Source: Kineococcus sp. NBC_00420 (GTDB lineage: Bacteria > Actinomycetota > Actinomycetes > Actinomycetales > Kineococcaceae). From it: a DNA stretch of 64,000 nucleotides. The position numbers and the translations under genes are program-made. Below are positions 1 through 64,000 of this stretch, piece by piece. The stretch spans positions 558,001-622,000 of the forward strand of contig NZ_CP107930.1 in the NCBI RefSeq assembly GCF_036021035.1. The letters run 5' to 3'. Position 1 is the first letter of the stretch; each line of letters starts with the position of its first letter. The notes under the pieces were generated by a model. It ran no database searches, was not told the origin of the DNA, and worked only from the letters and a program-made list of their open reading frames with translations.

Positions 1-2025
1 GGCGGTGATGGTGTTCTGCACGTCGGCACGACCCAGCACCAGCGGCGCCTCGGAACCGACCTCGTCGGCGACGAGCAGCGCGGCGGAAACCACGGCGTCG
101 GCCTCGCCGATGACGACGACCAGCTCACCGGCGCCCACGCGCAGCGGCGCGGGGACCTCGATGTCGCGGGCCAGGCGCAGCACGTCGCCGGTGTCCTGCG
201 GCTCGCGGTACGGCATCCGCGGCTGCGAGGGACGGTCACTGTAGGTGGTCATCGGCTCACGGTAAGTCAGATCCATGCTCATCGCCTCGTTCTCGTCCCC
301 GTCGCGTGCACTGGTGGGCTGGTAGGTCCGCTCCGCGGTGCGCGGAGACCGGTCGTCCTGCTCGGGGGCGTACTGGCCCGCGAACTCCTGCTGGTAGGCC
401 TGGTCGAAGTCACGCGACTCGCCGTGGCCGTTGGCCGTTCCGTTCAGCTGGCCGTTGACGTGGCCGTTGGCGGTTCCGTTGACCTGGCCGTTGAGCTGGT
501 CGTAGTCGCCGGCCCACTCGCCACGGCGGTCCTCGGCGAACCGGTCGCCGAACTGATCACCGAACTGGTCGGCGAACTGGTCGGCGAACTGGTCGGCCAC
601 GGCCGCGGGGCGGCGCAGTTCCGGACGACGGGCGGGGCCACGGCCCTCCGGCTCGCCGCGGCGGCCGACCGGGGTGTTGGCGGCTCCGTTGGCCGCACCG
701 AACTGGTCAGACACGCGATCCTCCGAGCTGCGAACGGTCCGGGTCGAGGCTTCGACCGCGGGGCGACCCGGACGGGGACGAGCGGGCCGCGCAGGCTGCA
801 TCGTCACCGAGCGTACATCAGCAGTTACTCCAGCCACAGGGGATCGTCCGTAGCGGTGACCCTCTCCCCCGGTGCTGGCCGACGAGCGCATCGAGGCCAC
901 CGTCGCCGCGAAGGAATCGCTCTCCGTGGAGATCGGCCGGTGCGGGCGCTGCTGGGACGCGATGTCCTGACGCGGGTCCTGACGTGCGACCTGACGCGGG
1001 TCCTGCGAGCGCCCGGCGGTGAACATGGCCTCGAGGCGGTGGGTGCCCTCGGCGGCGTCGGCGGCGGCGAGGACCTCACCGAGGGAGCGGGCCGGTGCGG
1101 TGGTGGCGCCCATGCGGTCGGCCTGGCGGCGACGGACGTCGGCGCGGGCCTCCTCCCGGCGCAGTTCCTGCTCGCGGGCGGCTTCGCGGCGGGCCGTCTC
1201 CTGCGCGTGCCGGCGCTCGGTCTCGTGGGCGTGCTGGCGTTCGATCTCCAGTTGGCGCATCCGCTCCTCTTCCAGGGCTCGACGGTCGGCTTCCTGCTGG
1301 GCTGCGATCTGCTGGGCGGCGAGCTCCTGCTCGTGGCGCTCGTTCGCGAGGCGTTCCTGCTCGAGGCGTTCCTGCTCGAGGCGTTCCTGCTCGAGACGTT
1401 CCTGCTCGAGGCGCTCGGCGCGCTCGATCTCGAGGCGGGCCTCCTCGAGGAGCTGGGCCTCGAACCGCTCGGCGACCAGGTCCTCGTCGCGGTCCTCGGA
1501 CTGGTCCTCGGTGGGGGCCTCGACCTCGGTGCTGTCACCCGTTTGCGCGATCACACCGACCTCCTCGGCATCCGTCCCGGAAACCTTGAACGGCGGTTCC
1601 TGGACGTCGCTGCCGCTGGAGGCGCGGAGCATGTCGAGCAGGCCCTGGCGGGCGGACTCGAAGTCCTCCTCGGGCTGTACGGCGGGCTGTGCGGCGAGGA
1701 CCTGGGGCGCGGCGGGGGCGGGGGTGGCTTCAGCGGCGTCGGCGGCGGCGAGCAGGGCCTCGAAGTCGAGGGACTCGCGTTCCTCCTCCCCCGCCGGGTG
1801 GGCGGTGGTGGAGGCGTCGTCCTGCGCGCCGGCTCCGCCGGTCATGTCGCCGGCGGTGTCGCCGTCCATCTCGACCGTCACCTCGTAGCGCTCCTTGGAG
1901 AAGAAGCCGGCGACACCGCCGGAGCGGATGCGTTCGGCGCGGACGACGCGGGCGGTCTCGCCGTGGGTCTCACGGACCTGCGTCAGCAGCTCCTGCAAGT
2001 CAGAACCTTCAAGAAGCAAGTGCAT
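1..2025 (-). CDS. FlhF-like protein, 3' end outside window
   Basis: The ATG at 2025 lies 17 bp inside the end of flhA, and the frame stays open to the left edge (675 codons visible). The first 50 residues (MHLLLEGSDLQELLTQVRET, then GGVAGFFSKERYEVTVEM) match the N-terminal domain of FlhF, the SRP-type GTPase that helps place flagella. A long acidic/Gln-rich linker follows, with four QERLE repeats, an ADQF/GDQF repeat and NG-rich repeats. Where the GTPase domain begins (near + 60-130) the expected GxxGxGKT P-loop reads VVVIGEADAVVSAALLVA, so the nucleotide-binding lysine is missing in what is visible. Position directly after flhA fits flhF. Identity as an FlhF relative is fairly safe; GTPase activity is doubtful. 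Confidence 0.75.
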   Translation of the reverse strand, partial: MHLLLEGSDLQELLTQVRETHGETARVVRAERIRSGGVAGFFSKERYEVTVEMDGDTAGDMTGGAGAQDDASTTAHPAGEEERESLDFEALLAAADAAEATPAPAAPQVLAAQPAVQPEEDFESARQGLLDMLRASSGSDVQEPPFKVSGTDAEEVGVIAQTGDSTEVEAPTEDQSEDRDEDLVAERFEAQLLEEARLEIERAERLEQERLEQERLEQERLEQERLANERHEQELAAQQIAAQQEADRRALEEERMRQLEIERQHAHETERRHAQETARREAAREQELRREEARADVRRRQADRMGATTAPARSLGEVLAAADAAEGTHRLEAMFTAGRSQDPRQVARQDPRQDIASQQRPHRPISTESDSFAATVASMRSSASTGGEGHRYGRSPVAGVTADVRSVTMQPARPARPRPGRPAVEASTRTVRSSEDRVSDQFGAANGAANTPVGRRGEPEGRGPARRPELRRPAAVADQFADQFADQFGDQFGDRFAEDRRGEWAGDYDQLNGQVNGTANGHVNGQLNGTANGHGESRDFDQAYQQEFAGQYAPEQDDRSPRTAERTYQPTSARDGDENEAMSMDLTYREPMTTYSDRPSQPRMPYREPQDTGDVLRLARDIEVPAPLRVGAGELVVVIGEADAVVSAALLVADEVGSEAPLVLGRADVQNTITA
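1351..1410 (-). repeat. 15-bp tandem repeat (x4) inside flhF-like gene
   Basis: Four head-to-tail copies of gcgttcctgctcgag occupy 1351-1410, the last differing at one base. On the minus strand they encode consecutive QERLE units in a charged coiled-coil stretch. They are in frame, so copy-number change would only alter linker length. Confidence 0.85.
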
Positions 2026-4063
2026 GGACACCGCTCACCGATCCAACCGTCTCGATCCGGGGGTGGTTGCTCACGTCGTCGTAGGACAGGACGTGCAGGC
2101 GGCCCACCGCCACCTTCAGCAGGCGGCGCAGCGGGGCGCGCAGAGGGGGTGCGCACACGAGGACTGCGCTGATGCCGTGCCCTTCGGCACGTTCGAGGCA
2201 GGAACTTGAGGCGGTCACCAGGTGCTCGGCCGTGACGGCGTCCAGGGCGAGGCTCGCGCCGTGCTCACCGGGGCGCAGGGACTCCGCCAGGGTCTGCTCC
2301 AGCATCGGGTCCAGGGTGATGACGTGCAGGGTGCCGTCCTGCTCGTGGACGGCCGCGACGGCCGGTCCCAGGGCACGGCGAGCGGACTCGACGAGGCCGT
2401 CGAGGTCGGAGCCGGCCTTGGCCTTGAGCGAGAGCGCCTCGAAGATGCGGGCGAGGTCGCGGATGGGGACGGCCTCGTCGAGCATCGCCTGCAGGACGCG
2501 CTGGACCTCGCCGAGGGAGAGCGCGGCGGGGGTGAGCTCGTCGACGACGGCCGGGTGGGTGCGCTTGAGGGCCTCCACCAGGGAGCGGACGTCCTCGCGG
2601 GAGAGCAGGCGCGAGGCGTGGGTGCGGACCAGTTCCCCGAGGTGGGTGATGAGGACGCTGGCGCGGTCGACGACGGTGGCGCCCATGAGCTGGGCCTGGT
2701 GGCGCAGTTCGGCGGGGATCCACTTGCCGGCGAGGCCGAAGACCGGTTCCACGGTGGCCCGTCCGGGCAGACCGTCGAGGTTGTCGCCCAGGGCGAGGAC
2801 CTGTCCGGGCGGGGCGGTGCCGCGGGCCACCTCGACGCCGGAGATGCGCACCGCGTAGGTGGACATCGGCAGGTCGAGGGAGTCGCGGGTGCGCACGGGC
2901 GGGACGACGAGGCCCAGTTCGAGAGCGATCTTGCGGCGCAGGGCCCGGACGCGTTCGAGCAGGTCGCCACCGCCGGAGGTGTCGACGAGGTCGACGAGGT
3001 CGGGGGCCAGGACCACCTCGAGGGGGTCGACGCGCATCTCCTCGAGCAGGTTCTCCGCGGCCTCGTTGGGGTTGACCGGGCCGGGGGCGGAGGCGGCGAG
3101 CGCCACGTCGCGGGCGGTGTTGGCGTCGCGGCGGGAGATGCGGGTGGAGGCGACGAAGGCCAGTCCGCCGACGACGAGGAACGGCAGCTTGGGCATGCTC
3201 GGGATGAGCGCCAGGACGATCATCGCGCCGCCGGCGATCTGCAGGGCCATCTTCTGCTGCGAGAACTGCCTGATGGCCTCGGTACCCATGTCGCCGTTGC
3301 TGGTGGAGCGGGTGACGATGAGGCCGGTCGCGACGCTCAGCAGCAGCGCGGGCACCTGGCTGACGAGACCGTCACCGATGCTCAGCAGCGCGTACTTGTT
3401 GATCGACTCCGCCGGGCCGAGCCCGTGCTGGACCATCCCGATGGCGAACCCGCCGATGAGGTTGATCAGCATGATGATGATGCCGGCGACGGCGTCACCC
3501 TTGACGAACTTCGAGCCACCGTCCATGGCGCCGTAGAAGTCGGCCTCGGCGCTGACGTCGGCGCGGCGCTGGCGGGCGGCGGCCTCGTCGATCAGGCCGG
3601 CGTTGAGGTCGGCGTCGATGGCCATCTGCTTGCCGGGCATGGCGTCGAGGGTGAAGCGGGCACCGACCTCGGCGACGCGCTCGGCGCCCTTGGTGATGAC
3701 GACGAACTGGATGACGACCAGGATCAGGAAGATCACCAGGCCGATGACCAGCGAGCCGGAGATCACGAAGTGCCCGAAGGCCTCGATGACCTTGCCGGCG
3801 AAGCCGTTGGAGAGCACCAGTCGCGTCGAGGCCACGTTCAGGCCGAGGCGGAAGAGGGTGAGCACCAGGATCAGCGAGGGGAAGACCGAGAAGTCCAGCA
3901 CCCGCTTGACGAACATCGTCACCAGCAGCGCCATCAGCGACATCGTGATGTTCAACGCGATGAGGAAGTCCAGCATGGCCGCCGGCAGAGGCACGACGAG
4001 CAGCAGGACGATGCCGACGACCCCCGCGGGGACCACCAGCTGCGAGAAGTTCGGGAGTCGCAC
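2009..4063 (-). CDS. flhA: Flagellar export gate protein FlhA
   Basis: 684 residues, normal for FlhA. The N-terminal half is membranous, starting MRLPNFSQLVVPAGVVGIVL and including the conserved LDFSVFPSLILVLTLFRLGL stretch and the charged loop around DAMPGKQMAIDADLNAG (about residues 145-165). The C-terminal half is the cytoplasmic substrate-docking domain. FlhA forms the nonameric gate of the flagellar type III export apparatus and couples export to proton flow. The gene is separated from the upstream receiver gene by a strong hairpin and has its own sigma-28-like promoter at 4153-4183, so it and the flhF-like gene form one unit. Confidence 0.97.
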   Translation of the reverse strand: MRLPNFSQLVVPAGVVGIVLLLVVPLPAAMLDFLIALNITMSLMALLVTMFVKRVLDFSVFPSLILVLTLFRLGLNVASTRLVLSNGFAGKVIEAFGHFVISGSLVIGLVIFLILVVIQFVVITKGAERVAEVGARFTLDAMPGKQMAIDADLNAGLIDEAAARQRRADVSAEADFYGAMDGGSKFVKGDAVAGIIIMLINLIGGFAIGMVQHGLGPAESINKYALLSIGDGLVSQVPALLLSVATGLIVTRSTSNGDMGTEAIRQFSQQKMALQIAGGAMIVLALIPSMPKLPFLVVGGLAFVASTRISRRDANTARDVALAASAPGPVNPNEAAENLLEEMRVDPLEVVLAPDLVDLVDTSGGGDLLERVRALRRKIALELGLVVPPVRTRDSLDLPMSTYAVRISGVEVARGTAPPGQVLALGDNLDGLPGRATVEPVFGLAGKWIPAELRHQAQLMGATVVDRASVLITHLGELVRTHASRLLSREDVRSLVEALKRTHPAVVDELTPAALSLGEVQRVLQAMLDEAVPIRDLARIFEALSLKAKAGSDLDGLVESARRALGPAVAAVHEQDGTLHVITLDPMLEQTLAESLRPGEHGASLALDAVTAEHLVTASSSCLERAEGHGISAVLVCAPPLRAPLRRLLKVAVGRLHVLSYDDVSNHPRIETVGSVSGVHALAS

Positions 4064-4152
4064 TGCACCGCCTGTTGTTCGCGGTACCCCGTTCGGGGTC
4101 CCTCGTCCAGCGGCCCGTCCATGGCCCTGCTGTCAGCCTTCCTGGCTAGTGC

Positions 4153-4183
4153 CTCCTTCGGCACCGCCCGGGACTTCCTTGAG
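4153..4183 (-). promoter_or_regulatory. Sigma-28-like promoter of flhA
   Basis: On the minus strand CTCAAG (4178-4183), 15 bp, then GCCGAAGGAG (4153-4162). The same two blocks with the same spacing precede flgB at 59526-59556. They resemble FliA/WhiG promoters (TAAA-N15-16-GCCGATAA). The predicted transcript would have a leader of about 80 nt before the flhA ATG. Confidence 0.6.
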
Positions 4184-4248
4184 TCACCCGTCCGGACGCA
4201 CCCGTGCCGCCTCCCCTGCAACGACACGAACCCCCGGTCCGAGACGAG

Positions 4249-4283
4249 ACGAACCCCCGGTCCGGGACGGATCGGGGGTTCGT
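4249..4283 (-). terminator. Hairpin terminator after the response-regulator gene
   Basis: A perfect 11-bp inverted repeat, acgaacccccg (4249-4259) and cgggggttcgt (4273-4283), lies 17 bp past the receiver stop codon. A second half-copy, acgaacccccggtcc, sits just beyond at about 4225. There is no T-run, as is usual in high-GC actinobacteria. It separates the kinase/receiver unit from flhA. Confidence 0.75.
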
Positions 4284-4299
4284 GGGACGGGGTGGTGGC

Positions 4300-4689
4300 T
4301 CACCAGCCGGCGGCGGCCTCGACGCTCGCGGTCAGCGCCTTCTCGATGGCCCCGGCCAGCGCGGAGACGACGAAGGGCTTGGTGAGGTAGATCGCGCCGA
4401 GCTCCTCGCCCGCGGCGATGTCCTCGGGACGCACCCGCGCGGAGAGGAAGATCGCGGGCAGGTGGGCGTGCTCGGGCTGGGTCCGCAGGGTGCGCAGTAC
4501 CTCCAGGCCGGTCATGCCGGGCATCGCGACGTCGAGGACGACGACCTCGGGTGCGCCGCGCTCGGCGATGACGGTCAGCGCCTCCGGCCCCGATCCGGCC
4601 GACACGACGCGGTGGCCGAGGCCGCGCAGGCGCAGTTCGACGAGCTGGCGGATGTCCGGGTCGTCCTCGACGACCAGCACTCGGGCCAT
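4300..4689 (-). CDS. Stand-alone receiver (CheY-like) response regulator
   Basis: 129 residues, a single receiver domain: MARVLVVEDDPDIRQLV with the acidic pair, phospho-acceptor Asp in VVVLDVAMPGMTG, Ser switch residue in FLSAR, and the Lys in YLTKPF. There is no output domain, so it acts by protein contact, as CheY or Spo0F do. The ATG at 4689 was chosen over upstream starts because AGGAGG stands 8 nt before it. It lies 89 bp after HK1 at the end of the kinase pair and is followed by a terminator. A role in controlling the motor or the kinases is inferred from position only. Confidence 0.9.
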   Translation of the reverse strand: MARVLVVEDDPDIRQLVELRLRGLGHRVVSAGSGPEALTVIAERGAPEVVVLDVAMPGMTGLEVLRTLRTQPEHAHLPAIFLSARVRPEDIAAGEELGAIYLTKPFVVSALAGAIEKALTASVEAAAGW

Positions 4690-4778
4690 GGTGGTTCCTC
4701 CTGCGGGACCTGGTGATCCAGACGGATCGGGGAAGGTGGGGGACGGACGTCCACCGGCCCCATCGGCAGCCGGGGGCC

Positions 4779-6632
4779 TCACGTGAGGGCCACCGCGACC
4801 CCGCTCTCGCCCCAGCGGGGGGCCTGCACCGACGGGAAGACGGCACGCAGGGTCGCCCCACCGCCGGGGGTCTCCTCCGCGCTGATGCGCCCGCCGTGGC
4901 GGGCCACGATGCGCCGGCAGGTGGCGAGGCCGATGCCGTGTCCGGGGCGCCGCGCACCGGCGGCCGCACCGATGTTCTCGCCGGTGTTCTCGCCGGTGAC
5001 CGCGACGGCGAACATGGCGAAGACCTGCTCGCGCTGCCCGGGCGGGATGCCGCGGCCGTTGTCGGCGACGGCCAGTTCCCAGCCGCCGCCCGCGAGGTCA
5101 CGCACGCGGACCTCGACCCGGCAGGGTCGCTCGGGGCTGCGGTAGCGCACCGAGTTGCCGACGAGGTTCTGCAGCAGCTGCCGCAGCAGGACGGGGTCGG
5201 CGTGGGCGGTCCGGCTGGTGCCGGTGAGGACGATCTCGGCCTGCACCGCGGTGGCGCCGAGGTCCTCCACGACGTGGGTGAGGACGTCGGAGACGACCAC
5301 GGGACGCACGTCGAGACCGGTGGAGTCGGCGCGGGCGTGGTCGAGGACGGCCTCGATGAGGCCCTGCATCCGTTGCGCCGCACGCATCGCGGTGGCCAGC
5401 CACTCCCGGCCCTCCCCGCCGAGGGCGTCACCGTGGACGTCGAGGACGAGCTCGAGGTAGCCGAGCACGGAGGTCAGGGGCGCGGCGAGGTCGTGGCTGG
5501 CGACGGCGGCGAGGTCGCCGAGCTCGTCGTTGGAGCGGCGCAGTTCGGTGACGGCGCAGGCGAGGTCGCGGCCCTGCCGGCGCAGCTGCTCCCCCGCCGC
5601 CTCGAGCGCGTGGATGCGGGCCCGGTCGGTGGTGATGTCCTGCACGGCCACGACGGCGCCGATGACGCGACCGGTGTGGTCGTGCAGGGCGCGGCCGGTG
5701 CACAGGACCCGGACGGGGGTGCGACCCGCAGGGGCGATGACGACCTCGACGTCGCGGACGTGGCCCTCGACCAGCGCCCGCCACAGCGGGGCCTCCTCCG
5801 GTGCCAGCGGGGTGCGGCCGTCGGCGGCGTGGAGGCCGTGGGCACGGGCGAACTCGCTCGCGGGCAGGCCCAGGTCGGCGTCGCGGCCGTGCAGGCGCCG
5901 GGCGGTGGGGTTGACGACGGTGAGGCGACCGGCCGCGTCGCAGGCGAGAACGCCCACGTCGACGCTGGTGAGCAGCGCCCGGGTGAACTCCTCGCGCGCT
6001 TCCAGCTCGGTGAGGGTCAGCTCGGCCAGTTCCCGCTGCTCCTCGACCTCGGCGACCAGTCGCTGCTGCTCGCGGTGGCGGCGGTGACCTTCCAGCAGCG
6101 CCATGACGACGTCGGCGAGGTCGCGCAGGCGGGCGAGCTGGTCCGGGGTCAGCTCGCGGCGGACGACGTCGAAGACGCAGAGGCTGCCGAGGTGGTGCCC
6201 CTCGGCGGTGACCAGCGGGAGCGAGGCGTAGAAGACGACGTCGGCGAAGCGGCCGTCGACCCAGGCGGAGTCGCGGTAGCGCGGGTCGCGCCGGGCGTCG
6301 GGGACGTGGACGACCTCGGGGTGGCCGAGGTTGCGCGCGCACAGCGACTCGCTGCGCTCGCTGGGCCCGCCGGCGAACCCGACGGCGGAGAGCTGGCACT
6401 GGCGGTGGGCGTCGATGAGGTTGATCGTCGCGGTCGTCACGCCGGCGATCGCGGCGGCGAGGCGGACGACGGCGTCCAGCGCGGGGTCGGCGGGGGTGTC
6501 GAGGAGGTCGTAGCCGTGCAGCGCGGCGAGGCGCACGACCTCCAGGCGGTCGACCTCGGGCGGGGCGTGCCGGTCCGCGGCGCAGCCGCGGGTCCGCTGC
6601 ACCGGGTGGGCGGGGTGGGTGAGGTGGGTCAC
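4779..6632 (-). CDS. Soluble sensor histidine kinase (GAF-PAS-HisKA-HATPase)
   Basis: About 617 residues from the GTG at 6632, which overlaps the previous stop by 4 bp and has GGAGGAG just upstream. No membrane segment is visible. A GAF domain (about 30-185) has a typical TINLIDAHRQCQLSAVGF stretch, then a PAS domain (about 200-335), the H-box in ASHDLAAPLTSVLGY (His about 386), the N-box NLVGNSVRYRS and the G1 box DNGRGIP. It probably phosphorylates the adjacent receiver. The H-box HDLAAPL instead of HELRTPL is typical of the phytochrome-like kinase subclass. The stimulus is unknown. Confidence 0.9.
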   Translation of the reverse strand: MTHLTHPAHPVQRTRGCAADRHAPPEVDRLEVVRLAALHGYDLLDTPADPALDAVVRLAAAIAGVTTATINLIDAHRQCQLSAVGFAGGPSERSESLCARNLGHPEVVHVPDARRDPRYRDSAWVDGRFADVVFYASLPLVTAEGHHLGSLCVFDVVRRELTPDQLARLRDLADVVMALLEGHRRHREQQRLVAEVEEQRELAELTLTELEAREEFTRALLTSVDVGVLACDAAGRLTVVNPTARRLHGRDADLGLPASEFARAHGLHAADGRTPLAPEEAPLWRALVEGHVRDVEVVIAPAGRTPVRVLCTGRALHDHTGRVIGAVVAVQDITTDRARIHALEAAGEQLRRQGRDLACAVTELRRSNDELGDLAAVASHDLAAPLTSVLGYLELVLDVHGDALGGEGREWLATAMRAAQRMQGLIEAVLDHARADSTGLDVRPVVVSDVLTHVVEDLGATAVQAEIVLTGTSRTAHADPVLLRQLLQNLVGNSVRYRSPERPCRVEVRVRDLAGGGWELAVADNGRGIPPGQREQVFAMFAVAVTGENTGENIGAAAGARRPGHGIGLATCRRIVARHGGRISAEETPGGGATLRAVFPSVQAPRWGESGVAVALT

Positions 6633-8839
6633 CGTGCTCCTCCGATCCGCAGGTCGTCGAGGGGGTCGATCAGCGGCAGCTCGAGCACGGCCGTCGTGCC
6701 CTGGTCCTGCACCGAGTCCAGCGCGAGCGACCCGCCGTGCAGGCGGACGAGGTCGCGGGCGATGGTGAGGCCGAGACCGGTGCCGGGCACGGCGAGCACG
6801 GCGGCGTTGGACCCGCGCGCGAACCGCCCGAAGACGGCGTCGACCTCTCCCGCGGGGATGCCCATCCCGTTGTCCTGCACGACGATCCGCACGCGACCGC
6901 TGTGCTCCTCCACCCGCAGGCGCACCAGCGAGCCGACGGGTGAGAACTTCACCGCGTTGTCGACGACGGCGAGGACGGCCCGGTGCAGGTGCCCGGCGTC
7001 GCCGTTGACCCGCATCCCGCTCAGCTCCTCCCGCGGCGTCGTGCAGCGCAGCGTCCCACCGCTGGTGGCGCCGGCGGCGACGGCGGCGGCCACCCCGGCG
7101 ACGAGGTCGGCCACGGCGGTGGAGCCGCGCACCTCGGCGGTGGGGGCGGACTCCACGCGCGAGAGCAGCAGCAGGTCCTCGATGAGGGAGCGCAGCCGTT
7201 CGGTGTTGCGTTCCACGATGCCCAGCACCGAGGACACGTCCGCGGAGACCTCCCCGACGGCGCCGTCGCGCAGCAGTTCGAGGTAGCCGGAGATGGAGGT
7301 GAGGGGGGTGCGCAGTTCGTGGGAGACGGTGGCCAGCAGGTCGGACTTGACGTTCTCGACGTCGCGCAGCTCCCCCAGCAGCCGTTCCTGGGCGCGGTAG
7401 AGCCCGGCCAGGACCAGGGCCCGGGCGAGGTCCACGGCCACGGAACGGGCCAGTTCGACCTCCGGCACCGACCAGTCGCGGGCCCCGGCCCCGCAGACGA
7501 CGCTGAGCAGACCGTGCGGGGTGTCCCCGACACCGATGGGCACCAGCAGCAGGGCGCGTGCGCCGCAGTCGCGCAGGAAGACGTCGAGGGTGGCGGAGCG
7601 TCCCTGCAGGGTGCGGGTGTCGGGGACGGCGTAGACCTCGCCGCTGGTGTGCAGCTCCTGAAGCCAGCTGCGCGAGTCCTCGAAGACGGCCCACCCGCCG
7701 CCGTGGACGGCGCCGCCCGCGGGGCTTCCGGGGCCACCGGTCAGCGGCGACAGCGGCGGGTGGGCCCACTCCCGGGTGATGGGGCCCAGCCCGGCGTCGG
7801 TGAGCATCCGGACCCAGACGCGGGCGACGTCGAGCTCCTCGCCGAGGCGGGTCACCGCCACCTGCAGGGCGTCCTGGGCGACGAGCTGGTCGCGGACCTC
7901 GCGGCCGATGTCCCCGGCGAGGCGGTGCAGGCGCGCGGACTGCTCCGCGGCGTCCAGCAGCCGCTGGTTCTCCCGGGCCAGGTCGTTGACCGCGAGCGCC
8001 ACGGAGCGGACTTCGCTGGGGCCGTCGGTGGGGTCGGCGTGGGCGCGGCGATCGCCCCGGCCGTGGGCGTCGAGGACGTCGACGAGGGAGCGCAGGGGGT
8101 CCACGAGGGCCCGGCGGGTGCGGCGTCCGGTGGTGGCGACGACGGCGAGGGCGGCGGCGAGGGTGAGTCCGGTGCCGGCGAGGGCCGCGTAGCGGACCCA
8201 GTCCTCCGCGGAGGTCGCGTCGTGGCGCTGGTCGCGGACGAGGACGTCGAGGCGGGCGTTGGCGTCGCGCAGCCGCGCGAAGGCCTGCGCCTGCTCGGTC
8301 CCGGAGGTGTCCGCGTTGGCGGCGACCCAGGCGTCGATGAGTCGGGACTGCTCGGCGAAGAGACTGCGCTGCAACGGGTCGGTGAGGAGGGTCTTGACGT
8401 GTCCCCGCAGGGCGGGCAGGGCGTCGAGGGCGGTGGTGTAGGTCGCCGGCAGCGCTGCGGAGCCGCTGTCGCGGCGGTCGCGCAGGGCGGAGTCGGCGTC
8501 GGAGAGGGTGAGCTGGAGGGAGGCGTTGGCCGACTCGAGCTGACGCAGCTGGGTCTCCCGGGCGCGGGAGGAGCCGGTGACGAGCAGGCCCCCGGCGCCG
8601 GAGACCCCGACGAGCAGCAGCAGGGCGACGACGACGCCGAGGGCGCGGGTGAGGCGTGCCCCGACGGAGGTGCCGCCCGCGGCGGCCGCGCGCTCGTCGA
8701 CGCGGCGACGGGTGCGGCCGTGGGCGAGGGCGGCCTCGTGCAGGGCGCCGGGACGCGGAGCGGGCTGCGAGAGCAGTTCGTGCAGCCGCTCCCCCGGTGC
8801 GGGGTGGAGGTGGGGGGCGGGAGCGGGGCGACTGCTCAC
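6629..8839 (-). CDS. Membrane sensor histidine kinase (TM-HAMP-GAF-HisKA-HATPase)
   Basis: About 736 residues if translation starts at GTG 8839; GTG 8875 is an in-frame alternative and neither has a clear ribosome site. Order: proline-rich cytoplasmic N-terminus, TM1 (GVVVALLLLVGVSGAGGLLV), an extracellular helical region of about 100 residues like CHASE3, TM2 (YAALAGTGLTLAAALAVVA), HAMP, GAF, H-box VSHELRTPLTS, N-box VVDNAVKFSP, G1 DNGMGIP, G2 GTGLGLTIA. All catalytic boxes are intact. It is translationally coupled to the next kinase by a 4-bp overlap and follows flhB by 104 bp, so it probably belongs to the same transcript as fliQ-fliR-flhB. Confidence 0.88.
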   Translation of the reverse strand: MSSRPAPAPHLHPAPGERLHELLSQPAPRPGALHEAALAHGRTRRRVDERAAAAGGTSVGARLTRALGVVVALLLLVGVSGAGGLLVTGSSRARETQLRQLESANASLQLTLSDADSALRDRRDSGSAALPATYTTALDALPALRGHVKTLLTDPLQRSLFAEQSRLIDAWVAANADTSGTEQAQAFARLRDANARLDVLVRDQRHDATSAEDWVRYAALAGTGLTLAAALAVVATTGRRTRRALVDPLRSLVDVLDAHGRGDRRAHADPTDGPSEVRSVALAVNDLARENQRLLDAAEQSARLHRLAGDIGREVRDQLVAQDALQVAVTRLGEELDVARVWVRMLTDAGLGPITREWAHPPLSPLTGGPGSPAGGAVHGGGWAVFEDSRSWLQELHTSGEVYAVPDTRTLQGRSATLDVFLRDCGARALLLVPIGVGDTPHGLLSVVCGAGARDWSVPEVELARSVAVDLARALVLAGLYRAQERLLGELRDVENVKSDLLATVSHELRTPLTSISGYLELLRDGAVGEVSADVSSVLGIVERNTERLRSLIEDLLLLSRVESAPTAEVRGSTAVADLVAGVAAAVAAGATSGGTLRCTTPREELSGMRVNGDAGHLHRAVLAVVDNAVKFSPVGSLVRLRVEEHSGRVRIVVQDNGMGIPAGEVDAVFGRFARGSNAAVLAVPGTGLGLTIARDLVRLHGGSLALDSVQDQGTTAVLELPLIDPLDDLRIGGAR

Positions 8840-8943
8840 GTCCGGCGCACTGCGCGCATCACCCTGTCGGCCCACACCGTCACCATCGGTCGCGGTCGCG
8901 GCGACCTTGAACCGGCGCGGGCCGCGACCGGTAGGGGGCACGG

Positions 8944-10026
8944 TCAGGCGGGCACGGTGTGGGCTTCGCCGAAGGCCGTCAGGGACCCGCGGCTGCGCAG
9001 ACTCATGACGAAGGCGAGGACCTTGGCGACGGCGGCGAAGAACTCCGGGGGGATCTCCTGGCCGACCTTGCAGCTCTTGTACATCGTGCGGGCGAGCTGG
9101 ACGTCCTTGACCAGCGGGACGTCGTTCTCCTTGGCCTTCTCGCGGATCTTGGTGGCGATCGCGCCGGCGCCCTTGGCGACGACCTTCGGTGCGCCGGTGC
9201 CCGGTTCGTAGCGCAGGGCGACGGCGATGTGGGTGGGGTTGACGAGGACGACGTCGGCCTTGGCGACGTCGGACATCATGCGGTTGCGCGACATGGCCAT
9301 CTGCTTGGAGCGGATCGCGCCCTTGAGCAGCGGGTCGCCCTCGGCGTTCTTGTGCTCCTGCTTGATGTCCTGCTTGGACATCCGCAGCTTCTTCATGGTG
9401 CGGCGGTAGCTCATGGCGTAGTCGGCGGCGGCGATGATCAGCCCGATGAGGACGGTGACCATCAGCATCCTCGCGATGGCGGACTTGGTCAGGGACAGCA
9501 CCGCCGACATCGACATCGCCCCCTGCCCGACGAGGTCGGGGGCGAGGTTCTTGGCGATCATCCACATGACGAGACCGATGACGGCCGTCTTCAGCAGCGA
9601 CTTCGTGCCCTCCCAGATGGCCTGGGGGCCCCAGTGCTGCTTGAAGCCGTTGACGGGGTTGAGGTTGCTGAACTTGGGTTTGAGCTTCTTCGTCGCCGGG
9701 CGCAGGGTGCCCTGGATCGCGCCGGAGACGACGACGGCCATGAACGTCGTGAACGCCAGCGGCCCCAGCACGGTGGGGATGCCGGAGAACGTGTCCGACA
9801 TCGCCGACAGGGCCCGCGCCGGTTCGGGATCGGCGGCGACGGTGGCGATGTCGGTCATCGCCTGCGTCATGAGCAGCTTGCCGGCCTCGATGGTGTGCGG
9901 GATCGCGATCGCCCCCGCGCCCGTCGACAACCACGCCGCGACGTCGCGGGAGAACGGGATGTTGCCTTCCTCGCGCGCCTCCTTGAGGCGCTTGGCGGTC
10001 GGCTTCTCGGTCTTCTCCCCGCTCAC
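8944..10026 (-). CDS. flhB: Flagellar export switch protein FlhB
   Basis: 360 residues. The N-terminus (EKTEKPTAKRLKEAREEG) is the FlhB signature; four membrane segments follow, then the cytoplasmic domain with the autocleavage motif NPTH at residues 263-266. Self-cleavage between Asn and Pro switches export from hook/rod to filament substrates. The GTG start at 10026 overlaps the fliR stop (GTGA). Confidence 0.97.
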   Translation of the reverse strand: MSGEKTEKPTAKRLKEAREEGNIPFSRDVAAWLSTGAGAIAIPHTIEAGKLLMTQAMTDIATVAADPEPARALSAMSDTFSGIPTVLGPLAFTTFMAVVVSGAIQGTLRPATKKLKPKFSNLNPVNGFKQHWGPQAIWEGTKSLLKTAVIGLVMWMIAKNLAPDLVGQGAMSMSAVLSLTKSAIARMLMVTVLIGLIIAAADYAMSYRRTMKKLRMSKQDIKQEHKNAEGDPLLKGAIRSKQMAMSRNRMMSDVAKADVVLVNPTHIAVALRYEPGTGAPKVVAKGAGAIATKIREKAKENDVPLVKDVQLARTMYKSCKVGQEIPPEFFAAVAKVLAFVMSLRSRGSLTAFGEAHTVPA

Positions 10027-10829
10027 CCGCTCCCACCCCCGCTCACAGGATCCGCAGGGTCGGGAGTGACGAGGCGGACGACGGTCTCGCGCGCGGTGCC
10101 GGCCATGTCGGCGACGACCCCGGGCAGCATCGAGAACGTGAACCCGGCCAGGGTCAGGACGATGAGGATCTTCACCGGGAAGCTCATGGCGAAGACGTTC
10201 AGGGCCGGGGCGACGCGCGAGAGCAGCCCCAGGCCGATGTCGGTGATGAAGAGCACCGCGATGAGGGGCGCCGCGATCTGCAGCGCCGAGAGCATCAGCT
10301 GGCTGATGCCCTCGGTGAAGACCCGCCCCACGGTCCCGGTGTCGATCCCCGCGTTCAGGGGCAGCACGTCGTAGGAGCGCAGGAAGCCCTGGAGGATCAG
10401 CAGGTGCCCGCCGGTGACGACGAGCAGCGCCGTGGTCGTCCAGCTGTAGAGCTTGCCGAAGATGGCCGTCTGGACCTGCATCAACGGGTCGTAGGCGCTG
10501 GCGAGCTGAAAACCGCCGAAGAGGTCCAGCATGTCGCCCGCGGCCTGGACGGCGGTGAACAGCAACGCGACGAAGGCGCCCATGACGACGCCCACGAGGG
10601 CCTGCTGGACGACGGCGGTGATGAGCGGACCCGGTTCCGCTGCGGGCACGGAGTCGCGCAGCCGGCCGGCGACGGGCAGGGCCATCGCGACCGAGAGCAT
10701 CGCCTTCACCTGGCCGTTGACGGCCTTGTTCGCGAACGGCGGGGCGAACATCAGGAACGCCGCCGAGCGGACCGAGGCCAGCAGGACCGCCAGGATCAGG
10801 TCCAGCGGGATCGAGGGCAGCCCTTGCAC
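10023..10829 (-). CDS. fliR: Flagellar export gate protein FliR
   Basis: 268 residues from GTG 10829 (VQGLPSIPLDLILAVLLASV), 5 bp after the fliQ stop. The residues upstream in the open frame are a shadow of fliQ and were excluded. About six hydrophobic segments; the stretch AGDMLDLFGGFQLASAYDP is a conserved FliR signature. FliR assembles with FliP and FliQ into the helical export gate. Confidence 0.95.
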   Translation of the reverse strand: MQGLPSIPLDLILAVLLASVRSAAFLMFAPPFANKAVNGQVKAMLSVAMALPVAGRLRDSVPAAEPGPLITAVVQQALVGVVMGAFVALLFTAVQAAGDMLDLFGGFQLASAYDPLMQVQTAIFGKLYSWTTTALLVVTGGHLLILQGFLRSYDVLPLNAGIDTGTVGRVFTEGISQLMLSALQIAAPLIAVLFITDIGLGLLSRVAPALNVFAMSFPVKILIVLTLAGFTFSMLPGVVADMAGTARETVVRLVTPDPADPVSGGGSG

Positions 10830-10834
10830 GCCGC

Positions 10835-11113
10835 TCAGCCGCCGTGCGAGAGCAGCGACGGGATCTGGTCGTAGAGCGCGGTGGTGAAGGAGGTCATCTC
10901 GTGCAGCATCCACTTGCCGCACACCACGATCGCGACGCCCACGGCGATGGCCTTGGGGACGAAGGCGATCGTCTGCTCCTGCAGCTGGGTCACGGACTGG
11001 AACAGCGAGATGCCGAAGCCGACGGCCAGCGCGGTCAGCAGCATGGGGGCGCAGAGCTTGGCAGCGAGGACGAGAGCGGTCATCCCGATGTGGATGACGG
11101 TCACGTCGGTCAT
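10835..11113 (-). CDS. fliQ: Flagellar export gate protein FliQ
   Basis: 92 residues with two transmembrane helices. The ATG at 11113 (MTDVTVIHIGMTALVLAAKL) is preceded by AGGAAGG. SLFQSVTQLQEQTIAFVPK is the conserved FliQ loop. It is separated from fliP by 259 bp, unlike the otherwise overlapping genes, and that gap holds a promoter-like motif and a long inverted repeat. Confidence 0.96.
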   Translation of the reverse strand: MTDVTVIHIGMTALVLAAKLCAPMLLTALAVGFGISLFQSVTQLQEQTIAFVPKAIAVGVAIVVCGKWMLHEMTSFTTALYDQIPSLLSHGG

Positions 11114-11168
11114 CGCGGTGCCTTCCTGTCGGGAGGGTGGTGCGGGGGTGTTCACGCTTCTGGCGTAG

Positions 11169-11197
11169 TTCTCGGCCGATCGGGTGAGGTTCTTGAA
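11169..11197 (-). promoter_or_regulatory. Sigma-28-like promoter of fliQ
   Basis: Minus strand TTCAAG (11192-11197), 15 bp, GCCGAGAA (11169-11176). Block content and spacing match the flgB and flhA motifs. It would allow fliQ-fliR-flhB and the kinases to be transcribed independently of fliM-fliP, with a leader of about 50 nt. Confidence 0.5.
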
Positions 11198-11233
11198 TCG
11201 GGCTCAGGAGGACGTTGGGTCGGGTTCGGGCCC

Positions 11234-11351
11234 GGACGCGCCACAGGGTGGTGTCCTCGGACACTCCGTTCGCGCGGGTTCACGCAGACCCTCACGGGGC
11301 TGCACCAGCGCTCACTTCGGACATCCGACGACACCACCCTGTGGTGCGTCC
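11234..11351. repeat. 118-bp element bounded by a 22-bp inverted repeat, fliP-fliQ gap
   Basis: Left arm 11234-11255 and right arm 11330-11351 are complementary at 21 of 22 positions (core ccacagggtggtgtc / gacaccaccctgtgg), 74 bp apart. A small hairpin (gtgtcc-tc-ggacac) overlaps the left arm. No protein-like reading was found inside and no target duplication is obvious. It could be a miniature inverted-repeat element, a large RNA hairpin or a two-site operator. Confidence 0.8.
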
Positions 11352-11372
11352 TTTCAGGTCACCTCGCGTGGT

Positions 11373-12260
11373 TCAGCCCGCGTAGGAGCTCACCAGGGCC
11401 TTGATGATCAGGCCCCAGCCGTCGACCATCACGAAGAGGAGGAGCTTGAAGGGGAGGGAGACGGTCACCGGGGGGAGCATCATCATGCCGAGGCTCATCA
11501 GGGCTCCTGAGACGACGATGTCGATCACCAGGAACGGGATGAAGATGACGAAGCCGATGATGAAGGCGCTGCGCAGCTCGGAGAGCGCGAAGGCGGGGAC
11601 GAGGGTCGTCAGCGGGGTGGCCTCGCGGGTGGCGGGCAGGTCACGCTTGGCGGCCTTGGTCATCAGGGCCAGTTCCTCGGGCCGGGTCTGCTTGAGCATG
11701 AACTGCTTCAGCGGCTCGCTGCCGTCGGTGAAGGCGACCGTCGCGGTCTTGTCGCCCTTGAGGTAGGGCTGGATCGCGGCGTCGTTGATCGCGCTGAAGG
11801 TGGGGGCCATCACGAACATCGTGAGGAAGAGCGCGAGGCCGGCCAGCACCTGGTTGGGCGGGGTGCCCTGCAGGCCGAGCGCGTTGCGCGTCAGGCCCAG
11901 GACGATGAGGATCTTGGTGAAGCAGGTCGTGAGCAGCAGCAGCGCGGGGGCGACCGAGAGGATCGTCAGGGCGATGATGACGGTGACGGACTGGCTGGGT
12001 TTGCCGCTGACGCCGTTGATGTCCAGGGACACCGAACCGGGGGCGGCCGGGGTGGTCGGGGCCACCGGGTCGGCCGGCGCCACGGCACCGGCGGGACTGC
12101 CCGCGCTCACACCCGTCACGTAGGCGACAGGGGCGGCGGCGGAGACGCTGAGCGGGGCGAGGGCGGAGGTGGCGGCCTGAGCGGACGCGGCACCTCCGGC
12201 GATCAGTCCACCGGACAGCACCAGCGCCGCGGCCAGGGTGCGGGCACGGGAGTTCTTCAC
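11373..12260 (-). CDS. fliP: Flagellar export gate protein FliP
   Basis: 295 residues. A cleavable signal sequence (LAAALVLSGGLIAGGAASAQA) is followed by an Ala/Pro-rich stretch to about residue 90 that is longer than in most FliP proteins, then the conserved core: TCFTKILIVLGLTRNALGLQ, TPPNQVLAGLALFLTMFVM and, near the end, MMMLPPVTVSLPFKLLLFVMVDGW. FliP is the main component of the export gate. The GTG start overlaps the fliO stop by 4 bp. Confidence 0.97.
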   Translation of the reverse strand: MKNSRARTLAAALVLSGGLIAGGAASAQAATSALAPLSVSAAAPVAYVTGVSAGSPAGAVAPADPVAPTTPAAPGSVSLDINGVSGKPSQSVTVIIALTILSVAPALLLLTTCFTKILIVLGLTRNALGLQGTPPNQVLAGLALFLTMFVMAPTFSAINDAAIQPYLKGDKTATVAFTDGSEPLKQFMLKQTRPEELALMTKAAKRDLPATREATPLTTLVPAFALSELRSAFIIGFVIFIPFLVIDIVVSGALMSLGMMMLPPVTVSLPFKLLLFVMVDGWGLIIKALVSSYAG

Positions 12261-12787
12261 CTGCGGGTCGTCCTCTCACGCAGAACGTCGACTGCCTTGG
12301 TCCAGGTGGCCGGCGACAGGGCCGAACCGGTGACGCCCGGCTGGGGGGCGTGGCGCGCGGGGAGCTTCGCGGCGACGGTCTCGCCGTCCTTGCGCAGATA
12401 CCGCTCCCCGACGTTCGGCTGGGCCGCAACGACTTCCGGTCCGTCCGTGACGTCCACCGTGGAGGGTTCCACGGTGATGTCCCCTACCTCGACACCTTCG
12501 GCGATTTCCTTGAGTTCACCCGTCCGGGCGAACACGGAGGCGACATCGGTCTCGCCGAGCAGGTTCACGCCGGCGTCGGAGACCCCGACGACCAGGGCCC
12601 GGTCGCCGACCTTGATGAGGGCGACGGCGGCCTTCGCGCCGAGGCTCTGCTTGGCCAGGACGGAGAAGTCCGCCCCGCCGGTCACGCCGCCCTGACGGCG
12701 ACGCAACCAGCGCGAGATCAGGTAGAGGAGGCCGAGCACCGCGACCAGCGAGATGCTCGTGCGGGCGATCGCGGCGACGGCGTCCAT
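12257..12787 (-). CDS. fliO: Flagellar assembly protein FliO
   Basis: 176 residues: one N-terminal transmembrane helix (SISLVAVLGLLYLISRWLRRR) followed by the short FliO fold (QSLGAKAAVALIKVGDRALVVGVSDAGVNLL) and an unconserved tail. FliO helps FliP assemble. Position between fliN and fliP, overlapping both, supports the call in a family with low sequence conservation. Confidence 0.9.
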   Translation of the reverse strand: MDAVAAIARTSISLVAVLGLLYLISRWLRRRQGGVTGGADFSVLAKQSLGAKAAVALIKVGDRALVVGVSDAGVNLLGETDVASVFARTGELKEIAEGVEVGDITVEPSTVDVTDGPEVVAAQPNVGERYLRKDGETVAAKLPARHAPQPGVTGSALSPATWTKAVDVLRERTTRR

Positions 12788-13530
12788 CAGGCGCCGGCCT
12801 CCGGGGTGACGATCTCGGTGATGCGGATGGCGTAGTCCTCGTCGACGACGACGACCTCGCCGCGGGCGATGAGCTGACCGTTGACCAGGATGTCCGCGGG
12901 GCTGCCGGCGGCGCGGTCCAGCTCGACGACGGAGCCGGGGGTCAGGGCCAGCAGGTCCTGCACGGTCATGCTGGTGCGCCCGAGCTCGACGGTGACGTCC
13001 ATCTGCACGTCGCGCAGCAGGTCCATCGTGCGGGGGCGGCTCGCCGCGGGCGACGACGACGCCGACGCCGAGGCGGTGGGCTGCGGGGTGTCGTTCTGGG
13101 CGGTGAGGGTCAGCCCGATCAGGGCCAGGGTCTCCCCGCCGGCGCCGATCACCGCGACGGCACCGCCGTCGAGCTGGGACAGGGCCTGCGCCGGGTCACC
13201 CTCGACGCCCGCGTCCAGGGTGCACTGCCCGAGGGAGTGCACGACGGTCTCCAGGGCCGGGCGCAGGGCGTCGACGGGGTCGAGGGCGCCCTCGGGGCTC
13301 ATGAGGAGGGTGTTGAGGGTCTCCTCGCCGACGACGACGGTGACGCGGCCGTTGGCGGCACCGGCGAAGTTCGCGGAGACCGCGATGCCCTCCTCGCCGA
13401 GGTCGGGGGCCTGGGCGACGGTCACGACACCGGTGATGGTGCCGGGCGCCGAGAGCGGGAGGACGGCGAGCGCAGCCTGGGCGGCCTCACGCAGCGTGGC
13501 GGTCAGGTCGGTGTGGGTTGCGGTGCTCAT
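12787..13530 (-). CDS. fliN: Flagellar motor switch protein FliN (FliY-like)
   Basis: 247 residues, longer than the roughly 130 of enteric FliN. Residues about 1-145 form an N-terminal domain resembling the CheC/CheX-like part of FliY, then an Ala/Ser linker, then a C-terminal SpoA domain (DVQMDVTVELGRTSMTVQDL ... LVNGQLIARGEVVVVDEDYAIRITEI). It forms the C-ring with FliM and FliG. Whether the N-terminal domain keeps phosphatase activity cannot be told; the ExxN phosphatase signature was not clearly seen. The ATG overlaps the fliM stop. Confidence 0.92.
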   Translation of the reverse strand: MSTATHTDLTATLREAAQAALAVLPLSAPGTITGVVTVAQAPDLGEEGIAVSANFAGAANGRVTVVVGEETLNTLLMSPEGALDPVDALRPALETVVHSLGQCTLDAGVEGDPAQALSQLDGGAVAVIGAGGETLALIGLTLTAQNDTPQPTASASASSSPAASRPRTMDLLRDVQMDVTVELGRTSMTVQDLLALTPGSVVELDRAAGSPADILVNGQLIARGEVVVVDEDYAIRITEIVTPEAGA

Positions 13531-14471
13531 CGTGCGTTCTCCTCGGGGGTCGGGACGATCAGGCAGGCGAGTCGGGGTCCGCGGCTACCGGCCACGGCGG
13601 AGGCGACGTGGGCGCCCTGGGCGACCACCTCGAGGGGCTCGTCGGCGCGTTGCGGCAGCCGCAGCACGTCACCGGGGATGAGCGAGAGGATCTCGTCGGG
13701 ACGCATCTGCGCCGCCTTCATCCGGACCGAGACGTCCACCGGGATGTGCTCGAGGTGGTCGTCGAGGCGGTCGCGCATGAGGCGCCGGATCCGCAGTTCC
13801 TCGGGGCTGGCGACCCGCAGTTCCGCCGCGGTCAGCGCCGCGGACAGCGGGTCCAGCGGCATCGCGAGCGTCGCGGTGCCGGCGACCCCGTCCACCTCGA
13901 GGTGGAAGGAGGACACGATCATCACGTCGGTCGCGGCGGCGGCCTGGGCGAAGGCCGGGTTCTGGTCGATCGCCGTGAGCTTCGGCTTGAGGTCCACGAC
14001 CGTCACCAGCGAGGAGGCCAGTTCGACGAGCGTGCGTTCGACCATCCCGCGGGCCAGGACGGCCTCGATGTCGGTCAGCTGCCGGTTGGGCTGCTCGTTG
14101 TGGCCGCTGCCCCCGAGCATCCGCTCGATGCAGGAGAGCACGAAGGCGATGTCGAGGTGCAGGACGCCCGCCCCGGTCAGCGGCTCGGGGTCGAAGACGG
14201 CCATCACGGTCGGCAGCGGCAGCGACGCGGCGTACTCGTCGTAGCTGTACTGCTGGATGCCGTCGAGTTCGACCTGCACGGTGGTGCGCAGGGTGGAGGA
14301 CAGCAGCGTCGCCCACTGACGGCAGAAGCCCTCGTAGGTGATCTCGAGCACGCGGGCGTGCTGACGGGACAGCTTGGTCGGCCGTCGGAAGTCGTACGGG
14401 ACGGGAACACCGCGTCGCCGGGAGCGACGGGTGCCTGTCCGCTCGGCGGTACTGGGGGTCTCGGCTGCCAC
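13527..14471 (-). CDS. fliM: Flagellar motor switch protein FliM
   Basis: 314 residues from GTG 14471. The open frame extends to GTG 14501, but a sigma-28-like promoter (14479-14508) covers that start, so the later GTG is preferred and would be almost leaderless. The middle domain carries the FliM signature LPLPTVMAVFDPEPLTGAGV and MLGGSG; the C-terminus is a SpoA domain. The short CheY-binding N-terminal peptide of enteric FliM (LSQxEIDALL) is not evident. This is the first gene of the distal flagellar block; fliL, its usual upstream neighbour, is 30 kb away. Confidence 0.93.
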   Translation of the reverse strand: MAAETPSTAERTGTRRSRRRGVPVPYDFRRPTKLSRQHARVLEITYEGFCRQWATLLSSTLRTTVQVELDGIQQYSYDEYAASLPLPTVMAVFDPEPLTGAGVLHLDIAFVLSCIERMLGGSGHNEQPNRQLTDIEAVLARGMVERTLVELASSLVTVVDLKPKLTAIDQNPAFAQAAAATDVMIVSSFHLEVDGVAGTATLAMPLDPLSAALTAAELRVASPEELRIRRLMRDRLDDHLEHIPVDVSVRMKAAQMRPDEILSLIPGDVLRLPQRADEPLEVVAQGAHVASAVAGSRGPRLACLIVPTPEENAR

Positions 14472-14478
14472 GAGCCCT

Positions 14479-14508
14479 CTATCGGCACGAATGGCCGTCA
14501 CCCTTTAG
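14479..14508 (-). promoter_or_regulatory. Sigma-28-like promoter of fliM
   Basis: Minus strand CTAAAG (14503-14508), 16 bp, GCCGATAG (14479-14486), the closest match in the window to the classical TAAA-N15-16-GCCGATAA. It ends 7 nt before the GTG at 14471, so transcription would begin about at the start codon. Confidence 0.6.
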
Positions 14509-14802
14509 CGCGAGCCCGAACGGGTGGTTCTGGGCGTTGCGGCTCAAGGGTTCGCCCCGACGCGAAGGGGCCGACGGGCAGGACGACGGCCGGCGTCCAC
14601 CGGCTCGACGGGGTGCCCGGGGCCGGGAGTCCCGGTGCCCTCAGACCCCGGACCAGCGACCTGGGTCGGGTCGTGGGGTGACCTGTGCGTGACCTGGGAG
14701 GTGCGTGGACGTCCTTCAGGTCGCCTTCAGCCGGTTCGACCCACACTCGGAACCGGAACGACACCGGTGAGGTCCCCACCCACGAACCCCTCGGAGCACT
14801 GC

Positions 14803-16215
14803 ATGACCCTCACGACGTCACCGGGCACCCGGTCACAGCCCGGTCGTCCGCCCGGTCCCCCCACGGACCGCGCCCGACGCGACCGGGGCGTGCGTCTCGC
14901 CGCGGGCTGCTCGCTGTGGGGTTCCCTGCTGCTCGTCACCTACTGGTGGGCCGCCGACCGCGGACTGCAGGACCTCACCGGCTGGGCCGACGCCCTGACC
15001 TCGCTGGGACGGCTGTCCGGCCTGGTCGCCTCGGTGCTGCTGCTGGCCCAGGTGTTCCTCATGGCCCGCGTCCCGGTCCTGGAGGCCGCGTTCGGGCAGG
15101 ACCGCCTCGCCCGGGTGCACCGGTGGGTGGGCTTCTGCTCCTTCGACCTGATGCTCGCCCACATCGTCACGATCACCTGGGGCTACGCCGGCGGGGAACT
15201 GACCCAGACCCCCGCGACCGGGTGGAACCTCCTGGTCGAGGAACCCGGCGTGCTGCTCGCCGGGGCGGGAACCCTCGCCCTGGTCGCCGTGGTCGTGACC
15301 AGCGTCCGCGCCGCCCGGCGCCGGCTGCGCTACGAGTCGTGGCACCTGATCCACCTCTACGCCTACCTCGGCGTCGGCCTGGCCCTCCCGCACCAGTTGT
15401 GGACAGGTCAGGAGTTCACCGGTCACCCCGCCCGGACGGTGTTCTGGTGGGCCGCCTGGGGGGCGACGATGGCAGCCGTCCTCGTGTTCCGGGTCTCGCT
15501 GCCATTGCTGCGCAACCGGAGTCTGGGCCTGCGCGTCACCTCCGTCGTGGCGGAGGCCCCCGACGTCGTGTCCGTCGTGATGACCGGACGGAACCTGCAC
15601 CGGTTGCCCGTCGAGGCCGGGCAGTTCCTCGGGTTCCGCTTCCTGGACGGACCGGGCTGGATGCGCAACCACCCCTACTCCCTCTCCGCCGCCCCGGACG
15701 GCCGCCGGCTGCGGATCACCGTCCGCACCACCGGTGACGGCGGTCGCCGGCTGCGGAACCTGCGACCCGGGACGAGGGTCCTCGTGGAAGGTCCCCACGG
15801 TCGCCTCTCGGCCCGGGCCCGGACCCGCCGCGACGTCGTCCTCATCGGTGCCGGGGTGGGCATCACCCCCTTGCGGGCCCTGGCCGAAGGCCTCGGCTAC
15901 GCCCCCGGTGAGGCGGTCCTGCTGCACCGCCACCAGGGGAGACCCCTGTTCGCGCGGGAGTTCGACGTCCTCGCCCGCGACCGCGGCCTGCGGGTGGTGG
16001 ACCTCCCCGGTCCGCGCCGCACCGAGGGGTCCTGGCTGCCCGCCGGCACTCCCCCGATCGACGACGTGACTGCACTGCGTCACCTCGTCCCCGACATCGC
16101 CGGGCGCGACGTCTACGTCTGCGGTCCGGCGGGATGGACCGCAGACGTGCGCCGCGCCGCCACCGCCGCCGGGGTCCCGGCCGAGCGGTTCCACTGCGAA
16201 GACTTCGGATGGTGA
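14803..16215 (+). CDS. Ferric reductase-like transmembrane flavoprotein
   Basis: 470 residues from ATG 14803 (GGAG 11 nt upstream). Residues about 30-260 contain six hydrophobic segments with His residues in membrane helices (FDLMLAHIVTITWGYAG, SWHLIHLYAYLGVGLALPHQ) suited to binding heme. The C-terminal half is an FAD/NAD(P)H oxidoreductase: FAD-binding RNHPYSLSAAPDG, nucleotide-binding LIGAGVGITPLRAL and VYVCGPAGW. It would pass electrons from cytosolic NAD(P)H across the membrane. It overlaps the FMN-binding gene and stands two genes before apbE, which suggests its acceptor is that flavinylated protein. Confidence 0.92.
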   Translation: MTLTTSPGTRSQPGRPPGPPTDRARRDRGVRLAAGCSLWGSLLLVTYWWAADRGLQDLTGWADALTSLGRLSGLVASVLLLAQVFLMARVPVLEAAFGQDRLARVHRWVGFCSFDLMLAHIVTITWGYAGGELTQTPATGWNLLVEEPGVLLAGAGTLALVAVVVTSVRAARRRLRYESWHLIHLYAYLGVGLALPHQLWTGQEFTGHPARTVFWWAAWGATMAAVLVFRVSLPLLRNRSLGLRVTSVVAEAPDVVSVVMTGRNLHRLPVEAGQFLGFRFLDGPGWMRNHPYSLSAAPDGRRLRITVRTTGDGGRRLRNLRPGTRVLVEGPHGRLSARARTRRDVVLIGAGVGITPLRALAEGLGYAPGEAVLLHRHQGRPLFAREFDVLARDRGLRVVDLPGPRRTEGSWLPAGTPPIDDVTALRHLVPDIAGRDVYVCGPAGWTADVRRAATAAGVPAERFHCEDFGW

Positions 16216-16733
16216 ACCGCGTGACCCGAGAAACTCCCCCGCGCGAACCCGGCGAGGGTGGCTCCACCCGCCGCATCGTCGTCGCCGGCATGAGCACCGT
16301 GACGGTGCTCGTCCTCCTCTTCGGCTACCACACCTCCACCGAGGGGGCCTCCTCGACGAGCACCGCGGTCGTGTCCCCCGCCATCGCGGGAACCACGGGT
16401 TCGAGCGTCACGGGTTCGAGCGGCACGGCGACCTCGGGCGGCACCTCGACGACCGCCTCGGCGACGTTCACCGGTTCCGCCGCCGACACCAGGTGGGGAC
16501 CGGTGCAGGTGGAGATCACCGTGGCCAGCGGCGAGATCACCGCGGTCGACGTCGTGGAGCACCCCAGCGGGAACGGCAGGGACCAGGAGATCAACGCCCG
16601 AGCCCTCCCCACCCTCGTGCAGGAGACCCTGTCCGCGCAGAACGCCTCGATCGACATGGTCAGCGGAGCCACCGTGACCAGCACCGGGTACCTCACCTCC
16701 CTGCAGAGCGCGCTGGACCAGGCCGGACTGTGA
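16209..16733 (+). CDS. Extracytoplasmic FMN-binding protein
   Basis: 174 residues from ATG 16209, overlapping the reductase stop; GTG 16212 and 16221 are alternatives. One N-terminal membrane anchor (IVVAGMSTVTVLVLLFGYH), a Ser/Thr/Gly-rich linker, then an FMN-binding domain (WGPVQVEITVASGEITAVDV) ending with DMVSGATVTSTGY. SGATVTS matches the motif whose Thr receives FMN covalently from ApbE. It probably carries electrons outside the membrane. The acceptor is not encoded here. Confidence 0.9.
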   Translation: MVNRVTRETPPREPGEGGSTRRIVVAGMSTVTVLVLLFGYHTSTEGASSTSTAVVSPAIAGTTGSSVTGSSGTATSGGTSTTASATFTGSAADTRWGPVQVEITVASGEITAVDVVEHPSGNGRDQEINARALPTLVQETLSAQNASIDMVSGATVTSTGYLTSLQSALDQAGL

Positions 16734-17506
16734 GCGGGGAGCACGACGCCGCCACCGTCCGCCGGGTCGAGCAGGTCATGGGCTTCCCCGTGAGCCTCGC
16801 GATCCGAGGGCGACACCGCGAGGACGCCGCGGGGCGGGACGCCTGGGACGCGGTGCTCGCCTCGTTGCGCGCGGCGGAGGCCGTCTTCAGCCACTACCGC
16901 CCGCAGTCGTGGGCCTCGCGGCTGGGGCGCGGGGAGGTCACCGTCGCCGACTGCCCGCCCGAGGTGGCCGAGGTCCTGGCGATCGCGGAGGAGGCCCGTC
17001 GCGACTCCCGCGGCGCCTTCGACGTCCACCGCCCGGGAGCGGACGGGGTGCGTCGCCTCGACACCGCCGGCGTCGTGAAGGGCTGGGCCCTGGAACGCGC
17101 CGCGGTCTGGCTGACGGGTCTGCCGGACACCGACTCCTGTCTCTCCGGGGGAGGTGACGTGCTCTGCCACAACGCCTCCCCCGGGTCCCCGCCCTGGCAC
17201 ATCGGCATCGAGGACCCCGCCGATCCCCGGCGGATCATCGCCACCGTGGCGATCGCGAACGGCGCGATCGCCACCTCGGGCACCGCGCACCGGGGTGCGC
17301 ACCTCGTCGACGCCCGCACCGGCGTCGCGCCCACCGCGGTGGCCCAGGTGAGCGTGATCGCGCCGTCGCTGACCCGCGCCGACGTCGACGCGACCGCGGC
17401 CTACGCCCTCGGTCCCGACGCCGCCCGCTGGCTCGGCGGTCGGCCCGGGACGTCGGGACTCGTCGTGTGGGCCGACGGGACCACGGAGGTCGTCGCCGAC
17501 CCGTGA
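16730..17506 (+). CDS. FAD:protein FMN transferase (ApbE family)
   Basis: 258 residues, GTG start overlapping the previous stop by 4 bp. ApbE-type features: VMGFPVSLAIRG start, DTAGVVKGWALERAAVWL, SCLSGGGDVLC, ATSGTAHRGAHLVDARTGV and the late metal/FAD region VIAPSLTRADVDATAAYALG. It would move FMN from FAD onto the Thr of the preceding protein. The canonical N-terminal signal/lipobox is absent, which would leave it cytoplasmic unless the start is misplaced. The three-gene arrangement matches described flavinylation-dependent redox modules. Confidence 0.9.
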   Translation: MSGEHDAATVRRVEQVMGFPVSLAIRGRHREDAAGRDAWDAVLASLRAAEAVFSHYRPQSWASRLGRGEVTVADCPPEVAEVLAIAEEARRDSRGAFDVHRPGADGVRRLDTAGVVKGWALERAAVWLTGLPDTDSCLSGGGDVLCHNASPGSPPWHIGIEDPADPRRIIATVAIANGAIATSGTAHRGAHLVDARTGVAPTAVAQVSVIAPSLTRADVDATAAYALGPDAARWLGGRPGTSGLVVWADGTTEVVADP

Positions 17507-17512
17507 CGGGGG

Positions 17513-17541
17513 TGAGAGGGGTGAGAGGGGGTGAGAGGGGT
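17513..17541 (+). repeat. Short tandem repeat of ggtgagag
   Basis: Three imperfect copies of ggtgagag(g) lie directly after the apbE stop codon. No hairpin is formed and no role is evident. Confidence 0.5.
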
Positions 17542-17588
17542 ACTGCCAGGGCATCCCACCGCCCGGCGAGCCCCCCTACGGTGGGTTC

Positions 17589-18986
17589 GTGCGCCACCGT
17601 GACGAGGTCGAGGAAATGCCCACGGCGGGTGTTCCCCCGGCACCGGAACCCCCCGACTCCCCCCACGCCCGCGTCGTGATCACCATCGCGTCGCTGGGGT
17701 TCTTCCTCATCACCCTCGACATCTCGATCGTCAACGTCGCCCTGTCGGCGATCCGCGCGGAACTCGGCGGTGGGGTGACGGGCCAGCAGTGGATCATCGA
17801 CGGCTACACCCTGCTGTTCGCGTGCCTTCTGCTGTTCGCCGGGAACCTCTCCGACCGGATCGGCGCCAAACGTGCCCTCGCGCTGGGCGTCGTCGTCTTC
17901 ACGATCACCTCAGCGGCCTGTGCGGCAGCTCCGTCGGCGGGGGCGCTGATCGCCGCGCGGTGCGCGCAGGGAGCCGGCGCGGCGATCATGCTGCCCGCGT
18001 CCATGGCCCTGGTCCGGGAGGCGTTCCCCGAGCCGGGTCGCCGGGCCCGGGCCCTGGGGATCTGGGCCGTCGGCGGAGCGGTCGCCGGCCTGCTCGGTCA
18101 GCCCCTCGGCGGTTTCCTCACCTCGCTGGACTGGCGTTGGGTGTTCCTGGTCAACGTGCCGGTCTGCGGGGGGATGCTCGTCTTCCTCACCCGGGTCGCG
18201 ACCTCGCCGCGCCGACCGAGCCCCTTCGACGTGGCCGGTCAGGTCCTGGCCGTGCTCGGGTTGTCCGCCCTGGTGTTCGGGTTGATCGACGGCGGTCACC
18301 GGGGTTTCACGTCACCGACCGTGGTGGCGAACCTGGTCCTCGCCGTCGCGGCGATCGCCGGGTTCATCGTCGTCCAGGCCCGCGCCGCGCACCCGATGGT
18401 GCCGCTCGACCTCTTCCGCGCCCGCGGGGTGCGGATCGCGCTGCCGGTGGGTTTCGCCTTCATGGTCGGCAACTTCGGCAACGTGTTCGTCGTGAGCCTC
18501 TACCTGCAGCAGCACCTGGGGTTGACCCCGTTGCGGGCGGGACTGGTCTTCGTGCCGTCGGCGGTCCTCGCCGTCGCGGGGAACCTGGCGAGCGGACCGG
18601 TCACGAACCGCTTCGGCGCGCGGGTCCCCGTGGTCGCCGGTTTGACGTCGATGGTCGCGGGGTTGCTCGGGCTGGCCGCCACGGTCGGGGCCGGCTCGGT
18701 CGGGTGGACGGCGCTCTGCGTCTGCTTCTTCGGGGCGGGTGGTTCGCTGGCGATGCCCTCGGTGACCTCGGTCGTCCTGGAGGGCGTCGCGCCGGAGCGG
18801 TCCGGCACGGCCAGCGCGGTGTTCAACACCTTCCGCCAGATCGGCGGTGCGGTCGCCATCGCCGTCTTCGGCGCCCTGGTGTCCGGCGAGTTCCTCGCGG
18901 GTGCCCGCGCCAGTTTCCTGATCTCCGCGGCGCTGCTCCTGGGCGCTGCGCTGCTGAGTCTCCGCGTCCCCACCCGAACCGTCTGA
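17589..18986 (+). CDS. MFS drug-efflux-type transporter (DHA2, 14 TM)
   Basis: 465 residues from GTG 17589 (ATG 17616 is an alternative). Early segments carry LDISIVNVALSAIRAELGGG and, in the first loop, GNLSDRIGAKRALALG, the MFS motif A; motif C-like AVGGAVAGLLGQPLGGFL follows. About 14 hydrophobic segments place it in the EmrB/QacA branch, proton-driven exporters of organic compounds. It ends 10 bp before the aldo/keto reductase gene, so the two are probably cotranscribed. The substrate is unknown. Confidence 0.9.
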   Translation: MRHRDEVEEMPTAGVPPAPEPPDSPHARVVITIASLGFFLITLDISIVNVALSAIRAELGGGVTGQQWIIDGYTLLFACLLLFAGNLSDRIGAKRALALGVVVFTITSAACAAAPSAGALIAARCAQGAGAAIMLPASMALVREAFPEPGRRARALGIWAVGGAVAGLLGQPLGGFLTSLDWRWVFLVNVPVCGGMLVFLTRVATSPRRPSPFDVAGQVLAVLGLSALVFGLIDGGHRGFTSPTVVANLVLAVAAIAGFIVVQARAAHPMVPLDLFRARGVRIALPVGFAFMVGNFGNVFVVSLYLQQHLGLTPLRAGLVFVPSAVLAVAGNLASGPVTNRFGARVPVVAGLTSMVAGLLGLAATVGAGSVGWTALCVCFFGAGGSLAMPSVTSVVLEGVAPERSGTASAVFNTFRQIGGAVAIAVFGALVSGEFLAGARASFLISAALLLGAALLSLRVPTRTV

Positions 18987-18996
18987 GGAGAAACCC

Positions 18997-20001
<1,005 letters not shown>

Positions 20002-20009
20002 CTCGGTCG

Positions 20010-20240
20010 TCACCGACGCCGATCCCGACGCCGGGGCCGGCGCAGTTCCGGGGGTGCGCTCGAGACGCCGACACCGAGCATCACCAGCACCGTCACCGGA
20101 GGTAGCCACCACACCGGGAACCCCACCGCACGACCGCCGACGATGAGCAGGACCATCGCCGCGATCCCCACGACCATCCGCCAGTCATCACCGATGACGA
20201 GGTCGCGGACGACGTCCAGGACCACGCGCAGCGCCTTCAC
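20010..20240 (-). CDS. Small two-helix membrane protein
   Basis: 76 residues: an amphipathic start (MKALRVVLDVVRDLVIGDDW), two hydrophobic helices (RMVVGIAAMVLLIVGGRAVG and VWWLPPVTVLVMLGVGV) and a very basic tail (PRRRDRRR). The GTG overlaps the stop of the COG4280-like gene by 4 bp, so it is translationally coupled to it. No family was recognised. It probably works with the upstream membrane protein. Confidence 0.7.
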   Translation of the reverse strand: MKALRVVLDVVRDLVIGDDWRMVVGIAAMVLLIVGGRAVGFPVWWLPPVTVLVMLGVGVSSAPPELRRPRRRDRRR

Positions 20241-20995
20241 GACCCGGCCCGCGCGGACGCGTCCACGCGCGGGGTCCGCGCACGCAGCAGCAGCGTGTAC
20301 CCGACGGCGAGGCAGGCGGTGAACGCGACGAGCACCGGCAGGGCGGCGTCGGCACCCGGCCAGAGCACCCCGGCGCCCTCACCGCTCCAGAACATCCCGA
20401 AGGAGGTCAGCAGCACGCCGACGACGAACTTCAGCTGGTTCTCGGGCACCCGCGACAACGGGCCCCGGACCAGGAGGCCGGCGACGGTGACCACGAGGAC
20501 CGCCGCCGCGGCCCCCAGCGCGGCCAGCCCGATGCGTCCGGCGTTGGCCCCGAAGGTCAGGACGATGAAGACCACCTCGAGACCTTCGAGGAGGACGGCC
20601 TTGAAGCAGAGGGTGAACGCGTAGGCGTCGACGCCGTCCGACGTCGCGATCGCCTGCGAGCGTGCCGCCGCCGCGTGGGCGGCGAACAGGGCTGCCTCGT
20701 CGTGCAGGGCCTTGCGCCCGGAGGCGCGCAGGACCGCCTTGCGCAGCCACTGCAGCCCGAAGACCAGCAGCAGCGCCCCCACGAGCAGTCGGAGCACCTG
20801 CAGGGGAACCACCGTCAGCGCGGGCCCGAGGCCCACCACGAGCACGGCCAACGCGGCGAGACCCGCGAGGACGCCGAGTCCGCCGGAGCGCCAGCCCCGC
20901 GTCACGCCCACGGCGAGGACCACGGTGAGCGCCTCGACGGCTTCGACGGTGCTGGCCAGGAAGACGGAGAGGAAGAGCGCGGAGGTTGCGGTCAC
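20237..20995 (-). CDS. COG4280-like polytopic membrane protein
   Basis: 252 residues from GTG 20995 (GGAG 8 nt upstream), about seven hydrophobic segments. Two acidic motifs sit in membrane helices, EAVEALTVVLAVG near the start and LEGLEVVFIVLTFG near residue 140. They recall the RExxE motifs of FTR1-type iron permeases, but no assignment is possible. It starts 34 bp after DUF347-A and overlaps the small membrane protein, giving a three-gene operon under the 17-bp operator at 21995. A decayed paralogue is at about 38.9-39.35 kb. Confidence 0.75.
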   Translation of the reverse strand: MTATSALFLSVFLASTVEAVEALTVVLAVGVTRGWRSGGLGVLAGLAALAVLVVGLGPALTVVPLQVLRLLVGALLLVFGLQWLRKAVLRASGRKALHDEAALFAAHAAAARSQAIATSDGVDAYAFTLCFKAVLLEGLEVVFIVLTFGANAGRIGLAALGAAAAVLVVTVAGLLVRGPLSRVPENQLKFVVGVLLTSFGMFWSGEGAGVLWPGADAALPVLVAFTACLAVGYTLLLRARTPRVDASARAGS

Positions 20996-21029
20996 GGATG
21001 CTCCTGGCTCGGTGCGGGCGGACTCCCGA

Positions 21030-21920
21030 TCAGCTGCGGTCCCCGCCGGCGTCGCCGGGCAGGGACTCGGTGGCGACCCGGGGCGACGACGACGGCGCAG
21101 CACGGCGCACCGGCACGTCCGCGGAACCATCCGGGACCCCTCCGGTCTGCTCCTGAACGTCGCTGCGTTTCACCGCCAGGTAGGCCACCAGGGCGACGAT
21201 CACGACGAGCGCGACGAGGGTCACCGGGCCGTCCCCGAGACCGACACCCCCTCCGACGGAGGGTTCCTTCGCCAGCCAGTCCGCGAAGGAGGCCCCCAGC
21301 GGGCGGGTCAGCACGTAGGCCACCCAGAACGTCGCGACCGGGTTCGCTCCGAGTCGCCACGCCACGAGGGGAACCGCGATGGCGACCGCGAAGAGCAATC
21401 CCGAGGGCAGGAAGCCGAGGTGCATCGTCAACCCGGTCAGGTCCCCGACCGCCGTCCCCAGCGCGAAGGTCGCGACGACGGTGGCCCAGTAGAACCGTTC
21501 CCTGCGGGCCGTCGTGATGCTGTGGATGTCGAGGGTTCCCTCGCTGCGCCGCCACCAGGTGAACAGGACGATGACCACGACCCCGTAGAACGCCGAGGTC
21601 ACGTAGTAGGACAGGCCGGTCACCACGTGCAGCACGTCGGCGACGATCGTCCCAAAGACGGCGATCATCGCGACGGCGAACCAGTAGCGGAGCGCCTGGT
21701 AGCGCGTCGCGCGCAACTGCCACCACAGGGCGAGGGCGAACCCCCCGACGCCGACCACCCCGCCGAGGACGAGGTTCGTCGTGCCGAGGAAGTCCGAGGC
21801 CGCCTCTCCCATGCCGGTGGTGAGCACCTTCACCACCCAGAAGAGGACGGTGATCTCGGGCACCTTCGCCGCGACCGGGGGACGCGCGCAGGGGAAGCGC
21901 TTCAGGGGCGTGCGGGCCAT
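21030..21920 (-). CDS. DUF347 (COG4705) membrane protein, copy A
   Basis: 296 residues from ATG 21920; an upstream in-frame ATG at 21980 would add a proline-rich extension. Family features: KVPEITVLFWVVKVLTTGMG in the first helix, the internal repeat RFYWATVVATFALGTAVGDL, and AYVLTRPLGASFADWL near the end. About eight helices. The DUF347 family has no established function. It resembles copy C (33900) more than copies B and D: A and C share LTTGMGEAASDYL-type residues while B and D share LATTVGETAADYL. First gene of the operon with the COG4280-like and small membrane genes. Confidence 0.9.
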   Translation of the reverse strand: MARTPLKRFPCARPPVAAKVPEITVLFWVVKVLTTGMGEAASDFLGTTNLVLGGVVGVGGFALALWWQLRATRYQALRYWFAVAMIAVFGTIVADVLHVVTGLSYYVTSAFYGVVVIVLFTWWRRSEGTLDIHSITTARRERFYWATVVATFALGTAVGDLTGLTMHLGFLPSGLLFAVAIAVPLVAWRLGANPVATFWVAYVLTRPLGASFADWLAKEPSVGGGVGLGDGPVTLVALVVIVALVAYLAVKRSDVQEQTGGVPDGSADVPVRRAAPSSSPRVATESLPGDAGGDRS

Positions 21921-21994
21921 GGGGCGTCGTCTCCAGACAGGGGGTGGGCGTGGCGGCGGCGTTCGCGGGTTCCCCCCCATGCTGCCTGCGAGTC

Positions 21995-22011
21995 GCTGAA
22001 CCGCGGCTGAG
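21995..22011 (-). promoter_or_regulatory. 17-bp direct-repeat operator upstream of DUF347-A
   Basis: Minus strand CTCAGC-CGCGG-TTCAGC. The two half-sites are 11 bp apart, the geometry of OmpR/PhoB-family binding sites. One of six such elements in the accessory region; it lies 74 nt before the chosen start. Confidence 0.6.
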
Positions 22012-22016
22012 AGCGG

Positions 22017-22643
22017 TCAGCGGCGTGAGGTGGTTCCTCGCCGCGACCTCAGCAGTTCCACCAGCACCGGCAGCAGCGAGACCACCACGACGACGGCGAT
22101 GATCGGCAGCAGGTAGGCGTCGATCCCGGGGATCTGCCCACCGAGCACGTGTCCGGCGAGAGTGACCCCGAGGGCCCAGAGGAGCCCCCCGACGCACTGC
22201 CACAGGGTGAAGGTGCGGGCCGGGACGCCCACCGTCCCCGCGAGGGGGTTCATCAGCGTCCGGACCACCGGGATGAACCGCGCGAGGACGATCGCCTTGC
22301 CGTGCCCGTAGCGTTCCAGGACGGCGCGGGCGCGCTGCACCCCCGCGTAGCGCCGGCGGTGCTCAGGACGCTCCAGCAGAGCCGGACCCGCGGCCCGGCC
22401 GATGAGGTAGCCGACCTCCGCCCCCAGCAGGGCCCCGCCGACCGCGGCCAGGAGCACCGGGACCAGGGACAGGTGGACCGAGGAGCTGACACCCGTCGCC
22501 GTGAGCAGCCCGGCGGTGAAGAGGAGCGAATCGCCGGGGAGGAAGAACCCCACGAGCAACCCGGTCTCGGCGAAGAGGATCACGAAGACCCCCAGGATCC
22601 CGAAGGACGACAGCAGGTGCTGGGGGTCCAGCAGCGCGCTCAC
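22017..22643 (-). CDS. DedA family membrane protein, copy A
   Basis: 208 residues. DedA/SNARE-associated signatures: ETGLLVGFFLPGDSLLFTAG, GYLIGRAAGPAL and RFIPVVRTLMNPLAGTVG. DedA proteins are polytopic inner-membrane proteins; several act as lipid (for example undecaprenyl phosphate) flippases and protect membrane homeostasis. The GTG start overlaps the stop of DUF347-B by 4 bp, so the pair is coupled. Confidence 0.92.
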   Translation of the reverse strand: MSALLDPQHLLSSFGILGVFVILFAETGLLVGFFLPGDSLLFTAGLLTATGVSSSVHLSLVPVLLAAVGGALLGAEVGYLIGRAAGPALLERPEHRRRYAGVQRARAVLERYGHGKAIVLARFIPVVRTLMNPLAGTVGVPARTFTLWQCVGGLLWALGVTLAGHVLGGQIPGIDAYLLPIIAVVVVVSLLPVLVELLRSRRGTTSRR

Positions 22644-23485
22644 GACGACAACGAGGAGGAGGACGACGAGGCGGCCGGGGCGCCGCGCCGGTCGGGGGCG
22701 TCGACCCTGCTGACACTCAGGTAGACCACCACCGCCAGGATCGCCGCGAGGAACAGGACGCTGGTCACCGTGGTCCCCAGACCGAGACCGCCGTCGGCCC
22801 GGTCCTGCGACAGCAGGTCACCCAGGGACGCGCCCAGCGGGCGGGTCAGGACGTAGGCCGCCCAGAACGTCCCGACGGCGTTCAGGTGCAGCCCGAAGCG
22901 CAGCACGGCCACCACGGCGATCGCGACGGCGAACAGGACGACGGAAGCGAGGTAGCCGATGCCGGTCGTCTCGGCCACGAAGTCACCGGCCGCGGTGCCC
23001 AGGGCGAAGGTGAAGAGGATGGTGAGCCAATAGAAGGCTTCCCGCCGGGGGCTGTCGATCGCGTGGATGGACAGCGTGCCCTCGACCCGGTGCCACGTCA
23101 GGAACGTCGCGGTCAGCAGGACCGCGAAGACGATCGTGGAGGCCAGGAGCGGCACCCCGAGACCGTCGGTGAGGTTGTCGGTGAGCAACGTCCCCACGAC
23201 GCTGATCAGAACCACGGCCAGCCAGTAGACCGGGGGCCGGTAGCCACGGCTGCGGAACTGCACCACGAGCACGACCGCGAGCAGCACCGTCATGACGATG
23301 CTGGTCGCGGTGAGACCGAAGCCGAGAGTCTCGTTCAGGTAGTCCGCCGCGGTCTCCCCCACCGTGGTGGCCAGCACCTTGACGATCCAGAAGAACGCGG
23401 TGACCTCGGGAACCTTGTTCGCCGCCGTGCGCAGGGCGGCACCGGTGCCGCCCCGGGGTCCCCGGCGAGCAGGAGTCTGTGTCAT
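22640..23485 (-). CDS. DUF347 (COG4705) membrane protein, copy B
   Basis: 281 residues from ATG 23485 (MTQTPARRGPRGG); the open frame goes to 23548 but that region holds the operator. Core: NKVPEVTAFFWIVKVLATTV, FYWLTILFTFALGTAAGDF, AYVLTRPLGASLGDLL; tail of consecutive serines. About eight helices. It is closest to copy D (42721) and to the N-terminal remnant at 33768. Function unknown; pairing with dedA points to the membrane or cell envelope. Confidence 0.9.
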   Translation of the reverse strand: MTQTPARRGPRGGTGAALRTAANKVPEVTAFFWIVKVLATTVGETAADYLNETLGFGLTATSIVMTVLLAVVLVVQFRSRGYRPPVYWLAVVLISVVGTLLTDNLTDGLGVPLLASTIVFAVLLTATFLTWHRVEGTLSIHAIDSPRREAFYWLTILFTFALGTAAGDFVAETTGIGYLASVVLFAVAIAVVAVLRFGLHLNAVGTFWAAYVLTRPLGASLGDLLSQDRADGGLGLGTTVTSVLFLAAILAVVVYLSVSRVDAPDRRGAPAASSSSSSLSS

Positions 23486-23507
23486 GTCCCCAGGGTGGCG
23501 GGAGTGT

Positions 23508-23524
23508 GCTGAACCTCCGCTGAG
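23508..23524 (-). promoter_or_regulatory. 17-bp direct-repeat operator upstream of DUF347-B/dedA
   Basis: Minus strand CTCAGC-GGAGG-TTCAGC, ending exactly 22 nt before the ATG at 23485. The same 22-nt distance occurs at DUF347-D and the phosphodiester glycosidase. Confidence 0.65.
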
Positions 23525-24393
23525 CGCCTCGACCATCATCTCGTCCACGCAGGTCAGGACGGTGCAGGTGCTGCTGACCGAGGTCGGGTCTGCCCCTGCT
23601 GACCGCCGGCCTGCTGGGATCGATGGGCCGGATCACCTCCAGCGTCGACAACGGGCGATGGAGAGTCTCCGGTGCACGTTGCCGCGCGAACTGCTGAACC
23701 CGCAGGTCGTGGTCCACGAAACGGAACTGGGGACAGCACCGTTCGAGCGGAACGGGGTGTTGTGTTCTGCGAACCCGTCGACGTCGTTCCGGCGTCGGTT
23801 GCCGCAAACCTGTCGAGCACGAAGCCCTCCCCACCACAGTGACTGCCAGCCACTCAGGTCGATGAGAAACCCTGCGTTCCCGGAGTTCACCCCTGCGGGG
23901 CTTCGCGGTAATGGGCGTGTCGACGTTGTCACCCTTGCGATTGCCTGACGATCAAACCTCGACCAAGAGGTCCTCACCATTGATCCGCAATGCCACCATC
24001 GGCACCAGTGCCTCCGATCAGGAGAGTCCGTCCTGAGCCAACCGTTGTCAGCAGAAGTTCAGGATCAAATGCAGTGGAGCGAGTTCCCAGAAGCGGGTCG
24101 AGGGTAGCCTCCTCTACCTGGCGCGGTACAAGAGGGACCCATACTCTTCTGCTCATGCACCACTTTCCGGACGACCGTCGGGCCCGGTCGGAGTACGTTC
24201 ACCCCTGAAGCGGGAGAATCCCGAGCCTGCCCATCCCCCAGGGGACGAACCACCCGGTCACCGGGGCAGGCGCAGGCTCGCCACGTGGTCCTGGCGCCAC
24301 ACCAGCCTGTGCGAGCCAGGCTCGGACCGCCCCAGCGGTGCGCCCCCGCAGCGAGAAGTCCTGTCACCACCACTGCCGAGAGGGCGAAACACC
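23525..24393. other. Intergenic stretch without recognised gene
   Basis: About 870 bp between DUF347-B and katG. Base composition is slightly less GC-rich than its surroundings and short open frames occur on both strands, but none has a ribosome site, a convincing length or a recognisable family. It may be decayed insertion DNA. It presumably includes the katG promoter near its right end; no Fur-type box was recognised. Confidence 0.5.
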
Positions 24394-26691
24394 ATGACCG
24401 ACCACTCCAGGTACTCCGAAGTCCTCGAGGGGGCGTGCCCCTTCGGTGGGAACACGATCGGCGGCGCACAGACCTCCAAGCCGACGCTCTCGGACTGGTA
24501 CCCCGAACGACTACGGGTCGAACAGCTGCATCGCGACGCCGTCATGGCCAACCCACTGGCAGACCTGGACTACCCCGCTGCCTTCGCCACGATCGACTTC
24601 GACGAGCTCAAGGCCGACATCAAGGCTCTGCTCACCACCTCCGTGTCGTGGTGGCCCTCGGACTACGGCAACTACGCACCGCAGATGATCCGCATGGCCT
24701 GGCACGCGGCGGGCACCTACCGCATCGCCGACGGACGCGGCGGCGCCGGCCGGGCGATGCAGCGGTTCGCACCCATCAGCAGCTGGTGGGACAACGGCAA
24801 CACCGACAAGTCCAGGCGCCTGCTGTGGCCGCTCAAGCAGAAGTACGGAAGCGCTCTGTCCTGGGCGGACCTGATGATCCTCACCGGCAACTGCGCGCTG
24901 GAGGTCATGGGCTTCCCCACGACCGGTTTCGGCGGCGGGCGCCGCGACGCCTGGGAAGCCGACGACGCCACCTACTGGGGACCGGAGTACATCGACAACA
25001 CCACCCCGGAGTCCTTCGACGCGATGGTGATGCGCGATGGACGGTGGACCGGCGAGCCGGGGGACGCCGACTACGAGCTCGAGCAGCCACTGGCCGCCTC
25101 CCACCAGTCACTCATCTACGTCAACCCCGAGGGGCCCAACGCCAACGGCGACCCCGCCGCTTCGGCGGTCGACATCCGCATCACCTTCGCCCGGATGGCG
25201 ATGAACGACGAGGAGACCGTCGCCCTCATCGCCGGCGGTCACGCCTTCGGCAAGAGCCACGGTCAGGTCGCGGCCGACAAGATCGGCCCGCCACCGGAGA
25301 TCGCCCCCATGGAAGCCATGGGCCTGGGTTGGCACAACCCCGAGGGCACGGGTTTCGCGGAGCACACGATGACCAACGGCATCGAGGGCTCCTGGACGCC
25401 GAACCCCACCCAGTGGGACAACTCCTACCTGGAGAACCTGTTCCGCTACGAGTGGGAGCAGACCGAGAGCCCCGCCGGTGCCCTGCAGTGGACGCCGGCC
25501 GACCCCTCGGCACCCGAGACCCCCGACGCCCACCTCGACGGCGTCACCCACCCGCTCATGATGATGACCAGTGACATCGCCCTGAAGGTCGACCCGGTCT
25601 ACCGCGAGATCTGCCAGCGGTTCCTGGACGACTTCGACCTCTTCACCCGCGAGTTCTCCAAGGCCTGGCACAAGCTCACCCACCGCGACATGGGTCCCAA
25701 GTCGCGCTACCTCGGTCCCGAGGTGGCCGCCCAGGACTTCAGCTGGCAGGACCCGTTGCCCGTCCGTGAACACCCGGTCGTCGACGCGGCGGACGTGGCG
25801 CGACTCAAGGACGCTGTCCTGGCCACGGGACTCTCGGTCTCGGACCTCGCCTACACCGCCTTCTCCTCAGCGGTGACCTACCGCGACTCCGACAAGCGGG
25901 GCGGCGCCAACGGGGCACGGATCGCGCTGGCACCGCAGAAGGACTGGGCGGTCAACCGCCGCACCGTCCCCGTGGTCGCCGCGCTGCGCGAGGTCACGGA
26001 CTCCTTCAACGCCGGCGGGTCGGCGAAGGTCAGCCTCGCGGACGTGGTGGTGCTCGGCGGCTGCGTAGCGGTCGAGCAGGCGGCGGCGGCGGCCGGCGTC
26101 GCGATGGACGTGCCCTTCACACCCGGGCGGGTCGACGCCACCCAGGAGCAGACCGACGTCACCCAGTTCCAGTGGCTCGCGCCGGTGGTGGACGGTTTCC
26201 GCAACTACCTCCAGCCGGACCTCGCTCGGATCACCAGCGTGGCGCCGGAGCAGATGTTCCTCGACAAGGCGGACCTGCTGAACCTCACCGCACCCCAGTG
26301 GGTCGTGCTGACCGGGGGGCTGCGCGTCCTGGGCTGCAACCACGACGACTCCTCCGCGGGGGTGTTCACCGACCGGGTCGGCGCGTTGACCACCGACTTC
26401 TTCGAGACGCTGACGAGCATGGACTACGTGTGGAACACGTCCGACGCAGCCGGCCGCGAATTCACCCTGAACGACCGCGAGAGCGGTGAGGCGGTCTACC
26501 GGGCGACCCGCAACGACCTGGTCTTCGGCTCCAACTCCCAACTGCGCGCCATCGCCGAGGTCTACGCCGCGCGAGACGGTGGCGCACGGTTCGTCCGGGA
26601 CTTCGTCGCGGTGTGGAACAAGGTGATGATGGCCGACCGCTACGACGTCACGGCATCCCCGGCCCCGGACGGGACAACGATCCTCGGCTGA
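24394..26691 (+). CDS. katG: Catalase-peroxidase KatG
   Basis: 765 residues, full length. Distal heme site [13 protein letters not shown] gives Arg100, Trp103 and His104. The proximal His is His283 in [14 protein letters not shown]. The Tyr of [11 protein letters not shown] and the Met of [11 protein letters not shown] are the partners of Trp103 in the Met-Tyr-Trp crosslink needed for catalase activity. The C-terminal half is the usual heme-free duplicate. It removes hydrogen peroxide in the cytoplasm. No furA-type repressor gene is adjacent, unlike in mycobacteria. A strong terminator follows. Confidence 0.98.
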
Positions 26692-26725
26692 TACCCCCCG
26701 GCCTCGTCGAAGATCCGATCCAGCC

Positions 26726-26760
26726 CGCACGCCCCCGTCACCTCCTGGCGGGGGCGTGCG
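26726..26760 (+). terminator. Terminator of katG
   Basis: 12-bp perfect stem, cgcacgcccccg (26726-26737) and cgggggcgtgcg (26749-26760), with an 11-nt loop, 35 bp past the katG stop. Confidence 0.85.
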
Positions 26761-26987
26761 GAGGGCGCTCATCGGATTGAGGTGTCACCGATCCGTCCTG
26801 CGAACGAGTCCTCGAAACTGCCTCGACGCGGATGCCGGCACGATTCTCGCGATCGAGTGGCCAGGACCGTCCCCAAGGCCCCCTTCGGCCATCCACACGG
26901 GCAGCCTGCTGCGGGAACCACGACTCAGGGCCCTCCCCCAAAGGACCACGCGTTCGTTTCACGAAGTGACACCTTCGCCAGCCTGGA

Positions 26988-27007
26988 ACTACTATCGTCA
27001 CAGTAGT
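26988..27007. promoter_or_regulatory. Inverted repeat ACTACT-N8-AGTAGT upstream of DUF2231 gene
   Basis: ACTACT (26988-26993) and AGTAGT (27002-27007) lie about 100 nt before the DUF2231 start. The form resembles a dimer operator of a BlaI/MecI-type or similar winged-helix repressor. A related CTACTT-N7-AAGTAG stands before DUF347-C. The assignment is a guess. Confidence 0.35.
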
Positions 27008-27104
27008 AAGCCAGTTTCCTGCTGTCACGCTGTTCAGCAGACTGCACACCCCTCGGGTCAGTGTGCGTTTCTTCGTACCGCAAGGCCCACCCAGAGGAGT
27101 GTTC

Positions 27105-27674
27105 ATGTTCGACACCATCGGCGGGCTGCCCGTGCACCCCCTCGTCGTCCACGCTGTGGTCGTCCTGCTACCCCTCGCGGTGCTCGGCACCATCGCCGTC
27201 GCCGTCTTCCCTCGGTGGCGGACCCGTTACGCCGGCATCAACGCTCTGGTCGCAGTGGTCGGGACAGCGTTGTGCCCGGTCGCCACCAGCAGCGGCGAGG
27301 CACTCGAACACCGCGTGGGTGACCCCGGCCTCCACGCCGAGCTCGGTGACCAGCTCCTCTGGTTCTCGCTGCCCATGGCTCTCCTCGCCCTGATCCTCTG
27401 GTGGATGCAGCGCCGCGCCCACGCCGACGTCGACACCGACCGAGAGCTCGGCACCCAGGACCGGGAAGGCCCCGGCTTCCACGGACCCGCCACGACAACG
27501 CCTCGTCGTGAGCACCGCCGGCGCAGTGTCCGCGGACTCGGTGTCGTCGCCGTCCTCGCCGTCGTCGCTGCTATCGCTTCGGGTGTTCAGGTCTATCGAG
27601 TCGGTGACTCCGGGGCCAAGGCCGTGTGGGCCGACCAGATGACCGCTGCCCCCGCCGCATCCAGCAACGGGTGA
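27105..27674 (+). CDS. DUF2231 membrane protein
   Basis: 189 residues from ATG 27105 with AGAGGAG 6 nt upstream. It opens with the DUF2231 hallmark IGGLPVHPLVVHAVVVLLPL, followed by three more helices; the last (VRGLGVVAVLAVVAAIASGV) carries GVQVYRVGDSGAKAVW. Conserved His residues in the first helix may bind heme or metal. Function is not established. It stands alone between two terminators, under its own promoter region. Confidence 0.88.
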   Translation: MFDTIGGLPVHPLVVHAVVVLLPLAVLGTIAVAVFPRWRTRYAGINALVAVVGTALCPVATSSGEALEHRVGDPGLHAELGDQLLWFSLPMALLALILWWMQRRAHADVDTDRELGTQDREGPGFHGPATTTPRREHRRRSVRGLGVVAVLAVVAAIASGVQVYRVGDSGAKAVWADQMTAAPAASSNG

Positions 27675-27706
27675 CGACGACCACCGGGTGAGCCGTCCTC
27701 ACCAGG

Positions 27707-27740
27707 AGAGGGCGTCGGGGAAGTCGTTCCGACGCCCTCT
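27707..27740 (+). terminator. Terminator of DUF2231 gene
   Basis: 12-bp perfect stem agagggcgtcgg (27707-27718) and ccgacgccctct (27729-27740), 10-nt loop, 32 bp after the stop codon. Confidence 0.85.
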
Positions 27741-28130
27741 GCCGTTGCCGGTACTGCTGGTCGGGACGATGGAGGCGATCGAGTGCCGCCGATGTCCCCA
27801 CCCGCACCCTGCGTGCTTCCTGATCGCGCCACCCTCGACGGCAATCGCGTACGCCGGCCACTTCGTCGTGAGGGGCGGGGTGCCACTCGCGGCCTGCACG
27901 TGCGACGACCCGAGCGCTCTCGAGACCGACCTGCAGAAGCGATCGTGTGCGCACACACGGTGCCGGGGTTCAGCCGGTGATGGAGATCCGGTCCGACGAA
28001 CTTCGTCACTCGGGGCTCCCCCTCAGAAGGGCTTCGGTCGGCGGCGTCCAGGGTGGCGGAGCCCTGCTCGGAGCCGGTGCGGGAGGATCAGGACCGGTAC
28101 GGGCCGTCCGAGGTGAGGGAGGTGGTTCCG
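27741..28130. other. Intergenic stretch upstream of histidine kinase
   Basis: About 390 bp with no recognisable gene. A single TTCAGC half-site occurs near 27970, without an 11-bp partner. Promoter position is not identifiable. Confidence 0.4.
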
Positions 28131-29609
28131 GTGATCGCAGTAGCGCGGCGCGGGGTCGAGGAGATCGTCCGCTGGTGGCTGGGGGCGGGCGTGCAGGTCC
28201 GCTCGACCGTCGCCGCGACCCTGCTGCAGGCCGCCGTCGTCGCGGCGGCGGGAGCGGTCCTGCTGCTCGCCCTGCACAACAACCTCCAGACCAGCATCGA
28301 CGCCGGCAACCTCGCCACCGCCCAGGGAATCTCCGCCTTCGTCGACCAGGAGATCGCCGGCTCCTCGGCAGCCTCCGTCGACGACGCTCCCGACCGCGAC
28401 GACCTGCAGGGCGCCATCGACGCCGCCGCCCAGCGCCGAGCAGTGGTCCAGGTCCTCAACGCCGACGGCGCGGTCATCGCCTCCAGCAGCGACCTGCGAG
28501 GTTTCCGATCCGTGGCACACCGGATGCCCGCCGTCGGCGGGACCGAGATCTTCCAGGAGGGCTTGCCCTTCGACGACGATCCCTACCGGTTCACCGCTCT
28601 GGGTGGCGAAGCCGACGGCACCCGGTTCACCGTCCTCATCGGAGAGTCGCTCGGCACCGGCGAGGACACCCTGCACGCAGCCGAGGTGGCCCTCGCCGTC
28701 GCGGGGCCCCTGCTGCTGCTCGCGGTGGCCGGCGCGACCTACCTGTTCATCGGGCGGTCCCTGCGTCCCGTCGCGAAGATCCGTTCCACCGTCGAGGGCA
28801 TCAGCCTGCGCGACCTCTCCGAACGGGTGCCCGTCCCGCCCGGGAACGACGAGGTCTCCCAGCTCGCGCGGACCATGAACGCCATGCTCGTCGACCTCGA
28901 CCGGGCCACCACCGCGCAACGGCAGTTCGTCTCCGACGCCAGCCACGAACTGCGCAGTCCGGTCGCCACCCTGCGGGCTGCCGCCGACATCGCCCTCACG
29001 GTGCCGAACAGGGCTGACCGCACCGACCTCGCGGTCCTGGTGCGGGGCGAGGCGATGCGACTGGATCGGCTCGTGGCCGACCTGCTGTTGCTGGCCCGGG
29101 TCGACGAACACGGCCGGAACTCCGCCGTCACGTCGCGACGTGACGAGGTGGACCTCGACGACCTCGTCACCGCGGAAGCCCGTCGGCTGCGGTCCGCCAC
29201 GACGCTCGCCGTCTCCGTCCACCGCGAACCGGCCCGGATCATCGGCGACGAGCACGCGTTGTCGCGAGTCCTGCGCAACCTCACCGACAACGCCGCCCGC
29301 CACGCCGTGACGGCGGTGTCCATCACTCTGCACCACAACGACTCCACCGCGGTCCTGGACGTGGTCAACGACGGCCCCCCGATCCCCGGCCAGGATCGCG
29401 AACGCGTGTTCGACCGGTTCGTGCGCCTGGAGGAGAGTCGTGCCCGCGACCTCGGCGGCACCGGTCTGGGGCTGGCCATCGTCCGCGAGATCGTCCTGGC
29501 CCACGGCGGGAGCGTCCGCGTCCTCGACCCCGACGACGGCCCGGGGACGTGCTTCCGGATCGAACTCCCGATCTCGGAGTTCCCGGACTCCCCGGAACTC
29601 ACGGACTGA
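28131..29609 (+). CDS. Sensor histidine kinase (TM-sensor-TM-HAMP-HisKA-HATPase)
   Basis: About 492 residues from GTG 28131, chosen because GGGAGG stands 8 nt upstream; earlier in-frame starts lack one. TM1 (VAATLLQAAVVAAAGAVLLL), an extracellular domain of about 140 residues, TM2 (VALAVAGPLLLLAVAGATYL), HAMP, H-box DASHELRSPVATLRAAADI, N-box RNLTDNAARHA, G1 VNDGPPIP and G2 GGTGLGLAIV. All kinase boxes are present. It faces an OmpR-type regulator tail to tail, the two stop regions overlapping by 11 bp. A decayed copy of its N-terminal half is at 41515-41985. Confidence 0.93.
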   Translation: MIAVARRGVEEIVRWWLGAGVQVRSTVAATLLQAAVVAAAGAVLLLALHNNLQTSIDAGNLATAQGISAFVDQEIAGSSAASVDDAPDRDDLQGAIDAAAQRRAVVQVLNADGAVIASSSDLRGFRSVAHRMPAVGGTEIFQEGLPFDDDPYRFTALGGEADGTRFTVLIGESLGTGEDTLHAAEVALAVAGPLLLLAVAGATYLFIGRSLRPVAKIRSTVEGISLRDLSERVPVPPGNDEVSQLARTMNAMLVDLDRATTAQRQFVSDASHELRSPVATLRAAADIALTVPNRADRTDLAVLVRGEAMRLDRLVADLLLLARVDEHGRNSAVTSRRDEVDLDDLVTAEARRLRSATTLAVSVHREPARIIGDEHALSRVLRNLTDNAARHAVTAVSITLHHNDSTAVLDVVNDGPPIPGQDRERVFDRFVRLEESRARDLGGTGLGLAIVREIVLAHGGSVRVLDPDDGPGTCFRIELPISEFPDSPELTD

Positions 29610-30264
29610 CGAAGCGGTAGCCCGAACCCCGGATCGTCTCGATGTAGTCGCGACCGACCTTGCGGCGCAGGTACCCGACGTAGACCTCGACGAGGTTCTC
29701 GTCACCGTCGTAGAACTCGTCCCAGACGTTCTCGAGGATGTTCGTCTTCGTCAGGACGTCGCCGGCGTGGCGCATGAAGTGGTGCAGCACCTGGAACTCC
29801 CGCGCGGTGAGGCGGACCTCCTCGCCGCGCAGGTGGACCCGCTGCTGAGCGGGGTCGAGGGCGAGTTCCCCGGCGCTCAGCGTCGCGGGCCGCTCGGGCG
29901 CACCGCGCCGGACCAGCGAACGCAACCGGGCGACGAGGACCTCGAAGGAGAAGGGTTTGCGCAGGTAGTCGTCGGCACCGAGGTCGAACGCGTCGGTCTC
30001 GTCGTACTCCCCGTCCTTGGCGGTCAGCATGAGGATCGGGGTCCAGACCTCGCGCGCCCGCAACGTCCGGCACACCTCGTAGCCGTTGAGCACCGGGAGC
30101 ATGATGTCCAGGACGACGACGTCGAACGCCCCGGCGGTGGCCCGCTCCAACCCGGAACCCCCGTCGTGGACGACCTCGACGCTGAACCCGACCCCGGTCA
30201 GCCCCGACGACAGCGTCGCGGCGAGCGTGACCTCGTCGTCGACCAGCAGCACCCGCACCGTCAT
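29599..30264 (-). CDS. OmpR/PhoB-type response regulator
   Basis: 221 residues from ATG 30264. Receiver: LLVDDE, Asp in VVVLDIMLPVLNGYEV, Thr in MLTAKD, Lys in YLRKPFSFE. Then a winged-helix DNA-binding domain ending VYVGYLRRKVGRDYIETIRGSGYRFV. It is the natural partner of the convergent kinase and the only OmpR-type regulator in the window. It is therefore the best candidate to bind the CTCAGS-N5-TTCAGC elements of the accessory genes; this is inference. No such element stands before its own start. Confidence 0.94.
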   Translation of the reverse strand: MTVRVLLVDDEVTLAATLSSGLTGVGFSVEVVHDGGSGLERATAGAFDVVVLDIMLPVLNGYEVCRTLRAREVWTPILMLTAKDGEYDETDAFDLGADDYLRKPFSFEVLVARLRSLVRRGAPERPATLSAGELALDPAQQRVHLRGEEVRLTAREFQVLHHFMRHAGDVLTKTNILENVWDEFYDGDENLVEVYVGYLRRKVGRDYIETIRGSGYRFVSP

Positions 30265-30296
30265 CCCCCCTGGACCCGTGGTGAAGCGAGTTTGCC

Positions 30297-30435
30297 ACGA
30301 CTCGCACGGAGGCGACGACACCCAGCGCGAGGAGCACGGCGAGCACCACACCGAGCGCGACCCGGTACCCGGCGAACACGCTGATGCGGTGCCCGGCGAC
30401 GATCCTCAGCAACCACGCGATGGCCGCCGAGAACG
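30297..30435 (-). pseudogene. C-terminal remnant of uppP
   Basis: The minus strand reads WLLRIVAGHRISVFAGYRVA then LGVVLAVLLALG, nearly identical to the last 45 residues of the intact UppP at 39655 (WLLRFVAHHRISVFAGYRVT). Everything N-terminal is missing and the original stop codon is lost, the frame running into the regulator leader. It is a truncation remnant just upstream of the regulator gene. Confidence 0.85.
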
Positions 30436-30453
30436 TGTTGCGTCACCTGGTGA

Positions 30454-31078
30454 TCACTGACGGTCGGTCTTCGGCTCGTCGGTGAAGGTGCCGGCCTCGG
30501 TGAGACGTCGGACTGCTTCGGCCTCGCTCGGGCCGCGCGGTCGGACGCCTTCGGGTGCGGCCCAATTCGTCAGCTCAGATGGCAGGCGGGAGGTGGGACA
30601 CCCGGGCTGGGAGAAGCAGCTGACGTCGGCCGGCTCGTCTTCCCCCAACAGTGGCAGGCGCATTCGCAGACCCCACCACACCGACCAGGACGTCGTCGGC
30701 GACGACCGACACCTCCCCCAGCGGGAGCTGGGCACCAATGGTGCTGCTCACCGGTCCAGTCCCGGAGGCCACGACGTTGGAGCCCATCCGCAGCTCTACC
30801 CGCACCGTGGCCCCCTCCGGATACGTCGATGACGAGCCGATGCAGGCCGCTACGTTCTGGACCTGCGGTGAGGTCGACGCACCGCTACCGGACACGACGG
30901 CGCCCACGGCCAGGACGAGTCCCGCGCCCATCTGGATCGTCGGGACCTCGACCTGCCGGCAGTGGTAGCAGTGCTCCCAGGCGTCGTCAGCGCGACACCA
31001 CCTGTGCTTGCCGCAGTCGCGGTGCCCCGTGTCCGCCACCCCCGCCCAACGAGAACCCGGGGCAGTCGGCAACGCCAC
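30454..31078 (-). CDS. Hypothetical Zn-ribbon/membrane protein, probably frameshifted
   Basis: From GTG 31078 the frame encodes a Cys/His cluster (DCGKHRWCRADDAWEHCYHC) that could be a zinc ribbon, one hydrophobic segment (MGAGLVLAVGAVVSGSGAST) and an extracellular beta-rich stretch (TVRVELRMGSNVVASGTGPV). Near 30650 this frame turns into Arg-rich nonsense and stops at 30575. Meanwhile another minus frame becomes protein-like (EDEPADVSCFSQPGCPTSRL) and runs to 30454. A single frameshift would join them. No family was recognised. A sequencing error is as likely as real decay. Confidence 0.45.
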
Positions 31079-31220
31079 CGTGTCCGCCAGCGGTACCGGT
31101 GCGCCAGGACCTCGACGTAGCGGGACGATCCTGCGGTCATCCCGCGGTACGGGCGGCTCGGATGGCCTGGGGACGTCAGGGTCGTGTTGATGAGCGAGCG
31201 GGCCTCCTGTCGCCGACCGG

Positions 31221-31703
31221 TCAGCCGTTGCCCGCCTCAGCGATCAACCAGGGTTCCTGGTCACTGTGCCGGACCAGCACGTACCCCCACCCGGAAGGTT
31301 CGCCGGTGGAGAAGCCCTGATCCGGGTCGGTCACGGTGAAGGTCACCTGCACCGACACCACCTGCTCGTAGGCCTTCAACTCATCCGGGCTCGACGTGGT
31401 GTCGTGAGGCGCGACCTCGGAGGAGACGTCCACGTCCTTCAAGCCCGGGTCCACCCCGTGCTGCCACTGATCCTGCGCGGCGAACCCGGGAGTCGACACC
31501 TGCGCAGCACCGTCCTCGTCCTCGTGCTGGACCGCGTCGAGGTAGGCGCGGACCACATCATCCGGCACCTCGGACGCCGTGTGCTGCTGCACCACGTCGG
31601 CCCGGGCCTGCCCCGGGGAACCGCAGCCGGCCACCGCCACGGCGAACGCCAACGTCAAGCCCACCGAGGACCACGTGAACACGCAGCGTTGATTTCTCAC
31701 CAC
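31221..31703 (-). CDS. Small lipoprotein
   Basis: 160 residues with a lipoprotein signal peptide (SVGLTLAFAVAVAGCGSPG; lipobox AVAGC). The mature part begins DDVVRAYLDAVQHEDEDGA, resembling the helical start of small NTF2-like lipoproteins, and ends in beta-rich sequence with VQVTFTVTDPDQGFSTGEP and GYVLVRHSDQEPWLIAEAG. It would be anchored outside the membrane. Function unknown. It stands alone 290 bp downstream of the MCP gene on the same strand. Confidence 0.8.
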   Translation of the reverse strand: MVRNQRCVFTWSSVGLTLAFAVAVAGCGSPGQARADVVQQHTASEVPDDVVRAYLDAVQHEDEDGAAQVSTPGFAAQDQWQHGVDPGLKDVDVSSEVAPHDTTSSPDELKAYEQVVSVQVTFTVTDPDQGFSTGEPSGWGYVLVRHSDQEPWLIAEAGNG

Positions 31704-31993
31704 TCCGGTCTAGCAGCAGTCGTGCAGGTTCGTCCGCGCCGAGCGACACCTGTCCGCAAGATCCGCGCATCCCGCGGTGCGCGCGGTCCTGAGCTGTCGA
31801 CGGCGTCGCGATCACGACGAATTCAGGGGTTCCCGACTGGCCCCTCGCTGGATGGATCGCTCGTCACCACGGGTCGGGTGCGTCGAGCGGTCGCGGGCAG
31901 AGTCGATCTGTACTGGTTGAGCAACGACCCTCGAACGCGATGTCCTCGCATCTGCACTCACCGCGGCCACCACCGCGCGGGGGCACAAGCCCC

Positions 31994-33580
31994 TCAGAAG
32001 GTGAAGCGACCCACGAGCGTCTGCAGCTGCGCCGCACTGCGGGAGACTTCCGCCGCCGTGGTCGCCGTGTGCGACGCGGACGTCGTCGTCTCCACCGCCG
32101 CCGCCGCGATCCCCGAGATGTTCGCCGAGATCTCCTGGGAACCCGTGGAGACCTCGGTGACGTTGCGGACCATCTCCGCCGTCGTCGCCGACTGCTCCTC
32201 CACCGCTGCCGCGATCGTCGCCTGCAAACCATCGATCCGCGAGATCACCTCCGCGATCTCCGCGATCACCGTCGTCGCCGCGGCAGCATCGGCCTGGGTG
32301 GCGTTCACCTTCGCCACGATCACCTCCGTGGCCCGCGCAGTCTGCTGAGCCAGTTCCTTCACCTCACCCGCCACCACCGCGAACCCCTTGCCCATCTCCC
32401 CCGCCCGCGCCGCCTCGATCGTCGCGTTCAACGCCAACAGGTTCGTCTGCTCCGCGATCGTCGTGATCAGCTTCACCACGTCCCCGATCTCCCGACTCGA
32501 GGCACCGAGACGTTCGATCGTCGTGCCGGCGTCGCCGGCAGCGGCCACCGCGGTCGCCGCGGTGGAGGAGGCCTGCGCGGTGGAGGTGGCGATCTCGTTG
32601 ATCGCCGCGGTCATCTCCTCCCCCGCCGCGGCGACGGTGCCGATGTTGGCGCTGATCTCCTCCGTCGCGGCGGACACCAGCTGCGACTGCGAGGCGGACT
32701 CCTCCGCCCCGGAGGAGAGCTGGGTGGCGACTGCGGTCAGTTCCTCGCTGGAAGCGGCGAGCGCGGTGGCGTTGTCGGTGACCTCACGCATCACCTCGGC
32801 GAGGTTGTCCATCGAGGTGTTCGTCGCCGCCGCGAGGCGCCCGACCTCGTCACGGCTGACGTAGTCCACGCGCTGGTCCAACCGGCCCTGGGCGAGGCCT
32901 TCGACCACGACGACGGTCTGGGCCAGGGGGCGGGCGATGGACCGGGAGATCAGCACCGACAGTGCCGTCGCCAACCCGAGGGCGATGACCCCGGCACCGA
33001 TCAGGCCGGCCAGAGCCTGGCGGTACTCCTCGCTGCTCTTCTTCGCCAGAGCGGCGGCGTGGTCGGCTTGGGCGGTGGCGAGAGCGTCGACAGCGGCGGC
33101 GAGCTGCTGGGAGATGGGGCGGACTTCGGTGTCGCGCTGGGCGTTGAACGCGGCCAGGTCACCGGTGAGGGCGATGGTGACGCTGTTGGCGCGGGCGGTG
33201 CGGTACTGCGTGAGCAGCGTCGTGTAGGCCTGCTGCTGGACAGTGGTGGAAGCCGGGGACGCGGCCAGGTAAGTGCTCCACGCGGCGTCCAGCGCGGTGT
33301 CATCGGTGCTCAGGGCCTGCTGCGCGGTGGTCAACGTTGCGGCATCCATGGTGGCGAGGGCGATGTTGGCGACGTCCAAGCGGACCTGCAGGTAGGCGGA
33401 TTCGACCTTGCCGATCGCGCGGGTGGAGGCGATACCGGAGCTGGAGACAGTGTTCAGTCGCTCCTGGATGACGTGCAGCTCGTAGGCGCCGAAGCCGATG
33501 GCGGTGGCGAGCAGTAAGCTGATGACACCGAACGCGGCGAACAGCTTTGCCGAGACCTTCATGTTTCGCAGGACGCCCAT
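31994..33580 (-). CDS. Methyl-accepting chemotaxis protein
   Basis: 528 residues: TM1 ([20 protein letters not shown]), an extracellular four-helix bundle of about 150 residues, TM2 ([20 protein letters not shown]), HAMP ([20 protein letters not shown]), then the signalling coiled coil with the hairpin tip [20 protein letters not shown] and [20 protein letters not shown]. It reports an extracellular cue to CheA/CheW, encoded elsewhere. A sigma-28-like motif ends 6 nt before the ATG, which ties it to the flagellar regulon despite its place in the accessory region. Confidence 0.96.
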
Positions 33581-33586
33581 GCTTCG

Positions 33587-33614
33587 GTATCGACGGTCCG
33601 GGGTCGCAACTGAG
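33587..33614 (-). promoter_or_regulatory. Sigma-28-like promoter of the MCP gene
   Basis: Minus strand CTCAGT (33609-33614), 14 bp, GTCGATAC (33587-33594), with 6 nt between it and the ATG. Spacing equals that of the flbD motif. Transcription would start at or next to the start codon. Confidence 0.5.
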
Positions 33615-33740
33615 CCCTTGAGGACGTTTCACAGGGACCCTGCAGGATTCATAGCCATCGATCCCCGATCCAGAGGGCAGCGGCTGTGTCGATGATCGAG
33701 TCATCCACCTGTCCGGCAAACCGGGTCGAGCTCACTGCTT

Positions 33741-33760
33741 CAGGCCGCTGACGCGGCCTG
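33741..33760 (-). terminator. Short hairpin downstream of DUF347-C
   Basis: caggccgc-tgac-gcggcctg, an 8-bp perfect stem with a 4-nt loop, lies between the DUF347 remnant and the MCP promoter. It probably ends the DUF347-C transcript. Confidence 0.6.
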
Positions 33761-33767
33761 AAAGCCC

Positions 33768-33898
33768 CTACCGACCGGAGTCCACCGAAGTCGGGGCAGC
33801 CCCTTTCCCGACGGTGGTGGCCAGGAACTTCACCATCCAGAACCCGGCGGTGACTTCAGGGACCTTGTTCGCCGTGGTGCGCAAGACCCCGGTGCCGG
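33768..33898 (-). pseudogene. N-terminal remnant of a fifth DUF347 gene
   Basis: Directly after the stop of DUF347-C the minus strand reads GTGVLRTTANKVPEVTAGFW, MVKFLATTVG, then KGAAPTSVDSGR and a stop. The first 30 residues match copy B (GTGAALRTAANKVPEVTAFF, WIVKVLATTVG); the rest of the gene is gone. It shows a former tandem arrangement of two DUF347 subtypes. Confidence 0.85.
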
Positions 33899-33899
33899 G

Positions 33900-34835
33900 T
33901 CAGCGGGTCACGCCGTCATCGTGGCGCTCGGAGGTCGAAGCGTCGCTGAGAGCGTGTCGTGCCCGCTCCACTGTGGCGTCGCCGGGCTCAGACCGCTTCC
34001 GATTCGTCGACGGCCCGGATCCCGCGCCGGGAGGCGGGATGTCTGCGACGGGTGCGACACCGCGCTGCACGTCATCGCCGCGGCGCACCATGACAGCGAC
34101 CAGCACTGCGATCAAGACGATCGCGACCAGGGTGACGGGGCCGTCGCCCAGACCGAGGCCGGCTCCGATCGAGTGCTCCTTGCCGAGCCAGTCAGCGAAG
34201 GAGGCACCCAACGGACGGGTGAGGACGTATGCAGCCCAGAACGTCGCGATGGGGCTGGCCCCGGCCCGCCAGGCGAGGAGCGGGACGGCGATCGCGGCGG
34301 TGAACAGCAGACCCGAGGGCAGGAAACCCAGGTGCATGGCCAGGCCGGTGAGGTCGCCTACCGCCGTGCCCAGGGCGAACGTGGCCAGGACGGTGGCCCA
34401 GTAGAACCGTTCGCGACGCACGGTGGTGATGCTGTGGACGTCCAGGGTGCCTTCGCTACGCCGCCACCAGGTGAACATCACCACCACCGCCAGTGCGTAT
34501 AGCGCCGAGGTCGCCCACAGCGGCAGGCCGGAGGCGACGTGCAGGACATCGGCGAGGATGGTGCCGAACACCGCGATCATCGAGACGCAGAACCAGTAGA
34601 CGGGGGCGCGGTAACGCTCGGCCCGCAACTGCAGGCGCAGAGCCAGGACGAACCCGCCGACGCCGACGACGCCGCCCAGGATGAGGTTCGTCTCCCCCAG
34701 GTAGTCCGAGGCCGCCTCGCCCATACCCGTGGTGAGGACCTTGACGACCCAGAACAACACGGTGATCTCGGGGACCTTCGCGGCTGTGATGCCGGGGGAA
34801 GGCAACAAGCGGAAGAGACGGGGCGTTCGGGTCAT
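33900..34835 (-). CDS. DUF347 (COG4705) membrane protein, copy C
   Basis: 311 residues from ATG 34835. Core features KVPEITVLFWVVKVLTTGMG, FYWATVLATFALGTAVGDLT and AYVLTRPLGASFADWLGKEH; about eight helices and a hydrophilic, charged C-terminal tail of roughly 50 residues. Most similar to copy A. It lacks the CTCAGS-N5-TTCAGC operator found at copies A, B and D; instead an inverted repeat CTACTT-N7-AAGTAG lies 62 nt upstream, so its control is probably different. Confidence 0.9.
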   Translation of the reverse strand: MTRTPRLFRLLPSPGITAAKVPEITVLFWVVKVLTTGMGEAASDYLGETNLILGGVVGVGGFVLALRLQLRAERYRAPVYWFCVSMIAVFGTILADVLHVASGLPLWATSALYALAVVVMFTWWRRSEGTLDVHSITTVRRERFYWATVLATFALGTAVGDLTGLAMHLGFLPSGLLFTAAIAVPLLAWRAGASPIATFWAAYVLTRPLGASFADWLGKEHSIGAGLGLGDGPVTLVAIVLIAVLVAVMVRRGDDVQRGVAPVADIPPPGAGSGPSTNRKRSEPGDATVERARHALSDASTSERHDDGVTR

Positions 34836-34897
34836 GCGTCGAGACCTCCGTGGTCGCCGTGGTCCTGCCTGTGTGAACAGCTCTGGGGGTACATCGG

Positions 34898-34916
34898 CTA
34901 CTTCGTCGTCAAGTAG
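34898..34916. promoter_or_regulatory. Inverted repeat CTACTT-N7-AAGTAG before DUF347-C
   Basis: A perfect 6-bp inverted repeat 62 nt upstream of the ATG at 34835. Its CTACT...AGTAG ends match the repeat at 26988-27007. It is a possible repressor site, not a terminator, as the stem is weak. Confidence 0.35.
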
Positions 34917-34962
34917 AAGAGATCGCGTTGATCGGGAGCGAGGTAGCGGTCGGCCTGGCGGC

Positions 34963-35717
34963 TCACGTCCGGTAGCAGCGTCGTGGGTTCACTACGGACC
35001 CGCTCGAGTCCCAGCGGGAGGACGACACCATGCCGGTGTGCATGTCCAGCTCCATGGCCCGGACCGCACCGGCCTGCACGAGGGCCCCGGCCAGGTGGAC
35101 GAGATCGAGCTCGTCGCCTGCCACGCGGAGCAGGTTTCCGTGTCGATCCACCCCCAGCGCCGAGCGCCAGGTGTACTGGCCCTGGTTGCGCAGGTTGGGC
35201 ACGTCGGCTGGATCCACCCGGCCCTCACCGGGCCACGAAGCACCATCGGGCTGACGGGTCCCAGTGACCAGGTGTGCGGTGGTCGCCCTGGCGTGTCCAG
35301 GCGGCGGCGGCCACCACCTGCGGGTGGTCTGAGTCGGGTGGAACTACGTCGTGCAGAGCGCCGGCGCACTGTCGACGCCGATGCGTCCGGGTGACCATTG
35401 CCCGAACCACCAGTTTCGGCAGCGTCCACGAGATGGCTGCCTCCGTGCTCGCGCACCCACTCCACCGTGCGGACGGAGGCAGGCGCCGCGCCAGGAGTGA
35501 TCATGGCTCGGCCCAGCGAGATCCCCGGGACGGCGCGGAGGCAGAACGCCACGATCGCGACCGCACGTCGGCGACGTCTCCTGCTCTCGGTGTTCACGGT
35601 GGTGGGCGCGGAAAGTTGCTCGGAGACGAACCCCAGCAGGAGCTCGAGGTCGCGGTCGCCGGCGTGCACGTGTCCGACCCCCAAGGACCTTGCGTCTTCG
35701 TCGTCGATCGGTTGCAT
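34963..35717 (-). pseudogene. Decayed phosphodiester glycosidase gene
   Basis: Pieces of the intact gene at 43569 can be read in different minus-strand frames: RTVEWVREHGGSHLVDAAE (against RSVEWVRDNGGGRVVDAAE), then DSDHPQVVAAAAWTR (against DAAHPEVIAGAAWIE), then DVPNLRNQGQYTWRSALGVD and AGAVRAMELDMHTGM. The central part of about 95 residues is deleted, the join falling between VPNL and RNQ, and there are at least two frameshifts. It cannot make a working enzyme. Confidence 0.85.
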
Positions 35718-35803
35718 CACGGCAAGGACCTCATGGTGCCAACCTGCCTCGTGACGGTTGAAGCCCCGCTGAGTGCACCTGGTGCAGTTGTCCACGTTCC
35801 GGC

Positions 35804-36658
35804 TCAGGTCGGCTCGCCGGCCAGGCGGTAGGTCCCAACAGCCATCAGGACGAAGCCGACGACGTCGCCGGCCAGCAGCAGCGTCGCGGTCCCGGGACGT
35901 TCCCCGAACACGACGACGCCGAACGCGATCGCAAGGAGCGGATCGACGACGTTGGAGGCGGGCATCGACGCCGACAGCGGAGCGACCTGGTAGGCCCGCT
36001 GGTTCAGCAGCAGCCCGCCGGCGCCCAGCAAGAGCAGAGCCCACACCGGCCAGTCGGTGAGCAGCCCGAGTACTCCGCCGCCCAGGTCGTGGACGGCGAG
36101 CTTGAGGACGCCGGCGAGCAGCCCGAACAGGGCCCCGGCACCGACACCCAGGAACACCCCGCGCACGGTGGAACGACTCGAACGCACCGCAGCGCAGACG
36201 GCGAACAGCGCCAGGGCCACGCCGGCAGCGACCACGGCGCCCGCACGCCCGTCTGGTGTTCCGCTGTCGTCCGCACCGCCGCCAGTGTTCTCGGAAGGAG
36301 CCCCGGCGAGGAGCAGAGCCAACCCGATGGCGACGAGGCAGACGTTCACCAGTTCTCGTCCCGAGGGCGCGCGGCGAGCTAGCACTGCCTGCACCAACAC
36401 GGTCAGCACCAGTCCGCTGACCATGATGGGTTGCACCAGGGCCAGGGCTCCACCACCGAGGGCCGCGGCGTGCAGGACGAATCCGAGGCCGGCGGTGATC
36501 TGCGCGATCCACCACAGGGGTTGGCGCAGCAGCCGCCGAAGCAGGTACAGCGCCCCGCCGCCGGCGACAGGCACGCGTACGGCGCACAGGTGCTGCAGAG
36601 CGGTCGAGACCGCGAAACCCGCAGCGGCGCCGAACGCGGCCAGAACCGTCAGCACCAC
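35804..36658 (-). CDS. EamA/DMT-type transporter
   Basis: 284 residues from GTG 36658 (CCGGAG upstream); the longer open frame is hydrophilic and unlikely. About nine to ten helices in two halves, ending SASMPASNVVDPLLAIAFGV and AGDVVGFVLMAVGTYRLAG, which fits the drug/metabolite transporter superfamily. Third gene of an operon with a glycosyltransferase and a polysaccharide deacetylase, so it may move a lipid-linked or sugar intermediate. The substrate is unknown. Confidence 0.8.
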   Translation of the reverse strand: MVLTVLAAFGAAAGFAVSTALQHLCAVRVPVAGGGALYLLRRLLRQPLWWIAQITAGLGFVLHAAALGGGALALVQPIMVSGLVLTVLVQAVLARRAPSGRELVNVCLVAIGLALLLAGAPSENTGGGADDSGTPDGRAGAVVAAGVALALFAVCAAVRSSRSTVRGVFLGVGAGALFGLLAGVLKLAVHDLGGGVLGLLTDWPVWALLLLGAGGLLLNQRAYQVAPLSASMPASNVVDPLLAIAFGVVVFGERPGTATLLLAGDVVGFVLMAVGTYRLAGEPT

Positions 36659-36716
36659 CGGGATCTCCGGAGTCGTGAGGAACGTAAGGGTCTTGGGGAT
36701 CCGCCCCGCCCCATCC

Positions 36717-37457
36717 TCACCGGACGCCGTCGATGTGCTCGCTGAGGGTCCGCACCTCCAGCTCCCGGCGGGCGAGCTCGAGGCCCAGCAGGGGCAAGGT
36801 CTCGGCCGTGGCACGCCACGAACCGGCAGTGCTGGTGCAGTCGGAGTCGTGCAGGAGCACGGTGCCCCGATCAGCCAGATCACGGGTGATGATCTGCAGG
36901 ATCCTCGGCGCCGTCGTGACTTCCCAGTCCCGCCCCCAGGACGTCCACAGCACCGGCGTGAGGCCGAAGGTGGCTGCGGCGTGCAAGGAACCGGCGCTGA
37001 GCACCCCGTAGGGCGGGCGGAACCAGCGGGGCGATGTTCCCGTCACCGCTCGCACCTCACCGCAGGCTCGCGCCAGGTCGCGGTGGATCCAGGCCGGGGA
37101 CCGGGTGAGGTGGTTGCGGTGCTCGTCGCCGTGGATGGCCACCTCATGACCTTCGGTGACCACTGACCGCGCCACCTGTGGGTAGCGGCGGACCTGCCGC
37201 CCGAGCATGAAGAAGGTCGCTTTCCAGCCCAGGGCGGCCAGTGCGGTCAGCACGGCGGGAGTTCCCTCCGGATCGGGCCCGTCGTCGAAGGTGAGAGCAA
37301 TTCCTCCGGGTCGTCCCCGCCCGGTCAGGGCCGGCGTGGCCCGCCGCAGCGGACCGCGTGCGCTGAGGGCCGGAGCGGCGTACGCGCCAAGCACTCCGAG
37401 TGCGGTTGCGCTCAGTGCCGCGACCAACCGGACTCGTCGTGGCGGGTGGGGTTCCAT
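36717..37457 (-). CDS. Polysaccharide deacetylase (NodB/CE4 family)
   Basis: 246 residues. N-terminal signal or anchor (VRLVAALSATALGVLGAYAA), then the CE4 motifs: TFDDGPDPEG with the catalytic and metal Asp pair, the metal His pair in AIHGDEHRNHL, RWFRPPYGVLS, and LLHDSD near the end. It removes N-acetyl groups from cell-wall or exopolysaccharide sugars outside the membrane. The ATG overlaps the glycosyltransferase stop (TGATG), so the two are coupled. Confidence 0.93.
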   Translation of the reverse strand: MEPHPPRRVRLVAALSATALGVLGAYAAPALSARGPLRRATPALTGRGRPGGIALTFDDGPDPEGTPAVLTALAALGWKATFFMLGRQVRRYPQVARSVVTEGHEVAIHGDEHRNHLTRSPAWIHRDLARACGEVRAVTGTSPRWFRPPYGVLSAGSLHAAATFGLTPVLWTSWGRDWEVTTAPRILQIITRDLADRGTVLLHDSDCTSTAGSWRATAETLPLLGLELARRELEVRTLSEHIDGVR

Positions 37458-38659
37458 CAGATTCCTGCGGGAGGGGTGGAGGGAGTTTGGGAGCTGGGCT
37501 GGGCGGGCCTCGGCAAGCCCAGGCTCGCCAGCACGACCTCGGTCGGGTCGGGGAGGGAGGCGAGGATGCGGGTGCGGGCGAGCTGGCGGTGCAGGACGTC
37601 GGGCAGTGCCGCAGGGGTTCGGGCCCACAGCGCGAGGCCTGAACGGTCCAACACCGAGGCATTGGCCCGGCCGTGTCCGGGGATGGGCCGGTAGGTGACG
37701 GCCGGCAGCCCGGCAACGAGGGCTTCGGTGAAGGAGAGACCGCCGGCGTTCTGGACCAGGACGTCGGCCAGCTGCATCAGCTCGTGAACGTCGCTGCGCC
37801 AGCCCAGTGCGACCGCTCCCGGCACCTCCCTCACCCGACGTCGCAACCTCTCGTTGCGACCGCACAGCACCAGGGGCACCAGTCCCGCAGCGCTGACGTC
37901 ACGCACCGAAGGCAGCACGTCGCCCAGCCCCAGCGATCCCGCCACCAGCAGGGCCACGGGTCGGCCCGGCGGCAGGGCCAAGGTGGCGCGCAGGTGGACG
38001 AGCCGTTCCAGGTCTGCCGGGCGGGCGAAGCGAGCGGGCACCAGGGGGCCGGCGACCACGAACGACGTGGCGTATGCGGCCGCGCCCTGCTGAGCGGTGG
38101 CAGCCGTCACGGTGAGGTGCTCATCGACGCTCGGGTGCAGCCAGCTGATGTGCGCGGCAGGGTCGGTGAGGTAGGTGAGCACGCGAGCCGTCAGCGATCC
38201 CGCTGCTCGCAAACCGCCCAGGCATTGACTCGCCAGCGGGTAGGTCGACACGACGACGTCCGGCTGTACCTGCTCGATCCAGCGCTGCACGTCGCTGCTG
38301 CCGGAGGTGCAGATGGCCTTCTCGACGCGCCAGAGCAGGCTCTTGCGCTCCAGGCGTCGGAACAGCAGTTCGTACGCCGCCGGGACGTACCCGACGCTCG
38401 ACGTGTATCCCTCCCGCAGCAGACGCGCGGACGCCGAGGGGAGGGCGCTGAGGAAGTCGCGCACCTCCACCACCACTCCCGCCGCGCGCAGGCGGGCAGC
38501 GAGTTCCTTGGCGGCGCCGTCGTGGCCCGCTCCCACGCTGCCCGACACCACCAGAACCCTGGGCGCGTGCCCGCGAGGGCCGGGTGAGGGCAGGTGAGGA
38601 TGGCCGAGTGAGGGCAGGTGAACCGCTGCTGTGGAACCGGTGGTCGCGGCTGGACTCAC
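37457..38659 (-). CDS. Glycosyltransferase, MGDG-synthase/MurG-like (GT28)
   Basis: 400 residues from GTG 38659, which overlaps the stop of a small upstream ORF by 4 bp; GTG 38698 is an alternative. The conserved region starts RVLVVSGSVGAGHDGAAKEL, typical of diacylglycerol glycosyltransferases, and continues with VVSTYPLASQCLGGLRAAG, GSLGLGDVLPSVRDVS and the donor-binding LVQNAGGLSFTEALVAGLPA. It probably adds sugar to a membrane lipid. With the deacetylase and EamA genes it forms an envelope-modifying operon behind one of the six 17-bp operators. Confidence 0.9.
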   Translation of the reverse strand: MSPAATTGSTAAVHLPSLGHPHLPSPGPRGHAPRVLVVSGSVGAGHDGAAKELAARLRAAGVVVEVRDFLSALPSASARLLREGYTSSVGYVPAAYELLFRRLERKSLLWRVEKAICTSGSSDVQRWIEQVQPDVVVSTYPLASQCLGGLRAAGSLTARVLTYLTDPAAHISWLHPSVDEHLTVTAATAQQGAAAYATSFVVAGPLVPARFARPADLERLVHLRATLALPPGRPVALLVAGSLGLGDVLPSVRDVSAAGLVPLVLCGRNERLRRRVREVPGAVALGWRSDVHELMQLADVLVQNAGGLSFTEALVAGLPAVTYRPIPGHGRANASVLDRSGLALWARTPAALPDVLHRQLARTRILASLPDPTEVVLASLGLPRPAQPSSQTPSTPPAGI

Positions 38660-38778
38660 GACGTCGGGCACGCGCAGAAAAGGCCCGTCCAGGCGCACTG
38701 GGCGGGGACGGTGTCGGGGGCGGTGTCGGTTCGGGAACGGGAAGACGTCAACGAGCGCGGGTCCGCTGTCCGGATCAT
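38656..38778 (-). CDS. Possible 40-aa upstream ORF coupled to the glycosyltransferase
   Basis: ATG 38778 begins 23 nt after the 17-bp operator, a spacing like that at other genes of the set. The 40-residue product (MIRTADPRSLTSSRSRTDTA, then PDTVPAQCAWTGLFCACPTS) has no known family. Its TGA overlaps GTG 38659 of the glycosyltransferase. It may be a leader peptide or the frameshifted original start of the transferase. Confidence 0.4.
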   Translation of the reverse strand: MIRTADPRSLTSSRSRTDTAPDTVPAQCAWTGLFCACPTS

Positions 38779-38801
38779 GTCTGGCACTCTCACACAGTTC
38801 T

Positions 38802-38818
38802 GCTGAACCCCTCCTGAG
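38802..38818 (-). promoter_or_regulatory. 17-bp direct-repeat operator of the glycosyltransferase operon
   Basis: Minus strand CTCAGG-AGGGG-TTCAGC, half-sites 11 bp apart, 23 nt before the small upstream ORF. Confidence 0.6.
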
Positions 38819-38919
38819 GAGGAAGGGTCGGCGTCACAGGCGATGTCAGGCTCCGCATCGCAGTGTGCGGTCGCACCCTGCACGGGGTGGGGCAGACATC
38901 CAGAATCGTTTCGAGAGTT

Positions 38920-39350
38920 GTCGAGACCGCAACCTCGCCTCTGCTTCTCCCCGTCGTCCTGACCTGCATCGTAGAGGCCGTCGAAGTGTTGACCGCCGTA
39001 CGTGCGATCGGGGTGACTCGCGATCGGCGTTCCAGCGGTCTCGGTATTCTGGCTGCACTCTCGGTGATCGTTGCCGCTCTGGGGCCCACGTTGACGGCGA
39101 TACCGCTCAACGCTACGTCTGATCGTGGAGCGCTGCTGCTGGTCTTCGGCCTGCAGTGGCTGCGCAAGGCGATCCTGCGAACTGAGGGACGGAAGGCCCT
39201 GCACGACAAGGCGGCACTCTTCACCGCTCACGCCCAGGCGCCCCGTGCCGAGACCGTGCAGAGGGCCTCCGGTCTGGACGTTCAGGCCTTCACCCTCTGC
39301 AGCGAAGCTGTCCTGCCGGAGGGTCTGCTTGACGTCGATATCGCCTTCTG
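38920..39350 (+). pseudogene. Decayed COG4280-like gene
   Basis: The plus frame reads VEAVEVLTAVRAIGVTRDRR, LLLVFGLQWLRKAILRTEGR and KALHDKAALFTAHA, closely matching the intact gene at 20237. The second acidic motif has mutated (PEGLLDVDIAF against LEGLEVVFIVL), an internal stretch is missing and homology ends at about 39350. The open frame continues to 39423 in unrelated sequence. The product would lack the last two to three helices. Confidence 0.85.
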
Positions 39351-39359
39351 CTCCTCGGC

Positions 39360-39590
39360 GAGCCCAGGGCCCGGTACCACCAACGTTCTCCAGCCGATGA
39401 GGTTCAGGCTGCTGGATCGGTGAACGGCCGGCGACGAGCACCGAACCCCGGGTGGGTGAAACCTCCCCGCAGACCATCACGGGGAGGGTGGACCCGCCGG
39501 CTCCGCCGGGTCCGACCATGGCCGTGATGCGGCCCGCGCGAGGGCCGAAGGAGGCGTCCTGGACCACGGTCCTGCTCCGGAACGACTTTG
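39360..39590 (-). pseudogene. N-terminal remnant of an ABC transporter ATPase
   Basis: The minus strand reads VVQDASFGPRAGRITAMVGP, GGAGGSTLPVMVCGEVSPTR, then GSVLVAGRSPIQQPEP. This follows the start of an ABC ATPase with GPNGAGKSTLLR changed to GPGGAGGSTLPV, losing the Walker A lysine. Nothing of the Walker B or signature regions remains. It abuts the decayed COG4280 copy on the opposite strand. Confidence 0.7.
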
Positions 39591-39654
39591 AGAGCCCACG
39601 ACCTGGATCCCGTCCATCCTCCCTGCCTCCTCACCAACAGCGGTCATGCGTGTC

Positions 39655-40497
39655 TCACACCGCGGCGAGGGTTCCCGTGCCCAGCAGCGCGAGAAGCACG
39701 ACGCCGAGGGTGACCCGGTATCCTGCGAAGACGCTGATGCGGTGGTGGGCGACGAAACGCAGCAACCAGGCGATCGACGCGTACGCCACGACGAGGCTCA
39801 CAAGAGTCCCCACGGCGGTGGCACCCCACCCCACGGTGGCCGAGACCTCGGACCCTGCTGAGATCCCCTCGTAGAGACCGGCCGCGGTCAGCGCCGGGAT
39901 CGACATGAAGAACGACAGCCGGGTCGCGGTCACCCGGTCCAGACCGCGGAACAGGCCGGCGCTGATGGTGGCCCCGGACCGCGAAACCCCCGGAACCAGG
40001 GCGAGGCACTGGAGCAGCCCAATGGCGACCGCGTCCTGGAGGTTGACCTGGGCCTCACCGTGCTGCACGGCGCGGCGGGCAGCGAAGCTCTCCGCAGCGA
40101 TCATGACGAAGCTCCAGCCGATGAGCGCCACGGCCACGACCCACAAGCTGCGCAGTGGACCGGAGACGACGTCCTTGGCCAGGAAACCCACCACCCCCAC
40201 CGGGACCGACCCGACGATGACGCACCACGCCAGCCGGTAGTCGCTCTGGCGTGCAGCGGGGTTCCGCAGTCCCCGGACCCAGGCCAGCAGCAGCCGGACG
40301 ATGTCGCGGCGGAAGTACCCGACGACCGCGATGATCGCACCGAACTGGATGATCGCGGTGAACGCCGTGGTCCCGGCGTCATCGACCCGCAACCCTAGGA
40401 GCTTCTCGACGATGGTGAGGTGTCCGGTGCTGGACACGGGGAGGAACTCGGTGAGTCCCTCGACGATGCCGAGGACGACGGCCTGCCACAACTGCAC
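39655..40497 (-). CDS. uppP: Undecaprenyl-diphosphate phosphatase UppP (BacA)
   Basis: 280 residues from GTG 40497 (CAGGAAG 6 nt upstream). Signature regions LGIVEGLTEFLPVSSTGHL (catalytic Glu and Ser) and LVPGVSRSGATISAGLF (catalytic Arg), eight helices. It recycles the lipid carrier for peptidoglycan and polysaccharide synthesis and can confer bacitracin tolerance. The intact copy sits beside decayed dedA and ABC fragments; a C-terminal remnant of a second uppP is at 30297. Confidence 0.96.
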   Translation of the reverse strand: MQLWQAVVLGIVEGLTEFLPVSSTGHLTIVEKLLGLRVDDAGTTAFTAIIQFGAIIAVVGYFRRDIVRLLLAWVRGLRNPAARQSDYRLAWCVIVGSVPVGVVGFLAKDVVSGPLRSLWVVAVALIGWSFVMIAAESFAARRAVQHGEAQVNLQDAVAIGLLQCLALVPGVSRSGATISAGLFRGLDRVTATRLSFFMSIPALTAAGLYEGISAGSEVSATVGWGATAVGTLVSLVVAYASIAWLLRFVAHHRISVFAGYRVTLGVVLLALLGTGTLAAV

Positions 40498-40524
40498 GGT
40501 GCTTCCTGACTCTGGTCCGGTTGG

Positions 40525-40552
40525 TTCAGCGATCTTCTTGGGAGGGTTCAGC
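40525..40552 (+). promoter_or_regulatory. Two TTCAGC half-sites 22 bp apart upstream of uppP
   Basis: TTCAGC at 40525-40530 and at 40547-40552, two 11-bp periods apart, on the strand opposite to uppP. It is a weaker relative of the 17-bp operators; orientation argues against a simple activator role. Confidence 0.35.
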
Positions 40553-40887
40553 GGGAGTGCTGCAGCGCCCGACGGCGCAGGTCGCGGCGGCCGACCACGA
40601 CGACCACGTTGCTGACAGTGGTGGCGATCCCGCTCACGACCGAACCGGTCGTGGCGGTGACCAGCACCAGGGGCAGGGACAGCCGTCCCTGCTGGGCCGG
40701 GAAGCCCGCCAGTGGCAGGACGACTTCGCTGGGCGCAGGTGGGATGAGGGTTTCGACGAGCGTGAGGAAGCCGACGCCGACCTCCCGCAGCATCGATGAG
40801 GTCCGCAAAGAACCCGGTGACCCCGGCCAGCCCCGCAGTACCGGTCGTAGGGGTGCTCAGCCCCGCGACGGCGGTGAGAGTGGACAA
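40548..40887 (-). pseudogene. Truncated, frameshifted dedA gene
   Basis: The minus strand reads LSTLTAVAGLSTPTTGTAGL and AGVTGFFADLID. After a frameshift near 40800 it continues LREVGVGFLTLVETLIPPAP, SEVVLPLAGFPAQQGRLSLP, then VTATTGSVVSG before homology ends. This is the N-terminal third of a DedA protein of a third type (ETLIPPxPSEVVLPLAGF). The catalytic-like Arg region is missing. Confidence 0.85.
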
Positions 40888-41041
40888 GAGATCTCCAGGT
40901 GGTCGGCGCGTAGTCGGGATCGACGGTCGCGAGGTGAGCACCGGTCGTTGGCGACGACCATGGCAGTCCAGTCCTGAACGCCACCTGAGGTACCACCGCG
41001 AGAGATCGCCACGAGAGATCACCGCACGATGAGGTCCGAGG

Positions 41042-41480
41042 TCAGTGCCTGACGAGATCGGTCAGGTAGATGCTCATGACCTGCCCCACGCCGACGGTGG
41101 TGCAGGCGGTGACGATCTTCTTCCGCGCGTCCGCGACGTACCCGTCCCGTTGCCCGGCGGAGATCAGTCGGGCCTCGGTGAGCCCACTGAACTCGTTGAT
41201 CACGACATCGACGGCCTTGCTGCCGTCGGGGGCTGTGGTGGCGGCGGTTGTGGCCTGTAGCACGACCCGACCTCGAGGTAGTGACCGAGGGCGAGGTTGA
41301 CGCTGATGGGTTCCAGTGCCACCACAGCCCCCACGACGGGAGCCGGAGTGGTCACGGCCGCTGCTGGACGGGTGAAGCACCAGGCATCCCGTCCCCGCCG
41401 GGGATCAAGACAGCGGCGGCCGCTGCGCTGACGATGACCTTCTTCCTGCGGCCCGCCGGTTTGCCTCGGCGGGCGTCGTG
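41042..41480 (-). pseudogene. Decayed second copy of fliL
   Basis: Segments in different minus frames match the intact FliL at 44778: GKPAGRRKKVIVSAAAAAVL (against KPGGKKKMIIIAAGAAVLLA), ALEPISVNLALGHYLEVG (against ALDPISVNLADGHYLKIG), DGSKAVDVVINEFSGLTEAR (against DGSKAYDLIINEYSNLSMSD) and MSIYLTDLVRH with a stop. At least two frameshifts separate them. It lies in the same orientation as fliL, between fliL and fliM. Confidence 0.9.
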
Positions 41481-41514
41481 TGGTCGACCGAACCAAGGTG
41501 CCGCGAGGTCGACC

Positions 41515-41985
41515 ACCTGGTGTTCGGCGGCTGCCGCGAACTGCTCGACGACCCTGTCGGATCATGCTGTGGTGGCTCGAAGCCGGGGTCCAGGTGTCCT
41601 CCGCCGCCGCCGGGTGCAGGCCCTCGTCGCCGTTGCGGCCGACGCGGTACTGCTGTTGGTGCTCAACGACTTCCGGGTCAGCCTCGACGCGACCAACGTC
41701 GCCACGGCCCAGTTCACCGCCCCGCTCGTCACCGTCGACATCGCCAGTGCGCCCGACGCGGCGAGAGCGGCGAACGCTGCCGGGCACGCAGCCCTGCAGG
41801 AGGCGATCGACGCCGACGCCGACGGTGTGGTGGTCGCCGCCAGCAACGACCTCGCGGGAGCGGCGGCATTCCTCGACGACCGCCCGGCAGCCGATGGATC
41901 GAGAGGCGGCAGCTACGTCTCCCCTTCGACGACGACCCCGAGCGCGACCGCTCGCCGGTGGAGCACGGAAGGACTCCTCAGGAGG
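41515..41985 (+). pseudogene. N-terminal remnant of the histidine kinase
   Basis: Plus-strand frames give LWWLEAGVQVSS (against VRWWLGAGVQVRS), AVAADAVLLLVLNDFRVSLD, ATNVATAQ (against IDAGNLATAQ), ALQEAIDADADG and PFDDDPERD (against PFDDDPYRF). These match the sensor part of the kinase at 28131 up to the start of HAMP. Two or more frameshifts are present and all catalytic domains are lost. Confidence 0.85.
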
Positions 41986-42604
41986 TGGGTGTGCGATGCC
42001 GGCGGCGTCGCAGGGACCAGACCAGGAGGACGACCACCGCGACGACCGCGACGAGGACACCGCTGCCCCGACCGAGCCACTGCGCCGCAGCGGAGTAGGA
42101 CGCGCCGGCGGAGTAGCCGACCAGGACGGCCGCGACGGCCCAGACGATCCCGCCGACGACGTTCCAGGCGGCGAAGCGCCCGTAGGGCATGCGCGCCGTT
42201 CCCGCCAGGGCCGGGGTGACGGCCCGCAGGAAGGCGGTGAACCGACCGAGGAACACCGCGCCGCCCCCGCGACGTTCCAGGAGGTCGCGGGCCTTCTCCA
42301 GGCCGACGGCGTGCCGGCGCAGCGGCCCTGCGGCGAGCAGGCGGGAACCGAACCGCCGCCCGACGAGGTAGCCGACGCTGTCGCCGGCCACCGCTGCGAG
42401 CGCGACGACGGCGAAGGCCACCGGCAGCGGCGTGTGCCCGAGGTTCGCGGAGGCGCCGGCGACGATCGCAGCCGTCTCACCGGGCACCACGAATCCCACG
42501 AAGAGCGCGTCCTCGGCGAAGACCAGCAGGGCGACGACCACGAGCAGCCACACCGTCGGCACCGCCAGCAGGGCAGCCACCACGTGCTCCACCGCCCTCA
42601 CCAC
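41978..42604 (-). CDS. DedA family membrane protein, copy B
   Basis: 208 residues; tandem GTG codons at 42604 and 42601 make the start uncertain, with GGAGG immediately before. Signatures: FAEDALFVGFVVPGETAAIV, GYLVGRRFGSRL, RFTAFLRAVTPALAGTARM. Several helices and a basic tail. It has its own 17-bp operator 34 nt upstream and is divergent from DUF347-D, so the dedA/DUF347 pairing seen at 22-23.5 kb recurs here in a different orientation. Confidence 0.9.
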   Translation of the reverse strand: MVRAVEHVVAALLAVPTVWLLVVVALLVFAEDALFVGFVVPGETAAIVAGASANLGHTPLPVAFAVVALAAVAGDSVGYLVGRRFGSRLLAAGPLRRHAVGLEKARDLLERRGGGAVFLGRFTAFLRAVTPALAGTARMPYGRFAAWNVVGGIVWAVAAVLVGYSAGASYSAAAQWLGRGSGVLVAVVAVVVLLVWSLRRRRHRTPTS

Positions 42605-42638
42605 CTCCGCTCGACTGCGAGGAGCATCCGACAGGCGC

Positions 42639-42655
42639 GCTGAACCCTCGCTGAG
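42639..42655 (-). promoter_or_regulatory. 17-bp direct-repeat operator of dedA copy B
   Basis: Minus strand CTCAGC-GAGGG-TTCAGC, half-sites 11 bp apart, 34 nt before the dedA-B start. Confidence 0.6.
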
Positions 42656-42681
42656 GACGGGTCGGTCCTCCTCGGGCCGTC

Positions 42682-42698
42682 CTCAGGAACCCTTCAGC
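42682..42698 (+). promoter_or_regulatory. 17-bp direct-repeat operator of DUF347-D
   Basis: Plus strand CTCAGG-AACCC-TTCAGC, ending exactly 22 nt before the ATG at 42721. It faces the dedA-B operator 26 bp away, so one intergenic region serves both divergent genes. Confidence 0.65.
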
Positions 42699-42720
42699 AC
42701 CACCCCGTCACGGTGAGTGC

Positions 42721-43497
42721 ATGACATCTCCCCTGCGCACCGCCACGAACAAGGTTCCCGAGGTCACCGCCTTCTTCTGGATCGTCAAGGTCCTCGCCAC
42801 CACGGTCGGCGAGACGGCCGCCGACTACCTGAACGAGACCCTCGGGTTCGGCCTGAGCGCCACGAGCATCGTCATGGGCCTCCTGCTGGCGATCGTGCTC
42901 GTCGCGCAGTTCCGGTCGCGCACCTACCGGCCCCCGCTGTACTGGCTCGCCGTCGTCCTCATCAGCGTCGTCGGCACCCTGATCACCGACAACCTCACGG
43001 ATGTCGCCGGAGTTCCGCTGATCGCCTCGACGGTCGCCTTCGCGGTCCTGCTGACCGCCACGTTCGCCGTCTGGTACGCCCGGGAGGGGACGCTCTCGAT
43101 CCACGCCGTCGACTCCCGCAGCCGCGAGGCCTGGTACTGGCTGACCATCCTCTTCACGTTCGCCCTCGGTACCGCCGCCGGCGACCTCATCGCGGAGGAG
43201 GCGGGTCTCGGCTACCTGCCCTCGGTCGCGTTGTTCGCCGCGGCCATCGCCGTCGTCGCCGTGCTGCGCTTCGGCGTCAAGCTCAGCGCCGTGGCGACCT
43301 TCTGGGCCGCCTACGTCCTGACCCGCCCGCTCGGCGCTTCGCTCGGCGACCTGCTGTCGCAGGCCAAGGGCGACGGGGGACTCGGCCTCGGCACCACCGC
43401 CACCAGCGCGATCTTCCTCGCCGCGATCCTCGTCGTCGTGGTGTACCTGACCCGCAGCCGCATCGACTCCCCCGACCGCGGACTCGTGACCCGCTGA
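42721..43497 (+). CDS. DUF347 (COG4705) membrane protein, copy D
   Basis: 258 residues, the shortest copy, with hardly any tails: MTSPLRTATNKVPEVTAFFW, the internal repeat WYWLTILFTFALGTAAGDLI, and AYVLTRPLGASLGDLLSQ. About eight helices. Closest to copy B. Preceded by the 17-bp operator and followed, 71 bp on, by the phosphodiester glycosidase with its own operator. Function unknown. Confidence 0.9.
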   Translation: MTSPLRTATNKVPEVTAFFWIVKVLATTVGETAADYLNETLGFGLSATSIVMGLLLAIVLVAQFRSRTYRPPLYWLAVVLISVVGTLITDNLTDVAGVPLIASTVAFAVLLTATFAVWYAREGTLSIHAVDSRSREAWYWLTILFTFALGTAAGDLIAEEAGLGYLPSVALFAAAIAVVAVLRFGVKLSAVATFWAAYVLTRPLGASLGDLLSQAKGDGGLGLGTTATSAIFLAAILVVVVYLTRSRIDSPDRGLVTR

Positions 43498-43529
43498 ACC
43501 GCTGACTCGCCCGGCACAGCGCGCCCGGA

Positions 43530-43546
43530 TTCAGCGCAGTTTCAAC
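43530..43546 (+). promoter_or_regulatory. 17-bp direct-repeat operator of the phosphodiester glycosidase
   Basis: Plus strand TTCAGC-GCAGT-TTCAAC, half-sites 11 bp apart, ending exactly 22 nt before the ATG at 43569. Confidence 0.6.
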
Positions 43547-43568
43547 AACGCCGGAGCAGGGTGTGCCC

Positions 43569-44714
43569 ATGAGCACCGCCGACTCCCCTCCCCACCGACC
43601 GCTCCGTCGACACCCCCGCCGCCGTCGCCGACTGCTGGTCACGGCTGGGATCACCGCTGCTGTCCTCGCCGCCCCCGCCGTCTCCTACGTGCAGGCCCTC
43701 ACCTACCCGGGGTCCGCTCCGTTCGCGACGCGCTCCGTGGAGTGGGTGCGGGACAACGGGGGTGGCCGGGTCGTCGACGCCGCCGAGAACTGGTGGTACG
43801 CCCGGCACGTGCCGGCGGGTCAGACGCCGACGGTCCGGGCCGGGACGGGCAGCACGCACGTCGTGCGGGTGGTCCAGGTCGTGCCACCGGTGATCCCGGG
43901 AGTCCCGCAGGCCGTCGGCGAGGACCAGTGGATCCCCGGGAGGTCCGGGACCGACGGGAACCCCGCCCTCTGGACGACGTTCTTCCGACCCGACGCGGCC
44001 CACCCTGAGGTGATCGCCGGCGCCGCGTGGATCGAGGCCGGAGCGGTCGCCCACCTCGTCGCCGGGACGACCCAGCCGGACCGGGGTTCCTGGCCGGGGA
44101 ACGCCCGCGTCGCCACCACCGACGTCCCGAACCTGCTGGCGACGTTCAACTCGGGGTTCAAGTTCAAGGACACTCCCGGCGGGTTCCTGCTGCAGGGCCG
44201 GTCCTCGCGACCGCTCGTCGACGGCCTGGCCACCGCGGTGATCGACGCGCGGGGACACCTGGACGTCGGGAGGCTCGGCTCCGACGTCACCGTCGGCCCG
44301 ACGACCCTCGCCGCGCGGCAGAACCTGCAGATGGTCGTCGAGGGCGGTCGTCCCGTTCCCGGGCTCGCCGACGACGCGCACGGTGCGTGGGGGACGTCGA
44401 GGAACCAGAAGCAGTTCACCTGGCGGTCGGGTCTCGGGGTCGACGCGCGCGGTGACACCGTCTACGTCGCGGGCAACGGCCTCGACCTGGTGCACCTGAC
44501 CGACGCCCTCGTGACCGCGGGAGCGGTGCGCGCCATGGAACTCGACATGCACCACGGGATGGCGTCCTTCGCCAGCTGGCAACCGACCGATGGGTCGGGA
44601 ACGCCGACGCCGACGAAGCTGCTGCCCGACATGTCCCGTCCGGCCGATCGCTACCTCGAGCCCGATCAGCGGGACTTCTTCTACCTCACCGTCCCGACGA
44701 CCAGCGGAGGGTGA
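43569..44714 (+). CDS. Secreted phosphodiester glycosidase (NAGPA family)
   Basis: 381 residues from ATG 43569 (GGAGCAGG upstream). A basic start and a signal anchor (LLVTAGITAAVLAAPAVSYV), then the phosphodiester glycosidase domain: NLLATFNSGFKFKDTPGGFL, QFTWRSGLGVDARGDTVYVA and VTAGAVRAMELDMHHGMASF. This family hydrolyses sugar phosphodiester links, as in the mammalian mannose-6-phosphate uncovering enzyme; bacterial members are linked to cell-surface polymers. A strong terminator follows. A decayed copy is at 34963-35717. Confidence 0.85.
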   Translation: MSTADSPPHRPLRRHPRRRRRLLVTAGITAAVLAAPAVSYVQALTYPGSAPFATRSVEWVRDNGGGRVVDAAENWWYARHVPAGQTPTVRAGTGSTHVVRVVQVVPPVIPGVPQAVGEDQWIPGRSGTDGNPALWTTFFRPDAAHPEVIAGAAWIEAGAVAHLVAGTTQPDRGSWPGNARVATTDVPNLLATFNSGFKFKDTPGGFLLQGRSSRPLVDGLATAVIDARGHLDVGRLGSDVTVGPTTLAARQNLQMVVEGGRPVPGLADDAHGAWGTSRNQKQFTWRSGLGVDARGDTVYVAGNGLDLVHLTDALVTAGAVRAMELDMHHGMASFASWQPTDGSGTPTPTKLLPDMSRPADRYLEPDQRDFFYLTVPTTSGG

Positions 44715-44730
44715 GCGCTGCAGACGCGGG

Positions 44731-44760
44731 AAGGCCCCGGGCGCTGGTGCCCGGGGCCTT
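44731..44760. terminator. Bidirectional terminator between glycosidase gene and fliL
   Basis: 12-bp perfect stem aaggccccgggc (44731-44742) and gcccggggcctt (44749-44760), 6-nt loop, between two convergent genes. It closes the proximal flagellar block on its 3' side. Confidence 0.88.
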
Positions 44761-44777
44761 CCTCGTGGGGGTTCAGC

Positions 44778-45287
44778 TCACTGCATGACGAAGGAGGTCA
44801 GGTAGATGCCCATGACCCCCTCGGTCGCCACGCCCTTGTCGTCGTGCGTCTTGTACGCCTCGATGATCTTGCCTTGCAGCTCGTCCTTGAAGTGGTTGCG
44901 CTGGTCGGCGTTCTCCAGGTCGCTCATCGACAGGTTCGAGTACTCGTTGATGATCAGGTCGTAGGCCTTGGAGCCGTCGAGGCCGGTGCTGCTGCCCTCG
45001 TGGCCGCTGCTGGCGGCGAGGACGCCCTGCAGCCCGACGCCGATCTTCAGGTAGTGACCGTCGGCGAGGTTGACGCTGATCGGGTCGAGCGCGGTGACGT
45101 CACCCGGGGTGAGGGTCGGCGTGGGGGTCGCCGTCGCGGCGGAGGCGCTGTCGCCCTTGGTGAGGAAGAAGACACCACCACCCACGCCACCGGCGAGCAG
45201 GACGGCCGCGCCCGCGGCGATGATGATCATCTTCTTCTTGCCGCCGGGCTTGGCCTCGCCGTCGCCCTTGGTCTTGTCCTTGGCCAT
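44778..45287 (-). CDS. fliL: Flagellar basal body-associated protein FliL
   Basis: 169 residues: Lys-rich cytoplasmic start, one helix (KMIIIAAGAAVLLAGGVGGG), a Thr/Pro linker and the FliL periplasmic domain (VTALDPISVNLADGHYLKIG ... VMGIYLTSFVMQ). FliL rings surround the stator and support motor torque. Last gene of flbD-motA-motB-fliL. A terminator follows at once, and fliM, its normal neighbour, is 30 kb away. Confidence 0.96.
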   Translation of the reverse strand: MAKDKTKGDGEAKPGGKKKMIIIAAGAAVLLAGGVGGGVFFLTKGDSASAATATPTPTLTPGDVTALDPISVNLADGHYLKIGVGLQGVLAASSGHEGSSTGLDGSKAYDLIINEYSNLSMSDLENADQRNHFKDELQGKIIEAYKTHDDKGVATEGVMGIYLTSFVMQ

Positions 45288-45320
45288 GGGGAACTCCGTT
45301 CGGTCGTGTTCGTCAGGGGG

Positions 45321-46337
45321 TCAGTGGGCGACGTTCGCGGCGAGGTTCGGCGCGATGTCGGTGGCGAGGTCGGTGGTGGAGGTGACGCTCGAGGTGTTCT
45401 TCGCACCGGCGGTGTCGGTGGTGCCGGTGAGTTCCTTGGGTCCTGTGCCGGTGTCGGTCTGGGCGGCGACCTCGGGCAGGAGCGCCTTGACGGCGTCCGA
45501 ACTCGGGGAGGCGATGACCAGGTCGACGCGACGGTTGCCCGTCAGAGCCTTGGGGTCCCCGTCCGGGTACAGCGGACGGGAGTCGGCGTACCCCGTGCTC
45601 GAGAGGTGGGTGGCGGGGATGCCGGCGGCGATGAACCGCTGCACGACCGTGTTGGCCCGAGCACTTGAGAGGTCCCAGTTGGAGCGGTAGATCGGAGACC
45701 CGTTCAGCGGCAAAGAGTTCGTGTGCCCCTGGACCCCGACGTCGTTGGGCAGCTTCGCCAGGATCGGCGCGATGACGTCCAGCACCTCGCGGCCCTTGGT
45801 CTCGACCTCGGCGGAGGCGTTGGCGAAGAACACGTTGTCGGCGACCAGACCGACGATGAGCCCGTCGGAGGTGATCCGGTAGGTCACCTGGTCCTGGTCG
45901 TCCTTCGCGGTGAGCGCGTCGTTGATCTGCTTCTCGATCTCGCGGTAGTCCTGGACCTCCTTCTTGGCGTCCTGGAGGTCGGACTGGGTCTGAGCGGTCT
46001 GCTGACGCTGCAGGACCTGCTTCACCTCGGAGGAGATGCTCTGCTGCAACGGCTGACCGGTCGAGTTCGGGCTGATGTCGATGGGCATGTCGCCGTTGGT
46101 CGCGTCCAGGACCCCGGCGCTGCCGGACACCGCCTGGTTGGAGGCGGCGGTCCCCTTGGTGAGACCGTCCTTGAACTGCGCGAACTTCAGCTGGTCGACC
46201 TGGCTGAGGGCGAAGAGGACGATGAAGAGGGCCATCAGCACGGTGAGCATGTCGGCGTAGGCCACCAGCCACCGCTCGTGGTTGGCGTGCTCCTCGTGCT
46301 CCTCGTGCTTGTGACGCCGCTTGTGCGCCGCCGACAT
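45321..46337 (-). CDS. motB: Flagellar stator protein MotB
   Basis: 338 residues. N-terminal HEEHEEHANHERWLVAYADM, one helix with the proton-carrying Asp29 (YADMLTVLMALFIVLFALSQ), a plug/linker and a C-terminal OmpA-like peptidoglycan-binding domain (VQGHTNSLPLNGSPIYRSNW, STGYADSRPLYPDGDPKALT, GNRRVDLVI). The tail after the OmpA domain is Thr-rich and about 50 residues long. The start overlaps the motA stop by 1 bp. Confidence 0.97.
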   Translation of the reverse strand: MSAAHKRRHKHEEHEEHANHERWLVAYADMLTVLMALFIVLFALSQVDQLKFAQFKDGLTKGTAASNQAVSGSAGVLDATNGDMPIDISPNSTGQPLQQSISSEVKQVLQRQQTAQTQSDLQDAKKEVQDYREIEKQINDALTAKDDQDQVTYRITSDGLIVGLVADNVFFANASAEVETKGREVLDVIAPILAKLPNDVGVQGHTNSLPLNGSPIYRSNWDLSSARANTVVQRFIAAGIPATHLSSTGYADSRPLYPDGDPKALTGNRRVDLVIASPSSDAVKALLPEVAAQTDTGTGPKELTGTTDTAGAKNTSSVTSTTDLATDIAPNLAANVAH

Positions 46338-47110
46338 CAGGCCGCCTTCTTGTCCGGAACCGCGGTGCCCGGGGGCAGCAGGCTCTCGAGCTTCTTCGCG
46401 ACCGAGCGGGGGTTGGAGCCCGCCTGGATGGCGAGGATGCCCTCGACGACCAGTTCCATCTGCGCGGTCTCGATGGCCGAGAGGCGGGTCAGCCGGCTCT
46501 GCAGGGGCAGGTAGAGGATGTTCGCGCTGGCAACCCCCCAGAAGGTCGCGACGAACGCGCCGGCGATGAGCGGCCCGAGGGCCGCCGCGTTGGTCAGGTT
46601 CGCGAGGACGACGGTGAGGGAGATGACGGTGCCGCAGATGCCGACGCTGGGCGCGTAGCCACCCATGTCACCGAAGATCTTGGCCGCCTGCTTGTCCGCG
46701 GCCTTCTTGGCCTGGATCTGGGCGCTGAGGATCTCGTAGAGCTCGTCGGGGTCGGTGCCGTCGATCGCGGTCTGCAGGCCGTCGCGGAGGAACTCGTCGT
46801 CCACTTCCTTGATGGCGTCCTCGAGGGCCAGGAGGCCCTCACGGCGCGCACGCTCGGCCATGCTGACGATGACGCCGACCGTGGCGCCGGAGTCCTTGGG
46901 CTTGCCCAGGAAGGCCCGCTTCAGGGACTTGAAGGCCCCGATGCCGTCCTTCAGCGTGCCGCCCATGAAGCCGACGCCGACCGTCCCGATGATGACGATG
47001 ACGAGCGGGCCGGGCAGCAGGAGGTCCGTGGGCGAACCACCCTCGTGGTTCTGCGTCCAGAGGATGGCGGCGACGGTGACGATGAACCCGCCGATGGTTG
47101 CGAAGTCCAT
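46337..47110 (-). CDS. motA: Flagellar stator protein MotA
   Basis: 257 residues, four helices. MDFATIGGFIVTVAAILWTQ start; a cytoplasmic domain with AERARREGLLALEDAIKEVD (the charged region that meets FliG); then GGYAPSVGICGTVISLTVVL and GVASANILYLPLQSRLTRLS. With MotB it forms the ion-driven stator. RBS present before ATG 47110. Confidence 0.97.
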   Translation of the reverse strand: MDFATIGGFIVTVAAILWTQNHEGGSPTDLLLPGPLVIVIIGTVGVGFMGGTLKDGIGAFKSLKRAFLGKPKDSGATVGVIVSMAERARREGLLALEDAIKEVDDEFLRDGLQTAIDGTDPDELYEILSAQIQAKKAADKQAAKIFGDMGGYAPSVGICGTVISLTVVLANLTNAAALGPLIAGAFVATFWGVASANILYLPLQSRLTRLSAIETAQMELVVEGILAIQAGSNPRSVAKKLESLLPPGTAVPDKKAA

Positions 47111-47113
47111 GGC

Positions 47114-47425
47114 TCAGGGCCTCCTGCGGTGCAGCGGGACCGGGGCCGGCAGGTCGCCGTCCGTGTCGCTGTGGGTGGATTCGGTGGTGTGGTGCGGGAG
47201 CTCCAGGACGTCGGCGGTCCCCGTCTCCTCCAGGGAGTGCGCGGTCGCGACGACCCGCGCGCGGAACGCCATGACGCGCTCGATGATCTCGGCCAGCGGT
47301 TCGGTGACGACGAACTTGGCGCCGTCCACGAGCGTGATGACCGTGTCAGGGGTTGCATCGACACGCTGGATCAGGTCGGGGTTCACGGCGAACACCGATC
47401 CGTTGAGGCGAGTCACGAGGATCAC
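47114..47425 (-). CDS. FlbD/SwrD family flagellar protein
   Basis: 103 residues from GTG 47425 (AGGATGG upstream): MILVTRLNGSVFAVNPDLIQ (the GTG start is read as Met), RVDATPDTVITLVDGAKFVV, then a weakly conserved tail. This small family lies before motA in Firmicutes and actinobacteria; in Bacillus SwrD increases motor power. It starts a separate unit with motA-motB-fliL, behind the flgE terminator and a sigma-28-like promoter. Confidence 0.9.
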   Translation of the reverse strand: MILVTRLNGSVFAVNPDLIQRVDATPDTVITLVDGAKFVVTEPLAEIIERVMAFRARVVATAHSLEETGTADVLELPHHTTESTHSDTDGDLPAPVPLHRRRP

Positions 47426-47483
47426 AGGGTTTCCATCCTTGGCGGTGGAGTGGGGCGCCCGTCCGTGGGCTGGTTCATCCAGT

Positions 47484-47511
47484 CCATCGGCGTGCGAGGC
47501 GTAGACCTGAG
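47484..47511 (-). promoter_or_regulatory. Sigma-28-like promoter of flbD-motA-motB-fliL
   Basis: Minus strand CTCAGG (47506-47511), 14 bp, GCCGATGG (47484-47491), same spacing as at the MCP gene. It lies between the flgE terminator and the flbD start, leaving a leader of about 50 nt. Confidence 0.55.
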
Positions 47512-47574
47512 AGAGGGTTGCGCGGTACACCCGTTCGTGCTAATGCGTCGAGGATCGTCACTGGCTGCAACGAA

Positions 47575-47609
47575 AACACCCTCCTGGAGCGTTGCTCCAG
47601 GAGGGTGTT
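47575..47609 (-). terminator. Intrinsic terminator of the flgB-flgE operon
   Basis: 16-bp perfect stem (47575-47590 with 47594-47609), 3-nt loop, followed on the minus strand by TTTTCGTT. The most classical rho-independent terminator in the window, 44 bp past the flgE stop. Confidence 0.95.
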
Positions 47610-47652
47610 CGGCACTTCTGCGCCGGCTCTTGAACCAGCGGCGGAACCAGGG

Positions 47653-49026
47653 TCAGCGCTTCAGGTTGACCAAGTCCTGCAGGATCTCGTCGGAGGCCGT
47701 GATGACCTTCGAGTTCGCCTGGAAACCGCGCTGGGCGAGGATGAGCTCGGTGAACTCCGAGGAGAGGTCGACGTTCGACATCTCCAGCGAGCCCGCGAGC
47801 AGCCCACCGCGACCGGCCTGACCGGCGATGCCGTAGACGGGGTTGCCCGAGTTCGTCGACACCGAGTAGAGGGAGTTCCCCTCCTTGCGCAGACCAGCTG
47901 CGTTGTTGAAGGACGCGATGGCGATCTGGCCCAGCGTCTGCTTGTAGCCGTTGGAGTAGTTGCCGGTGATGACACCGTCGGTGCCGAACGCGTAGCTGGT
48001 GAGGGTACCGATCGGCGCGCCGTCGGTGGTCGGGTTGATGCTGCTGGCGCCGGAGGAACCCACGTAGCCCGTGAGCGCGGTGAGGTCGATCGAAAGTTCA
48101 CGACCGGTCGGGCTGCCCGGGGCCGCCAGGTAGACCTGCTTGACGGACGACGAGGCGCCGCTGGGGTCGAAGCTGAGGTCCTGCTCGGTCGCCGACGCAC
48201 CAGCTGAGGCGCCCTTGGTGCCGGTGGACTTCACGACGTTCCCGTTGGCGTCGGTGATGACCATCTTCCAGTCGTTGGTCGGGGCGTACTTGTCCGCGTT
48301 CGACCCGACGGCCGGGGTGTGGATGACCGTGTTGGTGAACGTCACGGTCAGCTTGGACAGGTTGCCCTGGGCGTCGTAGGAGTTGATCGCGGTGGTCACG
48401 ACCGTCCCGGGGACCTTCTCGTCCGGCGCGGTCGGGGCGGCGCCCGGCAGCGTGGTGTCGGCGGTCGGAACTGTGGACGGCGTCTTGAACGTCCGGTCGA
48501 TGTTGCCCCTGAGGGTGCTGGTGGTCGTCGCGACGGCCGGCATGACCGAGTCGGACGGGATGACCAGTTTCCCGATCTGCGCGTTCGTGTTGACCGTGCC
48601 CGCCGCATCGGCCTTCCAGCCCATGACGTACCCACCGTCGTTGGTGACGATGGACCCGTTCGCGTCGAGCGTGAAGGACCCGTTGCGGCTGTAGAACGTG
48701 CCGTCGCCCTGCTGGATGGCGAACATCCCGTCGCCCTGCAGCATCAGGTCGGTCGCCTTGCCGGTGGCCTGCGCCGAACCCTGCGTCATGTTCTGCGAGA
48801 TCGCGTCGACGCGGACACCGAGACCGACCTGCGAGGGGTTCGTACCACCGCTGGCGTTCGTGGGGGCGCCGGCGGCCTTGGTCAGCTGCGACAGCGTGTC
48901 GGCGAAGACGACGGAGTCGCTCTTGTAGCCGGTCGTGTTGACGTTGGCGATGTTGTTGCCGACGACGTCCATCATCGTCTGGTGCGCACGGAGACCACTG
49001 ACACCGGAGAACATGGAGCGAAGCAT
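47653..49026 (-). CDS. flgE: Flagellar hook protein FlgE
   Basis: 457 residues. N-terminal rod/hook motif MLRSMFSGVSGLRAHQTMMD, DVVGNNIANVNTTGYKSDSV; a variable centre; C-terminal QAGRGGLLAGSLEMSNVDLS, SEFTELILAQRGFQANSKVI. It forms the hook joining rod to filament. Last gene of the long operon; RBS and ATG 57 bp after flgD. Confidence 0.96.
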   Translation of the reverse strand: MLRSMFSGVSGLRAHQTMMDVVGNNIANVNTTGYKSDSVVFADTLSQLTKAAGAPTNASGGTNPSQVGLGVRVDAISQNMTQGSAQATGKATDLMLQGDGMFAIQQGDGTFYSRNGSFTLDANGSIVTNDGGYVMGWKADAAGTVNTNAQIGKLVIPSDSVMPAVATTTSTLRGNIDRTFKTPSTVPTADTTLPGAAPTAPDEKVPGTVVTTAINSYDAQGNLSKLTVTFTNTVIHTPAVGSNADKYAPTNDWKMVITDANGNVVKSTGTKGASAGASATEQDLSFDPSGASSSVKQVYLAAPGSPTGRELSIDLTALTGYVGSSGASSINPTTDGAPIGTLTSYAFGTDGVITGNYSNGYKQTLGQIAIASFNNAAGLRKEGNSLYSVSTNSGNPVYGIAGQAGRGGLLAGSLEMSNVDLSSEFTELILAQRGFQANSKVITASDEILQDLVNLKR

Positions 49027-49082
49027 GCTTCAGACCTTTCGAGGGGCTGACGGGGAACTGTGATGGGACGAGCGGGAGCGGG

Positions 49083-49880
49083 TCAGGCAGGGATCGTCGG
49101 GCTCGAAGAACCCGACGGGGTGCTCCCGGTGGAGCCGGACACGGGGGTGTTCCCCGTCGTGGGGCTCGAGGTCGATCCGGTGACCGGGGTCGACGTGGGC
49201 GGAGTCGCAGCGGCGCCCGGAACGGTCGGGCTCGTGGTGGTCGCGCCCGGAACGGTCGGGCTCGTGGTGGTCGCGCCCGGAACGGTCGGGCTCGTGGTGG
49301 CTGAACCCCCGGCGGCCTTGGCGTCGGCGGCTGCCTTCGCGTCCGCCGCCGCCTTGGCCGCCGCGGCTGCGGCGGCGGCCATGGCCGCTGCCTCACCGAT
49401 GCCGGAGACCTTGGACAGGACGACGCTGGTGCCGTCCACGTTGAGGACCGGTTCGCCGTTGGTACCGCCGACCGATCCCTGCGTGAAGGAGACCGACTTG
49501 ACCTCGCCGGTCTTCAGCGTGCCGTCCTCGGCGGTGTAGGACACCGTCTGCCCGACCATGGTGCTGGCCTGCAGCTTGTTCTGACCCGCCACCATCGTGC
49601 TGGACTGGGTCGCGACGTCCTGCATGGCTTCCAGCGCCGAGAACTGCGCGGTCTGGGCCATGAAGGCGGTGGTGTCCGCGGGCTTCGACGGGTCCTGGTA
49701 GCGGAGCTGGGCGACGAGGAGCTTGAGGAACATGTCCTTGTCGTCCTTGGTCTTCGCCTTCGCCACGGCGGAGGTGTCCGTGGCGTTCGCGTTCTTGGTC
49801 GCCGAGGCCGCCGCCATGGCGTCGGAGTTGGCGATCAGGGACGTGTAGGCGTTGGAGCCGCTTGCCGCGTCGATGGTCAT
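49083..49880 (-). CDS. flgD: Hook-capping (scaffold) protein FlgD
   Basis: 265 residues from ATG 49880 (AGGAG 5 nt upstream). DMFLKLLVAQLRYQDPSKPA, DTTAFMAQTAQFSALEAMQD is the conserved FlgD start; the middle has VGQTVSYTAEDGTLKTGEV. After residue 160 there is an Ala/Lys helix (AAADAKAAADAKAAGG) and a Thr/Ser/Pro tail with three copies of a ten-residue unit (ATTTSPTVPG). The tail is longer than in the family norm. Confidence 0.93.
   Translation of the reverse strand: MTIDAASGSNAYTSLIANSDAMAAASATKNANATDTSAVAKAKTKDDKDMFLKLLVAQLRYQDPSKPADTTAFMAQTAQFSALEAMQDVATQSSTMVAGQNKLQASTMVGQTVSYTAEDGTLKTGEVKSVSFTQGSVGGTNGEPVLNVDGTSVVLSKVSGIGEAAAMAAAAAAAAKAAADAKAAADAKAAGGSATTSPTVPGATTTSPTVPGATTTSPTVPGAAATPPTSTPVTGSTSSPTTGNTPVSGSTGSTPSGSSSPTIPA
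49213..49300 (-). repeat. 30-bp tandem repeat in the flgD tail
   Basis: Almost three identical 30-bp units containing gcccggaacggtcgggctcg, encoding the SPTVPGATTT-type unit. In frame, so variation changes only the tail length. Confidence 0.9.
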
Positions 49881-49887
49881 GCCTACT

Positions 49888-49916
49888 CCTTCGGTCGAAC
49901 GGGTGACGGCCTTTAA
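49888..49916 (-). promoter_or_regulatory. Possible sigma-28-like promoter of flgD
   Basis: Minus strand TTAAAG (49911-49916), 15 bp, ACCGAAGG (49888-49895), 7 nt before the ATG. The -10-like block overlaps the AAGGAG ribosome site, so this one may be coincidental. Confidence 0.35.
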
Positions 49917-49968
49917 CCCAGGTGAGGGATCCACAGCGTCCTGCCAGGTGAATCCCGCGGTGAACGCT

Positions 49969-51891
49969 TCAGATGCTGAGGTCGAGGCGCCCGTCGGCAG
50001 CGGCGGCGGCGGTACGAGCCGCACGACGTTCGTCGGCGGCCGCGGCGAAGAGGGACCCGCCCGAGGAGCGGCCGGAGCCAGTCTGCTGTCCCTGCTGCCC
50101 GTGGGAGGAACCCTGCTGTCCCGCACCGAACTGCGCGTCGGCCGAACGGCCCTGCGGCGAACCGGAACCGGTGCTGACGTCGACGGTGGTCTGGGTGAAC
50201 CCGGAGCCCGACAGCTCCCGCTGCAGGTCGCCGACGGCGGCCTTCAGGGCGTGGCGGGCGGCCTCGGACGCGCCGGCGAGGGAGACGTGCAGCGCTCCCC
50301 CGCTGACCTCGGCGGTGATCTTCACCGGCCCCAGGCCCTCCGGGCTGACCTCGACGGTCATCTTGTGCACGGCGTCGACTTCGGGGAGGTCCTCGAGGCG
50401 GCCGGCCACCCCGTGCGCGAACGCGGCGGGGTTGGTCAGGGGCAGCGGGACGGGCGGGGTGGAGGCCGCGGCGACCGTCGGGGCGGCGGTGGCCGCGGTG
50501 CCGGTGAGCGTCGGGACGGCCGTCGGCAGCGCGGTGGCGCTCGGGTCGACGGCCTGCGGGAGCGGCCTCGCAACGGCGGCGGTCACCGGTGCGGCGATGG
50601 GCTGCGCGACGGTCGGGCTCGCGGCCATCACGACGGGCTGCGGCACGGGTGCCTCCCCCGCGGCGGCGCGCGGTGCCGCCGCGACGACCTGGGGGGCGGG
50701 CTGCTGCTGCCCGGTCTGACCCTGCTGCTGGCCGGGCTGACCGCTGGTGTCGGCGCCCGACTGGCCGGTGGCGACGGTCGGGACGGCCACGGCTGGCGCC
50801 CCGGAGGTCGGGGCGGTCGGCGCCGGGACGTCGGTCGCGACGGGTTTCGCGGTGGCGGCGGTGGCGGCGGCCGGGAGGGTCGGCGCCGCCACGGCGGCAG
50901 CCGCGACCGGCTGCGTCGCCACGGAGGTGATGGCCTGACCGGCGTTCTGCGCGGCGGGCTGGTCGGTCAGCACGGCGTTCTTCACGACGTTCTGCGGCAA
51001 CCCGGTGACGGCGGTCTGCACGGGAGCGGGCACCCCGGCCGGGGTCACCGGCGCCACGGGCGTCGAGGTGACGGTGGCGGCGGCGAGCGCCGCGTCGCCC
51101 GGGGTGGCGGGGACGGCGGCTGCGGCCTGCGTGGGGACGGGCACCGCGACGGGTGCGGCGGTCTGAGCCGGCACGGCCTGGGCGGCGACGGGGGTGGTGG
51201 GGGCTGCGGCAGGAGCCTGAGCGGGGGCCGTGGTGACCGGCGGGGTCGACGTCGGGAGCTGCGCCGCGGCGGGGGCGGTCTCCCCCACGACCGGCGCGAC
51301 GACGGGTGTCGCGGCGGGCACGGGCTGCGCGGTGACCCCGTCGGTGGCCGTGACGGTGGCCTGGGTGGCGGGCTGGGTGGTCGCCTCGGTCCGGGGGGTG
51401 AGGACGGCGCGCAGGGCGGCGGGCAGACCCAGCAGGGACGGGTCGACGGGGACGGTCGGGACGGTCACCGCGTCGGTGACCTCGTCGGTGACCTTGTCGT
51501 TGTCAGTGGTCGCGTCCGTGGCCTCGGGGCGTCCCCCCGTGGCGGCGTCCTTCTTGCCCGTCTTCACGGGGTTCTCGTGTCCGGGTTCCGGACGCTCGGG
51601 GCGTTCGGTGCGCTCGGCCGCCTTGGTGACGCGGTCGTCGGCGGGGCGGTCGGTGCGGGCGTCCTCACCGGCCGGGCTGCGCTCGGGAGAGGTCCGCGCG
51701 TAGTCGTCCCGGGAGTCCCCGGCGTCTCGGGAGTCCCGCGCGTCCCGCTGGTCACGGGCGGTGGTGCGCAGGTCCTGCACGGCCTGCCCGAAGGAGTCCG
51801 CGAAGCTGGAGTCCGACGAGGACGAACGGGAGGGTTCGCGCGGAGCGCCGGTCGGGTAGGGCAACGTCGTCACGGACAGGTTGTTGCTCAC
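49969..51891 (-). CDS. fliK: Flagellar hook-length control protein FliK
   Basis: 640 residues. A long low-complexity Ala/Pro/Thr/Val and Asp/Arg-rich molecular-ruler region (about 30-510), then the compact C-terminal domain VDAVHKMTVEVSPEGLGPVK, ITAEVSGGALHVSLAG, LQRELSGSGF. FliK is exported, measures the hook and triggers the FlhB switch. The GTG start overlaps the previous stop by 4 bp. The N-terminal region is unconserved, so identification rests on the C-terminus and on its position before flgD. Confidence 0.9.
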   Translation of the reverse strand: MSNNLSVTTLPYPTGAPREPSRSSSSDSSFADSFGQAVQDLRTTARDQRDARDSRDAGDSRDDYARTSPERSPAGEDARTDRPADDRVTKAAERTERPERPEPGHENPVKTGKKDAATGGRPEATDATTDNDKVTDEVTDAVTVPTVPVDPSLLGLPAALRAVLTPRTEATTQPATQATVTATDGVTAQPVPAATPVVAPVVGETAPAAAQLPTSTPPVTTAPAQAPAAAPTTPVAAQAVPAQTAAPVAVPVPTQAAAAVPATPGDAALAAATVTSTPVAPVTPAGVPAPVQTAVTGLPQNVVKNAVLTDQPAAQNAGQAITSVATQPVAAAAVAAPTLPAAATAATAKPVATDVPAPTAPTSGAPAVAVPTVATGQSGADTSGQPGQQQGQTGQQQPAPQVVAAAPRAAAGEAPVPQPVVMAASPTVAQPIAAPVTAAVARPLPQAVDPSATALPTAVPTLTGTAATAAPTVAAASTPPVPLPLTNPAAFAHGVAGRLEDLPEVDAVHKMTVEVSPEGLGPVKITAEVSGGALHVSLAGASEAARHALKAAVGDLQRELSGSGFTQTTVDVSTGSGSPQGRSADAQFGAGQQGSSHGQQGQQTGSGRSSGGSLFAAAADERRAARTAAAAADGRLDLSI

Positions 51892-52964
51892 GCGGCACTC
51901 CCGAGGTCGGCGGTGATCTTCTTGACGTAGTTCTGGGTCTCCGTGAACGGCGGGATGCCGCCGTACTTGCTGACGTTGCCCGGGCCGGCGTTGTAGGCGG
52001 CGAGCGCCAGCGACACGGAGCCGAACTTCGTGAGGTTCTGCCCGAGGTACCTGCCGGCCGCGTCGATGGAGGCGAACGGGTCCTTCGGGTCGATGCCGAG
52101 GCTCTTGGCCGTGGCGGGCATGAACTGCATGAGACCCGTTGCGCCGGCACCGCTCCGGGCGTTGGCGTTGAACCCGGACTCCTGCTTGGCGACCGCCTTG
52201 AGCAATCCGCTGGGCAGGCCGTACTTCGCTTCCGCGGCGGTGAAGGCGGCTTCGTACGGGGCGGACTTCGACGCGGTCGACGAAGCGCTCGAGAGCGAGG
52301 CGGGACGCACGTAGCTGGAGGTGTCGGGGGTGGCGAGGCCGGAGAGCAGCGTGGCGGCGGCGACGCCGACCCCGGCCGCGGTGGTGGCGGCGCTCGTCCC
52401 GAGGCGGCGGATGGTCATGGGGGTCTCCCAGACCTTGGAGATCTTCACGACGTCACCCGTCTTCGGCGCGTGCAGCATCTTGCCGTCGCCGACGTAGATC
52501 CCGATGTGGTGGCCGTTCTCGAGGACGACGAGGTCGCCCGGCTTGGCCTCGGCCAGCGAGGGCACCTCGGTGCCGACGGTGGCCTGCTCGGCCGCGGTGC
52601 GCGGCAGGTGGACGCCGATCTGCTGGGCGGCGTACTGGATCAGGCCGGAGCAGTCGAACCCGGAGGGGGTGGTGCCGCCCCACTTGTAGGCGGTGCCGGT
52701 GTACTGCTTGGCCGCGGCGAGGAGCTTCTCCCCCGTGTCGCCGGAGCTGAGGGTGCGCAGTCCGCGGTTGACGATGCCCGAGGCGCCGGAGCCGGAGGTG
52801 GAGAGCAGGTCGGCGAAGTCGGAGGAGACCGAGGACGACGCCTTGGACGCGACCGAGGAGACCGACGCGGTCGTCTTGGTGGCCTGCGCGGCAACGGTTC
52901 CGGAGAACTGCGCGATGCGGGCCTCGATGTCGGAGATGCGGGCCTGGATCTCGGCGACGCTCAT
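51888..52964 (-). CDS. Bifunctional peptidoglycan hydrolase (NlpC/P60 + lytic transglycosylase)
   Basis: 358 residues. A helical start (MSVAEIQARISDIEARIAQF), then an NlpC/P60 domain (about 75-190) with catalytic Cys in PSGFDCSGLIQYAAQ and His in ENGHHIGIYVGDG. An Ala/Ser linker leads to an SLT domain (about 235-355) with catalytic Glu in AVAKQESGFNANARSGAGAT and GLMQFMPATAKSLG, ending AALAYNAGPGNVSKYGG-like. It would cut both peptides and glycan to let the rod through, the job of FlgJ in enterics. Its place between fliJ and fliK, overlapping both, supports this. No classical signal peptide is seen, consistent with export by the flagellar system. Confidence 0.92.
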   Translation of the reverse strand: MSVAEIQARISDIEARIAQFSGTVAAQATKTTASVSSVASKASSSVSSDFADLLSTSGSGASGIVNRGLRTLSSGDTGEKLLAAAKQYTGTAYKWGGTTPSGFDCSGLIQYAAQQIGVHLPRTAAEQATVGTEVPSLAEAKPGDLVVLENGHHIGIYVGDGKMLHAPKTGDVVKISKVWETPMTIRRLGTSAATTAAGVGVAAATLLSGLATPDTSSYVRPASLSSASSTASKSAPYEAAFTAAEAKYGLPSGLLKAVAKQESGFNANARSGAGATGLMQFMPATAKSLGIDPKDPFASIDAAGRYLGQNLTKFGSVSLALAAYNAGPGNVSKYGGIPPFTETQNYVKKITADLGSAA

Positions 52965-53413
52965 TCGGAATCCCCTTCCCGGGCGGCGCGGCGACGTGCC
53001 TTCGCGGCGAACTCGGCGACGGTGCGGTCGTCGAGGGACTTCTGGTCGGCGTGCAGCGCGGCCTGTTCCTGGGCGATCTCGTGGCGTTCGACGATGCGTT
53101 CCAGGGACCGTTCGGCGCGGCGGGCGCGGGCCCAGGCGGCCTGCTTCTCCCCCAGGTCGATCTCGGCGCGGGCGACGAGGGCCCGGGTGTTGTCGAGGTC
53201 GGAGACGAGGGCGGCGCGGCGGGCGACGGCGGCGGTCCAGGCGGCCATCGTCTCGTCGGAGAGGTGGGCCTCGCCGAGTTCGTGGCGGACGCGGGCGGCG
53301 CGCTTCTGCTCGTTGCGCAGCACGGCGTTGGCGGCGGCCACGTCGATCTTGATCTGTTCCTGCTGCACCTTGCGCAGCTTGAGCAGCGCCATGATCGCCT
53401 TGGTGGCACTCAC
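52961..53413 (-). CDS. fliJ: Flagellar export chaperone FliJ
   Basis: 150 residues, almost wholly charged helical coiled coil (LRKVQQEQIKIDVAAANAVL, ERIVERHEIAQEQAALHADQ). The GTG at 53413 overlaps the fliI stop by 4 bp. FliJ sits in the FliI ring and links it to FlhA. The family is poorly conserved; size, coiled coil and position give the call. Confidence 0.88.
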   Translation of the reverse strand: MSATKAIMALLKLRKVQQEQIKIDVAAANAVLRNEQKRAARVRHELGEAHLSDETMAAWTAAVARRAALVSDLDNTRALVARAEIDLGEKQAAWARARRAERSLERIVERHEIAQEQAALHADQKSLDDRTVAEFAAKARRRAAREGDSE

Positions 53414-54771
53414 TGCAGTCCTCCGAAGGTCGAGACGAGTTGCTGCAGCTGCGCCCACGCCTGGGGGGCGGGGGTGATGTCGTGGATGTCCTGGCGCAGG
53501 AACGCGTTGATCGCGGGCAGCTGGGCCACCGCCGCGTCGACCTCGGGGTTCGCGCCGGGCTGGTAGGCGCCGACGTCGATGAGCTCCTTGGCGTCGCGGT
53601 GGGCGGCCAGCACCCGGCGCAGGGCCGTCGCGGCGGCCTTCTGCTCGGGGGTGGTGACGCGGCCGGCGACGCGGGACACCGACTCGAGGACGTCGATGGT
53701 CGGGAAGTGACCGGCCGTGGCGAGCCGGCGGTCCAGCACGACGTGACCGTCGAGGATGGACCGGGCGCTGTCGGCGATGGGTTCGTTGTGGTCGTCGCCG
53801 TCGACCAGGACGGTGTAGATCCCGGTGATGGACCCGGTGACCCCGGGGCCGGCGCGTTCCAGCAGGCGCGGCATGAGGGCGAAGACGCTGGGCGGGTAGC
53901 CCCGGGTCGCGGGCGGTTCGCCGACGGAGAGGCCGATCTCGCGCTGGGCCATGGCGACGCGGGTGAGGGAGTCCATCATGAGGACGCAGTCGGCGCCCAT
54001 GTCGCGGAACGACTCCGAGATCGCGGTCGCGGTGAGCGCGGCGCGCAGGCGCAGCACGGGGGCCTCGTCGGAGGTGGCGATGACGACGACGGAGCGGGCG
54101 AGTCCTTCGGGGCCGAGGTCGTCCTCGAGGAACTCGCGGACCTCTCGGCCACGTTCACCGACCAGCGCCAGCACGGAGACGTCCGCGGAGGTGCCGCGGG
54201 CGATCATCGAGAGCAGCGAGGACTTGCCGACGCCGGAACCGGCGAAGATGCCGAAGCGCTGACCGCGACCGGCGGGCACGAGGGTGTCGAGGGCGCGCAC
54301 CCCCAGGGACAGGGGTGCGTCGACGCGGCCGCGGGTCATGGCCGGCGGCGGGGTGGCGTGCAGCGGTGCGCGGGGTGCGGCGTGCAGCGGCGGGCCGCCG
54401 TCGAGGGGGTTGCCGAGCGCGTCGACGACGCGACCGAGCAGGGCCGCGCCGACGGGGACGTCGGAGGGGCGGCGGGTGGCGGTGGCGGGGGCACCGGCGG
54501 CGAGGCCGGTGAGGTGGCCCAGCGGCAGGCAGCGGAGCTTCCCGCCCTCCGCCGCGACGACTTCGGCGGGGATGGAGTGCGTGGCGTCCCCGAGGCGGAT
54601 GGTCTCGCCGACGGCGGCCTCCAGCCCGGCGACCTCGACGGAGAGCCCGACGATGGCCGAGACCCGGCCGCGGATCTCCGGGGCGGCGGCGCTGACGGCC
54701 CGCGCGACCTGCGGCGCGAGGATCTCGCGCACGCCGGCCGCGAGGCGGTCCGACACCAGGGAGGCGGTCAT
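53410..54771 (-). CDS. fliI: Flagellum-specific ATPase FliI
   Basis: 453 residues. F1-beta-like ATPase with Walker A GSGVGKSS (178-185), ALVGERGREVREFLEDDLG, Walker B CVLMMDSLTRVAMAQREIGL and RGYPPSVFALMPRLLERAG. It powers and orders substrate delivery to the export gate. The ATG overlaps the fliH stop by 4 bp. Confidence 0.97.
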   Translation of the reverse strand: MTASLVSDRLAAGVREILAPQVARAVSAAAPEIRGRVSAIVGLSVEVAGLEAAVGETIRLGDATHSIPAEVVAAEGGKLRCLPLGHLTGLAAGAPATATRRPSDVPVGAALLGRVVDALGNPLDGGPPLHAAPRAPLHATPPPAMTRGRVDAPLSLGVRALDTLVPAGRGQRFGIFAGSGVGKSSLLSMIARGTSADVSVLALVGERGREVREFLEDDLGPEGLARSVVVIATSDEAPVLRLRAALTATAISESFRDMGADCVLMMDSLTRVAMAQREIGLSVGEPPATRGYPPSVFALMPRLLERAGPGVTGSITGIYTVLVDGDDHNEPIADSARSILDGHVVLDRRLATAGHFPTIDVLESVSRVAGRVTTPEQKAAATALRRVLAAHRDAKELIDVGAYQPGANPEVDAAVAQLPAINAFLRQDIHDITPAPQAWAQLQQLVSTFGGLQ

Positions 54772-55547
54772 GCCAGGACTCCGGCAGGCCCTTCGTCACC
54801 CACGAGTGCGGCCAGGGCCCGGGAGACGCTGGCTCGCAGGCCGGCGTCCACCTCGGTGTCACCCTGGCGCGCGACGGCGTCACCCGGTTGGACGGTGGGG
54901 TCTGACTGGTAGCTCACGAGGTCTGCATCGGCCAGAGCGTGGCGACCCTTGAGGCTGTCACCCATCAGGGCGCTCAAGTCGGCGGGGTTGACGCGCACGG
55001 TGACGGGTTTCTCGCCCTCCAGCGGCCGCAGCGAGCGCAGGACGGCCTCCTGGACCGGGGAGTCCATGGCGCTGACCTCGCGGTCCAGGACGGCCCCCGC
55101 GAGTTCGAGGGCGAGCTCGAGGACGGTGTCGGCGAGCGCCCCGATGGAGGGTTCCCGTTCGGCCCGCAACGCCTCCCCGGCCGCGAAGAGCGCCTCCTCG
55201 GCCCGGTTGCGGGACGCGCGGCGTTCCTCGCGTTCCGCGCGGGCCGCCGCGTGGGCGGCCTCGCGCTGGGCGTCGAGCTCGGCGGCGGCCTTCTCCGCCG
55301 CCTGGCGCATGCCCGCGGCCCAGCCGGCCGCGTAGCCCTGGGTGCGGGCCTGTTCGCGGACCCGGCGGGCGGTGTCGCTGTCCTCGCGGTCGCCCAGGTC
55401 GAGGCCGGTGAAGGCGCGCTCGAACCCGGGGGCGGCGGCCGGGGCCGCCACGAACACCCGCGGGGCGCGGGTGGTCGTGGGCTTGGTGTCGGCGACCTGG
55501 AAGGTGTCACGCGACGGAGTCGAGAAGGTGTTACGCGACGAAGTCAT
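54768..55547 (-). CDS. fliH: Flagellar export ATPase regulator FliH
   Basis: 259 residues from ATG 55547 (MTSSRNTFS), which lies inside the fliG end. A disordered start, an Ala/Glu/Arg coiled coil (about 75-145), and a C-terminal domain related to the F1 delta subunit (ALADTVLELALELAGAVLDR, VTVRVNPADLSALMG). It binds FliI and docks it at the C-ring. Confidence 0.92.
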   Translation of the reverse strand: MTSSRNTFSTPSRDTFQVADTKPTTTRAPRVFVAAPAAAPGFERAFTGLDLGDREDSDTARRVREQARTQGYAAGWAAGMRQAAEKAAAELDAQREAAHAAARAEREERRASRNRAEEALFAAGEALRAEREPSIGALADTVLELALELAGAVLDREVSAMDSPVQEAVLRSLRPLEGEKPVTVRVNPADLSALMGDSLKGRHALADADLVSYQSDPTVQPGDAVARQGDTEVDAGLRASVSRALAALVGDEGPAGVLA

Positions 55548-56556
55548 CGTCACCACCGCGCGTCAGCACGATCTGACCGGACTCCTCGAGCTGCCGGATG
55601 ATCGCGACGACCTTCTGCTGGGACTCCTCGACCGCGGACATGCGGACCGGGCCCATGAGCTCGATCTCGTCGATGAGGTTCTCCCGGGCACGTTCGGAGA
55701 CGTTCTTGAGGATCTTGTCCCGGACGGTCTCGGTGACGCCCTTGAGCGCCGTGGCGAGGTCGGCGGTCTCGACGCCGCGCAGCACGAGCTGGATGGCGCG
55801 GTCGTCGAGGGTCGTGATGTCCTCGAAGACGAACATGAGCGCGCGGATCTCCTCGGCCAGGGCGGAGTTCTTGGTCGCCAGGCCTTCCAGGATCGAGCGT
55901 TCGGTGCCGCGGTCGGCGCGGTTGATGATGTCGACCAGGGGCTGCACGCCGCCGACGGCGGAGTTCGTCTTCGCCTGGAGCACGGTGGAGGTGCGGCGCT
56001 GGACGACGTCCTCGACGAGGCGGACGTACTCGGAGCTGGTCGCCTCCATGGTGGCGATGCGCAGCGCGATGTCGGCCTGCATGTCCGCGCTCAGCCCACC
56101 GAGGATCATCGAGGCCTGGTCGGGGCGCAGGTGCGCCACGACCAGGGCGATGGTCTGGGGGTGCTCACCGGTGAGGAAGGTGAGGATCTGCTGCGGGTCG
56201 GCCTGGTGCAGGAACTGGAAGGGCTGCACCACGGCCGCCTCGGCGACGCGGCCGAGGACCTCCGCGGCCCCCTCCGCACCCAGGGCGCCCTCGAGGAGGG
56301 ACTGGGCGAAGTCGAGGCCACCGAGCCCGCCGCGCAGCGGCGAGGCGATCATCCCGTGGAACTCCTCCAGGACGATGCCGGCGATCTCCGGGGAGACCGC
56401 ACGGAGCCGGAGGATCTCCGCGGTGAGTTCTTCGATCTCAGCGGGTCGCAGGTGGGACAGCACCTTGGCGGCGTTGTCCTGTCCGACCTGCAGGAGCAGG
56501 ACGGCGGCCTTCTGTGCCCCGGACATGGGGGCGACCTCGAGCTCGGTGGACGACAC
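55531..56556 (-). CDS. fliG: Flagellar motor switch protein FliG
   Basis: 341 residues. N-terminal GAQKAAVLLLQVGQDNAAKV; middle EHPQTIALVVAHLRPDQASM (the EHPQ motif that binds FliM); C-terminal torque helix region DDRAIQLVLRGVETADLATA and LKNVSERARENLIDEIELMG with the charged residues that meet MotA. Confidence 0.97.
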   Translation of the reverse strand: MSSTELEVAPMSGAQKAAVLLLQVGQDNAAKVLSHLRPAEIEELTAEILRLRAVSPEIAGIVLEEFHGMIASPLRGGLGGLDFAQSLLEGALGAEGAAEVLGRVAEAAVVQPFQFLHQADPQQILTFLTGEHPQTIALVVAHLRPDQASMILGGLSADMQADIALRIATMEATSSEYVRLVEDVVQRRTSTVLQAKTNSAVGGVQPLVDIINRADRGTERSILEGLATKNSALAEEIRALMFVFEDITTLDDRAIQLVLRGVETADLATALKGVTETVRDKILKNVSERARENLIDEIELMGPVRMSAVEESQQKVVAIIRQLEESGQIVLTRGGDDDFVA

Positions 56557-56559
56557 GGG

Positions 56560-58173
56560 TCAGGACCTCCGATCGGCGAGCCAGCCGCGGAGCAGTTCCG
56601 CGACTTCCTCGGGCTGGCGGGAGACGAGTTCGACGACCTCGGTGCGGCGGGCGGCTGCGGCCTCCAGGGCCGGGTCCACCGGTGCTGCTTCGAGCGCCAC
56701 CGGCCTTTCGACAGCCGGCGCGATTTCCTTGAGCTCTCCGGTGATGTCACCGAGCTGGAGGGGGTCGACGTCCAGGACGTCCACCGTCTCCACCTTGCGG
56801 CGGCGGAAGGCGACGAGGATCACGATCAGCATGATCAGTACCAGGAGCCCGAGAGCGGCGGTCTTGGCGTAGCCGATGTAGGCGTTCTGCTGGTCGGCCT
56901 TCTTCGCCTGGGCCAGCTGGGCCTGGGCGTCGGTGGCGGCGGTGGTGTCGAAGGCCGTCTTGACGACGGAGACGGCGTCACCGCGGGTGGCGTCGATCCC
57001 CGCCGCCTGGTTGACGATCTGGGTGATCTGGTTGATGTCGGCGGCGCCGGCGGCACCCTTCGCACCGGCGTTGACGACGACCGAGACCGTCTGCTTCTCC
57101 AGCTTGCCGGGGGCCTGCTTGGTGGTGGTGTCGGTCCGGTCGATCGAGTTGTTGTTGGTCTCCGAGGCCTTGGAGTACCCGCCGGTCCCGGCGGTCGAGG
57201 TGCCGGTCGGGACCGCGATGTTGCCGGGGCCGAGGACACCGGTGGCGGCGTTGGAACCGGAACCGCTGTAGGTCTCGGTGGTCTTGGACTGCGCCAGCGG
57301 CGCGATCGTCGTGGGCTGGCTGTACGTCGTCGACTGGGTGGTCTTGTCGTCGTAGTTCAGCGTCGCGTTGACGGTGGCCTTGACGTTGCCGACCCCGTAG
57401 ATGCCTTCGAGGTAGGTCTGGAGCTTGGCCGTCGCAGCGGTGTTGTAGTCGCTGGTCTTCTCGTTCTGCGCGCTGGAACCGGTGCCGTCGGTGGAGAGGG
57501 TGTTGCCCTTGTCGTCGACCACGGAGACGTTCTTCGCGTCCATGCCCGGGACGCCGCCGGCGACCAGGTTGACGATCGAGGTGACGTTGTCGTTGGACAG
57601 CGTCTTGCCGGCGCGCAGCTTGACCAGGACCGAGGCGGTCACCGGGTCCTGCTCGTCGAGGAACACGTCCTTCGGCGGGATGGCCAGGTTCACCACGGCG
57701 GCGTCGATCCCGTCGATGGAGCCGATGGTCTTCTCCAGCGTCGCCTTCAGGTCCTGCTGGTAGGCCTGCTGCTGGACGAACTCCGAGGCGGTGACGCCCT
57801 GCTTGGAGAGCAGCGTGGACCCGGTGCTGGAGCTGGTCTCGGCGGGCAGCCCCGCGCCGGCCATCGTCAGGCGCTCGCTGTCGACGACGTCGGCGGGGAC
57901 GGCGATCGTCGCGCCGTTGTCGCTGAGCTGGTACTTCACCCCGTCGGCGGTGAGCTTGTCGACGATGGCGCTCGCGTCGGTCCCCGAGAGGTTCGAGAAC
58001 ATCGGCGTGTAGGAGGGCGTGGAGGCCCAGCGGGAGAAGAAGACCGCTCCCCCGATGAGTGCGGCGATCACCGCGATGACGACGGCCTTCTGGCCGGTCG
58101 AGAAGGTCCGGAATCCGGAGACGAAGTTCTTGGCGTTCTCGACGATCGCCGCGCTTCCCTTGGCCTTGGCCAT
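56560..58173 (-). CDS. fliF: Flagellar MS-ring protein FliF
   Basis: 537 residues. TM1 (AVVIAVIAALIGGAVFFSRW), ring-building motif region with YTPMFSNLSGTDASAIVDKL, AAVVNLAIPPKDVFLDEQDP, a long variable periplasmic part, TM2 (IGYAKTAALGLLVLIMLIVI) and a C-terminal FliG-binding tail (EEVAELLRGWLADRRS). It forms the base on which the motor and export gate assemble. TGATG junction with fliE. Confidence 0.97.
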   Translation of the reverse strand: MAKAKGSAAIVENAKNFVSGFRTFSTGQKAVVIAVIAALIGGAVFFSRWASTPSYTPMFSNLSGTDASAIVDKLTADGVKYQLSDNGATIAVPADVVDSERLTMAGAGLPAETSSSTGSTLLSKQGVTASEFVQQQAYQQDLKATLEKTIGSIDGIDAAVVNLAIPPKDVFLDEQDPVTASVLVKLRAGKTLSNDNVTSIVNLVAGGVPGMDAKNVSVVDDKGNTLSTDGTGSSAQNEKTSDYNTAATAKLQTYLEGIYGVGNVKATVNATLNYDDKTTQSTTYSQPTTIAPLAQSKTTETYSGSGSNAATGVLGPGNIAVPTGTSTAGTGGYSKASETNNNSIDRTDTTTKQAPGKLEKQTVSVVVNAGAKGAAGAADINQITQIVNQAAGIDATRGDAVSVVKTAFDTTAATDAQAQLAQAKKADQQNAYIGYAKTAALGLLVLIMLIVILVAFRRRKVETVDVLDVDPLQLGDITGELKEIAPAVERPVALEAAPVDPALEAAAARRTEVVELVSRQPEEVAELLRGWLADRRS

Positions 58174-58628
58174 CAGACCTGCATCCTCATGATCTCGTTG
58201 AAGGCATCGACTGCCTTGTTGCGGATGGCGACGGTGAGCTGGGTGGCCAGCTGGGCCTCGTTGCTGGCGATCATGTAGTCGTGGACGTTGGTGAGGTCAC
58301 CGGTGGCGGCCTTCACCGCCAGGTCGTCCGACGTGGACTGCAGGCCCTGCAGCTTGTCGATCCCACCGGACAGGAGGGACGCGAAGTCGGTTCCCGAGGT
58401 CCCGTCGACCGAGGTGTCGGTGCCCACGCCGCTGATCCCGAGGGCGGAGGGGGTTCCGGTGACCGAGCCGGTGTAGCCGACCCCGGTCCCACCCCCGATC
58501 GAGGAGGTCATCTGCGCGTTGTCGGTGTCGGCGATGCCCTGGCCGTAGCCGGTGGCGAGGGTTCCCAGGGTGCTGGCGATGTCGGTGGAGGACCCGATCG
58601 CGCCGATCGATTCGATGCTCACGCTCAC
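58173..58628 (-). CDS. fliE: MS-ring/rod junction protein FliE
   Basis: 151 residues from GTG 58628 (GTGA overlap with flgC; GTG 58622 is an alternative). The C-terminal 70 residues are typical: FASLLSGGIDKLQGLQSTSD, DLAVKAATGDLTNVHDYMIA, LTVAIRNKAVDAFNEIMRMQ. The first 80 residues are a Gly/Thr/Ser-rich extension absent from enteric FliE (about 104 residues). Confidence 0.95.
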   Translation of the reverse strand: MSVSIESIGAIGSSTDIASTLGTLATGYGQGIADTDNAQMTSSIGGGTGVGYTGSVTGTPSALGISGVGTDTSVDGTSGTDFASLLSGGIDKLQGLQSTSDDLAVKAATGDLTNVHDYMIASNEAQLATQLTVAIRNKAVDAFNEIMRMQV

Positions 58629-59020
58629 GCCTTCCCGAGTTGCAGGGCGGCCGTGTAGGCCTCCTTGGCCGTCGTGATGGTCTGCAGGTTCGCCTGGTAG
58701 GCGCGCTGGGCCATCATCAGGCTCGTCATCTGGGTGCTCATGTCGATGTCGGGGTACTTCACGTACCCCTGCGCGTCGGCGAGGGGGTTGGTGGGGTCGT
58801 ACTCCATCCGTCCCGCGGGGCTCCCGGTGACGATGCCGGCGACCTGGGTGCCCTTGCCGTCTCCGGCCTCGGTGGCGACGACGTACTTGGCCTCGTAGGC
58901 GGGGTCGGACGTCCTGGTCGCGGTGTTGATGTTCGCCAGGTTGTCGCTGACGGCGTCCATCCACGTGCGGTTGACGGTGACGCCGGTGCCGGCGATGCCG
59001 ATCGCGTCGAAGATGCTCAT
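58625..59020 (-). CDS. flgC: Flagellar proximal rod protein FlgC
   Basis: 131 residues. MSIFDAIGIAGTGVTVNRTW, DAVSDNLANINTATRTSDPA and the C-terminal GYVKYPDIDMSTQMTSLMMA, QRAYQANLQTITTAKEAYTA. Standard length for FlgC. Confidence 0.97.
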   Translation of the reverse strand: MSIFDAIGIAGTGVTVNRTWMDAVSDNLANINTATRTSDPAYEAKYVVATEAGDGKGTQVAGIVTGSPAGRMEYDPTNPLADAQGYVKYPDIDMSTQMTSLMMAQRAYQANLQTITTAKEAYTAALQLGKA

Positions 59021-59069
59021 GGGGTTTCGCTCCGGATGTCAGGGGACGGGGGTCAGGGGGTGTTCCCCG

Positions 59070-59420
59070 TCATTGGCTGCTCATCGCGGTGCGCAGCAGC
59101 GAGTACTTGGAGTTCAGTGCCGAGAGCACCGTCTGGTAGCTGAGGTTCGTGGAGATGTTGGAGATCGTCTCCTCGTCGAGGTTGACGTTGTTGCCGTCCT
59201 CGCGAGTCGGCTCCAGGGACTTCTGCGTGACGATGCCCGAGCTCTGCGCCGAGGACGCGTCGCCGCTGGCGACCGCGCTCTGCAGCTCGCTCTCGAAGGA
59301 CACCTTGTTCGCCAGGTACTTCGGCGTGTTGATGTTGGCGATGTTGTCGGCGATGGCCCGCTGCCGCGCCTGCAGACCGTTCAACGCCGTGTGCAGCGCG
59401 ACGCTGGTGAGATCGGACAC
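59070..59420 (-). CDS. flgB: Flagellar proximal rod protein FlgB
   Basis: 116 residues from GTG 59420 with GGAGGG 7 nt upstream. VALHTALNGLQARQRAIADN, IANINTPKYLANKVSFESEL is the FlgB signature. First gene of the 12-gene operon ending at flgE, behind a sigma-28-like promoter about 100 nt upstream. Confidence 0.96.
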   Translation of the reverse strand: MSDLTSVALHTALNGLQARQRAIADNIANINTPKYLANKVSFESELQSAVASGDASSAQSSGIVTQKSLEPTREDGNNVNLDEETISNISTNLSYQTVLSALNSKYSLLRTAMSSQ

Positions 59421-59525
59421 GAGGCCACCCTCCGTAGGTGATTGCTGGCTCTTGCGTTTGCGAGGTGTTGTGCGAGGTGTTCGGGTGCTCCCTGCGCGAC
59501 CGTTGCGGTCCCCGGGGCCTGCACA

Positions 59526-59556
59526 CTCCTTCGGCCCATCCAGGCGGGGGCTTGAG
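59526..59556 (-). promoter_or_regulatory. Sigma-28-like promoter of the flgB-flgE operon
   Basis: Minus strand CTCAAG (59551-59556), 15 bp, GCCGAAGGAG (59526-59535), identical in both blocks and spacing to the flhA motif. Leader of about 100 nt to the flgB GTG. Confidence 0.6.
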
Positions 59557-59842
59557 CCCGGATGAGTGCGAAACGCCACCGATCACCGGTAGGTCCGCCG
59601 AACGGGATCGCACCGTTCACCCGTTCGGCGGCTGACACGAACGGGCAGGCACCCTGAGTGACTGGGAACGCCCTGCCGGGCGCTCCTCCTCGTACTCGTC
59701 GTCACCGGTTCGGGCGCAGCCGAGCAGGGGCCCCCGTCGGGCGGGAAGCTCACCGCCCACTGCCGGTGCGACCGGACGGGTGTCACCCGATCGGCCGATC
59801 CAGCGGCTCAAGTCCGCGCCGACTCCCGCCGAGGTAGTGGCC

Positions 59843-62008
59843 ATGACCACAGCGGACGAGAGCACTCCAGCGGGAACCGCCGCCCCTGCGGAGGGTTACG
59901 ACTCGATCGAGCGTTCCCCTGCCGCGCAGGCCGAGGCGGACGGTGAACGTTTCAGCGACGCCGAACTCGGTGGGCTCGCCGTCGAGGCGGACGGGCTCGC
60001 CGCCGCCGAACCCGCGCAGCACCGCGCGACCGCTCTCGCCTCGCTGAGCACGGCCCTGCGCACCGCCGCGACCGGCGGTGAGGGGCACCTCGGCCGCTGG
60101 GCCGACGCGGACCTCTTCGAGGTCTTCGACGTCGACGCCGCCGTCGCCCCGCTGGACCAGCGCCGCAGCGTCCTGCGCTCCGGTTCGCTGCGCACCATCC
60201 TCGTCTTCGCCCCGGTCATGGTGACCTGGGTCGGTCTGCTCTTCGCCGGCCGCGCCTACGGCGGGATGAGCGCCGACGGGGAGGCCGCCGACGGCGAGTC
60301 GTTCCTGCAACTGTGGCTCGACGGTTTCGGCGGGCGCACGTTCTTCTCCCTGGACCGCGTCGCGGAGATGGCCGTCCTGCTCATCGCCGGCGCCATCGCG
60401 ATCAGCGTCGCCACCGACCGCCGTCAGCGCACCGACGAGGTCCAGGCCGCGAGCGCGGACGAGTCCCACCGTCAACTCCTGCGCGGTTTCGCCGCACGCG
60501 CCACGGTGGCCCTCGCGCCGCACCGCGCCAACGCCGCCGAGCAGCTCGGCGCGCACTTCGAACGCGGGCTGACGGAGCTGGGTCGCCTCGTGGCGGAGAC
60601 GATCCGCCTGCACGCCGACACCTCCGCCCTCGTCGCGACCGTCCGCACCTCCAGCGAGACCGCCATCGTCGCCGCGAACGCCGCGAACACCGGCGGCGCC
60701 GACGTGGCCCGCGCCGCGCTGGAACTGCAGGGCGCCGTCACCGCGGCGGTCGGCCGTCACGGCGAGCTGATCGCGGCGGATCGCGAGCAGCACACCCGCA
60801 CGCTGGCGGAGTCGACGCAGACGCTGGTCCACCACCTCGGCCAGGTCCGGGAGGGCACCGCCGAGGCGCTGCGCGAGGGTCTGCAGGGACGCGACCGCGT
60901 CCTCTCCGCCGTCGAGGGCGTCAGCGCCTCCGTCGAGCTGCTCTCCAGCGCCACCCGGGAGTCGATGGCCGAGCTGGCCACCTCCGCCTCCGCGATGACC
61001 CGGCACAGCGCCGACTTCGGCGAGAAGGTCACCGGCCACGTCGCCGCGCTCTCGAGCACGGCGAAGGAATCGGTGGAGACGATGCACCTCGCGGTCGTGG
61101 AGAGCGTCGAGAAGGTCACCCGGATGACCGGCGAGGCGTTCAGCGAGCACGTCTCGGCCTCCGCCGAGCACGCCGCGCAGACGATGGAGACGCTGCGTCG
61201 CGACGTCGAGCGCACCTCCTCCGCCGCGGAGTCCGCACTCTCCACCGCCAGTCGCGTGCTGGCCACCGCGGCCGAGTCCGCCGACCGCCGGGTGCGTCAC
61301 GAGGAGCGCCTCGCGGACCTGCTCACCACCCAGAACGAGGTCCTCGACTCCTGGCGCGGGATCGAGAACCGCCTCGTGGAGGCCGCACACGACATGCGCT
61401 CGGTCCCGCGCTGGATGGAGAAGGTGCAGCACGAGCACGCCGACGCGACGGGTCGCGCCCTGCGCAGCATCGGTGCGACCTTGCGCGACGACGTCTCCGG
61501 TGCCGTCACCGAGACCCTCGCGATGGCCCAGGACGACCATGTCCGTCAGGTCAACCGCGCCTACCGCGACGCCAGCCGCCAGCTGACCCACGACCTCACC
61601 CAGACCCTCGGGTCGGGGCTCGGGACCGTCGTCGACCAGGTGATGGACCGCCTCTCCGACCAGGTCGAGGCCCTGCCCGAGCGGATCGCCTCCGCGACCG
61701 CCCGTCAGCAGCGCCAGCACCCCCCCGTGCAGCCTCCGGTCCAGCCGGCTCCGGAGCGTCGCCCGGTGCAGGCCCAGCGTCCGGTCGTCCGTCAGGAACC
61801 GCGTCCGGAACCGCGCCCGGAACCACGTCAGGAACCCCGTCCCGAACCGCGCGTCGAGCGCGCACCCCAGCCCCGGGTCGAGCCCCGGGTCGAGGAGCGC
61901 CGCCCGGTCCGGGCGGCCGAGCCCGAGGTCGAGGAGCAGTTCGTGGCGGTCGCGCCCCGCACGCTGCAGGCCCTCGCGGCCCGCCGCTACTCCCGGGCCG
62001 GCCAGTGA
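59843..62008 (+). CDS. Two-TM protein with very long coiled-coil tail
   Basis: 721 residues from ATG 59843 (GAGGTAG upstream; GTG 59780 is an alternative). Acidic start, TM1 about 118-138 (ILVFAPVMVTWVGLLFAGRA), TM2 about 172-192 (VAEMAVLLIAGAIAISVATD), then some 420 residues of Ala/Glu/Ser-rich helix like MCP or ZorA tails and a PEPR/QEPR-rich end. No family is recognised. The next gene overlaps by 4 bp and has a MotB/TolR-like membrane helix, so this may be the large subunit of a noncanonical ion-driven complex. It is divergent from flgB. Confidence 0.8.
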   Translation: MTTADESTPAGTAAPAEGYDSIERSPAAQAEADGERFSDAELGGLAVEADGLAAAEPAQHRATALASLSTALRTAATGGEGHLGRWADADLFEVFDVDAAVAPLDQRRSVLRSGSLRTILVFAPVMVTWVGLLFAGRAYGGMSADGEAADGESFLQLWLDGFGGRTFFSLDRVAEMAVLLIAGAIAISVATDRRQRTDEVQAASADESHRQLLRGFAARATVALAPHRANAAEQLGAHFERGLTELGRLVAETIRLHADTSALVATVRTSSETAIVAANAANTGGADVARAALELQGAVTAAVGRHGELIAADREQHTRTLAESTQTLVHHLGQVREGTAEALREGLQGRDRVLSAVEGVSASVELLSSATRESMAELATSASAMTRHSADFGEKVTGHVAALSSTAKESVETMHLAVVESVEKVTRMTGEAFSEHVSASAEHAAQTMETLRRDVERTSSAAESALSTASRVLATAAESADRRVRHEERLADLLTTQNEVLDSWRGIENRLVEAAHDMRSVPRWMEKVQHEHADATGRALRSIGATLRDDVSGAVTETLAMAQDDHVRQVNRAYRDASRQLTHDLTQTLGSGLGTVVDQVMDRLSDQVEALPERIASATARQQRQHPPVQPPVQPAPERRPVQAQRPVVRQEPRPEPRPEPRQEPRPEPRVERAPQPRVEPRVEERRPVRAAEPEVEEQFVAVAPRTLQALAARRYSRAGQ

Positions 62009-62589
62009 GGCGCCACGGCCGCGGCGCGCTGCGCCCGCGGAACAAGGAGAACGCCGCCATCGGCCTCGCGGGCTGGGTGTTCGCCGACGCCCTCCTGGCC
62101 CTCACGATCATCGGTCTCGCCGCCGGGGGTGCCGTGCACGCCGGGGTCGGGGAGGCCACGGCCGTCGCGGCCACGGTGGCGCCCACCGCCACCCCGACCG
62201 CGGCGCCCACGCCGGTCCCCACGGTCACCGTGACCGCCGCGCCGCTCCCGGTAGACGTACCCACGATGCCGGCCGGTGTCGCCCAGGCTCCGGTCGTGCT
62301 GGACGTCAACGTCGGCGGGGCCGACGACGAGGCGATCCGCGCCTCGGTGGCCGGGGCCGTCGGTGACCTCGCCGCCCAGGGACGCCGCGCCGCGTTCGTG
62401 CTGACCTTCGGCACCGCCGGCACCCCCGGTGCGGGCACCGCGCTGGCCCGCCGGGTCAACGCCCAGCTCGACGTCGCCGCCCCGAACGTGTTCACCGGGT
62501 CGGGCAAGCGCGACTTCTGGCGGGCCGTGAACGCCGACGCCCCCCAGGCCGGGGTCGTCCAGCTGGAGCTTTACCTCATCCAGCAGTGA
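62005..62589 (+). CDS. Single-TM protein with MotB/TolR-like helix
   Basis: 194 residues, GTG overlapping the previous stop. Basic start, then a helix opening with Asp27 (GWVFADALLALTIIGLAAGG), the arrangement of MotB (ADMxxxL) and TolR/ExbD, where that Asp carries the ion. An Ala/Pro/Thr linker and an alpha/beta extracellular domain (VVLDVNVGGADDEAIRASVA ... VQLELYLIQQ) follow. The external domain is not a recognisable OmpA fold. Inferred small subunit of the pair. Confidence 0.75.
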   Translation: MRRHGRGALRPRNKENAAIGLAGWVFADALLALTIIGLAAGGAVHAGVGEATAVAATVAPTATPTAAPTPVPTVTVTAAPLPVDVPTMPAGVAQAPVVLDVNVGGADDEAIRASVAGAVGDLAAQGRRAAFVLTFGTAGTPGAGTALARRVNAQLDVAAPNVFTGSGKRDFWRAVNADAPQAGVVQLELYLIQQ

Positions 62590-62604
62590 CCCGCTGAACC
62601 GAGA

Positions 62605-62643
62605 AGCCGTGATCATGCAGGGAATCCCTGCATGATCACGGCT
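62605..62643. terminator. Near-perfect 39-nt palindrome between convergent genes
   Basis: Arms agccgtgatcatgcaggga (62605-62623) and its complement (62625-62643) with one central base; 19-bp stem. It lies between the plus-strand pair and the convergent M56 gene and can end both transcripts. The length and symmetry also fit a repetitive extragenic palindrome. Confidence 0.8.
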
Positions 62644-62662
62644 CTTCGCGTCGATGGGTGGG

Positions 62663-63592
62663 TCAGTGGACGAAGGCGTGGTAGCTGGTCAGCAACCAGG
62701 GCACGGCGACGGCCAGCGTGGGCCCGCCGAGCACGAGCGCCGCGGCCACGTAGGTCGCCAGCGAGAGTCCGCGGGTGGCGGGGCGGGCGGCGAGTCGCCG
62801 CACCCGGGCGAGGGCGGCCGAGCCGAGCGGCATCTCCGACACCCCGTCCGGCTGGCCCGCGAGCGCGACCAGCGCGCGGGCCAGGGGCAGCGATCCGGTG
62901 TGGCGGCGGGCGGAGTCGTCGGCGAGCATCTCCACGAGCAGTCGCACGGAGTCGAGCGCGGCCTGGCTGGAGACGAAGCGCGGGAACGCGGCGTGCAGGG
63001 CGGTGAAGCCCTCGAGGACGAGGTCGTGGCGGGCGCGCAGGTGGGCCCGTTCGTGGGCCAGGACCGCGCGCACCTCCTCGGGGGTCAGGCAGTTGAGCAT
63101 GGCGTCGGAGACGACGACGCGGGAGCGCACCCCGGGGACGCAGTAGGCGACGCGGCCGGGTCCGGTGAGCACCCGCACCCCGGCCTGGGAGAGCAGGGCG
63201 GCGTCGATCTCGCCGGTTGACTCCTTGCGGTGCAACAGGTCCACCATGTCGCGGTGGCGGTTGCGGCGTCGCCGGGTGCGGATGCCGACGAGGGTCGCGA
63301 CGACCCAGAACCGCACGGTGACGATGGCCACGAGCGTGGAGGTGAGCCCGATGAGGGTCGTCTGGACGGGGCCGTGGCGCTCGAGGAAGGGGAAGCCGGG
63401 CTCCTCGGTGAAGAGCAGCGAGAGCGAGGCGAGGCCGGCGCCGAGGGTGGCGAGGACGGCGCCGAGGGCGATCGCCTGCCACAGCACCAGGGCGGCTCGG
63501 GGCACCTGCCAGGTCCAGCGGGCACGGGCCAGCAGCGCCGGCGCCGGACCCGCCAGGAGCAGCGCCAGCGCTGCGAACCAGACGGCGGTCAC
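62663..63592 (-). CDS. M56 family membrane metallopeptidase (BlaR1/MecR1-like)
   Basis: 309 residues. Three helices at the N-terminus, a cytoplasmic loop, then the zinc protease motif HERAH in EEVRAVLAHERAHLRARHDL, with EMLADDSARR as the third-ligand region, and a final helix. It lacks the penicillin-binding sensor domain of BlaR1. Partner of the adjacent BlaI-type repressor, 21 bp upstream; the pair usually controls cell-wall or metal stress genes. Confidence 0.93.
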   Translation of the reverse strand: MTAVWFAALALLLAGPAPALLARARWTWQVPRAALVLWQAIALGAVLATLGAGLASLSLLFTEEPGFPFLERHGPVQTTLIGLTSTLVAIVTVRFWVVATLVGIRTRRRRNRHRDMVDLLHRKESTGEIDAALLSQAGVRVLTGPGRVAYCVPGVRSRVVVSDAMLNCLTPEEVRAVLAHERAHLRARHDLVLEGFTALHAAFPRFVSSQAALDSVRLLVEMLADDSARRHTGSLPLARALVALAGQPDGVSEMPLGSAALARVRRLAARPATRGLSLATYVAAALVLGGPTLAVAVPWLLTSYHAFVH

Positions 63593-63613
63593 GCCACGAA
63601 CCTACGGGGTCGC

Positions 63614-64000
63614 CTAGGCGGTGGTGGTCGCGTCCCCGGTCTGGTCGGTCCCCGCCATCGCGTCCAGGGCCTCGCGCAGCGCGGCAGCCTCGGCGGGCGA
63701 GACACCGCCGATGAAGTGGACGAGCGCGGCCTGGCGGTCGTCGACGGAGGGCACTCCCCCGAGGGCGTCGAGCATGAGGTCGGCGACCATCTGCTCGCGG
63801 GTGGCGGCGGGGGTGTAGCGGAAGGCGCGACCCTCGCGCTCCTGGCGCACGACGTGCTTCTTGGCGAGGCGGTCGAGCACGGTCATGACCGTCGTGTAGG
63901 CGATCTTGCGGTGCTCGGCGAGCTGCTCGTGGACCTCGCGGACCGTGAGGGGCGTACCGGCCGCCCACAGCCGGTCCATGACGTCGCGTTCGAGTTCTCC
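63614..64000 (-). CDS. BlaI/MecI-type repressor, 5' end outside window
   Basis: The visible 128 codons begin GELERDVMDRLWAAGTPLTV and run through a winged helix (REVHEQLAEHRKIAYTTVMT, VLDRLAKKHVVRQEREGRAF) to a dimerisation tail. Only one or a few start residues are missing. It would be inactivated by the M56 protease. Its operators are unknown; the ACTACT/AGTAGT-type repeats in the window are possible but unproved. Confidence 0.93.
   Translation of the reverse strand, partial: GELERDVMDRLWAAGTPLTVREVHEQLAEHRKIAYTTVMTVLDRLAKKHVVRQEREGRAFRYTPAATREQMVADLMLDALGGVPSVDDRQAALVHFIGGVSPAEAAALREALDAMAGTDQTGDATTTA

Follow-up and report, generated by a model that had tools for sequence, protein, structure and literature searches.

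A predicted operator of an OmpR/PhoB-type regulator upstream of envelope genes in Kineococcus sp. NBC_00420 and its actinobacterial relatives

We analyzed a window of 64,000 nucleotides from Kineococcus sp. NBC_00420 (contig NZ_CP107930.1, positions 558,001 to 622,000), numbered here from its first letter. The window contains four intact copies of DUF347 (PF03988). DUF347-A (21030..21923, minus strand; start at 21923 inferred) is overlapped by the gene for a membrane permease (20237..21130, minus), described as COG4280 in the original prediction and giving a weak match to OFeT_1 (PF16955, 27.5 bits against a cut-off of 26.9). DUF347-B (22640..23485, minus) starts with an ATG at 23485, and its end is overlapped by the gene for DedA-A (22017..22643, minus; VTT domain, PF09335). 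DUF347-C lies at 33900..34835 (minus) and DUF347-D at 42721..43497 (plus). A glycosyltransferase gene (MGDG_synth; 37457..38698, minus) heads an operon that continues with a polysaccharide deacetylase (36717-37865, minus) and then a DMT-family transporter (35804-36883, minus). The window also encodes the undecaprenyl-diphosphate phosphatase UppP/BacA (PF02673; 39655..40497, minus), DedA-B (VTT domain; 41978..42604, minus), a phosphodiester-glycosidase-like protein (NAGPA, PF09992; 43569..44714, plus) scoring 23.1 bits, just below the cut-off of 25, and a ferric-reductase-like membrane protein (PF01794; 14803..16215, plus). DUF347-B, the glycosidase, UppP and the OFeT-like permease are each also represented by decayed copies; these include a 35-codon remnant resembling the start of DUF347-B (33795-33896, minus) and a broken glycosidase copy (34904-35552, minus).

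As had been predicted, the same region encodes a response regulator (29599..30264, minus) and a sensor histidine kinase with HAMP, HisKA and HATPase domains (28053..29609, plus), in a convergent pair at 28053..30264 whose ends overlap. The regulator consists of a receiver domain (PF00072) and a C-terminal winged helix (PF00486), with E values of 4e-26 and 7e-25, which is the domain composition of an OmpR/PhoB-type response regulator. It scored below the curated NCBIfam cut-offs for CseB (191 bits, cut-off 350), the CzcR/CopR-type model TIGR01387 (186.6, cut-off 279.2), PhoB (176.6, cut-off 296.2) and MtrA (164.6, cut-off 300).

The element shared by many of these genes is a direct repeat, YTCAGS-N5-YTCAGS, with half-sites 11 bp apart. 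Exactly 10 bp past it lies a -10-like box, (C/G/T)ANNNT (also given as NANNNT), making a combined pattern of 33 bp, and a third half-site is occasionally present 10 bp upstream of the 11-bp pair. In the window, seven elements precede intact genes and three precede gene relics. Six of the seven had been reported at 21995, 23508, 38802, 42639, 42682 and 43530, and we verified their positions and their orientation toward the named genes. The proposed form CTCAGS-N5-TTCAGC is exact at five of the six, but only loosely applicable at 43530 (TTCAGC-GCAGT-TTCAAC), which has two mismatches. On the minus strand, CTCAGC-N5-TTCAGC precedes DUF347-A (21979..22011; box CAGCAT, overlapped by an ATG at 21980), DUF347-B (23492..23524; box CACCCT) and dedA-B (42623..42655; box GATGCT, with the GTG 18 nt past it). 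CTCAGG-N5-TTCAGC with the box GAGAGT precedes the glycosyltransferase operon (38786..38818, minus); here the nearest ATG, 23 nt past the element, starts a short ORF, and the glycosyltransferase GTG is 87 nt past the box. On the plus strand, CTCAGG-N5-TTCAGC (42682..42714; box CACGGT) precedes DUF347-D and TTCAGC-N5-TTCAAC (43530..43562; box CAGGGT) precedes the glycosidase. The ATG codons of DUF347-B, DUF347-D and the glycosidase each lie 6 nt past the box, and the gap of 22 nt between element and ATG claimed for these three genes is correct.

The same 22-nt gap occurs at the broken glycosidase copy, whose element (CTCAGC-N5-TTCAAC, box CAGGTT; 35741..35773, minus) is one of four absent from the original prediction. 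The others are a decayed element with one mismatch and the box CACGAT before the DUF347-B-like remnant (33918..33950, minus), CTCAGG-N5-TTCAGG with the box CATGGT before intact uppP and a dedA-like relic identified by eye (40957..40989, minus), and TTCAGG-N5-TTCAGC with the box CACACT, 55 nt before the ferric-reductase-like gene (14715..14747, plus). The order element-dedA-uppP, comparable to the arrangement at 40989, is found in genomes G148 and G162, and a homologue of the ferric-reductase-like gene also has an element in G162 (L185/L262). No element lies directly upstream of DUF347-C or before this strain's own regulator gene, and 6.1 kb separate that regulator from the closest element that precedes an intact gene.

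A whole-genome scan with the motif had been proposed as a check. The exact 17-mer occurs five times in the 5,434,400-bp genome (5.43 Mb), each time inside the window, and its reversed control does not occur. The 33-bp pattern with the -10-like box has eight exact matches, which fall together in a 29-kb part of the window (572.7-601.6 kb), again with no match to the reversed control. Loose matches behave otherwise: with up to one mismatch the 17-mer has 33 genome sites against 30 for reversed controls, and with two mismatches it has 14 window matches, an unremarkable number that 8 of 100 shuffles reach. Since loose matches are about as numerous as controls, we place weight only on exact or -10-coupled matches; these are not equally frequent genome-wide, whereas loose matches are. 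With a position matrix built from 34 sites at non-Kineococcus loci, the top eight in the window are the six reported sites together with 40989, which scores best, and 14715. Seven of these score at least 20.1 and 14715 scores 16.9; across 20 first-order Markov nulls the highest score is 18.7. The shared element upstream of envelope genes is thus confirmed as a real observation.

The original prediction had also read the 11-bp direct repeat as the geometry of OmpR/PhoB operators, and this reading is supported in other genomes, where loci were chosen by regulator hits and not by motif. In a first set of 40 loci, 26 half-site pairs are spaced at 11 bp, and no other distance within 6-30 bp accounts for more than 6; among 30 pairs, 80% have A at +12 and 90% have T at +16. 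The spacing combination (11,10) occurs 18 times and the next best 3 times (14 vs 3 counted once per locus). A second set of 38 loci from outside the order gave 45 pairs at 11 bp and 35 occurrences of (11,10), with the next combination at 4 (22 loci vs 3 if each locus contributes once). This second set also has 17 pairs at 10 bp and 14 at 21 bp; they resemble noise at first sight, but most of them reflect the third half-site 10 bp upstream of the 11-bp pair. Full elements number 22 in 17 of the 40 loci (12 genera; 0 in two controls) and 37 in 23 of the 38 loci (12 genera; 0 in controls), counts that are not fully independent given that several loci come from related species; 23 of the 40 and 15 of the 38 regulator loci are without an element at the stringency used. 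Both the spacing of the half-sites, within the 10-11 bp of an OmpR/PhoB-type operator, and the -10-like box following the repeat at a constant short interval, as in an activator-dependent promoter, are therefore found. One could suppose instead that a dedicated sigma factor recognizes the element directly as a -35/-10 promoter with no activator, and the element does end at the -35 position and has a fixed -10-like partner. We consider this very unlikely, since near-identical repeats spaced at 11 bp, sometimes with a third, suit a tandem winged-helix array better than one sigma region 4, and the element associates with a response regulator.

The association with this regulator family is strong. 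The element lies within 3 kb of the response regulator gene in 18 of 22 cases in the first set and 33 of 37 in the second (51 of 59), and in 19 loci the next gene after the element is the regulator's own, no more than 40 nt from the box (L177, L178, L188, L189, L190, L228, L249, L269, L271, L274, L275, L292, L296, L297, L305, L306, L307, L311 and L318). These figures also bear on an activator of the SARP type, which has an OmpR-like DNA-binding domain, recognizes 11-bp repeats and might bind the element in place of the response regulator. SARP and AfsR promoters, as described in PMC10936776, carry direct repeats 11 bp apart beside a suboptimal -10, and that of afsS includes TTCAGC and CACTGT; two genes with BTAD domains are present in this genome. 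However, those genes lie at 1.08 and 2.10 Mb, at least 0.48 Mb from the window elements and hence unlinked to them, and the SARP repeats are placed 8 bp from the -10 (PMC10936776), in contrast to 10 bp here with half-sites taken as 6 bp. Together with the difference in regulator class and the proximity to response regulator genes, this leaves the SARP explanation with hardly any probability.

We also scanned 394 genomes of the class with the strict leaderless pattern and found 13 sites in 12 genomes, with none for the control. Of the 11 sites in other genomes, eight have a regulator-family gene no more than 1.5 kb away, and the family is present in all 12 site-bearing genomes as compared with 179 of 394 overall (Fisher 6e-5; family hits with E up to 1e-54); the sites at L272 and L273 lack an adjacent regulator gene and may be chance matches. 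Likewise, within the order 13 of the 61 genomes that carry the family have a strict site, as do 6 of the 137 that lack it (Fisher 4e-4), reversed-control matches being found in 3 of 198 genomes. Within Kineococcus, elements are nearby in 5 of 5 cases where the regulator shares at least 74% identity, while among the 7 loci of a second paralogue (57-62% identity, L237-L243) a single one carries an element, of looser form. The relaxed pattern gives sites without a close regulator orthologue in G032 (2) and G106 (1), a site at 3903578 of the present genome outside the window, a site without a clear target on contig 7 of G162 and one reversed control in G048; counting these exceptions, the genus test drops to Fisher 0.045. 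A search for a helix signature dividing element-linked regulators from the element-free Kineococcus paralogues gave nothing clean, as RYLR is also present in the element-linked L218. That the shared sites are mere by-products of local duplication, with promoters copied along with genes and no common regulator, fits the decayed copies and the four DUF347 genes of the window but is scarcely credible, because non-homologous genes (DUF347, DedA, glycosyltransferase, glycosidase and ferric reductase) carry elements and the same spacings recur in other families of the class.

Taken at the level of sequence, the regulator-picked neighborhoods, the co-occurrence across genomes and the elements before the regulator gene itself support the proposed link to the regulator, and the predicted regulon is class-wide across actinobacteria rather than local. 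We regard it as highly probable that the OmpR/PhoB-type regulator at 29599-30264 and its actinobacterial relatives use the element as their operator and would activate envelope genes from the -35 position. In such a mechanism, the kinase would sense envelope damage or metal or cationic stress (an assumed signal), and the regulator, presumably phosphorylated, would bind YTCAGS-N5-YTCAGS as a tandem dimer that replaces the -35 box and directs RNA polymerase to a weak -10. Genes for DUF347, DedA, UppP, phosphatases, the glycosyltransferase and the glycosidase would thereby be turned on, several of them from leaderless mRNAs, and the regulator gene would itself be a target in many relatives, although apparently not in this strain. 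The -35 and leaderless geometry proposed earlier would fit the box, which follows at a constant 10 bp, and the start codon that some targets have 6-7 nt farther on (ATG or GTG at 12 of 22 and at 8 of 36 distinct elements), near the roughly 7 nt expected of a leaderless mRNA, but many targets are not leaderless. The target families (DUF347, DedA, UppP, PAP2, LCP, PepSY, MspA and LPG synthases) are consistent with the label of an envelope regulon. In the family f37 of loci L299-L303, the element sits between a PepSY gene and the regulator.

The predicted system is of a known kind. Among actinobacterial OmpR/PhoB operators, PMC4832192 and PMC6754071 give GTTCACC-N4-GTTCACC for Streptomyces PhoP, TCACAGC-N4-TCACAGC for M. 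tuberculosis PhoP and GTTCACnnnnnGTTCaC for Microlunatus PolR, and describe binding by tandem winged-helix dimers and, for PhoP, also by tandem trimers. Like the element here, operators of this type pair two direct half-sites that share a TCA core and are spaced at 11 bp; the PhoP half-sites, in contrast, read GTTCAC or TCACAGC and not (C/T)TCAG(G/C), and the targets are phosphate genes and not envelope and DUF347 genes. Streptomyces CutR resembles the present regulator in belonging to a conserved two-component system for cell envelope or secretion stress, and Corynebacterium CopR and MprA in controlling metal or envelope genes through two-component systems, CopR with a tandem repeat. Their sites are unlike the element: TAWATAAA for CutR in S. 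venezuelae (PMC12802291), TGAAGATTTnnTGAAGATTT for CopR (PMC3353115) and TKTTAAGAAM for C. glutamicum MprA (PMC12113857). Compared by eye, each of the published CutR, MprA, CopR, PolR and PhoP motifs differs from it, and searches of an open-access library turned up no description of this operator or of this member of the known kind. In Frankia, three paralogous uppP-DUF347 operons are reported to be induced by lead (PMC4531530) and, like the targets here, pair UppP with DUF347. The portion of that report available to us names no operator or regulator for them, and at the Frankia locus L110 no element precedes DUF347.

DUF347 looks to be tied by the candidate operator to a two-component signaling system. 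The predicted structure of DUF347-D is confident and has eight long helices, and D35, D90, D155 and D210 are invariant in 39 aligned sequences; no solved fold stood out for this structure, so we draw no function from it. A broader reading, which we think improbable and offer tentatively, is that the regulon forms an undescribed class-wide system for the economy of polyprenyl phosphate and envelope lipids, in which DUF347, with its four repeats that each hold an invariant aspartate and its eight-helix bundle, would be a new type of transporter for polyprenyl phosphate or an accompanying divalent cation. The grouping of DUF347 with undecaprenyl-phosphate and lipid-modification genes (UppP, PAP2, DedA, LCP and LPG synthases) makes its function approachable through a mutant tested under a few chosen stresses. 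A regulator family present in nearly half of the sampled class genomes gains a predicted operator, promoter architecture and target list, and the 33-bp pattern can be used to find envelope genes under the regulator's putative control. Among these, MspA-type porin genes are preceded by the same element in mycobacterium-like genomes, a link that is unexpected and checkable.

The original prediction placed six CTCAGS-N5-TTCAGC sites before envelope genes. All six are present and rightly placed, but only five have the exact form, the site at 43530 carrying two mismatches. Their clustering was borne out by a genome-wide scan, in which the exact 17-mer was found five times in 5,434,400 bp, always inside the window, with 0 matches to reversed controls. 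With up to one mismatch, the whole genome yields 33 sites vs 30 for reversed controls; thus, similarity to the 17-mer is by itself worth little. Each of the six is also followed, after exactly 10 bp, by a -10-like box (NANNNT). A genome search with the 33-bp pattern YTCAGS-N5-TTCARC-N11-A-N3-T gave eight exact matches, all within 572,715-601,562 (window 14715-43562): the original six, 14715, which precedes a ferric-reductase-like gene (PF01794), and 35773, which precedes a broken glycosidase copy. Near matches precede a DUF347-B remnant (33950) and a dedA remnant recognized by eye, followed by intact uppP (40989); the order element-dedA-uppP recurs in two relatives (L180, L183). Since the pattern was partly drawn from the window's own sites, we used an independent matrix trained on 34 sites of non-Kineococcus loci. 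Its top eight sites in the window are the original six, 40989 and 14715; seven score 20.1-27.1 and 14715 scores 16.9, the best of 20 Markov nulls being 18.7.

The window's regulator (gene at 29599-30264, minus strand) has receiver and winged helix domains and falls within a well supported clade (100/98) holding 26 of the 59 regulators in the tree. For a first test, 40 neighbourhoods were taken from regulator hits, leaving out regulator loci with an already known strict site; one of the 40, L224, is the contig of L097, where elements were already known. Pairs of [CT]TCAG[GC] were counted across all distances of 6-30 bp, giving 26 pairs at 11 bp and at most 6 at any other distance. Among the 30 pairs at 11 bp obtained when G was also allowed as the first base, downstream position +12 was occupied by A in 80% of cases and +16 by T in 90%. 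Scored jointly, a half-site spacing of 11 bp with 10 bp to the box gave 18 hits, and no other combination more than 3 (14 loci vs 3 when counted once per locus). These neighbourhoods hold 22 elements in 17/40 loci from 12 genera, with 0 matches to two control patterns.

A second test used 38 regulator neighbourhoods outside the order. We observed 45 pairs at 11 bp and 35 joint hits, with at most 4 in any other combination (22 loci vs 3 counted once per locus), and 37 elements in 23/38 loci from 12 genera, controls again being 0; because several neighbourhoods come from related species, the counts of these tests are not fully independent. This set also contained pairs at 10 bp (17) and 21 bp (14), most of them due to a third half-site that precedes the 11-bp pair by exactly 10 bp (L281, L296, L299-L303, L307, L314, L316 and L318), hinting that a trimer could bind in those genomes. 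The regulator gene lies less than 3 kb from 18/22 elements in the first test and 33/37 in the second. On spacing, proximity and co-occurrence, the proposal that the elements are a candidate operator of the nearby two-component regulator appears right in substance, and the predicted system reaches far beyond the window.

A third test began with the motif. A leaderless version of the pattern was found at 13 sites in 12 of 394 genomes of the class (controls 0). Eleven of the sites belong to other genomes, and in eight cases a gene of the regulator family is no more than 1.5 kb away; a ninth (L268) stands beside PAP2 and DUF347 genes with such a gene about 6 kb off, and two (L272, L273) are without explanation. 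The regulator family is present in all 12 site-bearing genomes vs 179/394 overall (Fisher 6e-5). Across the order, 13/61 genomes with the family have a strict site vs 6/137 without (Fisher 4e-4), the reversed control being present in 3/198; all six genomes with at least two sites have the family. Among 11 Kineococcus genomes, five encode a regulator that shares 74% identity or more, and elements are found nearby in every one of them: the distance is up to about 3.3 kb in four, and in the present genome 6.1 kb, counted to the nearest element that precedes an intact gene. The strict pattern occurs in 4/5 of these vs 0/6 others (Fisher 0.015), and the relaxed pattern in 5/5 but also in 2/6 others (Fisher 0.045). 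Several Kineococcus genomes have a second regulator paralogue (L237-L243; G000:C1:5244894 and orthologues), whose surroundings are nearly free of elements.

According to PMC4832192, OmpR/PhoB regulators as a rule bind direct repeats as tandem dimers. The system belongs to this class by domain and is predicted to work like its members. At a distance of 10 bp from the -10 box, the downstream half-site of the repeat would stand in place of a -35 box, and we infer activation as the probable mode of control. The start codon follows the box by 6-7 nt in 12/22 distinct elements of the first test and 8/36 of the second; therefore, the leaderless geometry originally proposed is probable for some of the regulon, but not for all of it. 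As published, the half-sites of PhoP, PolR, CopR, MprA and CutR differ from that of the element. The window's regulator fell short of all 25 NCBIfam regulator cut-offs shown, and a search of open-access literature listed no description of the system.

The regulator gene itself starts within 40 nt of the -10-like box in 19 loci, comprising motif-hit loci (L177, L178, L188, L189, L190, L269, L271, L274, L275) and remaining ones (L228, L249, L292, L296, L297, L305, L306, L307, L311, L318). An element is followed by the kinase gene in L092, L102, L222, L225 and L281. No element was found before the window's own regulator gene.

Targets, named by Pfam or by similarity to window proteins, have a predicted envelope theme that includes several undecaprenyl-phosphate and lipid-modification enzymes. 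They include DUF347, DedA, UppP, phosphodiester glycosidase and ferric reductase; others are DUF2231 (L181, L285), PAP2 phosphatases (L088, L092, L221, L222), PMT_2 (L084, at its cut-off), LCP (L178, L249), family-2 glycosyltransferase (L179), LPG synthase parts (L218, L231), PepSY (L101, L231, L254, L296, L299, L301, L303, L306), DUF2092 (L314, at its cut-off) and an MspA porin (L308, compared with solved MspA). The Pfam search gave no family for target proteins of L177, L229, L247, L176 and L281. Elements precede the MspA-type porin gene and lie upstream of the regulator in L308 (10601-11436) and L309 (4010-4846); DUF347 is in the same locus, and the genomes are mycobacterium-like (f22, a family so named from the MspA match only).

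A strict element lies no more than 300 bp upstream in nine of 42 DUF347 loci, and a looser one in three; the 30 without include the loci of proteobacteria and several from actinobacteria, L075 (70% identity) among them. The element of L088 stands before a PAP2 gene that immediately precedes DUF347. The predicted structure of DUF347-D (42721-43497, plus strand) has eight long helices (pLDDT 92.8), and no fold stands out among the solved structures compared with it. Invariant charged residues of DUF347 include one aspartate per repeat. A DUF347 match in an AT-rich MAG (L103, 6990-7754) is interrupted by 11 stop codons when read in the frame tried; a slipped frame or a different genetic code may account for them. 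Leads to the signal and to the role of DUF347 are the uppP-DUF347 operons of Frankia, described as lead-induced in PMC4531530, the weak iron-lead-transporter match of the permease beside DUF347-A, and the kinase's best NCBIfam match, a heavy-metal sensor family, below its cut-off.

The window is a hotspot of duplication and decay, with degraded copies of UppP, DUF347-B, glycosidase and OFeT-like permease scattered among intact genes (30305-30427, 33795-33896, 34904-35552 and 38926-39369); two of these copies still have an element. By eye, one remnant resembles a dedA gene (about 40560-40870, minus strand), and another (about 41480-41900, plus strand) the beginning of a further sensor kinase of this type. 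In the window (28053-30264) the kinase gene converges on the regulator gene, as it does in L088, L092, L097, L102, L183, L186, L193 and L194, and, with a 1.8-kb gap, in L180; this order, found in many relatives, is unusual for a two-component pair.
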